64,000 nucleotides of DNA from Humulus lupulus (Eukaryota; Streptophyta; Magnoliopsida; Rosales; Cannabaceae), in the NCBI RefSeq assembly GCF_963169125.1, contig NC_084795.1, forward strand, positions 189,012,214 to 189,076,213, in the 5' to 3' direction. Position numbers and translations under genes: made by a program. Each line of letters begins with the position of its first letter. The stretch's first letter is position 1. Under the pieces are notes generated by a model, which searched no databases, was not told where the DNA came from, and worked only from the letters and a program-made list of their open reading frames with translations. Below are positions 1 to 64,000 of this stretch, one piece after another.

Positions 1-485
1 AAAATCTAAGTTTATTTACAACCATCACCCAAAATCCTCTGGCTGTGGCAGCCAGGCTGGCCCAACATGTACACGCCGACTCACGCCTGCTATACTCATG
101 GTCGGTTGGCTTTCTCCTTACCCTTACCTGCACCACAGAGCATCTGTGAGTCGATGCCCAGCAAGAAAAACCACAAACAGATAACATATGCAACACATAT
201 ATCAAGCATATACACAGGCCACCAATGGGCTAAACACGTACGGCCTAGCCGTCCCAGGCGTTTACCAAGCCCTGGGCTCGCGGTCCACACCGTGAGGATA
301 TCCCAGGTATCCTTTTAGGGACTCGCCCTGGCAACTCGCACTCCACGTGCTCAATGCTGCTCCTGGCCCCTTGCCATACTCGGTCTTGCACTCAACGTGC
401 CTAACGCTGTTCCAATCCCTTTGCCGTTAATGGCCCCTGCCGATCTCGGCCTACACCGTTCCTGGCTCCTGCCAATCATTCACTT
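1..485 (-). repeat. Tekay-type LTR fragment (R/U5 part)
   Basis: Read on the minus strand, this stretch resembles the 3' third of LTR A (660-2936) and of LTR G (62785-64000). It carries the block TTCTTGCTGGGC...GCAGGTAAGGG (positions 168 down to 122), then GGCC-rich sequence and CATGTACA-like words. The left end is cut by the window. The right end is near 485, where the text becomes that of the copia-type LTR; I could not place the junction to the base. No target-site duplication can be tested because only one end is present. Confidence 0.75.
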
Positions 486-654
486 AATAGCATTCATAGC
501 ATAAAAGAATAGAAACCCAAATTCTTTGTAATCTCATTTTATTATCAATAAAAGAATAGAAATCATTTTTTGACTTGGTCAATCACTTTGCTCACATGTT
601 TTATTTTCATGATTATTTGTTTAATATAAACTTATATTAAATCCCGAGCATATA
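486..654 (+). repeat. Ty1/copia-type LTR, left piece
   Basis: AT-rich sequence that continues, after removal of solo LTR A and one copy of its duplication, directly into 2942-4630. Together they look like one long LTR whose end reads ...GTTTTCCCAACA at 4630. The expected start (TGTTGGGA-like) is not in the window, so the left end is missing or covered by the fragment at 1-485. The copia assignment rests on the LTR style (TGTTGGG/CCCAACA ends); no coding region is attached. Confidence 0.55.
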
Positions 655-659
655 GCTAA

Positions 660-2936
660 TGTAACGACCCAAATTCAGTGTTTAGGCTTAAGGGCCTGGG
701 GAAGTGTGCCTGGAGGGCATGATGGGATTTTGTGTGTGACTTTAATGAGCTTAATGCATGATTACGATTTATTGCACGTTATGTGATTAGTTAATTAATT
801 GAGATGCACGACTATGTGAATTAGTATGCATGTAGACCTGATTGTCTTAGAATGAGCATGATTGTAATCTGGCCATGTTTGGGCATATCTGTGATAATTG
901 TACTATGTGAATGGTGCCATGTGAGTGCGATGTTTTTATCAGGATGCACGCATCGAGACGGTCCTAGTGAGCCATTTAGTCTAAAAGTCACAACGGGATG
1001 TTGTACCCGGCTCAGGTAAAGCCTAGGGGTACTTTGGGAATCTTATAAGTTGAGTTGAGAATGAGTGGTTGGTTATTGGTTATTGGGTAACTTGGGTAAC
1101 CATTTGTAACTGTGGTAGGTAACAAGTTTTAAGATGGAAAGTGATAGAATTGAAATAGAAGTGTAAAGACTTAAGTGCCCTTGAAGGTTTAGTTAGGAAG
1201 GATTATTAAGAAGGGGTAAAATGGTCTTTTGGCAAGGGTAATAGACAAAAGGCAGCTGGGATATAGAGGGGCACGGTTTGGAGTAGTGGGCATTTGAGTG
1301 TCTTGATAAAATTAGAAGAGAAGGAAAAGAAGAGGAGAGAAAGGCTAGGGCAAGCAAGAAGAAGAAGAAGAAGAGAAGGAGAAGTGGGAGTCTAGGAGGG
1401 GATCAAGGACTTGTGTGGATTCTTCATTGAGGTAAAGGTTTTATACATATCTAAGTATGGATTTTTGTTTTGATTTAAGGAATTTAAATGCCTAAGCTAA
1501 ACATTGTGGGGTTTTGGGGTTAGTTGCTGAAATTTGAAATCATAGGAGTGGATCTTGGGTGTGTTGATGTTTTGAATTGATTCTAGTGTTTATAGGGTGT
1601 TAGATTGTTCATGTAAAGTTTGGAATTGAGTTTTGTGGTTGAGATATGTGTTTGGGATGGTTTAAGGTGAGGATTAGAGAGTAAAATGGTGGGTTTTTCT
1701 GGGTTCGAAGGGTCGAGCCGCGGCATGGTTCTTTGTGAGCCGCAGCCCTTCGAAGAAGTGGTATGCTGATGGAGAAGGGCGGGCCGCGGCATGGCCCAAG
1801 CAATGTCGCGGCCCTTACCTGTTTTTGGGCCTTTGAGGGTTCTGTTTGGGGGCCATGCCGCGGCATGGGTGGCCTATGCCGCGGCGCTTAAGGGATTTTA
1901 GGATTTTAGGATTTTAGGCTTGGGAATTTAACCTAGGGTGCTCGGGGTTGAGCCTTTTACCATGTTTGGTGAATTTCAACGTTCCGAGTACTAGAGCTTG
2001 GCTTAGAAGCTCATTTAAGGTTGTTAAAAGTGTCTTTTGTGTGTTGTGACTAGGATTTTGGGAGAGGCTCGTGCTTGTGGACCGTGCTCGTGACCGTGGT
2101 ACTTTGGAAAGCACGGGATACAGGTAAGAAAACCGTAACACCCGAGTTTAGGGCATGGCCCCACTGTGTGATTGTAGGGCGTGGCCCCGGATTGTATTAC
2201 GTGCAAATGCTTAAACTTAAATGAACCATGATGTGTGTGAATGTTTATTTTGAATGTACTATATGTGTTATTATGATGAAACGAGCGGCAGAGGCCGGGT
2301 ACGGCATAGGCCGGGGCGGCCGTGGGCCGAAAGTAACACAGCACATGGGATGCTTATATTCAGGGTGGGACCCAAGGGATACATGAGTTATCCTCGCGGT
2401 GAGAACCGAAACTCCAGGCTTTGGTAAGGCCTTGGGAGCGGCATGGCCGTACTTGTTTATTATGGTGGTTTTCCTATGTATCAGTGAATTATTGCCAGCT
2501 ATTTACTTTGCATATGTTATGTGTTATTTGGGTTTTCTTGCTGGGCTTCGGCTCACGGGTGCTCCGTGTGGCAGGTAAAAGCAAGGAGTCAGTCAACCGG
2601 CCATGAGTATGGAGAGCGTGGGGGCGGCGCGTACATGTTCGGCCTGCCCGACTGCTTTGGTTGGGGGCATTTTGTATATGGCTGTATTTAACAATTCTTT
2701 TGATAGCTGATCAAGTGTAAATCTATTTTGAGTTGTAAATATTTTGTAAACCTTATTTTGGGATCCCAGATGTTTTATAATTAACGTTTTTAATGAAACT
2801 AAACATTTTCAAAGAGTACAGCCTTAAACTCTGGTTTATTCACACTTTTGGTTTTAGAAACCACTTGAGTCAATTAAATGCACAATTTCTGTTTTAAACT
2901 CACTTAGTAACGGCTCTAAGGTAGTAGGGCGTTACA
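660..2936 (+). mobile_element. Solo Tekay-type LTR (LTR A) with perfect 5-bp duplication
   Basis: A 2,277-bp LTR starting TGTAACGACC and ending GGGCGTTACA, flanked on both sides by GCTAA (655-659 and 2937-2941). There is no internal region, primer site or second LTR, so it is a solo LTR left by recombination between two LTRs. Features inside: three pairs of GCCGCGGC-type words (1717/1739, 1783/1805, 1857/1878), including the 16-bp palindrome CCATGCCGCGGCATGG at 1853-1868. The conserved CTTGCTGGGC...GCAGGTAA block lies at 2533-2580, its GT 361 bp from the LTR end. It sits inside the copia-type LTR and is therefore younger than it. Confidence 0.95.
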
Positions 2937-4630
2937 GCTAATCTTATTTATAGTGACGTAATCACAGTGGAATATAAATATGATTATATGATCAAAATAA
3001 GTTAGTCCTAAGATTAGTCAGTGCACAGGATTTACATTGACTCGCCAATCTTTGATATGATTTACTTACACATTACACTGTTATGTTCTTTCTAGAACAT
3101 TAGCAAAGTAGATAAGATCGAGTGTATTTGTTACATCGAATAGGACCGATATTGACAGTTGATAAGATAAGTAAACATACTGTTATTATCTATTCTAGTC
3201 ATATCATATAGTTGACCATAGGTCAATTCAATCTCAATTATGAGTGGTTAGTATTCTAACTGATTGTATTATTTGAGTTCTTTGACTTGTTCGTTACCAG
3301 CTTACCCTACGGACTAGCCCATACTTACATCTTGGGAACTCGGTAGTATAATTGAGTGGGAGTGTTAATCATTGATATGAACATCTATAGCTTCTAATGA
3401 AGAAGTCAAATGATGGTTTCCTTTTAGTTTAGTTCAAGGTGCTAAATGATAGAGATCTCATTTCAGTAATTAATATTAGTTTACTGAAATATCATTTATA
3501 AGGAACTAAGTGTTTTAAGGATAAAATACAGTGAGGGGTAAAACGGTATTTTATTTCTGTCTCATTGGAGAACATCTATAGAGGATTGAGTGAAAATTGT
3601 GGTTGTAACAATGGATAATTAATAGCGTATCTATACTTGTTATAGAGCGTTCTATGAATTCAAGAGTGTGATTCCGAGTCTATAGTGGAGTCACGAGGAA
3701 TTAATAGGTTAGTAAATTTATTTGTTAGATTTATGATAACCTATTGGAGCTTGATTTCATAGGCCCATGGTCCCCATTGTACCTTGGATAAAATCATCTA
3801 GATAGTCTCAATTAATTGATTTAATTATCAATTAGAATTATCAAAGTTGACCAGGTCAAATTTGGATAGTTTAACAGAGTTGTGTAATTTAGAGAAGAAA
3901 AGAGAAATTAGGGCAGATTTATTAATTAAGATAAATTGGTATATAAATTAATAAATAAGTTTAAATCAAGGTTCAAATTATAAATAATTAATTTGATAAA
4001 GGAGTTAAATAATTAAATCAATAGAAAATAATATAGGCCTTGATTTTAAGTCCAATGGGCGTATAATCAAATGGGAAATTTCACGGGCCTAAAGCCCATG
4101 ATAATTTCGACCTAGGGCTCCAAATTGGCTATTATTTTATTTATTTTTTAATTAAATTAAATGGCCTAATTGAGTCTATAAAAGGATTGCTTAGAGAGAA
4201 CTAAAAAGTTCAGATTTCTGAGATGACAGATAAGTTTAATCACTGGTTTTCTAATAGTTTTAGATTCTCTCTAAACACAAGTCCTTTTCTAAGACTCTTT
4301 GTGATTTTCTCTTCTTCTCTATGTATCTATCTTATGTGTTGAGAATTTCCCACTCTAGTCTAGGTGGTGCTAAGGATACTTTGGAAGAGTGTGAAGAAAA
4401 TAGAAGATCGGTTCAGTTTCTTGATAATACTCTGCGACAGAACGGATACAAGAGTTAGAGAAACTGAAGGAAAGACTCTTTCATTACACTGCATATATTG
4501 TAAGTATTCTTGTCTTTTTTTCTCTTTGAATTCAATTTTAGAAAACATGTTCTAGGTTATCTCATATTAATTTGTTTAATATTAGATCTACATGAAAATA
4601 AATAAAGATCATGTATAAGTTTTCCCAACA
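2937..4630 (+). repeat. Ty1/copia-type LTR, right piece
   Basis: Begins with the second copy of the GCTAA duplication and runs to ...GTTTTCCCAACA at 4630. A TATA-like CTATAAAAGG occurs at about 4177-4186, followed by a CT-rich leader. After 4630 the text switches to Tekay gag, with ACAGC (4631-4635) as the likely target duplication; its partner is outside the window. I see no coding sequence. The short open frames at 4360-4555 are LTR sequence and not genes. Confidence 0.6.
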
Positions 4631-5425
4631 ACAGCATCCTCCCACCTTCGAGGGTGGTTCAAACCCACTGCGGGCAGAGCAGTGGATGAACATGATCTCT
4701 TCCATCTTGAATTTCATGAGAGTGGAAGGAAATGAGAGATTAGCTTGCGCTAGCTACATGTTAAGAGAAGGTGTCCGCATTTGGTGGGATGTGGTGTCTA
4801 AGACGAGGAATATAGCAATCATGACTTGGGAAAATATGTTCAATGAAAAGTATTATAGTATCGCAGTCTGAGTGGCGAAGGTGGATGAGTTTACGAACCT
4901 GACTCAGAACCGGATGACGGTTACTGAGTGTGCTATGAAGTTTGATCAGTCAGCGAAGTTCACATCGGATTTGGTGCCGACTGACATGGTAAGAAGAGAT
5001 TGGTTTGTGCGGGGATCGAATGTGTATGATTGCCCATGATGTCAAGATAACTTTGGATCTGGGGACTACCACTTATGCACAGGTGGTGGACAAGGCCCTT
5101 ACAGCTTAGGGGGCCGAGGATCAGATATGGAAAGAGGGCGTTGCTAGGTGCGATGCTCGGAGAATGGTGCCTCCTTTTACTGGATCTGGTCGGGGTAGTG
5201 GCCCCAGTGAGAAGAAGAGAAAAACCCCAGACTCTTTTGTTCCTCCTAGCTCAGATAGGAGGGTAGGGGGCGCTTTCAGTGGCCGTTAGAGCGAGGGAGA
5301 CAGCTGGAGGAGTTTCCCAGTGTGTCCTCAGTGCAGACGCCATCATCAGGGAGAGTGCAGGACCAGGGCCTGCTTTACTTGTGGTAGCTTCAGTCATTTG
5401 AGCAAGGATTGCCCATGATCCATAG
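4631..5425 (+). pseudogene. gag: T2 gag remnant
   Basis: Encodes part of the capsid protein that packages element RNA. The frame from 4632 gives PPTFEGG followed by AEQWMNMI and the WWD region of Tekay gag, up to a stop near 4869. Capsid-like sequence continues in another frame. A zinc knuckle (CFTCGSFSHLSKDC, CX2CX4HX4C pattern) lies near 5377-5418, preceded by CPQCRRHHQGEC at 5323. The capsid start and the knuckle are in different frames, so there is at least one frameshift besides stops. The ATG at 4611 is in the copia-type LTR and is not the original start. Confidence 0.8.
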
Positions 5426-5460
5426 AGGAAGAGCCGAAACAGAGTGATAGTCTCGCTCCT

Positions 5461-6131
5461 GCCAGAATATTTACCTTGACCCAAACTGAGGCTGAGGCTA
5501 GCCCCTCGGTCGTGACAGGTCAGATTTCTAGTGTTGGTTCTTCTTTTATTGGATTGATTGACTCAGGGGCTTCTCATTCATTTGTTTCTGCTAGATGGAT
5601 AGATTAGCTTTGTAGACCTAGTGATTTGTATGCTAGGGGATTTAAGACTTTGTTGCTGACTAGAGAACTGGTAGTCTCTAGGAGGTGGGTTAGAGCGTTG
5701 CCAGTAGAGATAGATAGTAAGGAGTTGTCTGTGGATTTGATTGAGTTAGCAATGGATGACTTTGATATGATCCTAGGGATGAATTGGTTATCGAAGTATG
5801 AGGCGACAATTGATTGCAAAGGTAGGATTGTGACCTTTGAACAGGAAGGGGAGGTACCATTTGTATTCGTTAGGACAATGAGTGGACCACGAGTACCTAT
5901 GATTTCAGCATTGAAGGCTAGAGACCTGATGCAGGAGGGTTGCATAGGATTCCCAACAAACATTGTGGATACTTCTAGAGTTGTTTTGGTTGGACTAGAG
6001 GAGACCAGACTGGTATGTGAGTAACCAGATTTATTCCCCGCAGATTTGCTAGGGTTGTCGCCACACCGGGAGATCGAGTTTGTCATAGAGTTGGCACCGG
6101 GGGTGAAGCCAGATCTAGGACACCTTATATA
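5461..6131 (+). pseudogene. pro: T2 aspartic protease and linker
   Basis: The retroviral-type aspartic protease of the polyprotein. The active-site signature LIDSGASHSFVS is seen at about 5557-5592 with D-S-G intact, then a stop at about 5605. Reading continues in the same frame through DFDMILGMNWL (5758-5790), the usual hydrophobic block after the flap. Further stops occur near 6022 and at 6130. The linker before RT (ELAPGVKP) is recognisable. The protein cannot be made in one piece. Confidence 0.8.
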
Positions 6132-7571
6132 ATGGCTCCAGTAGAGTTAAAGGAACTGAAGATTCAGTTGCAAGAGTTACTGGACGCGGGATTCATCAGA
6201 CCGAGTTTTTTGCCATGGGGAGCTCCAGTGTTGTTCGTCAAGAAGAAGGATGGATCTTTAAGAATGTGTATTGACTACAGGGAATTGAACAATTCGACCA
6301 TTAAGAACAAGTACCCACTACCTAGGATCGACAACTTGTTTGATCAGCTACAGGGGAAGACAATGTCCTCTAAGATTGACCTTCGGTGAAGCTATCAGCA
6401 GTTAATGATTAAAGAGGAGGACATACCAAAGACCAATTTTCGCACAAGGTATGGACACTATGAATTCCTAGTTATGTCCTTTGGATTAACCAACGCCCCA
6501 GCAGCCTTTATGGATTTGATGACCACGGTCTTCAACAACTATTTGGACAAGTTTGTGATCATGTTCATTGATGACATACTGGTGTACTCTCAGTCAGAGA
6601 CAGAGCACGAGCATCATCTACATTTAGTATTACAGTGGTTGAGGGAGCATAGGTTATATGCTAAGTTCCGCAAGTGTGAGTTTTGGCTACCGCAAGTAAC
6701 ATTTCTAGGTCATATTGACAGTAAGGAGGGGATTCTATTTTACCGAAGTAAGGTTGAGGCAGTGAGGGATTGGCCCAGGCCGAGTAGTCTACCAAAGGTT
6801 AGGAGCTTTTTGGGATTGGCAGGGTACTATCGGCGATTCGTCAAGGGATTCTCCAGAATAGCCACACCATTGACTAAACTGACACGCAAGAAGACTAAGT
6901 ATATATGGACTAACAAGTGTGAGAACAGTTTTAAGGAGCTGAAGCGGCGACTAATTACTGCTCTAGTATTGAGTCTGCTGTCAGACAATAAGAAGTTTGT
7001 AGTCTATTATGATGCTTCCATACAGGGTTTGTGGTGTGTACTGATGCAAGCTGGAAAGGTAATAGCCCACACGTCGAGATAGTTGAAGGAGTATGAGTAG
7101 AGGTATCCCACACATGATCTGGAATTAGCAGCGGTGGTATTTTAACTTAAGGTTTGGAGACACTGCTTATATGGCGAGAAGTGCGAAATATACACTAACC
7201 ATAGAAGTTTGGCTGGAGTTGGTAAAGATTACGATTGTGATATTCTATATCATCCTGGAAAGGCCAATGTGGTGGCCGACGCGTTGAGTCGGAAGGGCCC
7301 AGAACAGTTGTTCAGTTTGAGGCAGATGTCAAATAGGTTAGCTGAAGAGATGACTAGAGCAGGTATAGAGTTTGTGGTTGGTCAGTTAACCAATATCATT
7401 CTTCATTCTATGCTCCTTGAGAAGATCAAGGAGGCACAGGGGGAGGATCCCCTGTTGAGAAAGCACAAAGAGAGTGTCTTAGCGGGAGTGGCTAAATACT
7501 TCTCTATTTCAGAGATAGGACTACTGAAGTACAAGGGTCAGATTTGTGTTCCGTTGGATTTTAGTATCTGA
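6132..7571 (+). pseudogene. pol: T2 reverse transcriptase and RNase H
   Basis: RT begins with [15 protein letters not shown] and shows [12 protein letters not shown] (about 6255-6290), [13 protein letters not shown] (about 6480-6518) and the catalytic FIDDILVYS (about 6565-6592). RNase H follows with VVYYDAS (about 7000-7020) and ends in [16 protein letters not shown] (about 7251-7296). Stops interrupt at 6387, 7080 and again between 7080 and 7208. The RNase H core around the expected YTDHKSL is altered: NHRSLAG is seen at 7198-7215, so catalytic Asp is replaced by Asn and about 20 residues are missing before the WLELV region. Confidence 0.85.
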
Positions 7572-8840
7572 CAAGAGATTTTAGATGAGTCTCAAACCAC
7601 TCCGTATTCTTTATATCCAGGTACAACAAATATGTACCGAGATTTGAGAACTATGTATTTGTGGCTGGGAATGAAGAGGGATGTGGTGGATTATGTGGCC
7701 AAGTGTTTGACTTGTCAGCAAGTAAAAGCTAAACATCAGAGGCCAGCAGGGTTGTTGCAACCACAAGGGATTCCAGAGTGGAAATGGGAGGATATCACCA
7801 TGGACTTCGTGGTTGGATTGTCGAAAACCATGGGACAACAGGATTCAGTGTGGGTGATTGTGGATAGGTACACCAAGTCAGCCCACTTCTTGCATGTTAG
7901 GACAACTTATATAGTTGAGTAGTATGTTGAATTGTATGTGAAGGAAATTGTACAGTTACATGGGGCTCCGAGTTTGATAGTATCTGACAGGGACCCCACC
8001 TTCACTCAAGTTTTCGGAGAGCCTGGAGAAGGCTATGGGCACACAGTTGCGGTTTAGTACTGCTTATCATCTCCAGAAGGATGGGCAGTCTGAGAGGACA
8101 ATTCAGATACTGGAGGATATGTTGCGAGCCTGCGTGTTGGATTTTGGGGGATTGTGGAGTAAGTATCTCCCTTTGATAGAGTTTTCATACAATAATAGTT
8201 ATCAGGCGACTATCAAAGTGGCTCCCTATGAGATGTTGTATGGGAGAAAGTGCAGATCACCCATCCATTGGGATGAGATGGGTGAGAGAAGGTATTTAGG
8301 CCCTGAGGTTGTTCAGATGACCAACGAGGCGATTGAGAAGATTAAAGCTTGAATGCTCGCCTCACAGAGTTGGCAGAAGAGTTACTCAGACTTGAGACAT
8401 AGGACTGTAGAGTTTCAAGTCAGTGACCATGTGTTTCTCAGAGTTTCTCCCTTGAGAGGAGGAAAACAGTTTGGTGTACAGGGCAAGCTAAGCCCTAGGT
8501 TCGTTGGCCCCTTTGAGATTCTAGAACGGGTTGGAGAGGTAACTTACAGATTGGCGATGCCTCCAACTCTAGCAGGGGTTCACGATGTGTTTCACATATC
8601 CATGCTCTGGGAGTATGTATCAGATTCTACGCACGTGTTGAGTTATGGGAACTTGGAACTGGATCAAGATTTATCATATGAAAAGAAGCCGATTCAGATT
8701 CTTGACTGAAAGGATAAAGTCTTGTGGAGCAAGACCATCATCTTAGTAAGAGTGTTGTGGAGAAACAGCAAAGTGGAAGAGGCAACTTGGGAACTTGAGA
8801 TAGATATGCGGGATCAGTATCCAGAGTTATTCAGGTAATT
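7572..8840 (+). pseudogene. pol: T2 integrase and chromodomain
   Basis: Integrase joins element cDNA to host DNA. The zinc-binding CX2C is seen as KCLTCQQVK (about 7700). The D,D-35-E residues are all present: ITMDFVVGL (about 7796), VSDRDPTF (about 7981) and DGQSERTIQ (about 8080). A stop at 7919 and a frame change between about 8000 and 8035 break it, and another stop falls at 8350. The C-terminal chromodomain (HDVFHISML, then IQILD and WRNSKVEEATWELE) ends at about 8838. In this lineage the chromodomain is thought to guide insertion to heterochromatin. Confidence 0.85.
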
Positions 8841-8858
8841 TTGAGGACGAAATTTCTG

Positions 8859-8873
8859 TAAGGAGGGGATAGT
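8859..8873 (+). promoter_or_regulatory. T2 polypurine tract
   Basis: TAAGGAGGGGATAGT directly precedes the LTR start TGTAGCG. This is the expected position and composition of the plus-strand priming site. The same AAGGAGGGGAT core stands at the matching place in R1 (minus strand, 19214-19232). Confidence 0.85.
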
Positions 8874-11139
8874 TGTAGCGTCCCAAATTTTCTAATAAGG
8901 CTTAGGGCCTTGATTAGTGTGCTGGGAGGGAAATAATTGATTTAATTATGTTAATATGTGAATTTAATGATTATGTGATTAGAAATGCATGTTTAGGTGA
9001 ATTTAATATGCATGTGGGCCCCATTTGGCTATTAGGGGCATATTTGTAATTTGAACCCGTTGAGGGTGTGATTTTGCGCTCTGTGCGGTGTTTCCGGCAT
9101 GAGGAGATCATGTCCTGCGGTGTTAGCACAGAGTCACAGAATTGGTGTTTAGTTGAGAGATTGGTAACTACTAGTAACCTTAGATTTTATGTTGTTACTT
9201 AAATAATAAGTTAAAGGTGGAATTTTTTCATTAGGTTGAAAGGGCCTAGATACCCTTGTGAGCTAGCCTAGAACTATGTTAGAGGGAAGGGTAGAATGGT
9301 CTTTTGGGAAGTAATTGGATAACATTTGGCTGAGGGAAAGCCATAATCGTTTAACACAATCCCATTGATACTCATTTGGTTTTTAGGGACTCTAGATGGA
9401 GAAAAACCAACAACAAGCTTGAGGATTCTGGGTTTTGAGGAATTGGAAGTGAAGTTCAAGTTGTGGATAGGGAGTAGCAGCCATTCACACTTAGAAATCT
9501 TGAAATTTAAGAAGAGGTAAGCATTTCATTTCTGTGGTTTAGGTCTTTTATGTTGTTCTCGAGGAATATGATTTTTTTATTTCTGTATTTGGGTTTTGAG
9601 ATGATGTTTTGGGGAACTTGAGCTTGGGAGTTTGAGTATTAAAGCTTGGAGTGGCATTGGAGGCAACCTAGGGTCGAAAATATGTTCCAAAGGTAAGGAT
9701 TCCATCAAGTTTTGAAAAGTTTCTTGGTTGGTTTAAGTTTTTGTAGAATCTTAAACCATTGATTGAAATTGAGTTTAGGTGTGAGTTTGGATTGGGTTTT
9801 AATGCATATATGTTGTGTATGTGGTGTTATTTGGAGTTTTGGGACCCTTTGGGACTTGGGTACACTTGGGGCATGGCTTGGGTGAGTTTTAGCTTAGGGA
9901 AAAATGGTGGAAAAGCCTAGTTTTCTTGGTTCTTGTAGGAGAGTCGCTGTGATGTTCTTCCAAGTCGCAGCACTGGGAGGATCCAGGGCAGGGAGCCCTG
10001 GCTGGGTGCCGCGGCGCCTGTATGGCTGAGCAACGGCGCTAGGCCATTTTCAGGGCCCTTAAATTTGTGTTTTTAGGGCTTAGGCCCAGGGGGCTCGGGG
10101 GATGATTTCACCACCCCGTGTGGGAAAATGGGAGGTCCCGAGAGCACAGGATTGGTTCCGGGGATCAATTATAAAATCAGGTAGTAACGAGAACGTTACT
10201 TGTGGTGTGTGAATAGGTTACCGTTGGGACTCAGGAGAGGATCATCCTCGGAAGTGGTGATTGCTTGCCTAACTGCTAGCACTCAGATTAAAGGTAAGAA
10301 TACTATTGTACTTGTAAGGCAGAGCATGGCCCTATTATTTGTATTATAGGGTGTGGCCCTATTGTTTAAACTGCAGGGCATAACCTTACTGTTTATATTT
10401 AGTATGTGTTTATATATCTGTCAAAGTTATGCTATGTGATGCATGTGTGTGAGTGAACGACGAAGGCCAGGAACGGCTAAGGGGCACAGAACGACAAAGA
10501 GCCGGGAATGGCAAGGGGTCGAGATCGGCGTTGAGCACGCGGAGTGTAGGTTGTTAGGGTAAAACCCTTCTTGGGTGTTGCAGTCACCCTCTCGGAAAAG
10601 ACCGTGAACCCAGGGCTTGGTATAGTGCTTGGGACGATGTTGGCCGCTATGTACTTAGTTTGGTGGTTGTTTTGTTTTGTTAGTTTGGTATAGTGAATTG
10701 TCATGTATGTATTATATGCTTTATGTTGAGTTTTCTTGCTGGGCTTCGGCTCATGGGTGCTCTATGGTGCAGGTAAGGGCAAGGGAAAGGTCGACCAACC
10801 ATGAGGACAGAGAGCGTGGAGCAACGGGTACATGTTCGACCTGCCTTGCTGTCACGACCAGTGTGTTTTTAAGAAAATGTAAAGTATTGGTTGTTTTGTC
10901 GCCTAGGTCGACCATACTTGTATTTTTGGGTTGTAAAGTATTTCCTAAACAGTATTTTGGGATCCCAACTGTGTAACTTTTCCAACACTTCAATGAATAT
11001 CCAGGTTTTATAATTAATAATGTTATTAAACCAGTTTTGTTTCAGTTTAATCACACTTTTAACCTAAAACCTCGATTAGCGAGCTAGTGGCACATTTTTA
11101 ACTCACTTAGTAATGACTTTAAGGAAGTAGGGCATTACA
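8874..11139 (+). repeat. T2 3' LTR (LTR B)
   Basis: A 2,266-bp LTR from TGTAGCGTCCC to GGGCATTACA. Two word pairs lie in the U3 part: GTCGCTGT 9943 with GTCGCAGC 9964, and GCCGCGGC 10008 with GCAACGGC 10030. The conserved block TTTTCTTGCTGGGC...GTGCAGGTAAGG is at 10731-10777, its GT 366 bp from the LTR end. No 5' partner is present for a divergence estimate. Confidence 0.9.
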
Positions 11140-11215
11140 TGGATGATGAATATCATACAATGGTGAGAGAGGGCCTAGATTATAGATTTATTTTAAGTCA
11201 ACTTGCTCCCCTGGT

Positions 11216-11827
11216 GTGGATTTGAATTATTCTACTACTGATCTGACGTTGCCTTGTAATGTGCTTAGTACAGTGTTGAATCCTTATGCCAAAGCATGGA
11301 ATAGTTTTATTTTTTCAACATTGATGTCCTCTACCAATAAGTCTGAGATTCCGGTTGACTGCATGGTGCTTTTGTATTGTATTTGTGTGGGCAAAACTAT
11401 TGATATGTGGAATTTGATTCGGGACAGTATTTTGAAGATTATGAGGGGTGCTACTACTAGTGGTCATGGTCATGCCAATCTGATTACTGGGTTATGTAGG
11501 GCGGCTGATGTTCTGATGAATGAGACTGAGCCCTGCTTGCAAAATACCACAATTGATCATGGTAATTTGACTTGTGGTTGGTTCTGGCAAGGTGGAACTT
11601 CTCGTCCTTCTGGCCTTGGATTTGAGGTGGACGATCCTGAGAATGTCCCACCACCGCCTATTGCTCCAAGTCCATGTCTCCGACAGCCACCTGATGCTTT
11701 CAAACAACCGAATTATGATAATCAAATTCGAAAACGTGCTCGTGACAGACATCTCAGTATGCAGCTTCTTCATCTCAATCTGCTGATGATAGGCATTATT
11801 CGCTTGATGACATTGGTCAACTATTAG
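11216..11827 (+). pseudogene. Athila-1 env-position protein, plant transposon domain
   Basis: A 203-codon frame with LNPYAKAWNSFIFSTLM, KSEIPVDCMVLLYCI and GKTIDMWNLIRDSI. These match the pattern of the 'putative plant transposon protein' domain that sits downstream of integrase in Athila elements. Its role is not established; it is often called env-like because of its position. A frame change near 11205 separates the ATG at 11216 from the upstream coding text (MVREGLDYRF at 11160), so the ATG is internal. After residue 150 the sequence is proline- and arginine-rich. No transmembrane segment is evident. Confidence 0.6.
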
Positions 11828-13559
11828 TTTAGCAGGGAGAGCGATTGTCTAACCTATATTTTTCCAATCAGAATCTTCATTGTCATGTGTGCGATATGCA
11901 TAAGTGTCTGTTTCACTTCTACAAGTAAACGGCGACAGTTCATAATCAATGGCAACAACATTTTCCCGATTGTCATTTTCCACAATTTCTGAGCCTGTTT
12001 CATGACCCGTACCGCTCTCCAGAGCCCTAGGAGCCACCAATTGCTGATGATGGTAATGATATGGTCGAAGATCCTTAGTCGGGCCGTGGGGTATTATTTT
12101 CTTTCCTTGATATTTTCTTGTTAAATGATGGGGACACTGCTTTTATTAAGTTTGGGGGGAAAGACTTTATGTTTCTTTTATTTTCCTTTATTTTTCTTAG
12201 TTTTTATTTTTCTTTTATGTTTTATTGGATGATTGTACTTGACTAAATTGAGATATTAATTTTATGACTCATAGGTTTCAATGATGAATATTATGCTTAA
12301 CACTTTGATATCGCTTGGTGTGTGTTTTCAAGTTTATTGATTGTGTGCTTGGCTTATCTTACTTGGTGTTAATATTATTATCTCTCGTTGAAGTATCTCT
12401 TTATGATTCTTATTCAATATGTTGCTTTGTGGGTATTGTAGAGACTTGGGTTCATTTTATTTGACACAGATACAACTAGAACTTGCTTGATCAATTTGTT
12501 GAGGCAAAATCCTAGATCTTTGCTATGTAGAGATGATAGAGGCATTTTCTTTGAATCGTTTGAGCAAAAAAGTTAACCTATACACATTTTTCCTTTTGTT
12601 TCCCTTTTTGAGCTATTGTGACATTTATTCTTTGTTATTCTAACACATTTTGAGCTTGTGACATGACAATTTCAACTTGATTAATTTTTATCCTTTTACC
12701 CTCTTTTTCACCATAAGCATAGGATGAATTGTATTGATTTTTGGAATGTGTTGTAAAGTAGCATAATGTGATACATTATGACTGTGTGATTGGAAAATAA
12801 ATGATGTTGTTGGGTTTCAATGTAAAAAATGAGTTACTCTTCAATTGTGTTGATTGTAAAGTTTCTTTTCAAAATAAATAAAGAAAAAGAAAAAATGAAT
12901 GTTTTGAAAGAAAAAAAAAATGTTGAAATGAAAAAGAATTGAAAAAATGGAAAGAAACAAGTATGGGGGAAGTGGTAACTCAATGATGAAAAAAATAATA
13001 GTAGTAAGGAATGAGAGAGTGAAAATAATATTTTGGAAAAATGGGAAGTTTTATAGTTTAAAGTTAGTTCTTTTGTAAGTTTATGGTGTGAAAATAAGCC
13101 TAAATGACTATTCTCATCCACCATTGACCCGAGCCTAATGTTATAAGCCAAATGAAGACCTCTTGATTTATATGATATTTGATTTACATTAGTGGAGACA
13201 AGTTGATCAAGTGAGCTTATGGTTGTTTTTACTATGTGATTTGTTTGTTATTTTTCTCTTGATGCACATGAGCTACATATTTGTTTGAGATTATTAGAGA
13301 TGTTTGTATACAATGAGATGGTAATATTAACATTTGAGTATTGATTTTCTGAAATTCTAGTTTTATGCTTTAATTCATATATTGAGTGATTGAAAAGAGT
13401 TAGTAATTTGAGAAGTTAACCCTTGAGTCTAAATAAACATTCTTTATTTGGTTGTGTTAGTCATTTTTAGTGTTTAAGAATTCATTGTTTTGGTTATGGT
13501 TTGCTATTACTAAGAGTCTCCTTTGCTTGAGGACAAGCAATTGCTCAAGTTTGGGGGTG
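11828..13559 (+). other. Athila-1 3' untranslated region with polypurine tract
   Basis: About 1.7 kb of AT-rich sequence without a supportable gene. AAGTTTGGGGGGAAAG occurs at 12149-12165 and a second, terminal tract AAGTTTGGGGGTG at 13547-13559 immediately before the LTR. Homopolymeric and GAAA-rich low-complexity sequence fills 12860-13030. The 105-codon minus frame at 12834-13151 is that low-complexity sequence. Confidence 0.6.
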
Positions 13560-14929
13560 TGATGAGTGCATGTTTTATGCACTCAAATATTGACTTTTAT
13601 CCTTAGAATGGTTTGCTTTTCCTTAATTTATGTGTAGATTTGATGAGTTTCATTTCAGTGTGCATGAATTGAGTTTTAGGAGTTTTGAATGTTATTTTGG
13701 GTGTTCAAGTCAGAGAATGATGCATTACGTCGCTTCTGAGAGGCAAGAAGTTGCTAAAATTCATGAAAAATTAAAACCTATAAAAGTTCAGGCGACATGT
13801 CGCCTGACATAAGGCGATGCATCGCCTGGCATATGGCGACACGTCGCTTGGGATATGGCGACACATCACCAGTTGCGCCACAAAAATAGGAAAACGTGTT
13901 TTTCCACAAGTTTTTCACTTGAATTAAAAAGTAGGACGACTAAGGAGATTTCTGGAGACTAGGGCACGACCACAACACACATATAAAGGAAAAGAAACAC
14001 ATTTAGAAGGGAGAGACTCATTGGAGAAGGATCTAAGAAGTGAATCAAGCAATATCAACGAAGTTCTTTAGCCTTCTTTGTTTTCCTCTCTATTTCTTTG
14101 TTCTTTTTAGATAATTACAATATATTTGAGAATATAAACCACATCATGTGTGGCTAATTTCCTTATTTTTCTAGGGTGTAGATGGATCTCTTGACATGAT
14201 TTTATTTCTATAATTTAATGCAAAGTCTATTTTAGTCCAATATTTTTCTTGTGTTCTACTTTGAATCATTATTTCTTAATTGTAATTTTCATATTTTTCT
14301 TTATAGTATATGAATTATAATTAGGATTGTATTTAGATTGTGAAATTTATTACTCGAGAGGGAAACTTTCAAACAATCCGGCAGCAGGTAGAACAACTTA
14401 GGTTTATGTGAGATTGAGAGATAAGCATAAATCTAGGTAACCGAGATAATTCTAGATTGTGAAATTGAGAGGTGAAATTTTTAGGATTATTTCTAAAGTG
14501 AAACTTAATGAAGGTAAGGATAAATGGTCATATAGAGATATAGGATAGGTATCACTTGCACATTCTTTATGCGGCACTCGAGACAGGGTATAGAGATAAT
14601 ACAATGCTCTAGGATTTTGAGCATATTGGATTGATTTAGGTACGTTAATGATTAGGGGGTAAGATTGTTAGAGAGTGAAGTTGAAATCTTAACAATTGTT
14701 ATTATGTTGAGTCTATTCACATTTAGTTATATTTTTTTTAAGATTCATAGTTATTTATTATGTTACTTCTTGATATCTTTTGAAATTGATTGCTTAGATA
14801 ATGATAGGATTTAGTATTTTCTATATTTAATTGATTTTAATCCTTGTGGGACAATATCTGTCGTTAGACTACTTTACTACTTGTTTGATTTGTGCATGTG
14901 CAAGCATATTCATTTTTTTTATAACAACA
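13560..14929 (+). repeat. Athila-1 3' LTR
   Basis: About 1,370 bp from TGATGAGTGCATG to ATAACAACA; the start could be 2 bp to the left. Two TATA-like sites are seen, TATAAAAG at 13780-13787 and ATATAAAGG at 13981-13989. Between them is a four-copy array of GGCGA palindromic words at an exact 22-bp period: 13791, 13813, 13835 and 13857. The right boundary is inferred from the switch to Tat-1 coding text after 14929. Confidence 0.75.
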
Positions 14930-17196
14930 ACCTTGGTAGATCGTTCAACCTCTTGGGAGGCAGTCAAAGTGGCATGGAGCTCATCACTCCTAGATCGAAC
15001 TCAAGCAATACCACAGATTTGAGCAAGGACAGACTGCAAAGGGAAAATGCAGGTCAAGGTTAGTAACAAAAAAAAAAGAGGAAAAAGAAAAAGAAGTACT
15101 ATAGGAGGAATGAAGGTGGATCATAGTGAGGTTCATTCCCATGGCGGACTCGAGAACATCTTCGGGAGTACGCTCCTTTATGGGCCTAAAATCCCTTATA
15201 TTAGCTCTATACGCATGACCCACCATATGGCTCGCCATCTCATATACAGTCCCTCGAAACGCTTCGAGTATCCTTGCCAGCTCGAGTGGCTTTACTGGGA
15301 TCTAAACAGAGGGGACATGAATGAAGGGAGCTTTGCCCTGAATCACTTGAGGAACGTGGGGAGGTACATGTCGAGGGAGAGGAGGAGGAGCCTCGAGGAT
15401 GGTGACTGCTGTTACCGGGGCTGGGGGTCGATTTTGTTGTTGCTGCTCCCAAGTGGAGCTAGCACCATTATCTTGGAATGGAGACTCATTGGAAGTTCCA
15501 GTCTTGGAGGCGTGTTTCTTTGGCAATCTGGGCCATTTTACCACGGGCCCAGGTCCGGCCTTACCAGCCTTGAAGGAACCCTTTAAACCCGAGGCATCTG
15601 GAAAATCCATCTCTTCACCTGAAAAGGAACGAGCAGAGGATTCAAATACAAGGAATAGTAAGTCAAAATAATGCAAAGAAAATAACAGAGCAAGAACCCT
15701 TCCCTTCGTGTTAGGGGTTACAATCAGCTCGAGGTTATGAACCGGACTGGGTAAAATCTCTAACTCCTGGACCACTTGAGGTGGGGGGGGGGGGGGGGGG
15801 GCTCTAGAATTATTACACTTTGGGCCCTAAGGGGTTCAGGCTCTTCTTTCAAGTTGGATTAATCTACAGATTGCCTAAAACCGGCGGAGAATTCACCATG
15901 ATGTAAGGAATGTTATGTCCTACGATTCGTACCATATTCCTAAAATATGGTGGACCTAAAATGGAGGGTATTATCTACCACAATGGTGCATCTAGGGTAG
16001 CTATTGTCATAGTGTACCACTGGATGATCCATACATTGGAGGAGCATTGTGTTTAGGTCCGGGTCAACAGGATGTCGACTCACGAGCTGATGGGGGTTGA
16101 ATCGAATTAGCCTAACACTGGCAGCAACCGATCTAGTTCTCTATATGGGTAAGCTTGGCTGGAAGTGCCGGCAATTGGCCCGGACTAAGCTCGTCCTGGG
16201 TCAGGATGCTGCCCATCCTCATGAACTCTTCTCTTGCACACCAGCAGTGCCACATCTTCTTCCTCCTCGGTGTCTTCAATGGCTGGCAGGACTTGTTGAG
16301 GAGGGGGAACTTCGGGAAGCACAGGAAGTGGACCATGGTAGCATAATTCACTACCCGTCAAAATTCTTTCTCCTTTGAAGGAAGACGGGACAGCATCTCG
16401 TAATGACCTCCAAGGGTCTCAAATCTCTCTGTCCTCTTGAATATAGATGCACAAAGAATGAACTCAAGTAAGAGGATTAAACTCAATAAAAAAATGATAA
16501 AGGAGTTCACGTATGGAGTTCAGAAAGTTAGGAGACTTACGAGGATGGTTGAAGTATCAGTGATTACAATTCTTGAATCCATTTGACATAAAGAACTGAG
16601 TCATTTGGGTGGTTGGGGAGGTCAATAACGGAGGTCGTGTTGGGGAAGCGAGTGAGGTAGTAGAAACTGTCACATCACCCCTTCTAATCAGGACTGGCTT
16701 TGAGGCATAAGAAGTACATAATATCAACCGAAGTGGGGACCTCTCACTCGTGCCTCAAAAATAAATATTTTAACCCCGCCAAAATTCGATACAAGTTTGG
16801 GGGGAGCTGGAATGGAACCAGTTCAACATAGTTCAAGAAATCTATGAAATACTGGTCTAAGGGAAGGAAATCACTTGCTTTCAGGTGCTCATCACTTAAT
16901 ACCCTGAAGTCATCTTGAAGTGGGGTGCAGCTCCACTCTCCTTCCAATGGAGGTCGAGCAATCAGGCCTTCAATCCCATCTCGATCCCATGGCTCATCAG
17001 TATCTTGTTCAATTTCCCCTGAGTCATTATTCGGGACACGATGTGCTCGGCCTCGAAAAAGGCATCAGGATAAAAAAACAATCTCCCTTTCCACCACTAG
17101 GCCGAAATGAGGCATAGGAGATTCAGACGCGTTCTACTTGCCCTTATTCTTGTTTGGGGTTGAGGAGCTCGCAACATTTTTCTTTGGTGGGGCCAT
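14930..17196 (-). pseudogene. Tat-1 antisense gene remnant
   Basis: Reading the minus strand from an ATG at 17196 gives MAPPKKNVASSSTPNKNKGK and then a stop. The same strand continues with a domain ending FLPLDQYFIDFLNYVEL (within 16744-16947), similar to the 'putative gypsy type transposon' domain. Further left come a proline-rich segment (15302-15775) and a possible coiled-coil exon behind an acceptor-like CCCTTTGCAG near 15035, where DELHATLTASQEVER-like text carries an in-frame stop. A run of 19 G (15783-15801) lies inside. Frame changes and stops make it non-functional. The function of such antisense genes in Tat elements is not known. Confidence 0.6.
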
Positions 17197-18243
17197 GATC
17201 TAGCTCGCCTGACAAAAAAGCAGCCTATTAGTGGCGGCCTAAAATAATGACTAGCTACAGCGATAAAGGTACGGTGACCCAAGGGTTTGAATGAGGTTTA
17301 TTTTTTGTGATTCAAAATCTACTCTAGCTAGGTTATGTCCTAGCACCAACACGTGTTTCCATGCACAGTCCTAGGCCACGCGCTACAGACTTGGGAAATT
17401 CCCTGATACTTCGAGATTCGCATGCCAGACCTACTACTTTTCTTTTGAAAGCGGTTTAATGCAAAACCGCTTAAGGAATCTTGACCCTTAAGCTACCCAA
17501 AGCCAACCCTAAAAACCCCTCATCTTCTATATCCAAATAGGTATCCAAATCGGTTCATCAACAATGCCTTACTTACAAAACCCAGAAAATTTGCCTAGTT
17601 TTCAAACACCTTATTTCTAAACAAGTCTAATATCGTTCTTTTAGCCAAAACGGATCCCTATTTGAACTCAGACATGGCTAGAACATGAAATGGTACTAAA
17701 AGTAAAAAATATAATATATTTTTCTAAACAAAGGAAACTCATTGGAAAATAAAGAGTGAAAGATTAAAACTAGATGAAGAGATACTTATAGTTTATACAT
17801 TTACTCGATTAGAATGTTGGTGCTTCCACAGGCAGGAGCTTGAGAGCTTCTGAAAAATGAAAGGGTGCTGAAGGTTTTTGAAAAATAGTTTGAGAGAAAA
17901 AGGGAAGTTTTGTCTCTGAAAGGGAAGCTTTTGAATGTGAAGTTGGTGAGGTTCAGGTCTGATCTCCCTATTGATATGTAAGCTTTGGGAATTAATCTGA
18001 GCAGTCTGATCGGGTCAGCTCAGGATTCAAAGGCTAAGAATGAATGACTCGTGTGGTGGAAAAAAGTTGACAGGACAGTTGTCAAAGTCCTCGAAACCCG
18101 AATAGACGCCAATTACAAATGGCCACGTGTTCAACACTCAAGTAGTGTGCGAACACAATTTCACACGATAGAAGCCTAAAAGCCCCTACTGTGCATGTCA
18201 AAAAATGATGACGTCAAGCACGAGCAGGAGCTTGGGGAAGAAA
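17197..18243. other. Tat-1 spacer between antisense gene and LTR
   Basis: About 1 kb with no gene I can support. It should hold the antisense gene's promoter and leader, by analogy with Tat-3. It ends in the purine-rich GAGCTTGGGGAAGAAA (18228-18243), a plausible polypurine tract directly before the LTR. Confidence 0.5.
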
Positions 18244-18992
18244 TGTTGTACCCTACAAAATAGGCATGGGCTCGATCACTGAGCTCGGGGTACATCTGGC
18301 AGATAAACATGTGGAAATATTAGGTGAATAGAACATCTAGCTAGTGCTAATATGATCACTCTGAGTTAGGACTTGACAACGTGACATGCAAGTAATCTTC
18401 AGATCGCCTTGTAGGACAGTAATCTAGTTAAATATAGGTAATGTCCAGATCGCCTTTAGGAGGGTTTGAACTTAACCCGAATCTGAGTTCGTACACTCTA
18501 AAATCACCAGCTTGATGAAGATGTTTATCTCGTGGAAACCTGATCATGACGTAGAGTGATGGATCTCGAAAGACTTGGAGGTCACTTATATGCTCATTAA
18601 TCTCCAAGTTGTATTATACATTTATTGCCTGAGATATCAGGAGTAATTTTCATAGAAAATCGTATCCCTGTGTAAATGGGAATTATCTTGATAGATTGTG
18701 TACCATATTTATGCACACCGTTACCCAATCCTGTCCAGGAAATTCCACAATAAATATCAGGGATAATGAACAGGAAAAGGGACAGCTTTTTGTAATACAG
18801 AAACTCTACAAAAATTGTGAGACAATAATAATATTATCTCGTGGACTAGGTGGATTTTAACCATTGAACCACGTAAAATTATGTATGTGTGAAATTTTTC
18901 GTATAGTTCATTACGATTTAGAAAAGATCACTAATATCTTTCCTATTGTATTTCTTAATCTACTGTTGGCGACAAACTGCGTCAACACACTT
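18244..18992 (+). repeat. Tat-1 3' LTR
   Basis: A 749-bp LTR from TGTTGTACCCTA to GCGTCAACA. It shares its start, the CTGGCAGATAAA word, CTCGTGGACTAGGTGG and the TGTTGGCG...GCGTCAA end with the LTR at 35804-36527, so both belong to one family. The right end is set by the return of R1 LTR text (CACTTATATCTACAAAT), which aligns with 26397-26414. Confidence 0.8.
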
Positions 18993-19213
18993 ATATCTAC
19001 AAATATGCCCTCGACGGGTCAAAATTACAAAAAATTCCCTTCTAATAAGAAACGGGCTCACATGCATGCTTAATACATCTAAACATGCAAATATAGTCAT
19101 ATCATAATATAACTCACATAATCATGCATATAATCACATAATTAAATCAATTATTGTCCTCCTGGCCTCCTAATCAAGGCACTAAGCCTTATTAGAGAAA
19201 TCGGGACGTTACA
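18993..19213 (-). repeat. R1 3' LTR, terminal 221 bp
   Basis: On the minus strand this is the first 221 bp of the LTR, starting TGTAACGTCCCGATTTC at 19213. It matches the outer end of the 5' copy (26592 leftwards) with scattered differences. The rest of this LTR is displaced to the left of Tat-1. The adjoining purine tract on the minus strand is AAGGAGGGGATAAT (19214-19232 region). Confidence 0.85.
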
Positions 19214-19232
19214 ATTATCCCCTCCTTACAGG

Positions 19233-20660
19233 AATTCGTCCTCAAAATTTTACCTAAACAACTCGGGATACTGATCACACATATTGGACTCCAATTCCCA
19301 GGTTGCTCCTCGACCTTGTTGTTCCTCCATAATACCTTAACGAAAGGTATGGTTTTATTCCTCAGGACCTTATTCTTCCTATCTAATATCTTGATTGGTT
19401 GATCTTGATAGGATAAATCTGTTTGCAGCTCCAAATCTTCATAACTCAATACATGAGTCTCATCTGATACAGACTTCTGAAGCATCAAAATATGAAACAC
19501 ATTGTGTACTGCTGACAATTCCAGAGGTAAGGCCAATCTATAGGCCACCAAACCAATCCTCTCTAGGATCTTAAAATGTCATACAAATCTAGGGCTTAAC
19601 TTTCCCTTCTTCTCAAATCTCTTAACCCCTTTCAATGATGAAACTCTAAGGAAGACATAGTCTCCCAATTGGAACTCCACGTTCCTGCGCTTTGGATCTG
19701 AATAACTTTTCTATCTACTCTGAGATGAGCATCCGAGCTTTGATCTTTTTAATAGCCTCATTGGTCATCTTAACTGCTTTAGGACCCAAATATTTCCTTT
19801 CACTCATATCATCCCTGTGAATGGGCGATCTACATTTCCTACCATACAACATCTCATAAGGGGCCACTCCAATGATCGATTGATAGTTGTTATTGTAGGA
19901 AAACTATATCAAAGGCAAATACTTACTCCATGACCCTTCAAATTCCAGCACACATGCTCGCAGCATGTCCTCTAATATTTGAATCGTCCTCTCAGATTGA
20001 CCATATGTCTAAGGATGATAAGTGATACTATATTTCAACTGTGTACCCATAACTTTTTGAAAACTTCCCAAGAACTTGGAAGTAAATGTGGGGTCCCAAT
20101 CTGACACAATCGACTTCGGAGCCCCATGAAGACGCACTATCTCTCCCACACAGAGATTTGCGTACTGGTCAACTGTATAAGTCGTCCTCACTAGTAAAAA
20201 GTGAGTTGATCTGGTGTAACGATCCACAATAACCCACACCGAATCATGTTGACCCACTATCCTTGGCAACCCAACCACAAAATTCAATGTGATGTCCTCC
20301 CATTTTCACTATAGGATATCCAAAGATTGTAGTAGCCCTGCTGGTTTATGATGCGCGGCTTTGACTTACTGACACGTCAGGCACTTAGCCACATATGCAG
20401 TTACATCTCTCTTCATCCCAAGCCACCAGTATAAAGTCTTCAAATCATGATACATCTTCGTGGTGCCTGGATGCAAAGATTAAGGGGTGGTATTGAATTC
20501 ATCCAGAATCTCACGTCTGATAACAACATCCATCGAAACACAGATTTGACCTTTGTATCTCAGTAAACCCATAGTTGATATTGTATAGTCCTTAGCCACT
20601 CCAACTAGGACGGCCCCTCTAATCCTCATCAGTTGTTGGTCCCTCAACTAACTTTCCTTT
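19233..20660 (-). pseudogene. pol: R1 integrase and chromodomain
   Basis: On the minus strand: CLTCQ zinc-binding region (about 20375), core domain and chromodomain (LELSAVHNVFHILML then LQTDLSYQDQPIKIL, 19400-19530). The first catalytic position reads ITLNFVVGL near 20285, Asn in place of the Asp seen in T2 and R2. The second is VSDWDPTF (about 20095). The frame breaks after MGTQLKYSITYHP at 20009, and the catalytic-Glu region follows in pieces. Several stops occur in the IN C-terminus (19560-19990). The copy is inactive. Confidence 0.85.
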
Positions 20661-20701
20661 ATTCTCTCCAAAAGAGTAGACTGCAGGGTGATGTTCACTA
20701 A

Positions 20702-21990
20702 CTAATCTACCACTAACTCTATTCCTGCTCTGGTCATATCCTTTGCCAATTCCTCGGATATCTGCCTTGAATTGTATAATTGTCTCGGACCTTTTCGACT
20801 TAAGGCATTTGCCACCACGTTGGCTTTCCCTGAGGGGTATAGGATTTCACAGTCATAATCATTCACCAGCTCTAACCAATGCCTTTGTCTCATGTTCAAA
20901 TCCTTTTGTGTGAAGAAATACTTCAAGCTCTTGTGGTCAGTGTATATATCACACTTCTCACCATAAATGTAATGCCTCCACACGTTTAGTGCAAAGATCA
21001 CCATTGCTAACTCTAGATCATGCGTAGGGTACCACTGTTCATATTCCTTCAACTGACATGATGCATAGGCAATCACCTTTCCTGCTTGCATAAGGACACA
21101 ACCTAAACCTTGTCTTAAGGCATCGTAGTAAACTACAAACTTCTCCTGGTCTGTTGGAAGACTCAAAATTGGAGCGGTATCTATCTGACCACACAAAATT
21201 CTGGTTTTTTCGTGTCAGATCCGTCAGTGGAGTAGCAATCCTTGAGAACCCTTCCACAAAGTGCCTATAATAACCTGCCAATCCAAGGAAACTTTTGATT
21301 TCTGGGGCATTTCTTGGCCTTGGCCAATCTCTGACTGCCTCAATCTTAGCTGGATCCACCTTGATTCGATATCTACTAAAAATGTGACCAAGGAAAGTCA
21401 CTTGTGGTAACCATAACTCACATTTCTTGAACTTCGCTTACAGTCTGTGTTCCCTCAGTCTCTGTAAAACCAACCTGAGATGTTGTTCATGCTCTTCCTC
21501 CGACTGAGAATAAATTATAATATCATCGATTAAGATGATTACAAACCGATCCAAATAATCTTTGAACACCTTGTTCATCAGATCCATAAAATTTATTGGG
21601 GCATTAGTTAGACCAAATGACATAACCATAAACTCATAATGCCCATATCTTGTGAGAAATGCTATCTTCAGTATATCTTCCTCCCTGATCTTCAATTGGT
21701 GATAACCATATCAAAGATCTATCTTTGAGAATACCGTCTTACCCTGCAACTGATCAAATAGGTCATCTATCCTTGGCAAAGGATACTTATATTTAATGGT
21801 TAGCTTATTCAGTTCCCTGTAATCATTACACATCCTCAAAGAACCGTCTTTCTTCTTTAGAAATAGGATTTGCGCTCCCCATGGCGAGAAACTAGGCCTA
21901 ATAAAACCCAAGTCTAACAACTCCTGTAATTGTTCCTTTAGTTCTTTCAACTCTGTTGGGGTCATTATGTACAGTGCCCTAGACACTAGC
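20702..21990 (-). pseudogene. pol: R1 reverse transcriptase and RNase H
   Basis: RT reads [17 protein letters not shown] from 21968, [25 protein letters not shown] and the catalytic LIDDIIIYS (about 21520). RNase H has [15 protein letters not shown] (about 21130), [13 protein letters not shown], the catalytic [15 protein letters not shown] (20897-20950) and [17 protein letters not shown]. Breaks: stops near 21437 and 21710, and a frame change between 21039 and 21196. The intact YTDHKSL region gives a reference for the altered versions in T2 and R2. Confidence 0.85.
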
Positions 21991-22640
21991 TACGTCCCTG
22001 GTGCCAGTTCAATAACAAACTATATTTCTCTGTGTGGCGGCAACTCTGGAAAATCTTCTGGAAACACATCCAGAAACTCACAGACTAGTGTGGTCTTTTC
22101 TGGTCCCACCAGCACGACCTGAGTGATATCCACCACAATGGCAAGGAATCCTATGCAACCACCTCGCAATAGGTCTCTAGCCCTCAACGCAGATATCATA
22201 GATACACGGGGTCCATGCACAGTGCCAACAAATACAAAGGGATCCTCGACCTCAGGCTCAAAGGTTACCATATTATTTTTTTTGTCTGTGGTTGCCCTTT
22301 ACTTAACTAACCAGTCCATGCCTAAAATCATGTCAAAGCCATTCATGACTAACTCAATCAAATCAACTAACAATTCTCTGCCATCCACTGTCACTGGCAA
22401 TGATTTGACCCATCTCCTCGAGACTACTTACTCCCCAATGGGAAGTAACTTCCCAAAACCCACTGCATAGTAATCACAGGGCCTACATAGCCTATCAATT
22501 ATTCTATTACAAACAAAAGAGTGTGCAGCATTAGAATCAATCAAAACAGTATAAAAGGTTTCAACACTAGAAAGTTGATATGTCACTACTGAAGGACTAG
22601 CCTCAGCCTCTAACTTAGTCAATGTGAACACTCGAGCTGG
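21991..22640 (-). pseudogene. pro: R1 protease and linker
   Basis: The protease signature reads VLIDSNAAHSFVCNRII (about 22500-22555). The Gly after D-S is Asn here, unlike D-S-G in T2, so catalysis is unlikely even without the stops. The linker MVTFEPEVEDPFVFVGTV to LPPHREI (22271-22020) is open. The DFDMILGMDWLV-type block lies between 22290 and 22350 in a broken frame. Confidence 0.8.
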
Positions 22641-23760
22641 AGTTGAGCTTTCCTCTTTCCTTGGTTCTTATTTCTTTACTCTCGGGCAATATTTCTTCAA
22701 ATTTCCTACTATCCCACACAGAAAGCAGGACTTTGCCCGACATTCTCCCACGTGGCGCCTTCTACATCTAGCGCACTATGGGTAAGCCCTCTAGACCTCA
22801 TTACCACCCTGGCGACCTATTTGTATACCACGTATCCTCCTATTAGGGCCTGAATCTGAAATATGTATCTGGAGCCTTCCTTTTTTGGTCACTAAGGCCT
22901 CCTCCCCTACCAGAACCAATAAATGGAGGTCCTATCCTCCTAGTGTCTTTGTTGGCCGCGTTCTCATGCCATATTTTGTTCTCTGCGCCCTCTACAGTAA
23001 GGACATTCTCTACCACCTGTGCATATGTCTTCACCCCAGGCATGGTAGTAATACGAACATCCCAGGCTATCATAGGTTGTAGCCCCTAAAGGAATCTTTC
23101 CTTCCTTGTTCCATCTGTGGGTACCAAGTATGTGGCAAGCTTGGCCAGTCTATCAAACCTCAGTGCATACTCTATCACTGACATGTTTCCCTATAGAAGC
23201 TTAGTGAATTCCTCTACCTTTAAACCCCTAACTGCATCATTGTAGTACTTTTCATTGAATAAAGTTCTAAACTCTTCCCAATCCAAGGTATTGACATTCC
23301 TAGTCTGGGATATCATTGCCCACAAATTTGGGCATCCTCCCGAAACATGTATGTGGCACTGGCCACCCTCTCAATACCATCTACCCTTATAAAATCCAGA
23401 ATAGCGGTAACCATGCTCATTCATTGTTAGGCCTTGCTGGATCTGCACTTCCCTAAAAAACTGGAGGGTGCGCATTTTGAACCTTTTATAAAGAGGTTCC
23501 CATCTATTCCCAGGCTCTAGCAGCTAAACTACTACCGGTACCAACACAGGTGGCACCTCTAGTTGAATGTTCCCTGCTGGAACCTGTTGTTGTCTAAGTA
23601 GGAAAATCTCTTCTTCCTACCTCTGTAATCTAGCTTGCATATCAGCAAGCACTTGCTGCTAGTTCTCTGGAGCTGGCAGAGGGGTCTGACCCTGACTATC
23701 ATTCTCAGCCACTATTTCTTGGCCGGCTAATGGATCTGATTGCCCTGGAAGCATACTTCT
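22641..23760 (-). pseudogene. gag: R1 gag remnant
   Basis: The likely start is an ATG at about 23753 (MLPGQSDPLAGQEIV), followed at once by a stop in the Q-rich N-terminus (APEN then stop near 23660). The capsid region appears in pieces, with a conserved stretch MIAWDVRITTMPGVKTYAQVV at 23073 downwards. The zinc knuckle near 22680-22760 keeps CPRV- and CFLCGI-like cysteines but is interrupted. Many stops and frame changes make this the most decayed gag in the window. Confidence 0.7.
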
Positions 23761-23872
23761 AATCTTATATCTTTCTGCAGTAATCAATTCGGCCTGTTAG
23801 GTAGTAATAGCAATACCTCTTGCTGTCCTATAGTCCAAGACCGAAAAAATAGACATTCGCACTCAACAAACA

Positions 23873-24055
23873 TGCTAATAAGCATGTCGATTCATAATCA
23901 TACTCAAACATGGTGCTAATAAGCACTTCCTGACATTTATAAGCATATAATGATGCTAATAAGCATTTTCTAACATACATATGCATATAACAATGTTGAT
24001 AAGCGTTTCCTTAGCATTCTCAAGCAATAATAGCGCTAATAAGCACATCTCTAGC
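23873..24055 (-). repeat. R1 leader: five-copy 40-bp tandem repeat with mini-hairpins
   Basis: The word TGCTAATAAGCA recurs at 23873, 23914, 23954, 23994 (as TGTTGATAAGCG) and 24034 (as CGCTAATAAGCA), spacing 41, 40, 40 and 40. Each word can fold as a 4-bp stem with a 4-nt loop. The array lies between the primer-binding site and gag, where retroelement packaging and dimerisation signals usually are. No equivalent is visible in the R2 leader (62702-62784). Confidence 0.85.
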
Positions 24056-24250
24056 ATACACACAGCAGTCAAGGGCCAGACCATATCAGAATATCTCATG
24101 CTCCTTAATAAGGCAAAAAAATAAGGCATTTATATCCTATTTAAGCAGTTAAACACATAACCACATAAATAGTTACCAAATCCTGAGTCGAGCATGTCTT
24201 TAGTGGCGAGTGTACATGCCTAGCCAGTCTTCAGGAACCCTTAACCTTGG

Positions 24251-24265
24251 CACGCTTCGATACCA
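24251..24265 (-). promoter_or_regulatory. R1 primer-binding site
   Basis: On the minus strand, TTGGTATCGAAGCGTG lies 2-3 bp after the 5' LTR end. The first eight bases (TGGTATC) match the usual site for the initiator methionine tRNA; the next bases differ (GAAGC for AGAGC). Confidence 0.75.
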
Positions 24266-24268
24266 AGT

Positions 24269-26592
24269 TGTAACATCCTGAATAGCCCAGACAGTTACAC
24301 TGTGTATTTTAAATAGTGATAGACTCTGTAAACGAGTTATTTTTCCATAAATGTGTAACTAAACATGATTAACGGCTTAGGGTTAAAATTTTGGACAAAA
24401 GGAATAGTCATTTCAATAAAACATTAAGTCCGTACATGGGATCCCAAAATAAACATTTAAAAAGGTTATTTACAACTCAAAAGGATACAACAAGCCGACT
24501 TAAGTGGAAAAATAGGGTTTAACCCTAGTTCCCCTGAGAAACCTCAACCGTGGTGGTCAAGCAGCCACATATGTACACGTCACCACCGAAGCTCTCCAAC
24601 TCATGGTTGATCCAGCTTCCCTTTCCCCTTACCTGCACCACATAGCACCCATGAGCCAAGGCTCAGCAAGAAAACTTAAACATGCTCATAAGTAGTTAAT
24701 AACATATTACAAAATCATAATTAGCATGCCTAGCAGTAATAACTGTACTCGTGCATGCATTCTATTCAAATAAGTGACTACAAGGTCACACCAAGGGCCT
24801 GTCGCCCAAAATAAAAGACCATAGAGTCATAGCATGGCCCGTTGCCCTAGGATAAGTGGTTATAGAGTCACTCTGGGACCCAATGCCCTATCCTCTATAT
24901 AACTAGCCTTAGGGCTAGCCAAGCATACCTGGAACTTTATTTTCTAAGCGACCATAGGGTCGGTCAAGCGTATACCACGCTCCTGATTAGGCCTAACAAT
25001 ATTGACCAGTGCTCAACGCGCTATTTCTACCATTGACTTATAATTCAAGCCTTTCGACCAGCATTCAGGACGTTATTGTCGTCCATGACTTATAATTCAT
25101 GTCTTTTCAATCAAATAATGCAGACAAGCATACATCATTTAAAAATTATCCAAATACAGAGCATTCAAGCATGCTTAATCAAACAATCATAGACATAATC
25201 ATAATCATGCTCATTCAGAGGGGCCTAAGCCCTAATTAAAACCATGTTTAGCAAACGAGCCAACCCCTAATCGCATATACCATGTATTTGGTGTAGTTTC
25301 TTACCTCTGGTCTAAGCACAAGCTATAAACCCTTGAGCACGATCCCCTTCCGAGCCTTAGCAGTACCCTAGTCATAACCATAACAAATGATATCCATCAA
25401 TATCAAGTATATAAAGGCTTCCAGACCGAGTCCTAGCCTTTGGGACCTCCCCTATTTGAGTCGCGGCGCTCCCCACTAAGGGTCGCGGCGCTCTACAAGT
25501 CAGACAACCACCAGGCTAATCTCCCTAGACACGCACCACAGTTCAGCCCTCCATGCGCCACAGCGCCAGGACAATTCAGGGAACCGCCCTGGCCTCTGAG
25601 TTCATGCAAGTCGCGGCGCTCCAAGAACAACACTGCGCCACAACCTAGCGAACCAAATCCCGTAGAACTCATCCCAATTAACAACCAAAGTCCTAATTAA
25701 GCCCATGACTCTCAATATCCCAACAAAAGCAACACAATTACCCCAAAAAAAAAGACAGAGCATAGCTCCAATTCAAAATCCAAACCAAAAGCTAAAACTC
25801 AAGAAACAACTTAGTTCACTAAAATTCTCAGCAAGACAGAGTTAGGAGTCTTATCTCAGCTTTGTAATTCGACCTCCTAGCTGCACCTTAAATCGTTTCC
25901 TTGTTCTAAGATCACCTCCAAGCCCTTAAATTTAGGTACCCTCCTTCAAAAATCTCAAAACCTCAACACCCACTAAGAGAAGAGAGAGAACCGAGAGAGG
26001 GAGAGAGTTGAGATGAGTTTTGTGTTTCCTTAGGTTTTGAGGGGTTCTAATGACTAAGATCTCCCATGATAAGAAAATACCATAACACCCTACCTCTTCA
26101 TTTTCTTCTCAAAAGCCCACAAGGGCAAAACCGTCTTTTACCACCACTTCCTGCTAATCTCAATTAACACCTCATAATTTCCCAATTAATTCCAATATCC
26201 TCGAGTAGTCACCAAATAATTTTCCATTACCTGATAAATCACGGTAATGTACTCAATTACCCAAAATACCCCTAGGCTCACCCCGAGCCGAGTATTGGAT
26301 AACGTTGTGACTAAACCACTAACTTGCTCACTAGGATCACCTCGTGTCGAATAACCCAAATATATTCACATAATAATTTGGTCTCAATCATAAAAACACA
26401 TATTTACAAATATGCCATCAACTGATCAAAATTACGAAAATGCCCTTCTAATAAGAAACGGACCCACATGCATGCTTAATACATCTAAACAAGCAAATAT
26501 ATTCATATCATAATGTAACTCACATAATTCACATAATCGTGCATATAATCACATAATTAACTAAGCCTTATTAGGGAAATTGGGACGTTATA
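24269..26592 (-). repeat. R1 5' LTR (LTR C)
   Basis: A 2,324-bp LTR; in plus-strand text it runs from TGTAACATCCTG to GGGACGTTATA. The last dinucleotide is TA where the 3' copy has CA, a likely point change. GTCGCGGCGCTC-type words pair at 25460/25482, 25533/25555 and 25610/25632. The conserved block TTACCTGCACCA...CCAGCAAGAAAAC is at 24629-24675, its GT 362 bp from the LTR end. A GAGA-rich stretch lies at 25975-26010. Confidence 0.9.
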
Positions 26593-27055
26593 GGAGACCT
26601 CTAGTATTCGAGGTTGGGGACAAGGTACTTCTGAAAATAGCTCCACTGTGAGGAGAAATTCGGTTCGAAAAGAAGGGGAAACTTAGCCCAAGGTTCATCA
26701 AACCTTTTGAGATTTTGGAAAAAATCGGGGTAGTAGCGTATCGGTTGGCTCTTCCACCAGCCTTGTCTCAAGTCCACGATGTGTTTCATGTGTCATTGTT
26801 GAGAAAGTACATGAATGATCCAACATATGTCCTTAGCTACGAACAGCTAAGGGTAGACCCTCAACTAACTTATGAAGATAAGTTAGTAGTAATTTTGGAC
26901 CTGAAAGACAAAGTGTTGAGGAATTAGACTGTTGCTTTGGTAAAAGTGCAATGGTGTAACCACGACATCGAAGAAGCAAATTGGGAGATAGAATCCAAGA
27001 TGATGGAGTGGTATCCTTATCTGTTTTGAGTTTTGGGGATGAAACTTCTATAGAT
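26593..27055 (+). pseudogene. pol: Tekay-like element F: integrase C-terminus and chromodomain
   Basis: Plus-strand coding text resumes after R1 with FEVGDKVLLKIAP-like sequence, then [19 protein letters not shown] (from 26730) and a chromodomain ([13 protein letters not shown], stop at 26925, then VKVQWCNHDIEEANWEIE) ending near 27028. It belongs to the element that R1 interrupted. It differs clearly from T2, R1 and R2, so it is a different subfamily. Confidence 0.8.
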
Positions 27056-28240
27056 TGTAGGTATTGGGACACCCTACATTTCGGGCACCTACTAGTAACC
27101 GGTTAGGACTGGTGAAACTTATATGAATATTATTTTGATTAATAATATATGCTTGAGAAACAAAATTTATGTTATTCACGACATCCATTAAGTGTGATGT
27201 GTGATTGTAGCCAAATTAGAAATTTTGGTTTCAGACCGACACGAAAACCCCAACTGGGTAAAATTATGTTGAATAATTATGGAAAAATTAATATGGGCAT
27301 ACAATTTATTGGAAATTTATATTAAATTCAAAAAGTTTTACTTTGTAAGAAAAAATCTCTAGAAATGCATTTTTGTGAAAAATGCACATTTTAGCCAAAA
27401 ATGAGATTTTGACTAAATAAATTATTTTGAGTAATAAATATTGGAGTGTGAACACTTAAATTAAATAGCAAGTTCTATTTAATTTAACTACGCTAGGTTA
27501 AAATTCCAATTAGGGAAAAGTAAGAAAAAACTACCACAATAGTAACTTTTTGGGATAATTACTATTAGTCTAAGTTTGATCAACTGAAGTAGGATTAATT
27601 TAGAATTAATCCAAGGGAATTTAGGACTTAAGTGGGCGGCAGCAAGGATGTTAAATTAGGTAATTTTGTGTCCAAATTTTACCACCTATAAATAGTAAAA
27701 ATTCAACCAATGTCTTCATTTTTCACATAAGTTTCTCTCTCAAGAATTCTTTGCTCTCAAATTCTCTTCCTTCTCTCTAGCATGGCCGAGTACCCCATGT
27801 GCTCTCCTTGAAATTTTTTCATCAATTCCTCACCTAAACACTCACATCACACCTCTATCTTCTATATACATAGTTTTAGGGTACTTGAATGCTGAGTTTG
27901 AAGATAGAGAAAGGCTATATAAAAAAAGCTAGAACAAATCAAAGGTAAACTCTTAACTCTACTTGTCAAAGTTTGAGTTTTTTATCTTATTTGAGTTTGC
28001 ATGTCAGTATATACTGATTTTTGGTATTATTGGGGAGTGTATAAATATAGAGGAAAGGCTAAGCAAGGGTTTGAAGAGCTAGAAGTCACTTAGAACACCA
28101 TCAAAGTCGTAGGGCCTTCGTCTTCAAAATATGATGACGCATACATTCAAACTCTATATGAATCAAACTACAACGATACTTTTCAATTCCATTACCATGA
28201 AAATTCGACACAAGACTCCTTTAGTTGAATTAAAACAATA
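27056..28240 (+). repeat. Element F 3' LTR (start clear, end unclear)
   Basis: Begins TGTAGGTATTGGGACACC after the chromodomain stop. A TATA box (TATAAATA, 27688-27695) is followed by a CT-rich leader, as in a promoter-bearing LTR. I cannot place the 3' end; around 28090-28240 the sequence becomes unrelated AT-rich text. No paired GC-rich words are seen in this LTR. Confidence 0.55.
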
Positions 28241-28327
28241 GAACTACATTAGCTTGTGTCTAACTGACTATGGTTAGTTTTGTGTTTCTACATCAAATTA
28301 ATTAATTCTCAAAACTACATCAATTAA

Positions 28328-29036
28328 GTTAATACTTATTCCACAGAAACACATTGCTCATACTAATGATTAACATTACGTTACAAATACCTTTGGTATG
28401 AATCTAGGATATTTACAAAGCATTGTCTAAATTAACCCAGCCAATCTCATATTGCTTGTGAATTATTAATATTTTTTCAGAATAAATATATCCATCAATG
28501 ACCTACAATTGTATCAAATTACGTTTTTTTATCACTACACAAAACATATTACTCATAATTAATTTAAAATTATTCCACAAATACCCATTACTCATAATAA
28601 TAATTAACATTACGTCAAAAATATGCTTCATATTAATCAACATTATATATAATATGAGTTTGATATTTGTATTATATTATATTTTTATTTTTATTTTGTC
28701 AATTATAAATGTAGATAAACGTTACAACACTAGTTGGTAAAATGTTATTCATTAATAAAAAAGTTAATTAGGAGCATATTAGACACACGGTATTAAGATC
28801 ATAATTATTACTTCCCTTTATTTTATTTTTTGTCTCCTTCTTTAGGCCAAGTTTGGTGGACGAAGGATAAAAATATGTGTGACAGGGTAATATTTATTCC
28901 ACAGATACACACATTACGTCGTATGAATATACGTTATTTACTGAACATCGTCTAAATGAAACTAGTCAACCTCATATCACTTGTGTGTTATTAATATTTG
29001 TTTACAATAAATATATCCAGCACTGGCCTAAAATTG
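28328..29036. repeat. Three diverged direct-repeat copies, AT-rich
   Basis: Copy 1 at about 28328-28515 and copy 3 at about 28885-29035 share TTATTCCACAGA, CATTACGT, CATTGTCTAAAT-like, TTATTAATATT, AATAAATATATCCA and AAAATTGTAT in the same order. A partial copy lies at about 28565-28650 (ATTCCACAAATACCCATTAC...). Between them is AT-rich sequence without a gene. The class is unknown; a MITE- or helitron-derived remnant is possible. Confidence 0.55.
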
Positions 29037-29038
29037 TA

Positions 29039-29331
29039 TGATTAGTGCTCAAAAAAATCAATTTATTATTTTTAAATTGTAAAATAAATTAAGTTTTCAT
29101 TAATATTTTCATAAATTTATAGTAATATATTTTATAATTGAAAATATTAATTTTAATTTAATTTGTGTTTGATTTTCAGGAAATAAATTGCATTTGGATA
29201 TTAATAAAAACAAAGCAGAAATAAATAGTTGAAATTGAAGGAAAGAATGAAAAGTTGGCATTTTTGTGGTCCAAGCCCAATAGGAGTCGACCCAAGAGCA
29301 GTCCAGACCGCCTCCTGTCTCTCCTCTCTCC
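29039..29331 (+). repeat. Athila-2 5' LTR, first part
   Basis: Matches 33833-34125 over its whole length: TGATYAGTGCTCAAAAA, GGAAATAAATTGCATTTGGA, AAAAGTTGGCATTTTTGTGG and a CTCTCTCC-rich tract. The match ends in that CT-rich tract, where the integrase text begins. A recombination or repair junction in CT-rich microhomology is the simplest reading. Confidence 0.8.
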
Positions 29332-29348
29332 TGATAAATAGATCATGT

Positions 29349-29602
29349 GAAAATACTTTGAGCCAAATCATAAAGTCCATTTTTATGATTCTTGTTTATA
29401 CTTGCACCCCGGTAAATTGAGATCGCGATTATGGACTGGTCCATTTGTGGTGAAAGAAGTATTTCCTAATGGTTTTGTTGAGGTTGAGGACCCAACAGAT
29501 GGGATAATTTTTAGAGTCAATGGCCAAAGACTGAAGCATTACATTGAGAGTGTGAGTCATGTTGAAGAGGTCCTTCTTAAGGACCCAATTTATACACTCT
29601 GA
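29349..29602 (+). pseudogene. pol: Athila-2 integrase C-terminus
   Basis: Open frame with KVHFYDSCLYLHPGK, LWTGPFVVKEVFP and FRVNGQRLKHYIE. This is the typical end of Athila integrase, lacking a chromodomain. It ends with a normal-looking stop at 29600. The catalytic core is deleted. Confidence 0.8.
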
Positions 29603-30659
29603 ATTCTGAATGGTTTGTTTGTTTTTCCTTTATTTTTATTTTTTCTGTCTTTCTTTTATTTTGGTATGTTTTTTGTTTTTGTCTTTTTTTTGTTTTGGGG
29701 TATTTTTATAAGGTTACTTTCGCTCTCGCCTCATGGAAATTATCATCATCCAGGTGTTTTCTTTCCCTATCTTTTTCCTTGAGTATTCATTTTGACATTG
29801 AGGACACTATCTGGTTTTTGGTTGGGGCCGTGAGCATTCATTTGGAGAACTTTATTTTCTTGTTGATTTTTTAAGTCAAATTTTCTCAAAATTATCTGAG
29901 CATGAGGACAACTTGTTGGTTTGAGTCAATTTTTTCTATGTTTTGCTATTAAGAAGTGATTTCCAGAGATCTTTTGTGCACTTTCCAAACATGTGGTAAA
30001 ACGGTTCTTAATACAAATAGTTGAGAAAATTTTCAAGTTTAAAGTTTTTCATTTCTTGGTGAGTTGTGATAGTTGAGAAAATAACTTTTTGAACTTTTAT
30101 TGATCATTTGAGTTGGTAAAGTCACGTTTTTAGAATTTAAAACATGACATTTACTAAAGGGATAATTTTCATATAAGACTGAGCCTTTGTAATAAATTTT
30201 AAATTTGTGTTCTATTTTTTTAAATTTTCTTTTATTTATGTGTTGCCGCTTGTCAAAAATATATATATATATATATAAATGAAAAAAAAAAGTAAAGTAA
30301 AAAAATGAAAAGAGAGAGAGAGAGAGAACAAGAGCAACACTTTTTCTTTTGTAATTTTTCATTTTTTTAAAAAATCATTCTAATATTATTTTTATGAATA
30401 AAAAAAATATATTATATAAAAAAAATCATAAAAAATCATAAAAATATATAAAAATTATTAATAGTTTCATTTTCTTATTTATCACTTATAGTTAGTTGGC
30501 TCTTTATTCTTTGAGTTGCTCTTCTAAATCCCAAATGTTGTTTGTCATTTGAATTCCAGTAGGTTGATATGCTTATCTTGTGATCAATACTTTTTCAAAT
30601 TGTTTGTCCTAAAAAGCTTATCTTCTCTCGATTGAGCGTTAACTATTACATTTCCAACT
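29603..30659 (+). other. Athila-2 3' region, AT-rich, no gene seen
   Basis: T-rich text follows the integrase stop and contains TTGAGGACA (about 29796), a phrase common before the polypurine-rich part of Athila elements. At 30258-30280 there is an (AT)n run and at 30310-30328 a (GA)n run. 30380-30470 is nearly pure A/T. The 107-codon minus frame at 30039-30362 is low-complexity sequence. Confidence 0.5.
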
Positions 30660-31260
30660 CCAAGAATGTTATTCTTCATATATGGGGGCGACAGCTACTC
30701 CTTTTCCTCGGCCTCTTCCCTATCCTCTTTCTTGGACATTTAGTCTTTCGGAGGTCCCTATTTCTTTTCTGTTTCCCCCAAAGAGAAAAATGTAAAAGCT
30801 AAGACAAACAAAACAAGCAGACATCATAGCTTAACCTATTATACTACTGTCTATTAGGTCTATCTATCTACTAAAATCTACTCTATTACAATTAAGTCCA
30901 ACTCAGGTAAATGAACCTTAACAATTGAATCTTCCATGGAGGAGGGTTGGGTTCAGTATATCGTACCCACTACTAAGGCCCCCTAACTTCCACTTGAACC
31001 CAAAAGACAGGAATTAGAACTCTTGCTTTATTAATTGTTATTTATTTAATTAGGTCTAATTTAATAATGCAAATCAATTGGGCCTTCGCAAATGGGCTAA
31101 CCCATAAGAGAAGAATTTAAACCTTACATTTTCAATTGAATCCAAAATTCTTAACATTTACTAAACAATATCAATAAAATAAAGAAGATAACATGTTTTA
31201 TTAAAATAAGAAATTATTTGCAAACTAGAGAAAAATTCTAAAAAAAAAATAACATGAATT

Positions 31261-31775
31261 AAAATTTAACAATGTGTTCTTATATCTAATCATCCACACT
31301 GGATCTATATTCTAGCATATTCTATGAGAGGTCTTCGTAATCATCTTGGGAGTAGATGACTCGTGAAGTGAAGGGTACATTATTGAGAAATCCTCCCCTA
31401 AGGTTGTTTGCTAACTGATGAACCTTTTCTCCTTTCTCCCCATTTGGTAGGATGACATCTTCAAATATTCAAAAAAATTGTGCAAAGCTATCCATAAATA
31501 AGTCGTATTTATTTTCATTAGGTACACTATGATCAAATAAAACCTCGTTCCATGCTATTTTCAGACTCATCTATGCTAATGGTAAATTGGCTGAGTGCAT
31601 GAGAACTATGAACTTATCATGTGATTTTAACAGGGCTACGTGACTACCAATATTTTTTTTCTATCTCCTTGTGAATTCGATTTATTCTAAGGAACACCCT
31701 TTCGAAGTCAGTTTCATCGTCATCGTCGGTAATTCTCCTTATTGCCTTAACTTTTCTAACAAAAATTGGGTCCAT
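31261..31775 (-). pseudogene. Unrecognised protein, frameshifted
   Basis: From the ATG at 31775 the minus strand reads MDPIFVRKVKAIRRIT, an acidic DDDDETDFERVF stretch and IHKEIEKK, then a stop. In another frame the text continues with KSHDKFIVLMHSAN, MSLKIAWNEVLFDH and LPNGEKGEKVHQLANNLR. Mixed charge and few stops suggest a decayed gene. It begins about 160 bp after the primer site, where gag would be, but I see no WW, zinc-knuckle or other gag mark. I do not recognise the family. Confidence 0.45.
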
Positions 31776-31949
31776 GTGCTAAATTATGAAAATAGGTCAT
31801 AAAAGAAAAACATTATTTCACATAAACAAACATCTTTCAAAATAAATATATATATATATAATTACTTGGTAGCGAGTTGGTCCTTTTAGTTGTCGTGTAT
31901 ATTTCGTGAGAACGTTCAAGACCAATATAGTCATGGTTCTGATACCACT

Positions 31950-33746
31950 TGTAACGCCCTAATTTCTCATAATATTATCGATAACACAATGTTGGATCAT
32001 AAACATAAATATTGCTCCTTTATTTAAGAAAATCATAATAAGCAAAAGGTTCCTATGTCTTTACAAAAATAAAATATGGTTTGTAACAAAATGTAATGAG
32101 CAACATTTGAATAAAAATAAAGATACTTAAAAAAAAATCTTTCATAAATAAAAATTTAGGCCCTTGATCATTTCCTCGACTATATGGTCCCCACAAATAC
32201 ATCACTAAGATCTTAGGTCTCACTCGCCACCAGCCATTCTAACCTCAATTATCTGCACAATAATATCATAAGGAGTGAGCTTCTAAGCCCAGTAAGGAAA
32301 ATGCAAACAAATAAATCATATAATCACATAATCATAACATTCATACCATAAGTTCATACAAGAGTTCATAACAATGCTAATTTATACTAATCATACAATA
32401 TCAAAATATATCCTAGGTCATAGGTCATAATCATAGGTTATAATAACAATACAGGTATAAGAAAAAGATAAGTGCTTATACAGGGGTGGAAATTAAGCCC
32501 CGGACATCAACTCAGGTTCTTAATACAAATTTGGCAACCGTGTCAACCAGACATCAACTTAGGTATGTCATACATTTCTAAACACCTTAGGTTCAGCCAC
32601 AGTTATCTCTTTTTGTACCTAAAATGTTAGGGTCATACAAATCACTTAAAAGGTCATAAACTAAACTACCTAATTTTCCTTACCTTAAGTGTGGAAAAAG
32701 AGAAGAAAAGAAATTGCTTGTGCTAATATATCTCGCCCAAAATCTTATATATGACATAAAAGATTTAAATTAGAGATTTATAATAAAACTATACTTCCAA
32801 GAATTCAAAACCTCATAAAGTCATTCCTTCACCCTAGAACCAAAAGATCAATACTTCAAAATCTCGAGCCTTCACAACAATTCCTATTTCCAACAATAAT
32901 ACCAAGAGCTTGAGAGCTATTTCGAAGTTGTGAGAAAATGAAGAGCATAAAAGGTTTATTTATACGGTTAGAGTCTCAACTTCTCTCCTAATTCTACTCC
33001 AACTACTCCCAAATTTGAAATTTAAATAAAATAGAATCATAGTCTCTAGAGAGAATATATCTACATTATTTTATTATTATTTTTATTAAATAATTGAGGA
33101 CTAATTTAACCATAAAACAACCTAGGAAAGAATCTCTCAACCTTTAACTACCTTCCCTTTCTCTCTCTCTTCTGGGTCATCTCTCTCTCTCTCTCTCTCT
33201 CTAAAATTATAGAGATAGAAAATTACCTTTCCTATAAATCTCGTAACTCTAGACCAATATCTATTAAAATTAACATAACTGGAGTTGTAGGAGTCCTATT
33301 AGACAATCTTTATATCGTGGGAAAAATAATTCAATTATCTACAACTTTCTAGAAATACTAGTTTTCTAAAATCATAATATAACTGGGTTAAAAATAGGTC
33401 TGAAGTTACAGTACCCTAAAGTTACGAAAATTCCATTTAATTATCTAATTCACAATAAAATAACAACTCAATCCACAAATATCTTAACTAACCATAAAAT
33501 AACATCCTAATCTACAACCAACAATACCTAATAACCATAGAGATAAAATAACAACTTAATCCACAAATATCTTAACCAACCATAACTAATAACAAACTCC
33601 ATTTCCCTAGGTTGATCTAAAATTTACTAAGCCCAAAATCTTATTGGGCTTTATGTAGACTCAATCCACTATCATAACAATTTTTAATAATACTATAATT
33701 AATTTATTCTTATGCAATCACCATTTTCTCCACTAACAAGACTACA
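31950..33746 (-). repeat. 5' LTR of the unknown minus-strand element
   Basis: In plus text it starts TGTAACGCCCTAATTTC next to a primer-binding site. The far end is placed at ...AAGACTACA (33746) because that gives a TG...CA LTR, but this is inference. A (CT)n tract lies at 33180-33203. There is no CTTGCTGGGC/GCAGGTAA block and no paired GC-rich words, so it is not one of the Tekay-type LTRs A-G. Confidence 0.5.
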
Positions 33747-33832
33747 AAAAAAAAAAATAACTGAATAGTAGCTAAAAACTCAAGTTTTACACTTGAATTG
33801 CTAGGGACTAGTAATAAGCTGGTAGAGGGTTG

Positions 33833-35370
33833 TGATCAGTGCTCAAAAATGTCAATTTATTAGTTTTAAAGTGTAAAATAAATTAATTTTTAATTAATAT
33901 TTTCATGAATTTATTGTAATATATTTTATAATTAAAAATATTAATTTTAATTTAATTTGTGTTTAATTTTAAGGAAATAAATTGCATTTGGACATTAATA
34001 AAAAGAAAGAAGAAAGAAATAGTTGAAATTGAAGAAAAGAATGAAAAGTTGGCATTTTTGTGGTCCTAACCCAGTAGGAGTCGGCCCAAGTGCAGCCCAG
34101 CTCGCCTCCTCTCTCTCTCTTCTCTCTTGCGGGTCCCAGCGCCACCTGGCGCCTTCTCCACTCGCCACCTGTCCGCGTCCTCAGCAGCCGGAGCCCCGTG
34201 TGCCTAATTTGCCCGCGCCCATAACCCTCGCTCCCACCAACGTGACCCGCCTGTCTTCTCCCCTTGCCAGCCTCCTGCCACACGCCAAGTGGCACTTTCT
34301 GATTGGCTGCGCCAGTCCATGGTAAAAAGTCATGACATTTTCTGCCATTTTGACCCCATGCAGTCACCATTTCCATCAGCCCCATTTTATCTACACACTC
34401 CAACTTCGCGCAAATTAATAAGTCCAAAAATAGCCATGATAATACTATAAATATAATATTAATAATATAATTTTATTTTAAATAATCATATTTTATTATT
34501 GATATTATATTTATTTGCAAACTCCAAAATCTTCTTCTTTTTTTTTTTTTTTGTCTTTTCTAGGCTCTATAAATAAGAGCTCTTTTTATCTATTTAGTAT
34601 GTAATTTTTAGAGTAGAGAAACTATATCAAAATTTCCTCTCACTTTTCTTCTCATATTTCCTTATAGAATTTTTGTGAGAATGATGTGCATAATGGCCTA
34701 ATCTTCATTGGAAGGTTAGGGATGATCCCATACGCAAAGTGATGTTATTTATATTTTTAATTCAATATATGTGTCTTTAAAGTTTATACACTTAAGTAAT
34801 TTATGTTCTTCTATCATCTTCTTCATCTTTATTTATTGTTGCTAATATTATATATAGAATTAGTCATGCTTTTTCTATGTATTTAAAGTTAGTATAAATA
34901 ATATTGATGCTTAGTTTTATGTTCAATCTTTTATTGCATTATGGCTATTGGTATAGTGTCATTCTTAGATTTTTAATAAGATTAACATATTGCTTCTAAA
35001 GTAAGAACATATTTGCTCAAATATATTTTTGAGAAACATCCATGCACTTTAATGTTAAATCCTCCAAATATATAGTTGCGATGTGAACTATTTGTTTGTG
35101 TAAATTTTATGAATCAAAGATCTAAATAGCTAAACAATGCATATGGGTGACTCTTGATGCCTTTGTATTCTCTAATCATGGATTACATCTTATTTTTATT
35201 TGCTTTATTTTACAATCAAATTCTCAAACCAAATATCATAAATCCATTTTCATTTCATTACCTTTCATTAACCTTTTGTGTTTATTTTCTAATAATATTT
35301 TTGCTCTTAATTGCCTCCTAATGGAATCGACCGTCCGATCCTTACTACAATCACCGCTTAGTGGATGCAT
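33833..35370 (+). repeat. Athila-2 3' LTR
   Basis: Starts TGATCAGTGCTC after the purine-rich GGTAGAGGGTTG (33821-33832). A TATA-like CTATAAATAAGAG lies at about 34566-34578. The region 34120-34330 is GC-rich with GCCACCTG words 23 bp apart (34141, 34164). The 3' end is not certain; the text ATGGAATCGACCGTCCGATCC near 35320 resembles the end zone of Athila LTRs, and 35370 is an estimate. Confidence 0.65.
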
Positions 35371-35384
35371 GTTTTAGTTAATCT

Positions 35385-35740
35385 ATTTTTTATGTGTTGG
35401 TTAATTATTAAGGTAAGTGGTTACTTTGTTAATGAATTTTAAGAGGTAACGGTTTAATGTTGAGTCTCCAATTACTTTATGATGTTCAATATTTTTTGGT
35501 TGGTTTAAAGGTAGCTGGTTACTTTGTGTATTTTCCTATTTTTCATGTGTTGGTTAATTGTCAAGGTAACTGGTTACTTGGTTAATGATTTTTAAAGGTA
35601 ACAATTTCAATGTTATGTAACCACTTACTTTATGTTGCATAGTATTTTTTTTGTTGGCTTAGAGGTAATTTTTTACTTTGTATATATTCCTAGTTTTTCA
35701 AGGTCGGTTAACTGTTAAGGTAACTGTTTATTTTTATATT
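35385..35740. repeat. Tandem array, ~154-bp unit, about 2.3 copies
   Basis: TTTTTATGTGTTGGTTAATT at 35387 recurs as TTTTTCATGTGTTGGTTAATT at 35539 and TTTTTCAAGGTCGGTTAAC at 35694. The following text (AAGGTAACTGGTTACTT...GGTAAC...) repeats in step. Copies differ by perhaps 15-20 percent by eye. No gene is seen. The array lies between the Athila-2 LTR and the Tat-2 LTR, and may be the older target DNA. Confidence 0.75.
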
Positions 35741-35803
35741 AAGTACCAAGTTAAAGGAAATGTAGTGATCCAAATTTTATTTATTTATTTATTTAATTGT
35801 TAT

Positions 35804-36527
35804 TGTTGTACCCTAATTTTAGCACGAGTTTATTCACTCAGCTCAGGTACAGCTGGCAGATAAATACGCGGAGAAATGACTAAGGGAAATAATATCTGCT
35901 TATTATCCATGTGGACAACTCAAGATTCATAGTGATCATATGTGGTGTTAGGTGGCCTGAGTTTATCTTGAACTAAGGATGTGATGGCTGTAAATCGCAA
36001 ACTCGAAATATTAAATATTTGTCGAAGCACGAGCTTGGAGGAGATATCCAGCTTGTTGTAATTCCAGAATATTGCATACTCAGGGATCCCTAGAGACTCG
36101 GGATCCCCTTAATACGTTTATTTATGACGAGACTGTCATATTTATTATCTGAGATAATAGGAACCTGTTATCTTGTTATCAATCATATCCCAAGATAAAT
36201 GGGAATTATTTGTATTAAATATAGATATGATGTAAATGCGTGATTGACTCACGTGGTTACCCAAACTTGTCCATGGGATTCCCCTATAAATATTGGGAAT
36301 ATTGGACAGGAAAGGGGACCATTATTCTGTAATACTAAGACTCTGACAAAATAGAGAGAGAAACAACAATAATATTGACTCGTGGACTAGGTGGATTTTA
36401 ACCACTAAACAACATAAAAGTTTTGTCTTCTTGAGTGAATTTTGTTTATTTTTCAGTACCGTTTATCATTAAGCACTAATCGGCCTTATTATTTCTTAAT
36501 GCACTGTTGGCGAAAACCGCGTCAATA
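35804..36527 (+). repeat. Tat-2 5' LTR
   Basis: 724 bp from TGTTGTACCCTAATTTTAG to CCGCGTCAATA. It shares order of words with the Tat-1 LTR and ends in TA rather than CA. A TATA-like CCCTATAAATATTGG lies at 36282-36296, followed by the CTCGTGGACTAGGTGG motif near 36380, which is also present in both Tat-3 LTRs in shorter form. Confidence 0.85.
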
Positions 36528-36550
36528 GTTTGGTGCTTTCATTAAGAGCA
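36528..36550 (+). promoter_or_regulatory. Tat-2 primer-binding site
   Basis: GTTTGGTGCTTTCATTAAG follows the LTR end, the same word as TTTTGGTGCTTTCATTGAG in Tat-3 (46684). Two elements with different LTRs share it at the same place, which supports a priming role. I do not assign the tRNA. Confidence 0.75.
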
Positions 36551-36587
36551 AATTAGTGCTTCATCAAAATCCCAGCCAATTCTCATC

Positions 36588-37439
36588 ATGGTGCTCACTC
36601 GCTCAATGCACGATAATGAGATAGAACAGCCTGGTGGGAAGGAGGCCCATCATACCGCTGTTTCGAACGAGTGTGGCCCTGAGATCCAGCAACGTCCGGG
36701 AAAACAACCGGCGGGACAAGGCGACACTGGGAGTTTGACGTCATTTCCACCGAATCCAAATCCATATTACCTAACTGCGAACGAGTTGGAAAACATGCAA
36801 TTAAGAAGCCATCTCGCTAAGGCAAACAAGCATATTGATGAGGTTTTGGCTCGGTTACCCCCTCTTGCAACTGACGTTAACGTCGGAAAGAGGCAAAGGG
36901 GGTCTCACAAGTCCCACAGGAATAATCAATCCAAAACAAGTCGATCAGTCAGAACCTCATCCCCAAGTTCTGTACCTACGGAGCAAGATCACCAAACTGC
37001 TCGACCCAGCGATCATGTCAGTCGGTCGGTTAGGACTACAACCCCAAGTTCGGTGCCTTCTACACAGGTCCCCAGGAATTCCCATGGAAATCTACAAGGA
37101 GGGGCTGGGATAGGCTCACAAAGACCAAATGTTCCAACAAACCCTCCTATGTATCGATCAGATTGCCAGGCACAAAGAACTAGAGACATTGGAGTAGAAC
37201 ATAGGCGAGTTAATTTAGTCCGCCCTATTGGAATGAGGATAGCCTCACCAATAAGGCATCCCCTGTCACCTATAGGACATCTGACACCACCTCGTCCTCA
37301 ACGTAACATTCCAGCTTATGGAGACAGTAGTAGGAATCCTCCCCCATCTGCCAATATTTACGTCCCACGAACACGTGTCGAAAATCCAGATCCTCAGTCC
37401 CAACCGCGAGCTGTAATTTTCGCAAACAGGAGTTACTGG
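36588..37439 (+). pseudogene. gag: Tat-2 gag, truncated by R2
   Basis: An open frame of 284 codons before the break, starting MVLTRSMHDNEIEQPGGK 60 bp after the LTR. It covers the low-complexity N-terminal arm: charged, then serine/arginine/proline-rich (KTSRSVRTSSPSS). A helical stretch ELENMQLRSHLAKANKHID matches the ELxxQ-type helix at the corresponding place of Tat gag proteins. The capsid domain is not reached. The last codons before the stop at 37484 come from the inserted LTR. Confidence 0.75.
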
Positions 37440-40400
37440 TGTAACGCCCTGGATAGCCAAGACCGCTACACTGTGTACTTATAAAGGTGCAGGACTTGCT
37501 AACCAAGTCATTTAGTTAAAAACGTGTCACTGAAACCATTAATGTGCTAGAGTTAAAAGAGTTTGGTCTCAAAAAGGTACATTTCATAAAATTAAACATT
37601 TTATACATGGGATCCCAAAAAGGAACAGCGTTCAAAAGTCAGTTTACAAAATTTCCAAAGTTTAAACAATCGTTAGCCACTCTAAGGCAAAACAGACGTT
37701 TCTGGTTCTCCTCTTCCTGTCTCACTCTCAACTGTGGCGGCTGAGCAGCTGTTCATGTACATTCTGCTCTCAGAGCTCTCCAAATCAGGGCTGATCAAGC
37801 TTGCCCTTGCCTTTACCTGCACCACGTAGCACCCGTGAGCCAAGGCCCAGCAAGAAAACTTATCATATTACATAACAAGAAATAACAATATTTTGATAAC
37901 CCTTTAAGCATGTTCATACATTTAACATACCACAATATTCACAAAGCATGGAGATTTAACCAAAGAGTCAGCTAATCATCACCCAACTATTCAGCATAAC
38001 AATCCACCAAACAATAATAGCGAACAAATCATATGATAGTCAGGGTTGACAATTAAGGTCGCACCCTCTGTTTACCCCACTGACTCTGGACCGCTTAAAC
38101 TAAGCTCAGTGCATAACAAGCTGTCCTCAGCTACCAGTGGCCGAGCCGCGCCCTATGCGCTAGTGTAAATTTCGACACTCTTAGGCCGTTGGTTTACTGT
38201 TTACATGGCATAATACCATCCTTTACAAAGCATACGAAATAGGGAACCCTTAGTCCCATTATAATTCCACAACCGGGTGCAGTTTTCTTACCTATAATTC
38301 CCAAGTTCACTGATTACGAGCGACGCCTCTCGAGCACTGTTGAGTCTAGTTTTTGTCATGTTTAGGTGATGTTTTAAGTAGTCTTTTATTTCATTTTTCT
38401 TTCATATTAGTGCGGGTTTATGCTTTGTTTGTTTGTCTTTGTGAATATCAGGAAGAATTGAGCACTTGGAGGAAAATGTCAAAGAAAGGGAAGAAATAAC
38501 CAAGTTTCTGAACATATTTTGAGAAAGAATGGATCTCAACATAATTTGGAAGTGCTGGTGAATTTTTGGGGTTAAAACTTGAAAATTTGAGAAATCCCTT
38601 AAGAGCCACGACATGAGCAAAGTAGAGCCGCGGCTAGGTGGTGAAACAGAACCACTGTTTTGAAGGAGATCCACGGGCCGCGGCATGGCTAGAGAAGGCC
38701 GCGGCATAGATGGGCATCAACCCAGAATTCGTCGACACGGGCCGCGGCATGGCTGACTAATGCCGCGGCATGGAGAGAACCTTTCTCCCAGGAATTTAGA
38801 CACAGGCCGCGGCATGGTGCATGTAGAGCCGCGGCCCGCCTCTTTAAAAATTGAATCCTAGGTTTTTATAAGGCGAAAAAAAGAAAGAAGAAAGAGGACG
38901 TACGGACTTGGGAGAAGTTCTTGCTTGAAGGCTGAAGGCTTGGAGTATTTTTACATGTTTTTCTTCTACTTCCTGATGTTATCTTTAATTTTTGTTGTGA
39001 TTAGCATTATGATTATGAACTAATTTTCTGTTTAGGATGTTTTATTGAATCACTTGAATCCCTATTATGAACTAATGCAATTTCAATTCTCTTCTTCTTC
39101 AATCTTCTTCAATTCCATATAACCTGTTCTTATAGACTGATTATTGATTGGCCATCTATAGTCATATATATATATGTTTTTAAGTCAAAATCTGAGAAGT
39201 GAGATTTGAATCTGCTGTGGTTATATTGGACATAATTCTAATTTGGAACGAAAGTATCTGAATTAATTGTGTAACTGTTTATTAAGTTGTCAAGATTAAT
39301 GCTACCTTTGTGGTTCAATTTACCATAGAAATATAGGAAATTGTCACCTAGGTTGAGTTTATAATTCATAGTATGATTATAGGCTGCTGTATCAACTTGT
39401 TAATTGAATTAGGCAAAAAGAAGAAGAACTCATACTCTGCCTTAGGGAATAATAGGGAGGTTAGTTGATGAGATTAAATATCCTAATTGTTTCTTCAGTG
39501 GTTAAATTAAAAGTTTTACTATTAGTTGTTATTCCATTTAATTTTCAATTATTGTTTCCGCACTTTATAGTTTCTTTTGCTGTGTTTACAAAAATCAAGA
39601 ATTTTAATTTATCAAATAGAAAGAGAAATTAATTGACTGGTAATTGATAAATCAGTCCTTGAGGACGATACTTGGTTTTTACCATTTTATTACAAATTGC
39701 GACTGTGTGCACTTGCATAGCAAAAATATCGCAACAAGCATGATCCGCTTCCTGAGCCCTAGCTTAACAACTAGTCACAACCAAGATAGGGAGTACCATT
39801 AATAATCGCGTTAATATTTCCGGGTGGAGTTCTAGCTTTCGGGATATCGAATTCCACCAATCACGGTGGTGGAATTGATCCCAAGCACCCTAGGTTAGGT
39901 TTCCACTCTTAAAACCCCCAAAAGATCACAAATGCCCTTAAGGGCTGCGGCCCCTGAAACCTACCCGCGGCCCGCCCCTGAAACAGAGGCTAAGCCTCTC
40001 TGAAGACAGACACGCGTCGCGGCCATGCCCTGTGGCGCCGCGACGCTTCCCCTCTGCAGAGCCTCGTTGGCTCTTCTTGCTTCGCAAAGCCACGACACTC
40101 TAGAACAGAGTCGCGGCCCAACCCTTCGTGCCCAGAAAAACCACCATTTCTAGCCTCCCAACCTTGCCGAAAACCATCCCAAAGCACCCTAATTCCAAAA
40201 CCCATTGATCACAAGACTCCCAACATGGTTTTAGCAACTCATTCCAACAGAAACCTAACTTAATAACTCACTAAAATCCCATTTTGATTTCTGAAACCCA
40301 ATAGCTCAAAAACTCTAAAACCAGTCATGCATACTCAGAATTTAAGCTCTAAACTACGAATTGAAGCTTACCTCCTTTGATGAACCACCTCCTTAACAAC

Positions 40401-41161
40401 TTCTGAGCTAAAACCCAAGCTTCTCAGCTTCAATTCAGCCCTTAATCATCAAAACCATAAACCTTTTTAATACTCAGCCAAAACTAAGAATTCTAATGCT
40501 CAAGAATGAGATTCAATTCTTACCTTGATCCTGGTTGAGTGTCCCTTAGTTAGAACCAAGTTAATCCCTCACAAACTCAGCTCAAAACACAGAATTCCAG
40601 CTGATTCTCCTTAGGCTTCTATAGCTTTCTTGAGAGAGGAAAGAGAAGGAAGAGAGAAGTAAAAATGGGTCAGTTTCCTTCTTTTGTTCTATTTTTTTCT
40701 ATTTACTTATTCTGATCTTAGCTAATTAAATCAATCTTGAGGCTCGGGGTACCGAAAACGTCCCCGGGGGAAAAATGGTAAAATTCCCCAATATTCCTGC
40801 CTAGGCTTCCTAACCTCAAATATATCTCTATATATTTATTTCCATAACCCGATAACCCAAATAATCATCTAATACCCGAATCACCCCTTGACTTTCCCCA
40901 AGTCAAATATTAAGCCCCGTTGTGACTTCCCGCTAACTAGCTCCCTAGGATCGCCTCGAGTTGCATGCTGCAGACTTACCCACATAATAATGTGGTTCTC
41001 ACAAATATAACATATAATCACATCTACATTCATATAACCATACAAGCATGTTTATCATATAATCACACATTAACTTAATAAACACACACATAAGCCAAGT
41101 ATGCCCTCCCAACACACTAATCAAGGCCCTTAAGCCATATTAGTGATTTTGGGTCGTTACA
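37440..41161 (-). repeat. R2 3' LTR (LTR D), split by a solo LTR
   Basis: Plus text TGTAACGCCCTGGATAGCC to GGGTCGTTACA; about 2.32 kb after removing the 1.4-kb insertion. The conserved block is at 37812-37859 (GT 375 bp from the LTR end). Words GCTGCGGC 39944/CCCGCGGC 39964, GTCGCGGC 40016/GCCGCGAC 40037 and GCCACGAC 40089/GTCGCGGC 40110 form pairs at 20, 21 and 21 bp. The adjoining internal purine tract on the minus strand is AGGAGGGGATAG (41164-41175). Confidence 0.9.
38338..39736 (+). mobile_element. Athila-like solo LTR
   Basis: 1,399 bp from TGTTGAGTCTAG to ATCGCAACA, flanked by AGCAC (38333-38337) and AGCAT (39737-39741), a duplication with one change. The flanks rejoin into GAGCACGATCC-type text also seen in LTR C (25337) and LTR G (63689). 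The end zone (GAGGACGATACTTGG...TGTGTGCACTTGCA) is of Athila style. Eight GCCGCGGC-type words form four pairs upstream of a TATA-like TTTATAAGG (38864-38872): 38605/38627, 38677/38698, 38741/38762, 38806/38828. Confidence 0.85.
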
Positions 41162-41175
41162 ACTATCCCCTCCTA

Positions 41176-42630
41176 CTGAGAATTTTGTCCTCGAAATTTA
41201 CCTGAACAGCTCGGGATACTGATCCCGCATCACTGTCTCTAGCTCCTAGGTCGCTTCCTCGACCTTGCTATTTCTCCACAACACTTTAACTAACGGAATT
41301 GTCTTGTTCCGTAGAACTTTGTCCTTCCGGTCCAAAATCTGAACCGATCGCTCCTCATAGGACAAATCGGTCTGAAACTCTAAATCCTCATACTTTAATA
41401 CATGTGACGGATCTGAAACATACTTCCGCAACATAGAGACATGGAAAACATCATGTACTCCTGACAACGACGGTGGCAAGGCCAACCTTTAAGCCACCTT
41501 CCCAATCCTTTCTAAAATCTCGAAAGGTCCAACAAACCGAGGGCTCAGCTTGCCCTTTACTCTGAATCTCTTCACCCCTTGTAGTGGTGAAGCTCACAGA
41601 AACACGTGGTCCCCAACCTGGAACTCCACGTTTCTACGCTTAGGATCAGCGTAGCTTTTCTGCCTACTCGGTGAAGCAAGCATCCTGGCTCGAATCTTCT
41701 CAATAGCTTCACTTGTCCTCTGAATCATGTCTGGCCCCAAATACTTTCTTTCACCCATTTCGTCAAAATGAATGGGCGACCTACACTTCCTTCCATATAG
41801 CAATTCATAAGGAGCCATACCAATCATGGACTAATAACTGTTGTTATACGAGAACTCGATCAACGAAAGATACCTACTCCAAGACCCCTCGAAATCAATC
41901 ACACACGCCCTAAGCATGTCCTCCAACACCTAAATCGTCCTCTCAGACTATCCATCAGTCTGAGGATGAAAAGCTGTGCTAAATTTCAGATGACTCCCCA
42001 TAGCTTCCTGTAGAGCTCCCTAGAACTTGGAGGTAAAGATAGTGTCTCGATCAGATACAATGGACTTGGGAACCCCATGGAGATGAACTATCTCCCTCAC
42101 ATACAACTCTGCATACTGCTCCACTGTGTAAGTTGACTTCACTGGTAGAAAATGATCTGACTTGGTGTATCTGTCCACTATTACCCACACCGAGTCACAA
42201 AGTCCCACTGTCCTGGGTAGACCTCCCACAAAATCCATCGTAATGTCTTCCCACTTCCACTTAGGAATACCCAAAGGCAGAAGTAACCCTGCTGGCCGCT
42301 GATGCTCAGCCTTCACCTGCTAACATGTCAAACATCTAGCCACATACTCAACCACATCCTTCTCATCCCAGGCCACCAATATAATGTTCGTAGATCCTGA
42401 TACATCTTTGTGGTACCCGGATGAAGTGAGTATGGCGTAGTGTGAGACTCATCTAGTATCTCTCGTCTGATCCCCTCATATGTCGAAACACAAATCCGCC
42501 CCTAATATCGAAGCATACCAGCCTCAGAAACAGAATAATCCTTAGCTATTCCTACTAAGAAATTCTGCCTAACTTCCTGAAGCTGCGCTTCTACCAACTG
42601 CCCCTCCTTGATCCGTTCTAGCAGGGTCGA
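41176..42630 (-). pseudogene. pol: R2 integrase and chromodomain
   Basis: Minus strand: zinc-binding region near 42300-42400, ITMDFVGGL (about 42235), VSDRDTIF (about 42045) and, after stops near 42017 and 41940, SYNNS-, PYELLYGRKCRSPIHFDEM (41810 leftwards) and DHVFL. The chromodomain region ([45 protein letters not shown]) runs 41485-41246. Both visible catalytic Asp residues are kept. Stops at several sites make it non-functional. Confidence 0.85.
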
Positions 42631-44040
42631 CTACAAGGTAATATTGGCCAATTGGCCTACCACCAGCTCTATCTTCGTCCTAGTCATCTCATCAGCTAAT
42701 TCTCTTGAGATCTGAATAGAACTAAATAACTGCCCCAAGCCCCTCCGGCTCAATGCATCAACTACAACATTGGCTTTTCCTGGGTGATACTGAATATCAC
42801 AATCATAGTCCTTAACTAACTCCAGCCAACGCCTTTGTCTCATGTTCAAACTCTTATGGTCAGTGTATATCTCGCACTTCTGGGTGAAGAAGTACTTCAA
42901 ACTCTTATGGTCAGTGTATATCTCGCACTTCTGGGTGAAGAAGTACTTCAAACTCTTATGGTCAGTGTATATCTCGCACTTCTCCCCATACAGATAATGC
43001 TGCCAAACCTTCAGTGCGAATACCACTACTGCCAGCTCCAAATCATGGGTAGGATACCACTGTTCATACTCCTTCAGTTGCCGCGATGCATAAGCTATAA
43101 CCTTCTCATTCTGCATCAACACACAGCCCAAACCCATCCTCGATGCATCATAGTATACTACAAACTTTCCTTCTTCTGAAGGAAGACTCAGTACAGGTGC
43201 AGTAATAAGTCGTCGCTTCAACTCCTGGAAACTGTCCTCACACTTCTCCGACCAAACGAACTTCTGGTTATTTCTTGTCAACTCTGACATTGGAGAAGAA
43301 ATCTTTGAGAATCCCTCTACAAATCGCCTATAATAGCCTGCCAACCCAAGAAAACTATGTACCTCTGACGCATTCCTTGGCCTTGGCCAATCTCTCACCG
43401 CTTCCACCTTGGACGGATCCACCTTAATCCTCTCTGCACCCACAATATGCACAAGAAAGGTCACCTCTAGCAACCAAAACTCACATTTCTTAAATTTAGC
43501 ATACAACTGGTGTTCCCTTAATCTCTATAAGACCTGTCGAAGATGTCGCTCGTGCTCTGCCTCCGAACTGGAGTATACCAAGATGTCGTCGATGAAGACA
43601 ATGAAATCCTTGAACACCCTGTTCATTAGATCCATGAAAGCTGCTGGGGCATTGGTCAAACCAAAAGACACGACCAAGAACTCGTAATGTACTGCGTTTG
43701 GAAGGCCGTCTTCAGTATGTCCTCATCCTTGATCCTCAGCTGGTGATAACTAGATCGAAGATAAATCTTTGAGAACACCTTCTTTCCCTGCAGCTGATCG
43801 AACAAGTCATCAATCCTTGGTAGAGGATACTTATTCTTAATAGTCAACTTGTTCAATTCCCTGTAGTCTATACATATTCTCAGAGTCCCATCTTACTTCT
43901 TAACAAACAACACTGAAGCGCCCCATGGAGAGTAGCTAGGCCTGATGAACCCCAAATCCAGAAGTTCCTGCAGCTGTATCTTCAATTCCTTCAACTCTGC
44001 TGGTGCCATTCTATATGGTGCTCTTGATACTGGCTCTGTG
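42631..44040 (-). pseudogene. pol: R2 reverse transcriptase and RNase H with internal triplication
   Basis: [19 protein letters not shown] (44010 leftwards), [15 protein letters not shown], a small deletion with frame change near 43690, [13 protein letters not shown], and catalytic [10 protein letters not shown] (about 43580). RNase H is open for 291 codons (43506-42634): [28 protein letters not shown], then [17 protein letters not shown] twice and a third time shortened to [10 protein letters not shown] before NMRQRRW. The residues KYFFTQKDL normally before NMRQ are missing in the last copy. The catalytic Asp is thus present three times. Confidence 0.9.
42848..42983 (-). repeat. 51-bp tandem triplication in RNase H
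   Basis: Copies start at 42848, 42899 and 42950; the spacing is exactly 51 bp (17 codons), so the frame is kept. The first two are identical by eye; the third diverges after about 34 bp into the normal GEK upstream context. R1 carries a single unit at the same place (20897-20950). Confidence 0.95.
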
Positions 44041-44639
44041 CCCGGTGCTAACTCAATAACAGACTGAATCTCCCTACGTTGTGGCAACCTCGGTGGCTCC
44101 TCAGGAAATACATCTAGAAACTCACAAACCACCCTGGTCTCACTCGACCCCGTTGGCAACAACCTGGTAGTGTCCACAACACTAGCCAGAAAACCTATAT
44201 ATCCACCTTGTAACAAGTCTCTGGCTCTCAATGCAGATATCATGGGTACGAGGGGTCCACACACTGCACCCACAAAGACAGAAGGATCCTCGCCCTCAAG
44301 TTCAAAAGTCACCATCTTCTTCCTGCAGTCAATAGTAGCCCCATATCTGACCAACCAGTCCATCCCTAAGATCATATCAAAATCCTCCATATCTAGCTCA
44401 ATCAAGTCAACTGAAAGCTCCCTACTATCAACCATCACTGGCAGTGTCCTAATCCATCTCCTAGAAACTACCAGTTCCCAGTAGGCAATAAAGTCCTAAA
44501 CCCCACAGTCCGATACTCACTAGGTCTACACAGTATATCAATCACTTTACTATAAACAAAGGAATCTATAGCACTAGAATCAATCAATACAGAAAAAGGA
44601 GAGTTGGCGCTAGAAAGCTAACCTGTCACTACCGAGGGA
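44041..44639 (-). pseudogene. pro: R2 protease and linker
   Basis: The signature near 44550-44600 reads LIDSSAIDSFVYSKVID, so D-S-G is D-S-S here. A 181-codon open stretch from 44438 follows: DFDMILGMDWLVRYGATIDC, KKMVTFELEGEDPSVFVG and ELAPGTEPVSRAPYR, leading into RT. A frame change lies near 44470 before MMVDSRELSVDLIELD. Confidence 0.8.
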
Positions 44640-45472
44640 CTAGCCTCGGCCTCTGCCTGCATCAAGGTGAACACTCGAGCTGGAGTCAAGCTGTCCACCT
44701 TTCTTCAGTGTTGGGAAATCCTTCTTGAGGTGTCCCACCGTGCCACATACATAGCAAGCCTTGGCCCGACATTCGCCCTGATGGTGTCTTCTACACCTCA
44801 GGCACTCCAGATAACTCCTCCATGGTTCACCGCTGCCCTGACAGCCACCCTGACCACCCCAACCCCTCCTATCAGGACCAGTAGCGGTCGAAGTGTCAAG
44901 GGTCTTTCTCTTGAAATCACTAGGGCCTCCGCCCGTACCTGACCCAGAATAAGGAGGCACCACCCTGTGACCCTCGCGCCTCACAGCACTTTCCTTCCAA
45001 ATTTTGTTCTCCGCTTCCACAGTGGTAAGAGCCTTCTCAACGTCCTGGGCATAAGTTGTTCCTCTAGGTACCGTTGCAATCCTAACATCCCGGGCTATCA
45101 TAGCATTAAGCCCCAGAATAAACCTGTCATGCCTGGCTGCATCAGTAGGCGCAAGGTCTGGTGTGAACTTCGCAAGTCTGTCAAACTTCAGGGCATATTC
45201 AGTTCTGTCATGCTGCCCTGAACCAATCCTACGAACTCATTAACCTTTGCTGCCCTGATGGCAAAATTATAGTACTTCTGACTGAACAAATCTTTAAATC
45301 CTTCCCAACTCAATGTAGTGACATCCCCGGTCTGTGAGGCCACTTCCCACCAGATGCGGGCATCCTCTCTCAACATATACGTGGCACAGGCCACTCTATC
45401 ATGTCCCTCTATCCTCATGAAATCCAGGATAGTAGTAATCATAGTCAGCCATTGCTCGGCCTTCAATGGATC
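44640..45472 (-). pseudogene. gag: R2 gag, capsid and zinc knuckle
   Basis: From 45466 the minus strand reads KAEQWLTMITTILDFMRIEG, YMLREDARIWWEVAS and the FSQKYYNFAIR capsid block, with a frame break near 45190. The second stretch (45101-44643) holds MIARDVRIATVPRGTTYAQ, an RGG/SG-rich hinge, CLRCRRHHQGEC and the knuckle CYVCGTVGHLKKDF. The last zinc ligand Cys is Phe. The N-terminus lies across LTR E at 62399-62701. Confidence 0.85.
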
Positions 45473-45795
45473 AGGTTGTAATGCCCCGAATTCTCCGATA
45501 TGGTTTAATGGCGGGATTAGTAGGCCAGGAGGGCCATAACTGTTTAATTATGCCATTAAATGATAATATGCATGTTTATATGAATTATATTATAATAAGA
45601 TGTTATATGCATGCATGTGGGTCCACATTTGAGTATTATGATATTTTGATAATTTGGCCCATTAAGGGTATATTTGCATATTTGGGTACATATTGTGATT
45701 TGTGAATGAGAATCCATTATTATGGAGTTATATTCGAGCTATTCGGCATGAGACGGTCTTATATAATGGATTAGCGGTTTTTTCATAACGGGGTC

Positions 45796-46683
45796 TGTTA
45801 TCCAGATTTCCGGATAGCGTTTAGATGGATAGCCTCGGGGAAGCAGAATTATCAAAGTCTTTCACGAAAGATGACCAGAGCTCGCGGATGGACAGAAAGG
45901 CTTCGCCTCTCCCGTTTAGTGTCCAGCATACTCTTTCAAGCAACCGCGACCCGGAAGCTCGTCAATTCTCCCGGACTCCCGAAGGGATATCCTTCGGGGA
46001 AGGTCCTTCCAGAAGAAGCTCTTCAGGTTACCTTCGCGGATACAGCTCCGTGCCTCGCACGGAAGAAGACCAAGCGGTCGAGTCATGGAGGAGGCATAGT
46101 TGAAGTGATACTCACCTGACACAGGATCCCGCCTGACACGCCCGATAGGTCAAGGCCGCACACATCCCAGCACGCCTAAAAGTACCATTTCGCCTACTGT
46201 TCCGCTGACAGCCTGGAAAAGACAGCTGCCTTTTTACATTCCCCATGTTTTCATGTAAATATACCCACGTAGAGCCTGGTAGCCATGCTACTACGGTAAT
46301 TGTATCCCCTATTTATGGCTGGTGTAATTAAGACCCAGGGGAGCAGAGTAAAACCCTAATCCAAAACTCTAGCTATAAAGACCTCCTCATTTTACAATAG
46401 AAGGGGGGCCAACAGAGAACATAGCAAGAACTCTGCCAAAATCTCTTGAGCTTCGTCTTCTTCTAGAGAACCCGAGAGAAACCCTGTGAGTTTGTGAGGT
46501 TCTTGTACACCAGCCATTTTACTGTAATTCTCTACAAGTATAATAACATCGACTCGTGGACTAGGGCTCGTTAACGCCTGAACCACGTAAAAAACCTATT
46601 TGTCTATTTATATTTCTGCACTTCTACAGTTCTTATCTTTTTATTACTTTGTTTGTATTCGTTTCCGAAAAACTCGGTAAACA
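45796..46683 (+). repeat. Tat-3 5' LTR
   Basis: TGTTATCCAGATTTCC to CTCGGTAAACA. TATA box TATAAAG at 46374-46380 after a short U3; CTCGTGGACTAGGGC near 46552 corresponds to the CTCGTGGACTAGG motif in the Tat-1 and Tat-2 LTRs. Transcription should start about 30 bp after the TATA box, near 46405. Confidence 0.95.
46374..46380 (+). promoter_or_regulatory. Tat-3 LTR TATA box
   Basis: AGCTATAAAGACC in the 5' LTR; the identical site in the 3' LTR is at 60115-60121. It is the only convincing TATA box in the 888 bp and is followed by a leader of about 280 bp to the LTR end. Confidence 0.75.
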
Positions 46684-46706
46684 TTTTGGTGCTTTCATTG
46701 AGAGCT
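46684..46706 (+). promoter_or_regulatory. Tat-3 primer-binding site
   Basis: TTTTGGTGCTTTCATTGAG directly after the LTR end, shared with Tat-2 (36528). It starts at or within 2 bp of the LTR, the normal place for the tRNA primer. Confidence 0.8.
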
Positions 46707-46770
46707 GTAGGGAGTTGTTAGTTAGCTCTTTTTCTGTGGACGTTTTTTGTATTCACTCCGTACTGAAAAG

Positions 46771-49125
46771 ATGGTGACTACGAGAAAATCCGCGGTTGAC
46801 AAGAATGCTAGGGTCAACCCCGATACTATGATGGAAGATGCGGTACAAAACGAACCCTCGGCATCCCAGACCGAAGGAGAAAGTACCCACGACTCGGACT
46901 ACCAAGGTGAAGACCCGACATCCCGCCAGGATCGGGTCAGTACTGAAGATACGACATACTTAGAAGACGAAGAAGAGTATGTCCGAGACGGTTACTACAA
47001 AGACGGCTACTACTACGAGAAGGATCCAGAACTGGTCCAAGTAGCCGAAGAAATGGTGGCCACTAAGGCCAAGCTTGCTGAGCAGGAGCGCGCCTACGAA
47101 AAAGTGCAGCGCATGATGGAGCGCCTCCAAAGCAAGTTCGGAGATCTAGGCGACTCGAACGAGGACGCCTCTGTTTTAGGTGGTGCTGATGCCACCATGC
47201 AGGATCCAGCCACTACTGGACCATCCAAAGCCGCCCCTAACAAAGGCAAAGAAAAAGTAGGGGAGCCTGTGCACACTAACGCCCCTGCACCTCCTAAAGA
47301 CGTGAATCACCAGGCCGACTGCCCCCCCCCCCCCCCCCCCCGCGCGCAGAAGGTCTCTGGCGCTCCTAAGCCCAAACATCCTTCAGCCCCAAGGGGGCAC
47401 TCTGTGCCTAAAGGGCCTGGTTTTAAGGCACCCAGGGCTAGGGGAAGGAACAACCGCCCCAGTGATTCCGTCAACCAGGACGGTCGGGCTGCAGACACGC
47501 ACTCTGAAGATAGCTGGTCCACGGTGGACCTAAGGAGAAGGTTGGAGGCCAAGTATGAAAAGGCCAAAGGAGAAAAGGCCCGGCCTCGCGGGGATGACCT
47601 GCGAAATCATCTCAACGACAAGCTCCGGGGACGTGACCTCCCGGAGAGCGATACAAAGAGGCTCGAGGAACAGATCGCTGCCTTGACCAAGCTGGTCCAG
47701 AAGCAAAGTGGGGCCCTGTCAGACTCTGAGGAGGAAGACCCGGAACCATGTATTCAGAGGATCGCGGAAACTCCCCTCCCGGAGAACTTCAAAATGCCTC
47801 ATATATAATTATATGAGGGGAGGACAGACCCGCGCACCCATCTAGTTAAATACAACAAGATGATGCAAGTGGTGCGCGTCAGTGAGGATGCCAAATGCAT
47901 GTGCTTCTCACTCACCCTTACCAAGTCCGCGGAGGACCGGTGGAAAAGATTAGCTCCCGAATCCATCCACAGTTGGAAGGAGCTACAGTCCGCATTCAGG
48001 AGGCAGTTCATTGCTGCCCGGGACCACGACATGGAGGTTGGTTCCTTAACCAACATCAAGCAGCTACCCAATGAGAGCCTCAAAGCTTTCATTCAAAGAA
48101 TGATGGAAGCTGCTGCTAAGACCAAGGTCAGCGATGACATGAAGCTGATCGCCCTTCAATCGGGGCTTACCGTCGGCTCCCTGCTATGGGGAGAAATGCA
48201 AAGGAGACGAGCAGAAACTCTGTCCGAATTCATATCAAAAGCTCAGGGAATCATCAACCTTGAGGATGCCTACCAACAGGCCTTTGGAGTTCCCCCAGCT
48301 CCGATGCCCTCCGTGACTGCGCCGAGCTTTTCTTCGCAAGCTCCCGCACCAGCCCTCACGCTTCCAGGAGCCCAGTTCACTCCAAGCGTGTATGGGCCTT
48401 CCCCGTCTGCTCAGATGCCGAGTCAAACCCATTTCTCTGGGTACAGAGCTGTACAAACTGGATATAGTATCGCTCCTGCCCCGTCGCAACCGCAAGCGGA
48501 AGGCCCAGAACAAAATCTGAGCCAATCGCGGAATAAACGAGGCGGAAGAAACTCCAACCGGGGGGACCATTCAAAGAAACCCCGGAAGAACTATGAGCCC
48601 AAGTTCACGGAGTACACCAGTTTGATAGACTCACGAGAGAATGTCTATCGGGCGACCTGTAATATGGTCAACTACAGGAAGCCCCCGAAAGTGTCTCATG
48701 GAGGAAGGCGCCTGCGAAACTCCAATAAGATGTGTGAGTTCCACGGAGACGTGGGGCACACCACAAACGAATGCCTTCAGCTGAAGGATGAGATCGAATC
48801 CCTGGCAAGAGCGGGACACCTCGGTCAATGGGTGAGGATACCCATAATCTATCTCGGACAGGGAGTAGTTCACGGAGCTGCATACTCTCCGGGACAGAGG
48901 GGGACCGCTAGCGCTCCTGGAGCCGGTCACCCCCAAGCTCCTGGATCTCAGTTCCCAGCGCTTCCTGCTCCGACCTCTCCAGCACCCATTGCCATGTTGA
49001 CTCCAGGACCCGGAAAACCATATCCGCCTGGCCTTGCTCCGCCACCGTTGACGGACACGTGGCCACCATTTTCGGAGGACCGCACCTTGCCGGAAGCACC
49101 CGCAACTCCCAGAAAAGGTACTTGA
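46771..49125 (+). pseudogene. gag: Tat-3 gag with one in-frame stop
   Basis: The preferred start is [15 protein letters not shown] at 46771; an upstream in-frame ATG at 46747 would add eight residues. The acidic N-terminal arm ([21 protein letters not shown]), a helical part and a PPPPPP tract from 20 C precede the capsid domain. The frame is stopped once at 47806-47808 just before the capsid block, then continues in frame ([32 protein letters not shown]) to a zinc-binding [14 protein letters not shown] (about 48732) and a proline-rich tail. The single stop suggests recent loss. Confidence 0.85.
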
Positions 49126-50006
49126 GGGAGTTAGAACACACCGGGGAGATGTGCGCCTTGGTTCAGTCACCTGCTCAGCGTCCCCGAATGATGGATCTTC
49201 CCATCACCTTCACGGAAGATGACGCCCGACATGTGCACTTCCCCCACAATGATCCCCTCGTCGTGGAAGCCCAGATCGCCAATAAGAAGGTGTCACGGAT
49301 CCTAGTCGATAATGGAAGCTCCGTAAACATCCTCTTCAAAGCTGCCTTCCACGCGATCGGATTAACCGAGACAGATCTGATCCCATGCCCCATCCAGCTT
49401 CAGGGGTTCAATGGGGATGCACTCATGCCCTTAGGCAAAATTCAACTTCCAATCACCCTCAGAGGAGACAGCGACGCTTGTGCCTTCAAGCACTGCACAT
49501 TCGTGGTGGTCGACTGCCCCACAGCGTATAATGCCATCCTAGGCTGACTGGTCCTAATCGATGTTGGGGCCATAACCTCGATACGCCACTTATGCTTGAA
49601 GTTTCCATGCGACAACGGGCGTATCAGCACCCTCCGGGGAGACCAACGAAGTGCACGAAGCTGTTATAACGTCTCCGTCCGATCCGTCTACACGGTCTAG
49701 GAGGCGATTGTTGCCGCACCTTTGGCAGAGGATTTACCAGAGACTAGGGGTGCCCAAGGGGCATACGTTGACGAACTCGACCCTAGAGTGGGGGTCGAGA
49801 GGGCGATAGAGCCGATGGAGGAAGTTGAAGAGGTGATCCTCAACTCGGAAGATCCCACCAAAGTCATTCAGGTGGGGAAAAACCTTCCATCGGCCATTCG
49901 AGAAAAGATCGTGGCCACTATGAAGAATAATCAGGATATCCTGGCATGGTGCCACGCTGATATGACGGGGATTAATCCTAATGTTGTGTGCCACGCACTC
50001 AAATAG
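49059..50006 (+). pseudogene. pro: Tat-3 protease and linker
   Basis: Lies in the -1 frame relative to gag, overlapping its end by 67 bp. The protease block HFPHNDPLVVEAQIAN, ILVDNGSSVNILF (D-N-G-S, a variant of D-S/T-G) and DCPTAYNAILG is followed by a stop at 49545 and another near 49698. The linker then stays open from 49701 to 50004 and ends in a stop. The pol frame (49988 onward) is shifted by one base here; the change is near 49998-50006. Three to four small breaks therefore separate gag from pol. Confidence 0.8.
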
Positions 50007-53000
50007 ACCCATCGGCAACTCCAGTTCGCCAAAAGAGGAGGCCGTTAGACCCAGTAAGGGCCGAAGCAGTCAAAGCTGAAGTGGACAAGCTGATGTCCAT
50101 AGGCTTTCTCCAGGAGTCACTCTATCCCGTGTGGTTGGCCAATCCAGTTCTGGTCCCGAAACCCGATGGGTCCTGGAGAATGTGTATTGACTTCACGGAC
50201 CTGAACAAAGCCTGCCCAAAAGACTGTTTCCCTCTTCCGCGAATCGATCAGATGGTAGACGCTACTTCCGGGTATGAACTCTTATCCTTCATGGATGCAT
50301 ACTCCGGATACAACCAGATCAAGATGCATGTCGCGGACCAGGAACACACCAGCTTCCTCACGGACAAAGGTGTCTACTGTTACGTGGTCATGCCTTTCGG
50401 TTTGAAGAATGCTGGGGCGACATACCAGCGTCTAGTAAACAAGATGTTCAAGGATCAGCTGGGGAGGAACATGGAGGTGTATGTAGACGACATGTTGGTG
50501 AAATCCAAGACCTCCGGAGACCACAGTGACGACCTTGAGGAAGCTTTCGCTGTGATCCGAAAGTACGGAATGAAACTGAATCCGAAGAAATGTACTTTCG
50601 GGGTCTCGTCTGGGAAGTTCCTCGGTTTCATTGTCAGCTCCCGCGGAGTGGAGGCCAACCCTGAGAAAATTAAAGCGTTCATAGATATGCCTTCTCCCCG
50701 AAAGCATAAGGATGTCCAAAGTGTTACCGGAAGGATAGCTGCTCTCAGCCGCTTCGTATCTAAGGCCACTGACAAATGTGTCCCATTCTTCAATGTGTTG
50801 CGAGGAAACAAGAGGTTCGAGTGGACCCCCGAATGCGAAGCTGCCTTCCAACACCTCAAGGAACATCTAACTCGAGCTCCCATTCTGTCCAAACCTGTCG
50901 AAGGAGAGGCGTTGCTCTTGTACTTAGCTGTGACAAAGCATGCCGTAAGTGCCGCTCTCGTCCAGGAAGACGGCCGTCTCCAACTCCCTGTGTATTACGT
51001 GAGCAAGAGGTTACTGGACGCCGAGTCCAGATATACAATGATCGAAAAACTCTCCCTCTGCTTGCTAATCGCTTCGGGGAAGCTAAGGCCCTATTTCCAG
51101 GCGCACACCATCAGAGTACTCACTAACCACCCTCTCCGGCAAGTCCTGCAGAAGCCCGAGTCTTCTGGCAGGTTACTTAAATGGGCCATGGAACTGAGCC
51201 AGTTTGACATCCACTACAAGCCACGCGTTTCCATAAAAGGTCAAGCTCTCGCGGACTTTATTGTGGAATGCTCAGGAATGAATGACCTCCCGGAAGATCC
51301 TGTCCTGGAACTTCCCACATGGAAGGTCTATGTAGACGGAGCCTCAAATGAAAAAGGAGCTGGAGCAGGGGTTATCCTAATTTCTCCCCAAGGGCATCAG
51401 CTCCAGAGCGCCATCCGTTTCACGTTCCCAGCATCCAACAATGAGGCAGAACACGAAGCCATGCTAGCTGGATTACAACTGGCCAGAGAAGTCGGAGCCC
51501 AAAAAATCGAAGTATACAGCGACTCCCTACTTGTGGTAAACCAAATATCCGGAGAATACCAGACGAAAGGCGAAAAAATGGCTGCCTACGTGTCTCTCTC
51601 CCGTGGCCTCCTGCAGCATTTCAAAGGCTACCAAATCCGCCAGGTCCCCCGGGACCAGAATTCACCCGCGGACACACTGGCCAAGCTTGCAACAGACCCG
51701 GAAATTGAACAATATGGCCTAGTGCCCATCGGGCACTTAGAAGCACCTAGTACTGAGACACAGAGGGTAAATGCCATCATCGACCATTCCCATTCCTGGA
51801 TAGGACCCATCCTCAGATTTCTCACCACCGGAGAGCTCCCCGCTGATAAAGTTGACGCAAGAAAGCTCCAGTATCAAGCTCCCCGATACGTGATTATGGA
51901 TGGAAAGCTTTACCGCAGGGGGTTGTCCATACCCTTCCTTAGGTGTGTTGCCGGAACCGAAATCAGCACCATCATCCATGAGATTCACGGAGGCTTCTGT
52001 GGCGACCATACCTCCGGGCTGAGCCTCTCCAAAAAGATCCTTCGTCAAGGATACTTCTGGCCCACCATGAAGAAGGATTGTGTGGATTATGTCAGAAAAT
52101 GTGAGCAGTGCCAGAGGTACGCCAAGGTTCCGCGAGCGCCGCCTACAGAAATTACCTTAATGACCAGCCCCTGGCCGTTCGCCGTTTGGGGCATTGACCT
52201 AGTAGGTTCCCTTCCAACTGGAAAGGGTGGAGTGAAGTATGCCATAGTCGCGGTAGACTACTTCACCAAATGGGCTGAAGCTGAACCTATGAACACGGTC
52301 ACGTCTAAGAAAGCACTAGACTTTGTCATCAAGAATAGAGTGTGTCGTTTCGGGCTTCCACGAAAAATTGTGTCCGACAACGGGAAGCAATTTGATAGTG
52401 AGCATTTCACGGACTTCTGTGCTTCGCATGGAATCATCAAAAGCTTTTCCGCAGTCGCCAGACCTCAAGCTAATGGACAAGTGGAAGCATTGAACAAAAT
52501 TTTAAAGACCACGTTGAAGAAAAAACTCCAAGCATTCAAGGCTCACTGGCCGGAAGAGCTTCCGCGAGTAATGTGGGCCTATCGCACAACAGAGAGAACT
52601 TCGACGGGGCACACACCTTATTCCATGACCTTCGGTTGCGAGGCCGTCATCCCAGTAGAAACTATGATCCCCTCTCACAGGCAGGACACCTACGACCCTA
52701 CCCGGAACCACGCCCTTCTCCAGGAGTCCCTGGACATGATCGAAGAGCTCCGGGAGCAGTCACAGGTCCAACTCAAAATGTACCAAGGCAAGATAGCCCG
52801 ACACTTCAACACAAGAGTGAAGAGCCTTACATTCAAGGTTGGAGACCTTGTCCTACGGAGAGTATTTCCTACTACGCAGGATCTGGGAGTGGGAGTCCTC
52901 GGACCCAACTGGGAAGGCCCCTATGAAGTCCACGAAAAAGTGGTCCATGGGACGTATCACTTAAAGAGACTCGATGGATCTAAAGTCCCGCGCGCCTGGA

Positions 53001-53032
53001 ACGCGAAGCACCTCCGCCGTTACTATCAGTAA
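49988..53032 (+). CDS. pol: Tat-3 pol: RT, RNase H, second RNase H, integrase (open frame)
   Basis: 1014 codons without a stop. RT (about residues 20-220): DGSWRMCIDFTDLNKACPK, MPFGLKNAGATYQRL, catalytic YVDDMLVKS at about 164. The first RNase H (about 285-420) reads RVLTNHPLRQVL where TDH is usual, so it has lost a catalytic Asp. The second RNase H (about 438-560) keeps YVDGASNEKGAG, SNNEAEHEAMLAGL, VYSDSLLVVNQ and SPADTLAKLA. Integrase has HEIHGG...H, CEQCQ, then GIDLVGSLP, VSDNGKQFD and ANGQVEALN. It ends WNAKHLRRYYQ with no chromodomain. The ATG at 49988 is merely the first in frame; the natural product would be processed from a polyprotein. Confidence 0.9.
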   Translation: MPRTQIDPSATPVRQKRRPLDPVRAEAVKAEVDKLMSIGFLQESLYPVWLANPVLVPKPDGSWRMCIDFTDLNKACPKDCFPLPRIDQMVDATSGYELLSFMDAYSGYNQIKMHVADQEHTSFLTDKGVYCYVVMPFGLKNAGATYQRLVNKMFKDQLGRNMEVYVDDMLVKSKTSGDHSDDLEEAFAVIRKYGMKLNPKKCTFGVSSGKFLGFIVSSRGVEANPEKIKAFIDMPSPRKHKDVQSVTGRIAALSRFVSKATDKCVPFFNVLRGNKRFEWTPECEAAFQHLKEHLTRAPILSKPVEGEALLLYLAVTKHAVSAALVQEDGRLQLPVYYVSKRLLDAESRYTMIEKLSLCLLIASGKLRPYFQAHTIRVLTNHPLRQVLQKPESSGRLLKWAMELSQFDIHYKPRVSIKGQALADFIVECSGMNDLPEDPVLELPTWKVYVDGASNEKGAGAGVILISPQGHQLQSAIRFTFPASNNEAEHEAMLAGLQLAREVGAQKIEVYSDSLLVVNQISGEYQTKGEKMAAYVSLSRGLLQHFKGYQIRQVPRDQNSPADTLAKLATDPEIEQYGLVPIGHLEAPSTETQRVNAIIDHSHSWIGPILRFLTTGELPADKVDARKLQYQAPRYVIMDGKLYRRGLSIPFLRCVAGTEISTIIHEIHGGFCGDHTSGLSLSKKILRQGYFWPTMKKDCVDYVRKCEQCQRYAKVPRAPPTEITLMTSPWPFAVWGIDLVGSLPTGKGGVKYAIVAVDYFTKWAEAEPMNTVTSKKALDFVIKNRVCRFGLPRKIVSDNGKQFDSEHFTDFCASHGIIKSFSAVARPQANGQVEALNKILKTTLKKKLQAFKAHWPEELPRVMWAYRTTERTSTGHTPYSMTFGCEAVIPVETMIPSHRQDTYDPTRNHALLQESLDMIEELREQSQVQLKMYQGKIARHFNTRVKSLTFKVGDLVLRRVFPTTQDLGVGVLGPNWEGPYEVHEKVVHGTYHLKRLDGSKVPRAWNAKHLRRYYQ

Positions 53033-53559
53033 GCCCCGGACTATCTAGTCGAAGGTCCTTAGTGGACGTAGCAAAAATGTAAAATATGGAGATAGACCTC
53101 CCAGCTGTAAAACACATGCCTAACAGGCTAATTTAATAAAACACGAAGAGTTTCACTCCGCTTTTACTGCATTTTTTATCCCTTTGTTCCAAGCTGCGTT
53201 TTAACAAGTGACCACGCGGTCCGGAGACGTCCGGACCCCACGCTCACTTGGGGGGGTATACATGGCTAAGGCATAGCCATACGCCCCTTGAACTAAACAT
53301 AAAGAGAACACCACTTATGTGCTAGCATTGTGTTTGAAATTTTTAAATTGATTAAGCTTAGGTTGATTTGTTGCCATGAACATATTTGCATTACGTGTCA
53401 TGTGTGCATTATGTGATTATGTGAAAATTGCCATGAAAATATCTGCCATTATGCATCATGAAAATTATCTCCTGTGTAGCCCAGCGATGAACAGGACTGG
53501 AGGTTGGGGCACATTCAGAGAGCTACGCCGAAACACCCCCAACTTCCTGACAAGTCCTT
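53033..53559 (+). other. Tat-3 post-pol spacer
   Basis: Non-coding text after the pol stop: CCGGA-rich, a G run in CTTGGGGGGGTATAC (53249-53263) and AT-rich sequence near 53340-53470. No gene is supported. CTTGGGGGGGTA resembles the terminal polypurine tract CCTTGGGGGGTAAA at 59523 and could be an internal second tract. Confidence 0.5.
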
Positions 53560-54110
53560 CGCAGAATACTCCGCGACCGCTGAAAGCTTTGCTTCTTAAG
53601 CTTTAGCTTCGGGTCTCATAAAGTAATGCATGGAAAGATCCGCGACCGCTGAGAGCTTTGCTTCGCAAGCTCCAGCTCCGGGTCCCGCAAGGCGAGAGAT
53701 GGCAAGATCCGTGACCGCTGTAAGCTTTGCTTCGCAGGATTCAGCTCCGGGTCTCACAAAATAATGCATGGCGAGCTCCTCGACCACTGCAAACTTTGCT
53801 TCGCAAGCTTCAGCTCTGGGAGCAAATATAATCGATCTCCCAATTACAGCAGGCCTTGCTTCGCAAAGCCCCTGCTCCAGGATCGCACATGGTAGGCGTG
53901 ACGATTTCCCCGACCGCAACGAACCTTGCCTCGCAAGGCTTCATGCCAAGTCCCTGAAGTCGGCCACCGTGAGGTCCACAACAACAGTTAGTTTTGCTTC
54001 GCAAAGATCTAGCCCTAAGTTTAGCGACGCTCACCAAAAGAGCTCCCGATCCGGCGCTATCCCGCGGAATCGTATTAAGTGTTTGCCTCGCAAGCTTTGT
54101 AAAGATCGCG
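53560..54110. repeat. Tat-3 69-bp minisatellite, about eight units
   Basis: The core TTTGCTTCGCAAGC recurs at 53588, 53657, 53726, 53795 (exactly 69 bp apart), then at 53855, 53925, 53993 and 54082. Full units also share CCGCGACCGCTG before the core and CAGCTCCGGGTCTC...AATGCATGG after it. TTGCTTCGCAA can fold as a 4-bp stem with 3-nt loop. On the minus strand the first four units read as 23-residue repeats (RPGAxxCEAKL...). Tandem arrays in the 3' untranslated part of Tat/Ogre elements are known and can seed satellites. Confidence 0.9.
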
Positions 54111-54535
54111 ATGGGGAGATGGAACGGGTCACTTTAGACATCCCAGCGAACGGTATAACTACAAGTCCCGGGATTGGGTATTTACCTTAGGAAAGCTGAG
54201 TACAATGAAAGAGGGAGTCTGGCCGTTGGAACCAAGAACCCTCCGTAACCTAGAAACTACGTGGGAAAAGACATAAGCCGTTGGAGCTTCAAGTTAGAAA
54301 TGCATAGGTTCTAGCCGTTGGAACCAAAACCTCATGCGCCCCTACAGCAGTTTCTACCGTATAAAAGTCTCTACCCTAAGCACAAAATTAAACAAGGAAC
54401 TCAGCAGAAAAGGAAAGAAGAATTCTACAATTATTACAATGAAGGCCCTGCGAACTGGATATCTGTAATGTTCCCGCAATTAAAAAAGAGTACAGGGAGC
54501 TTCGCCCCAAAACAAAAAATATATATATATATATT

Positions 54536-57500
54536 TTACACAAAGAATAAGACCCCTTCCACGACCGGGGTCTCGGAGACAGCGGTTTCGACTGGGGCTG
54601 GCGGAGTCAGCTCATTGGAAGGTGGAACTTCCTCACTGGCAGGTTCAGAGGTCCCCGCCTCTTCGGGATCTTCTGCCTCGAGGGCTCCAGCAGGTTCGTC
54701 AATGTTATAAGTCTGGACGAACACCTCTGGGCTTTGATCCCACGCCTGTATCTTTTCCCTCATGGCGGCGGCGTCCTCTCCCAGGTAGCCTACTACCTCC
54801 GGGTTTATTTTCCAAAGTTGGTGCATGAGGACCACGTGGGATAGATTAATCGTTCTATTCAGCACCACCTCGGCATCTTCCTTCTCCTTCAAGCGCTCCG
54901 CCTCAGAGGTCGCCAGCTTTCCCTCCGCGACAGCCAATTGAGCCCTCAGTTTTTCCAGCTCGGCCTTGGATGCATCCCGCTCTCCCTTAAGGGAATCAAT
55001 CTCCTTGTGCTGCACCTTATTTTGATCCAGCAAGGATTACTTCTCGGTCACATGCCCCCTGACAGTGAATTGCAAGGCTCCAATCTGTTTATCCTTCACA
55101 GCGAGCCCCAACTCCTGCATAGACACGAGATCCTTGCTCCTCTTGTGATCTTGCTCCTCCTCGTGCAGCTTATTCTGAAGAGTGGCATATTCCTCGTTCT
55201 GCTTAAGGAGGAGATTATTTTTCGAGTGCAAGTGGGCATCCAGGGTATCCTTCTCCTCCCTGGCCTGGGATAGCTCTCCCTGGAGCTTGGAGTTCTTGGC
55301 CTTCAAGTCATCCGACCGCTGCTTGAACTCATTCTCCGCGCTGGCCCGGTACTCTTGATATTTGGCAAGATATTTCTTGTCCGCCTCTTCTTCAGCCGTG
55401 CGCCGGGCCTGGTTAATCTTCTCCACAGCCTCCCCCTTTATGCTCTCGACCTGTTGGGTCAGTTTCTGCTTCTCCGCCTCCAAGGCCTGGCGAGCCACCT
55501 GGCTCTCCTCCAGCTGAACCAGAACTGCACCCACCTCCCGGAATGAGCGTTCCGCGATGAGAGAGGCTTGCGAGGGAAGACAACAGAATGAGTTAAGTAG
55601 AACCAAATGTACTAAGACAAATGATCCCAGAACACAACAACTGACAGCTTACCCCTGAAAGTTGCTGCTTTACGGCGTGTGTCAGCAACAGCAGGTCCTT
55701 ACTGCTATTGATGGCCCATTTCTCAAAATTAAGCTCGCACAAGCTCAGGGCCATGTCCTCCATCATCTCCGCTCCGAACGGCGCCAATGCACGTCCGAGC
55801 CTAGGCACCAGCCTCTTCTCCAAGGCTGGGCCATCCAAAACCGCTCCAGCCGGGTGAAGGGATCTCACCCCTTCTGCCAGCTCAGTTCTCTTCACGGCAG
55901 ACAGGTTGTCTGCCCTTCCCTGAGTAACAGCCTTCTCGGCCTCCAACGGCCTCTTCAAAAAATTATCAGCCCGTCTTACACCCTCCAGGAGGGCAGCGGG
56001 GAAACGGGTTGGTTTCTGAGGGAAGTGGAATTTCAGGCCAGGCTGAGGAAGGCTTGTTTGTTGAGAAAGTGGAAGAGAAAGAGCAGAAGGACACCCCGAA
56101 ATGGTGGACTCCCTCTGGACTGGAGGAGGAGGTAGACGGGGTATTAGGGACGGTAGCGAAGACACTACCGCCCCGGTTTGGTGTTGCTGCTGATGTTGCT
56201 GTTGTTTTTGCTGCTGCTGTGGCGGTGTTGATTGTCTTTGTTGTTGTTGTTGTTGTTGTTGTTGTTGCTGCTGCTGCTTTTGCTGTTGGGGTTGTGTTTG
56301 CTGCTGGGTGGTGGTAGTCTGGAGGGGACTGCGCGCAACCCTGAGGTCTCCATCACCTCCGGGAGAAGAATGTCTAAGGCGTTTCTTCTTGTCGCCCTCA
56401 GCCTCTCCTCCGGGGCGCTTGCTCACCCCGGCCATCTTCGCGGGGAACACAGGACCTTCCCCCTCGCTGCTACTACTCGAGACCACCATGTTCTCGGAAG
56501 GCCCCTCGACAGGAGGCTTCTCCACCACGGGCACGATTGCCCTCTCCACCACCAGAGACCCTTGCGCCTCGCCACTTGTTTTCTTGGGTATGGCAGCTTT
56601 ACCTCCCCTACCAGCGCCGGCCTTTCGTCCTTTCCCCTTGGGCGGGTCTTGGCTGGTGGCGACCTTCTTGATAAGTGAGGTAACTCTCCCCAACATCTTT
56701 GCCTCGGGATGTTCTGCAAGAAATGTACGAAGCAAGATTAACCAACCAGCAAGCGATGTGAAACAAGATAAGCAGAAAACAAAACAAGCCACAACATAAA
56801 AGCACAAACAAGTCCACCAGCAAGGAACAAGAAACGAAAAAGAAAAGTTCGAGAAGGACGACCATGCACGAGAAACGTGGATGGCCTTCCCCGAGCAAAA
56901 AAAGACACCGCTTCCTGCTCCCGTACTCCTTGAAGTCCGGAAATGACATGCTGAGGGAAGAAGGGTCAACCATGGTGACACCTTCTGGCAGACTACCGTC
57001 ACTCAAACACCCGAGGAGCTCATCTACCCTATCACAATATCTGTCGAAGGGTATCCTACGCGGATCTAGCCTAAGGAAACGGGGATCGAACCCCATCTGA
57101 GAAGTTCGGGAAACCTCAGATAGGCTGGGGGTGTGGATCAATCGAAAGCTAGTCTTACCTTTCCCGGAGGTACCAGCTCCCGGAGTCCCTTCATTGGGGT
57201 AAGCTGCGGCGTGGCGAGCCTCGATTTCTTCTTCCTCCGACTGGGGGTCGGGGAACCTCTCCGCCCAACTGGGGGATAAATTATTCTTGTCCCGGGCCGC
57301 CTGGCAGATCACCTTGGACAGCTCCAGGGCAATCTGCTCCCGGACGTTAGTTGACACCTGACTTTGCCCCCTGCCACTCACTGGCTCAATATTTTGGAAA
57401 GAGGAGAGTAGCCCATACTCCCTCAAATATTCGGTGGTCACAAGTCCTTCCACCTTCAGCTCTTCCTCTGAGAGCCCCTCGTAGAAGTTTGACCTCCTTA

Positions 57501-58310
57501 TCATCTCCGCACAGTGAGGTGTCTGCGGGACGGCTTCTGCAAAATCCAAACACGAGTGTTAGAGATCCTCCCGGAAGGCAGACCAAACGTGAAGAAACAA
57601 AGTTAGAAAAGAAAGGAAGGAGCACTTACCAGGGACTTTGAAGTCCAAAGACAGAGCTGGCACCCTCTTCAATGGGAAGCCAGTCGTTAGGAACCAGTAC
57701 TCCCGGAGATCTGGAACCCTCGCGGTATGACATGTGGGACACATCACGTCCGGATACCTCTCCAGCCTATAAAACCCCACCTTGTCTGCATGACCTCTCA
57801 TGGGCTGAGACTTCAGATCATAGAAGTATAGCACCTCCTCCGGGGTAGGGGCCTCCAGATCCCGGGACTTGCAAAAGATATACCACCCCGCTAGAAGCTT
57901 GTAGCTGGGGGGAATCAACTGGAAGGGGGCAATCCCCGCCTTCACGCAGAAGTTGGCAAAATAACTTCTTAGGGGCAAATGTGCCCCACACACTATGTGT
58001 GCCCAGCTCCAGGCACCAAACCCTTCATGACTCTGGCAGGCAGACTCACCCAGCACCGACAGGCGGTGCCACATCAGGCCTGGGATGTTCTTCAGGCCTG
58101 CTTCTGAGGAATACAGCTCCAGCATGCCATAGTTCCTGAACAGGTTCGGCTTCTGGTCCATCTCCCAGATGGAACTGTTGATAGTCGGTGGGCTAGCCGC
58201 GGCCACCTTAGATTTTGCTTTCCCCTTTGCACTGGCAACAGGGGAACCTTGCTCCTGGGCAGTTTCATCCTCTACCGCAGCGATGATTTGTTCCTTTGAG
58301 GTGTTCGTCA
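54536..58310 (-). pseudogene. Tat-3 antisense gene, multi-exon
   Basis: Opposite-strand gene between pol and 3' LTR. The first coding exon 58310-57630 includes FGAWSWAHIVCGAHLPL and FQLIPPSYKLLAGWYIF, similar to the 'putative gypsy type transposon' domain; the first in-frame ATG is at 58161. Intron 57629-57537 has GTAAGT...TTTTGCAG. Exon from 57536, then an acceptor TTTCTTGCAG at 56714 and an exon with a K/P-rich start, a long poly-Gln stretch (about 56200-56320) and a helical part. Intron 55652-55567 (GTAAGC...CGCAAG). The last exon is a ~340-residue charged coiled coil ending at 54536, with one stop at 55036-55034. The exon phases at the last intron do not agree in my reading, and the donor near 56900 is unresolved. 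Confidence 0.7.
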
Positions 58311-59070
58311 CTGAACAAAAGAAACAAAGAAGAAAACACTCCAAGCAGTCAGCACCCTTGTCATACCCTAACGGTATTAAAGGCGTCGGGGAGACCCTCC
58401 CCTAAAACTGCTTGGAGAGGCTCCTACCGAGCTTGCCGAGGGTTTGGCACCATGCCACCCGGAGGACAGCAAGGAACCAGGTTCAAACTTCGAGCCTAAG
58501 CCCGCCGAGAGAAGTGTTTTCCCAGGGGAAAACACCCCAAAGGCGTTCACGCTTATGCCCTAAAATAACAAACCAGAACAGCACAAGCAGACGGGAAACA
58601 ACTTTCCAAAAGCAAATCGTCAAAGCATGCAAAGAAATGACTTATTGACTCACACCAGTCACATGCCTATCGAAGCCCTATTCACGCATGCATAAAGATG
58701 ACACCGGCAGAAAACTCAACCCTAACAACTACCAACAATCTGAGGTTTAGAAGGAAAAAGCAAAGTAAAAATACTTACTGGTATTCGAGTAGTTGAAGAT
58801 TGAGGGAGTAATCGGGTCACTACACCGCACGAACACGTGAAGTAAAGGCTACAAAGACAAGCAACGATTCAAACCTAGAACTTCGGCAATCAAACCTACT
58901 GCCAAATCGCAAGAAAAGTCTCTGGATTCCTTACCAAAAGAAGTGGCGAATTCGAAGGAAAGGAAGCTTGGAAGCTTGAGAGTTCGAAGATTTGGGAATC
59001 TGAGAATCTGAAAGCTCGAGAATTTGAAAGCGTAAAGAGGAAGAAAGGTCCGTTCCCTCGTTTTTATAGC
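58311..59070 (-). promoter_or_regulatory. Tat-3 antisense promoter, leader exon and first intron
   Basis: On the minus strand CTATAAAAACG (TATA at 59068-59061) is followed by a CT-rich leader exon without ATG, ending at 58779 before the strong donor GTAAGTATTTT (58778-58768). The matching acceptor TTTCTTTTGTTCAG ends at 58311. A leader intron of 468 bp is inferred. A second donor-like TTTTGGTAAGGAA at about 58935 could give alternative splicing. The minus frame at 58849-59211 spans the TATA box and is not taken as coding. Confidence 0.6.
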
Positions 59071-59536
59071 AGGAACGAAATCGTTTCGAATTCCACAAGT
59101 GGACGGTACCGATCTTCCCATACCGCATGCATCAAATCCAACGGTCGGGGATGAAGTGCCGGTCCCATTTAAGACTCCTCGGATGGGAATAAAGTATTTA
59201 TTTCCCATCATTATACCATCTCGGGCCTAGTGCACCATTAAATACCGTCAAATCACTACTTAGACGCCTGACGCACGCACACTCAGCCAGTCGCCTCACG
59301 CACACGTCTTGGTCACAGAGCCATTCCCTGCATGACGCGTGGCCCTTGCCACACTTGAGTACTTGAGTTCAAACAGAAGAAATTTCCTTATTTTTTTTTG
59401 TACTGACACTCAGGCGGGAAAAAGGAACCCTTCCAGGAACACAGGAGGTGACCCCTCGCCTACTCTAGAGACCAGAACACCCAGAGGACTGTACAAGCTC
59501 CCGGACCTCTCAAGCCCCGTGACCTTGGGGGGTAAA
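59071..59536 (+). other. Tat-3 3' spacer and polypurine tract
   Basis: Upstream region of the antisense gene, ending with CCTTGGGGGGTAAA (59523-59536) immediately before the LTR. TTCCTTATTTTTTTTTG at 59387-59400 is a T run. No gene seen. Confidence 0.65.
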
Positions 59537-60424
59537 TGTTATCCAGATTTCCAGATAGCGTTTAGATGGATAGCCTCGGGGAAGCAGAATTATCAAAGTC
59601 TTTCACGACAGATGACCAGAGCTCGCGGATGGACAGAAAGGCTTCGCCTCTCCCGTTTAGTGTCCAGCATACTCTTTCAAGCAACCGCGACCCGGAAGCT
59701 CGTCAATTCTCCCGGACTCCCGAAGGGATATCCTTCGGGGAAGGTCCTTCCAGGAGAAGCTCTTCAGGTTACCTTCGCGGATACAGTTCCGTGCCTCGCA
59801 CGGAAGAAGACCAAGCGGTCGAGTCATGGAGGAGGCATAGTTGAAATGATACTCACCTGACACAGGATCCCGCCTGACACGCCCGACAGGTCGAGGCCGC
59901 ACACATCCCAGCACGCCTAAAAGTACCATTTCGCCTACTGTTCCGCTGACAGCCTGGAAAAGACAGCTGCCTTTTTACATTCCCCATGTTTTCATGTAAA
60001 TATACCCACGTAGAGCCTGGAAGCCATGCGACTACGGTAATTGTATCCCCTATTTATGGCTGGTGTAATTAAGACCCAGGGGAGCAGAGTAAAACCCTAA
60101 TCCAAAACTCTAGCTATAAAGACCTCCTCATTTTACAATAGAAGGGGGGCCAACAGAGAACATAGCAAGAACTCTGCCAAAATCTCTTGAGCTTCGTCTT
60201 CTTCTAGAGAACCCGAGAGAAACCCTGTGAGTTTGTGAGGTTCTTGTACACCAGCCATTTTACTGTAATTCTCTGCAAGTATAATAACATCGACTCGTGG
60301 ACTAGGGCTCGTTAACGCCTGAACCACGTAAAAAACCTATTTGTCTATTTATATTTCTGCACTTCTACAGTTCTTATCTTTTTATTACTTTGTTTGTATT
60401 CGTTTCCGAAAAACTCGGTAAACA
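59537..60424 (+). repeat. Tat-3 3' LTR
   Basis: 888 bp, the same length as the 5' LTR. Differences seen by eye: near offsets 16, 73, 213, 249, 319, 347, 352, 490, 498 and 736, all single bases. Followed by GGGTC. With the commonly used grass or Arabidopsis substitution rates this would be well under one million years; the rate for this species is unknown. Confidence 0.95.
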
Positions 60425-62398
60425 GGGTCAATTATTGGGTAATATGAATGTTATTTGATGATAAATTGGGAATATTTGAGATTAGGATGGAATTCTGGAA
60501 GTTTTGACTATAATGTCCCCGGGGGTGTTTTCGGGACCCCGAGCACTAGGTTTTATTTGAGGTTACTTAAGCTTGAAGTAGCTTGTCAGATAGAACGTAC
60601 GTTAGAAAAATCCTCTCGTTCTCTTCCCGTAGTTCATTTTCACCATTCGAAGTGTTTTTGAAGATATATTGAGTTCTAGGAGTTGGAATCAAGCGAGGAT
60701 CGAGGCATAGCGATCCTAGGAAAGATTAGAAGCTTCTTGACCGAAGGATTTGACGAGAAACAACCTAATCGAAGGTAATCTAAGTTTAAAGTTTTGAGTT
60801 TTTAGAGTTTCTAACCTTTGAATTGGACTTTGTAAATCGTTGAGTTTTTGGTTTGATTGAACCTTGGGTTTTGATGGTTTTGGAGCATGGGGAAGCTTGG
60901 GAACTTTAATTTGATGATTTGGGAATGTTTAGGCATGATTTTGGAGGCCTTGGGATGTTGGAGAACGTGTTTGGGAGTGGCTCTGGGTTGGGGGTCGCGG
61001 CCTTGTTCTTGGGCACCGCGGCCCTAGCTTGAAGAAGCAGATGGTCGAGTTTGCTCTTGCTGGGCGCTGCGGCCCTTGCTTCAGAGGTGGCTGGGGGCTG
61101 CAACCCAAGGTGCCAGGGCCGCGGCTCTTGAGCAGAGTTGAGCCCATTTGGGTGTTTTGGCCCTGGAAACATGGTTTTAGGCCTCGGGATCATTCCTACT
61201 ACCTGGATTAGTTTGGATTGATGTCCCAGAGGCTAGATATTGGTTTGGGAACCTATGTTGATCATTTTTATTGATGGTATCCTATATTTGGTTATGACTA
61301 GGTGATGGCTAAAGGACTAAAGGTTGATCGTTCTCAAGGATCGTTCTTTTATTCATTCTAGCTCGAATCTGAGGTAAGAAAACTGCACCCTGTGTATATA
61401 TGACATGCGTATTTGTTATTGAGGCATGTTGATTGATAAATGTGGACATGGATTGCATATTAAATGCTAGTGAATGTTGCTTACTTGTATATGGCACTGA
61501 CTAGTCAGCGATACTGACCTAAGAGTCAGAAACGACAATAGCGTCCTGAACGTAGGGCCGAATGAAGGTTAGATCTAATCGATATCAGTGTTGAATGACT
61601 CTAAGGCATTAACACTGGACCGACCCTAAGGTCGATGAACTTATAAGCGCTTGGCTAGTCTAAGACTAGATACTGAGAGCCAGGGCCAAAGGCCTAGGTG
61701 ACCGTTTGTCACATGGCTAGGGAACGATGCTCCATAGTTATGACTCTAGAGTCCTGAGGAAGGTTATGTTGGTGACTAATCACCATGCACCTATCCTGTT
61801 TAAGCTAGTGAAATGCTCACTTATCTGTTAAACCCTAGTGACCCTACTGTAACATGGCTAAAGGGAATTGTCCCCATCTTAGTGACTTTTGCAACTGTCA
61901 CCTATCTGTTTTGGACTGAAAGTCCTGAATGATTATGATGATCATTGTTGATATTATATCATGCTATATTGTGTTTTCTTGCTGGGCCTCGGCTCATGGG
62001 TGCTATGTGGTGCAGGTAAAGGGAAAGAAAAGCTCACCCAGCCTTGAGTGGAGAGCTTAGGTGGTGATGTGTACATATGCAGCCGCTTGACCACCATGGC
62101 CAAGGAGTTCTTAGAGGAACTAGGGGGTTTACCCTATTTTGCCGCTTAGGTCGGCGGGTTTGTAAATTTGAAACAGTAGTGACCATTTTGAGTTGTAAAT
62201 AACTTGTAAATGTTTTGAATAGCTCATGAGCAGTTTGTATACTTAATGAAATATATCCTTTCCTTTTTATTGTTTTCAACCTTAACCTGTTAATAACACT
62301 TAGAACACGTTTTTAACCAAAGGACTCGGGTAGCGGGTCAAATTTTTGGTTCACCGTTCACCGTAACTATTCTGGGGTAACCAAGGCGTTACACAGGT

Positions 62399-62701
62399 CC
62401 TCCCTCAAAGATTGAGGGTTGCTGCTTCCTGAACAGCTCATATAACGGCTCCCACCTGTTCCTAATCTCTCCTGACTGTACAACTGGTACCACTGCAAGT
62501 GGTACAATAGGGGCAGCACTCCCTGATGGAGCCTGCTATCGCAACAAGCGAATTTGCTCATCTTGACTTTGTAATCGCACTTGCATATCTGCCATAAGTT
62601 GCTGCTAGTTCTCAGGGACTGGCGGAGAATTCTGGCCCTAGTCATCACCCCCGGTCCCAGACCTAGTGCCGGCTAGTCGCATAGATTTTCTTGGACGCAT
62701 A
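62399..62701 (-). pseudogene. gag: R2 gag, N-terminal part across LTR E
   Basis: The likely start is the ATG at 62701 (MRPRKSMRLAGTRSG), followed by stops near 62640 and 62605, a Q-rich coiled segment (MADMQVRLQSQDEQIRLLR) and NRWEPLYELFRKQQPSIF, which runs into the capsid part once LTR E and one CAGGT copy are removed. The start is about 80 bp from LTR G, with no primer site between. Confidence 0.8.
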
Positions 62702-62784
62702 GCTATCCAAGTCAATCTGCAATCAACGACTCGGCAATCAAACCATGATGACAGGGTAAAAGCTTCTCCAAAATCCCCCAAAGG
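62702..62784 (-). other. R2 leader remnant
   Basis: Text between the gag start and LTR G. It lacks any TGGTATC primer-site word, which means the true 5' LTR/primer junction lies beyond LTR G. AAAGG (62780-62784) would be the left target duplication of LTR G. Confidence 0.6.
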
Positions 62785-64000
62785 TGTAACGCCCTACTTC
62801 CTTAGAGCCGTTACCAAGTGAGTTTTAAGACAAAACAGTGCAATGAACTCGCTAACCGAGGTTTTTAAAACAAAAGTGTGACTAATAAAAAGGGTAAGGC
62901 TGTAATCTTTGAAAATGCGTCGTTTCATTAAAACTTCTAGTATTAAACATTTGGGATCCCAAAATAAGGTTTGAGAACTATTTACATCTTGAAATAAGTT
63001 TACAATTGATCAGTTATAAAATCATAGATTATTACAGCCATTTCTCGAATAAACCCCCAACCAAAGCAGTCGGGCAGGCCAAACATGTACGCGTCGCTTC
63101 ACGCTCTCCGTACTCATGGTTGGTTGACACAGTCATTGCCCTTACCTGCAACACAGAGCACCCGTGAGCTGAAGCCCAGCAAGAAAACTCATGCAGAACA
63201 TAACATATGCAATTTATACCATTTATCATATCAGATAATCCACAGATAAACAAGTCAACCATTAGACTAAGCAAACACGGCCATGCCGCCCCAGAAGCCT
63301 TACCGAAGCCTGGGGTCTCGGTCCTCACCGTAGGGATATCACACGTATCCCTTGGGTCCTACCCTGACCATAAGCATCCCATGTGCTAAGTGTTACTTCC
63401 GGCCCCGCTGCCGTTCTTGGCCTTGCCGCCCTCGGCCATAGCCGTTCATTTCACTATAATCACACATATAGTATATCTCAAAATAACATTCAAACACATA
63501 TCAATTCATTTAAATCTGCACCCTAACATGAAATGCAATATAGGGTCGTGCCCTGCAATCATCTCATCATGCAACATGCAATATAGGGCCGTGCCCCGCA
63601 ATCACACTATGGGCCCATGCCCTATCCTACGGGTGTTATAGTTTTCTTACTTGTCGATTTGATAGCTTAGATCACCTGACTCCTTGAGCACGATCCCACT
63701 CGAGCCTTAGCGCACACCTAGGCACAAACATAGGTCAAAGTCAACACCAAACCCCAAGTCCGAATACCTAGCCTCGGGACCAATCCCGAGCCCCCGGGAA
63801 GTCCCAAATCCCCAAAACAAAGTGGCGAAATCGAGCCCCGAACCCTAGGTCCAAATCCCTCATCAAAAACCCAAAAATCCACTTCTGTGAACAGTGCAGC
63901 GCTACAGCGCCCTAAAGAGGGCACTGTAGCGCTACAAGCAGAACACACCCCCCAGAACAGGGGCTAGCGCTACAGCGCCCACTGACTAGCGCTGTAGCGC
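62785..64000 (-). repeat. Tekay-type LTR (LTR G), runs off the window
   Basis: Plus text starts TGTAACGCCCTACTTCC. On the minus strand it is the 3' part of an LTR of the same family as LTR A, whose end reads GGTAGTAGGGCGTTACA. The conserved block is at 63142-63187 (GT 359 bp from the end). AGCGCT/AGCGCC words at 63898-64000 form 22-bp pairs (63906/63928, 63974/63996). It is not R2's 5' LTR: its sequence differs from LTR D and no primer site adjoins it. Confidence 0.88.

Follow-up and report, generated by a model that had tools for sequence, protein, structure and literature searches.

The question raised by this locus is why GC-rich, mostly palindromic words should stand in pairs at a nearly fixed spacing in LTRs that seem to belong to different elements. 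An earlier note on the 64-kb stretch of hop DNA analysed here (the window) had described such pairs in eight LTRs. The words are present where it placed them and the pairs are in place (Table 1), although 9943/9964, 10008/10030, 25533/25555, 25610/25632 and 61044/61066 are weak, one partner being decayed or another word. The name Athila for Athila-1 is taken from that note. When arrays A-E, Athila-1 and the solo LTR were scanned with a simple pattern without chance control, a TATA-like site was found after the array in B, Athila-1, C, the solo LTR and E (270 bp away), but none after array A and none beside D. The CpG observed/expected ratio reaches 0.83-1.02 at arrays A, C, D and solo, above the 0.60 of the window, yet the LTR of a Tat-type element is equally high and lacks word pairs.

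Table 1. Word arrays, promoter-like sites and coding remains in the window (LTR D flanks are homologous to LTR A)
Feature	Position	Strand	Details
LTR A array	1717..1885	+	GCCGCGGC-class words 1717/1739, 1783/1805, 1857/1878; steps 22, 44, 22, 52, 21
Chromovirus-type pol remains, A-B region	5488..9066	+	RVT_1, RT_RNaseH_2, SH3_Tf2-1
LTR B array, decayed	9943..10037	+	9943/9964, 10008/10030; exact word at 10008 only
LTR B TATA-like site	about 10170	+	TTATAAAA
ORF with part of PF20167 (putative plant transposon protein)	11186..11824	+	probably the extra downstream gene of an Athila-type element
Athila-1 PPT-like site	12961		GTATGGGGGAAGT
Athila-1 array	13791..13870	+	four GGCGA-NNNN-TCGCC-type words, last two imperfect, period 22
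Athila-1 TATA-like site	about 13982		
Chromovirus-type pol remains near LTR C	19008..22610	-	RT_RNaseH, SH3_Tf2-1
LTR C TATA-like site	about 25413		TTTATATAC; directly downstream of array in element sense
LTR C array	25460..25640	-	GTCGCGGC at 25460/25482/25610, plus GCGC-type words
Solo LTR array	38605..38836	+ (assumed)	GCCGCGGC at 38627, 38677, 38698, 38741, 38762, 38806, 38828; steps from 38627: 50, 21, 43, 21, 44, 22
Solo LTR decayed word	38605		GCCACGAC
Solo LTR TATA-like site			TTTTTATAAGG; directly after array
LTR D array	39944..40118	-	39944/39964, 40016/40037, 40089/40110
Chromovirus-type pol remains, LTR D element	41104..44653	-	RT_RNaseH, RVP_2, SH3_Tf2-1
LTR E array	60994..61126	+	60994/61015, 61066, 61097/61118; 61044 weak
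LTR G array	63880..64000	-	GCGCTRYAGCGC-class words 22 bp apart; extends to window end

The spacing stands out from dinucleotide shuffles. Repeated CG-containing, GC-rich 8-mers occur in the window at 21 bp (7 pairs) and 22 bp (6), with further peaks at 64 (9), 43, 69 and 108 (4 each) and 66 bp (3), whereas ten shuffles of the window averaged 0.00 pairs per distance and never exceeded 1; the autocorrelation of CG dinucleotides in the window has no peak at 21-22 bp. In a 160-kb sample taken blind to the words, two tandem arrays (77, 23, 118, 54 and 100 bp) overwhelmed the raw word autocorrelation, and word pairs at 19-22 bp were present in five of the 16 stretches of the sample (L007, L010, L015, L019, L020). 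In the 2.48-Gb source genome there are 150,910 copies of GCCGCGGC and 34,764 pairs 8-38 bp apart, as against 16,110 copies and 62 pairs of GGCGCGCC, the control palindrome matched to it in G+C and CpG number (2 CpG), 15 pairs of CGGCGCCG, and 2,076 copies and 5 pairs of CCGCGCGG, which has the same composition but is not CpG-matched (3 CpG versus 2); GCCGCGGC is thus 9, 47 and 73 times as abundant as GGCGCGCC, CGGCGCCG and CCGCGCGG, respectively. Reversed patterns yielded 0-28 places in genome searches and the real ones 1,261-34,764, and GGCGAC..GTCGCC was found at 37 places per strand versus 0 for its reversal. The pairs of GGCGATATATCGCC are near-identical copies of one another. The shuffles and the same-composition palindromes rule out chance and base composition as the cause, and the paired-word core of the observation is real and genome-wide.

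The spacing is both sharp and indifferent to orientation. Most lists of matches comprise the first places on one contig (C1), and second-strand rows of palindromic patterns were left out of the spacing and spacer counts. Among the matches listed, 84 of 100 direct GTCGCGGC pairs lay at 21-22 bp (12-41 bp allowed), as did 45 of 50 inverted GTCGCGGC pairs (1261 places in total) and 37 of 50 GCCGCGGC pairs (8-38 bp allowed), while 48 of 50 CGCTRYAGCG pairs were at exactly 22 bp (12-42 bp allowed); for the 73 listed places of GGCGAC..GTCGCC the figures were 46 at 21-22 bp and 20 at 44 bp, the edge of the 14-44 range. Among the listed pairs the dominant spacing in three word classes is therefore 21-22 bp, sharp to about 1 bp, and the orientation of the words makes no difference to it, since the inverted GTCGCGGC pairs keep it. 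The sequence between the words varies, 95 of 100 and 49 of 50 listed spacers (144 of 150 together) being distinct within their own lists.

These figures bear directly on a tandem-duplication origin, in which each array would be a degraded minisatellite with a unit of 21-22 or ~72 bp and the spacing no more than its repeat period. Athila-1 is indeed a true 22-bp tandem repeat with spacers that are alike (TRF score 92), the spacers of the solo LTR share an ATGG start, and VANC-type arrays are described as expanding by tandem duplication in the available part of PMC5735166. In 22 pairs, identity was 33% over the 12 bases that follow the two words (null 27%) and 36% over the bases before them (null 29%); identity of the words themselves is uninformative here, as they had been picked by similarity. 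L004, the partner LTR of L002, was left out of this comparison and of the step-period analysis. That excess is small, however, the spacing is kept in inverted pairs and the spacers are largely distinct, and a simple 22-bp minisatellite, while it holds for Athila-1, is insufficient for the GCCGCGGC class. Tandem duplication is thus a quite improbable explanation of the arrays, and the present data confine it to the mechanism of their birth, not to what maintains the words. The pairs nevertheless have a history: spacers resemble one another more than column-shuffled ones do (0.435 versus 0.396; 0.460 versus 0.395) and 63 of the 69 spacers of 13 bases link up at 69% identity, and therefore many pairs are distant relatives and not independent inventions. 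A flank rule, Y at +2 and R at -2, holds at 246 of the 252 ends of 126 distinct spacers and is broken in the TGCCGCGGCA subfamily (L001-L004).

It had also been suggested that the spacing may reflect the 21-22-nt length of plant small RNAs, and a wider form of this proposal is that the words pair in the transcript, the hairpins then acting in dimerisation of the RNA, as a structural signal or as hot spots for siRNA (as in maize Sireviruses). For most of the eight arrays the predicted fold is stronger than in shuffles (z -0.9 to -8.0, with 12 of 16 strands below -3), direct GTCGCGGC pairs could, by reading, also pair with two G-U wobbles, and small RNAs are reported to be drawn to Sirevirus palindromes in the accessible text of PMC10760457, which is also our source for the maize palindromes of Bousios et al. 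(2016). Palindromes fold regardless of their role, however, a hairpin loop does not need 1-bp precision, and distances of 44, 51 and 72-74 bp are left unexplained by hairpins. The spacer ends beside the words pair no more than chance (complementarity at the first four positions was below it, p 0.94-1.0, and at the fifth p was 0.31), which rules out an RNA stem extending into the spacer. A small-RNA cause is unneeded, and RNA structure or small RNAs, for all the strong folding of most arrays, are a rather unlikely reason for the lattice.

The longer distances can be compared with the DNA helix. In 12 clusters (at most one mismatch to GCCGCGGC; four of them, L001-L004, fetched with the 22-bp pattern itself) steps between words were 20-22, 29-31, 39-44, 50-52, 64-66, 73 and 128 bp, and the starts of neighbouring pairs lay 68-76 bp apart in the CGCTRYAGCG class (10 cases) and mostly 72-74, sometimes 61-64, bp apart for GCCGCGGC. 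The distances near 30, 41-44, 51-52 and 72-74 bp agree roughly with whole turns: for 48 successive steps the agreement with multiples of 10.4-10.5 bp reaches R=0.81, and comparison of eight separate non-22 peaks with helical multiples gave p=0.003. Few distinct peaks lie behind this fit and the best period shifts with the subset, being 10.2 over all 200 distances and 10.8-10.9 for the non-22 steps, while the 42-72 bp list taken by itself gives 9.9-10.0 (R 0.55, compared with 0.52 at 10.5); moreover, 44 bp is 4.2 turns and one subfamily has spacings of 23 and 28 bp (sum 51). Distances close to multiples of 10.4 bp would also suit a DNA-shape signal in which GC-rich words every few turns set the rotational position of nucleosomes, but the great excess of GCCGCGGC over GGCGCGCC, CGGCGCCG and CCGCGCGG, in copies and in pairs, and the flank rule count against such a signal, which is highly improbable.

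On the relatedness of the host elements the earlier note, which found the surrounding sequence dissimilar and argued from different families against shared descent, has to be corrected. Blocks 69-85% identical, adjoining the clusters or a few hundred bp away, join LTRs A, B, C, D, E and G, so that six of the eight are, judged by these blocks, homologous chromovirus LTRs. The solo LTR matches the others only in the words themselves and one 22-bp stretch, and the Athila-1 LTR has no match among them. What stands is that the same paired word occurs in another lineage. In L001 and L003, two copies of one family, the array lies between the integrase and a PF20167 gene, and the integrase, which matches the gypsy integrases of the window, is only 23-28% identical to its chromovirus integrases; the PF20167 ORF of this family may be env-like. 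The arrays of L002 and L004 lie inside LTRs, between PBS- and PPT-like landmarks; a 66% match to a Tat element does not make them part of it, since they are two near-identical LTRs of a different, neighbouring element, with its primer-site and polypurine landmarks. An LTR whose landmarks are presumably Athila-type also has the same paired word. Array-bearing elements have Ty3/gypsy-type domains (RT or RNase H with SH3_Tf2-1), and the arrays, located in LTRs and before the extra gene, are used by elements with very different integrases.

That LTR G, a homolog of A, bears another word class at the same spacing, and that the array precedes the PF20167 gene in L001/L003, would fit an element-encoded anti-silencing or regulatory protein acting in the manner of VANC, for which the word is an address and with which the word class has changed. 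The targets of VANC, too, are short motifs that recur in non-coding parts and evolve along with it, according to the available part of PMC5735166. Such a protein is nonetheless unlikely, as VANC21 motifs have one orientation where the hop words are orientation-free, and the word is common to elements of different lineages; a search for homologs of the PF20167 ORF of the window gave no match in a database that perhaps holds few plants, and so says little.

The reading that we consider probable is that the array is a cis-regulatory region upstream of a promoter, on which a DNA-binding protein assembles cooperatively as dimers. Each word (RnGYCGCGRCnY, GCGCTRYAGCGC or GGCGANNNNTCGCC) would be a palindromic site for a dimeric, sequence-specific protein, two such dimers would sit next to each other, as a dimer of dimers, on sites two helical turns (21-22 bp) apart, and the recurrence of pairs 3-5 turns further on would place the whole array on one side of the DNA. 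The U3 arrays would then form the upstream control region of the element promoter and, in one Athila-type family, the array would control an internal promoter of the extra gene. Two dyad sites at a fixed spacing near whole turns with a varied spacer were found, as expected of a cooperative dimer-of-dimers site, and the words are specific relative to matched palindromes. A protein at two sites on one DNA face, as first proposed, thus remains the best reading of the sharp spacing, varied spacers and free orientation, the one-face geometry being inferred. The protein is more likely to be host-encoded than element-encoded because the word is common to several lineages. It is possible, though we suggest it tentatively, that separate Ty3/gypsy lineages share a lattice read by a dimeric protein family with one tetramer geometry and several word specificities, that whole arrays switch word while the lattice is kept, and that host and element contend over regulation or silencing, with each word class serving as an address.

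A fixed lattice with defined words makes two matters testable: the way in which promoters of plant retrotransposons are activated, and the persistence of CpG-rich palindromes across lineages in a CpG-poor genome. With word pairs numbering in the tens of thousands in a single genome, the arrays would also supply a large pool of putative binding sites, which might influence genes nearby.

Palindromes have been considered as insertion targets (PMC6911290), and the titles and opening abstract lines of papers combining GCCGCGGC with 'retrotransposon' (one on Lotus) include none on LTR words. The closest likeness is to the repeated motifs (RM) in the LTRs of Ty1/copia Sireviruses (Bousios et al. 2010, PMC2829016), for which the available text describes a palindromic, CpG-rich motif with several copies per LTR, near the TATA box, varying among elements and with extra copies directly before the env-like gene, and which it calls Sirevirus-specific within the copia set compared. 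The hop arrays differ in lying in Ty3/gypsy chromovirus and Athila-type elements, and in their words (GCCGCGGC, GCGCTRYAGCGC and GGCGANNNNTCGCC), whose cores are CCGCGG, CGCTRYAGCG and GGCGANNNNTCGCC in place of CGG-CCG; no rule corresponding to the fixed 21-22-bp spacing is reported in that text. Sirevirus RM number at least 8 per whole element, and the hop clusters have 8 words in L001, 8 in the solo LTR (one decayed) and 3-7 in the other 10. VANC targets of VANDAL transposons (Hosaka et al. 2017, PMC5735166, in the part available) are alike as dense short-motif arrays in non-coding regions that differ between related transposons, but VANC21 motifs grow by tandem repeats and keep one orientation, whereas the hop words are palindromic, have varied spacers and form inverted pairs at 1261 places; the VANC system encodes its own motif binder, for which the PF20167 ORF is only a candidate in hop. 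The tandem GAS sites of STAT5 (PMC4990345) are similar in being two palindromic dimer sites with centres about two turns apart (20-21 bp), but the protein is an animal one with another motif, half-turn peaks occur too and 22 bp is rare, so that STAT5 may serve as an analogy for a possible way of working and not as the same family. The hop arrays thus resemble the palindromic LTR motifs of Sireviruses but have Ty3/gypsy hosts and a fixed lattice.

The CpG-rich, mostly palindromic words that the earlier note placed 20-22 bp apart in eight LTRs of the window are present as it described, but some of its pairs are weak (see table). The spacing itself held against dinucleotide shuffles of the 64-kb window: repeated CG-containing GC-rich 8-mers recurred seven times at 21 bp and six times at 22 bp, whereas over ten shuffles the count at any one distance averaged 0.00 and never exceeded 1. 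Words with at most one mismatch to GCCGCGGC, in 12 clusters, had neighbour steps of 20-22, 29-31, 39-44, 50-52, 64-66, 73 and 128 bp. The step test covered 43 steps, with locus L004 left out as the partner LTR of L002; genome loci L001-L004 were retrieved with a 22-bp pattern and are thus a biased sample for spacing.

Across the genome searched (2.48 Gb, 121 contigs) GCCGCGGC occurs 150,910 times, against 3,239, 2,076 and 16,110 for the same-composition palindromes CGGCGCCG, CCGCGCGG and GGCGCGCC, only the last of which equals it in CpG number. Among the matches listed, 74 of 99 copies had a second GCCGCGGC within 150 bp, compared with about 2% expected if copies were scattered. Pairs with 0-30 intervening bases were found at 34,764 places (15 for the reversed-pattern control), and the same gaps gave 5 pairs for CCGCGCGG and 62 for GGCGCGCC; the distance was 21 bp in 32, 22 bp in five and 23-32 bp in 13 of the 50 matches listed. 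Separate searches yielded 7,812 places at exactly 22 bp (control 0) and 7,342 at 23-36 bp (control 10). One subfamily, with CACTGG-type spacers, has steps of 23 and 28 bp that sum to 51 (G000:C1:6759288-6759368 and similar).

Other words behave similarly. Direct pairs of the non-palindromic variant GTCGCGGC, with 4-33 bases between, occupy 1,639 and 1,656 places per strand (control 28 and 14), and among the matches listed 84 of 100 lay at 21-22 bp and 95 of 100 spacers were distinct. Inverted pairs occur at 1,261 places (control 2), 45 of the 50 listed being at 21-22 bp; distance therefore matters and orientation does not. At a longer range of 42-72 bp the two strands gave 1,843 and 1,877 places, against 22 and 19 for the control, and the 100 matches listed fell at 43-44 (7), 50-53 (43), 64-66 (14) and 71-72 bp (25, at the edge of the range searched), with 11 elsewhere and none at 56-61 bp. 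The LTR G word CGCTRYAGCG is paired at 13,227 places (control 0), at exactly 22 bp in 48 of 50 matches listed and at 25 and 26 bp in the others. For the Athila-1 word GGCGANNNNTCGCC (8,186 places, control 0) 49 of 50 listed pairs were at 21 bp, these being near copies of one family, and one was at 44 bp. GGCGATATATCGCC pairs 21 bp apart, as around 4463441 of G000:C1, have near-constant 7-base spacers (e.g. CCCTGTA), in 49 of the 50 listed among these 8,186 places. The stricter form GGCGACNNGTCGCC occurs at 37 places per strand (control 0); the 73 distinct places listed have varied spacers and distances of 22 bp (41), 21 bp (5), 44 bp (20, at the range edge) and elsewhere (7). Between several GGCGAC..GTCGCC words 44 bp apart (e.g. 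G000:C1:231706808-231706865) lies a different palindrome, CTAGGGTTTCT-GAAACCCTAG or similar, which we take to be an inverted telobox-like motif.

Successive steps of the 99 listed GCCGCGGC words gave R=0.81 at 10.4 bp; without steps of 20-23 bp the mean cosine was 0.66 at 10.5 bp (25 steps), and eight separate distance peaks gave p=0.003 against uniform distances. The fit to whole helical turns is suggestive but falls short of proof, because the peaks are few, 44 bp is 4.2 turns, a 23/28-bp subfamily exists and the best-fit period shifts from 9.9 to 10.9 bp according to the subset.

Over 22 pairs taken from the window and the loci, identity was 33% (null 27%) in the 12 bases that follow the paired words and 36% (null 29%) in the 12 that precede them; because this is little above the null, recent tandem duplication is not the main cause of pairing, Athila-1 excepted. 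The core TTCTT/AAGAA is found in 45 of 150 spacers among listed GTCGCGGC pairs, and column shuffling makes these spacers less similar to one another, which indicates that many of the pairs go back to shared ancestral pairs. The core TGTTCTTG/CAAGAACA recurs in spacers of many GTCGCGGC pairs, with similar spacers in window LTRs A, B and E. In the GTCGCGGC class (126 distinct spacers) the second base out from the word is a pyrimidine, or a purine on the other side, at 246 of 252 ends, and the word therefore extends to RnGYCGCGRCnY, a rule that fails in L001-L004. Among 13 partner words, 16 of 18 mismatches were C-to-T or G-to-A (five being the second-base C-to-T of GTCGCGGC, itself a regular variant), a pattern that decay of methylated cytosine would give.

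The earlier argument against shared descent, that sequence around the words is not similar between families, fails for six of the eight LTRs: A, B, C, D, E and G have homologous blocks in common (A-D 79% and 74% at the array's two ends, A-G 77%, C-E 72%, B-G 70%, and others). They are alignable through a common downstream block with a mean column identity of 53% (A-D 78%), and L010, L015 and L020, sampled blind to the word, also match them. What is left of pol near A-B, C and D includes domains of the RT or RNase H type together with SH3_Tf2-1, and for these elements we assume the names chromovirus and Tekay.

Positions of weak word pairs, arrays and element features
Feature	Position	Remark
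Weak word pairs	9943/9964, 10008/10030, 25533/25555, 25610/25632, 61044/61066	partner decayed or other word
Region of L001 array	L001 64-1900	array outside any LTR, between integrase ORF and PF20167 ORF
Region of L003 array	L003 91-1840	as L001
Tat-type element	45796-60424 (14.6 kb)	LTRs 98.9% identical; RVT_3 and integrase
Long antisense ORFs	54536-58401	inside Tat-type element
69-bp tandem repeat	53570-53820	3.6 copies, start TCCGCGACC; inside Tat-type element

Loci L001 and L003 (91% identical) have integrases with 23-28% identity to those of the window chromoviruses (bits 52-79); against the Tat-type integrase the figure is 29-30% (bits 160-171). They therefore belong to another lineage, presumably Athila. 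A pyrimidine-rich leader follows their array, and the arrangement looks like that of an internal promoter. L002 and L004, 99.7% identical over 1.49 kb, may be read as two LTRs of one element, whose landmarks we take to be a tRNA-Asp-type primer site and an GTGTGGGGGAATT tract; their words stand in 22-bp pairs which, when the element is read in its own sense, lie within the LTR's first third. No word pairs were seen in the LTR of the Tat-type element, so the system is not universal.

The data ask for a reader that is palindrome-specific, direction-blind, strict on distance to 1 bp and tolerant of a varied spacer. Dimers of a DNA-binding protein touching across two helical turns would have all these properties. 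The words might possibly act instead as RNA hairpins, and most arrays do fold well as predicted RNA, though the two ends of the spacer show no complementarity to each other. It is also possible that a VANC-like protein encoded by the elements reads the words, in the manner of the VANC protein of PMC5735166, but words common to separate lineages make this less likely. From where the arrays lie, inside an LTR or ahead of a second gene, a promoter role is likely.

The dimer arrangement proposed has a studied counterpart in STAT5 tetramers on tandem sites, for which PMC4990345 gives a distance between centres of 20-21 bp and rarely 22. Closer still are the LTR motifs of Sireviruses, described in PMC2829016 as palindromic, CpG-rich and upstream of the TATA box, and as occurring also before an env-like gene; the sections describing them give no spacing rule. 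As with the Sirevirus motifs, an array standing ahead of a second gene is a pointer to promoters. The hop arrays are of the same type as these motifs, here in other lineages and on a strict lattice.
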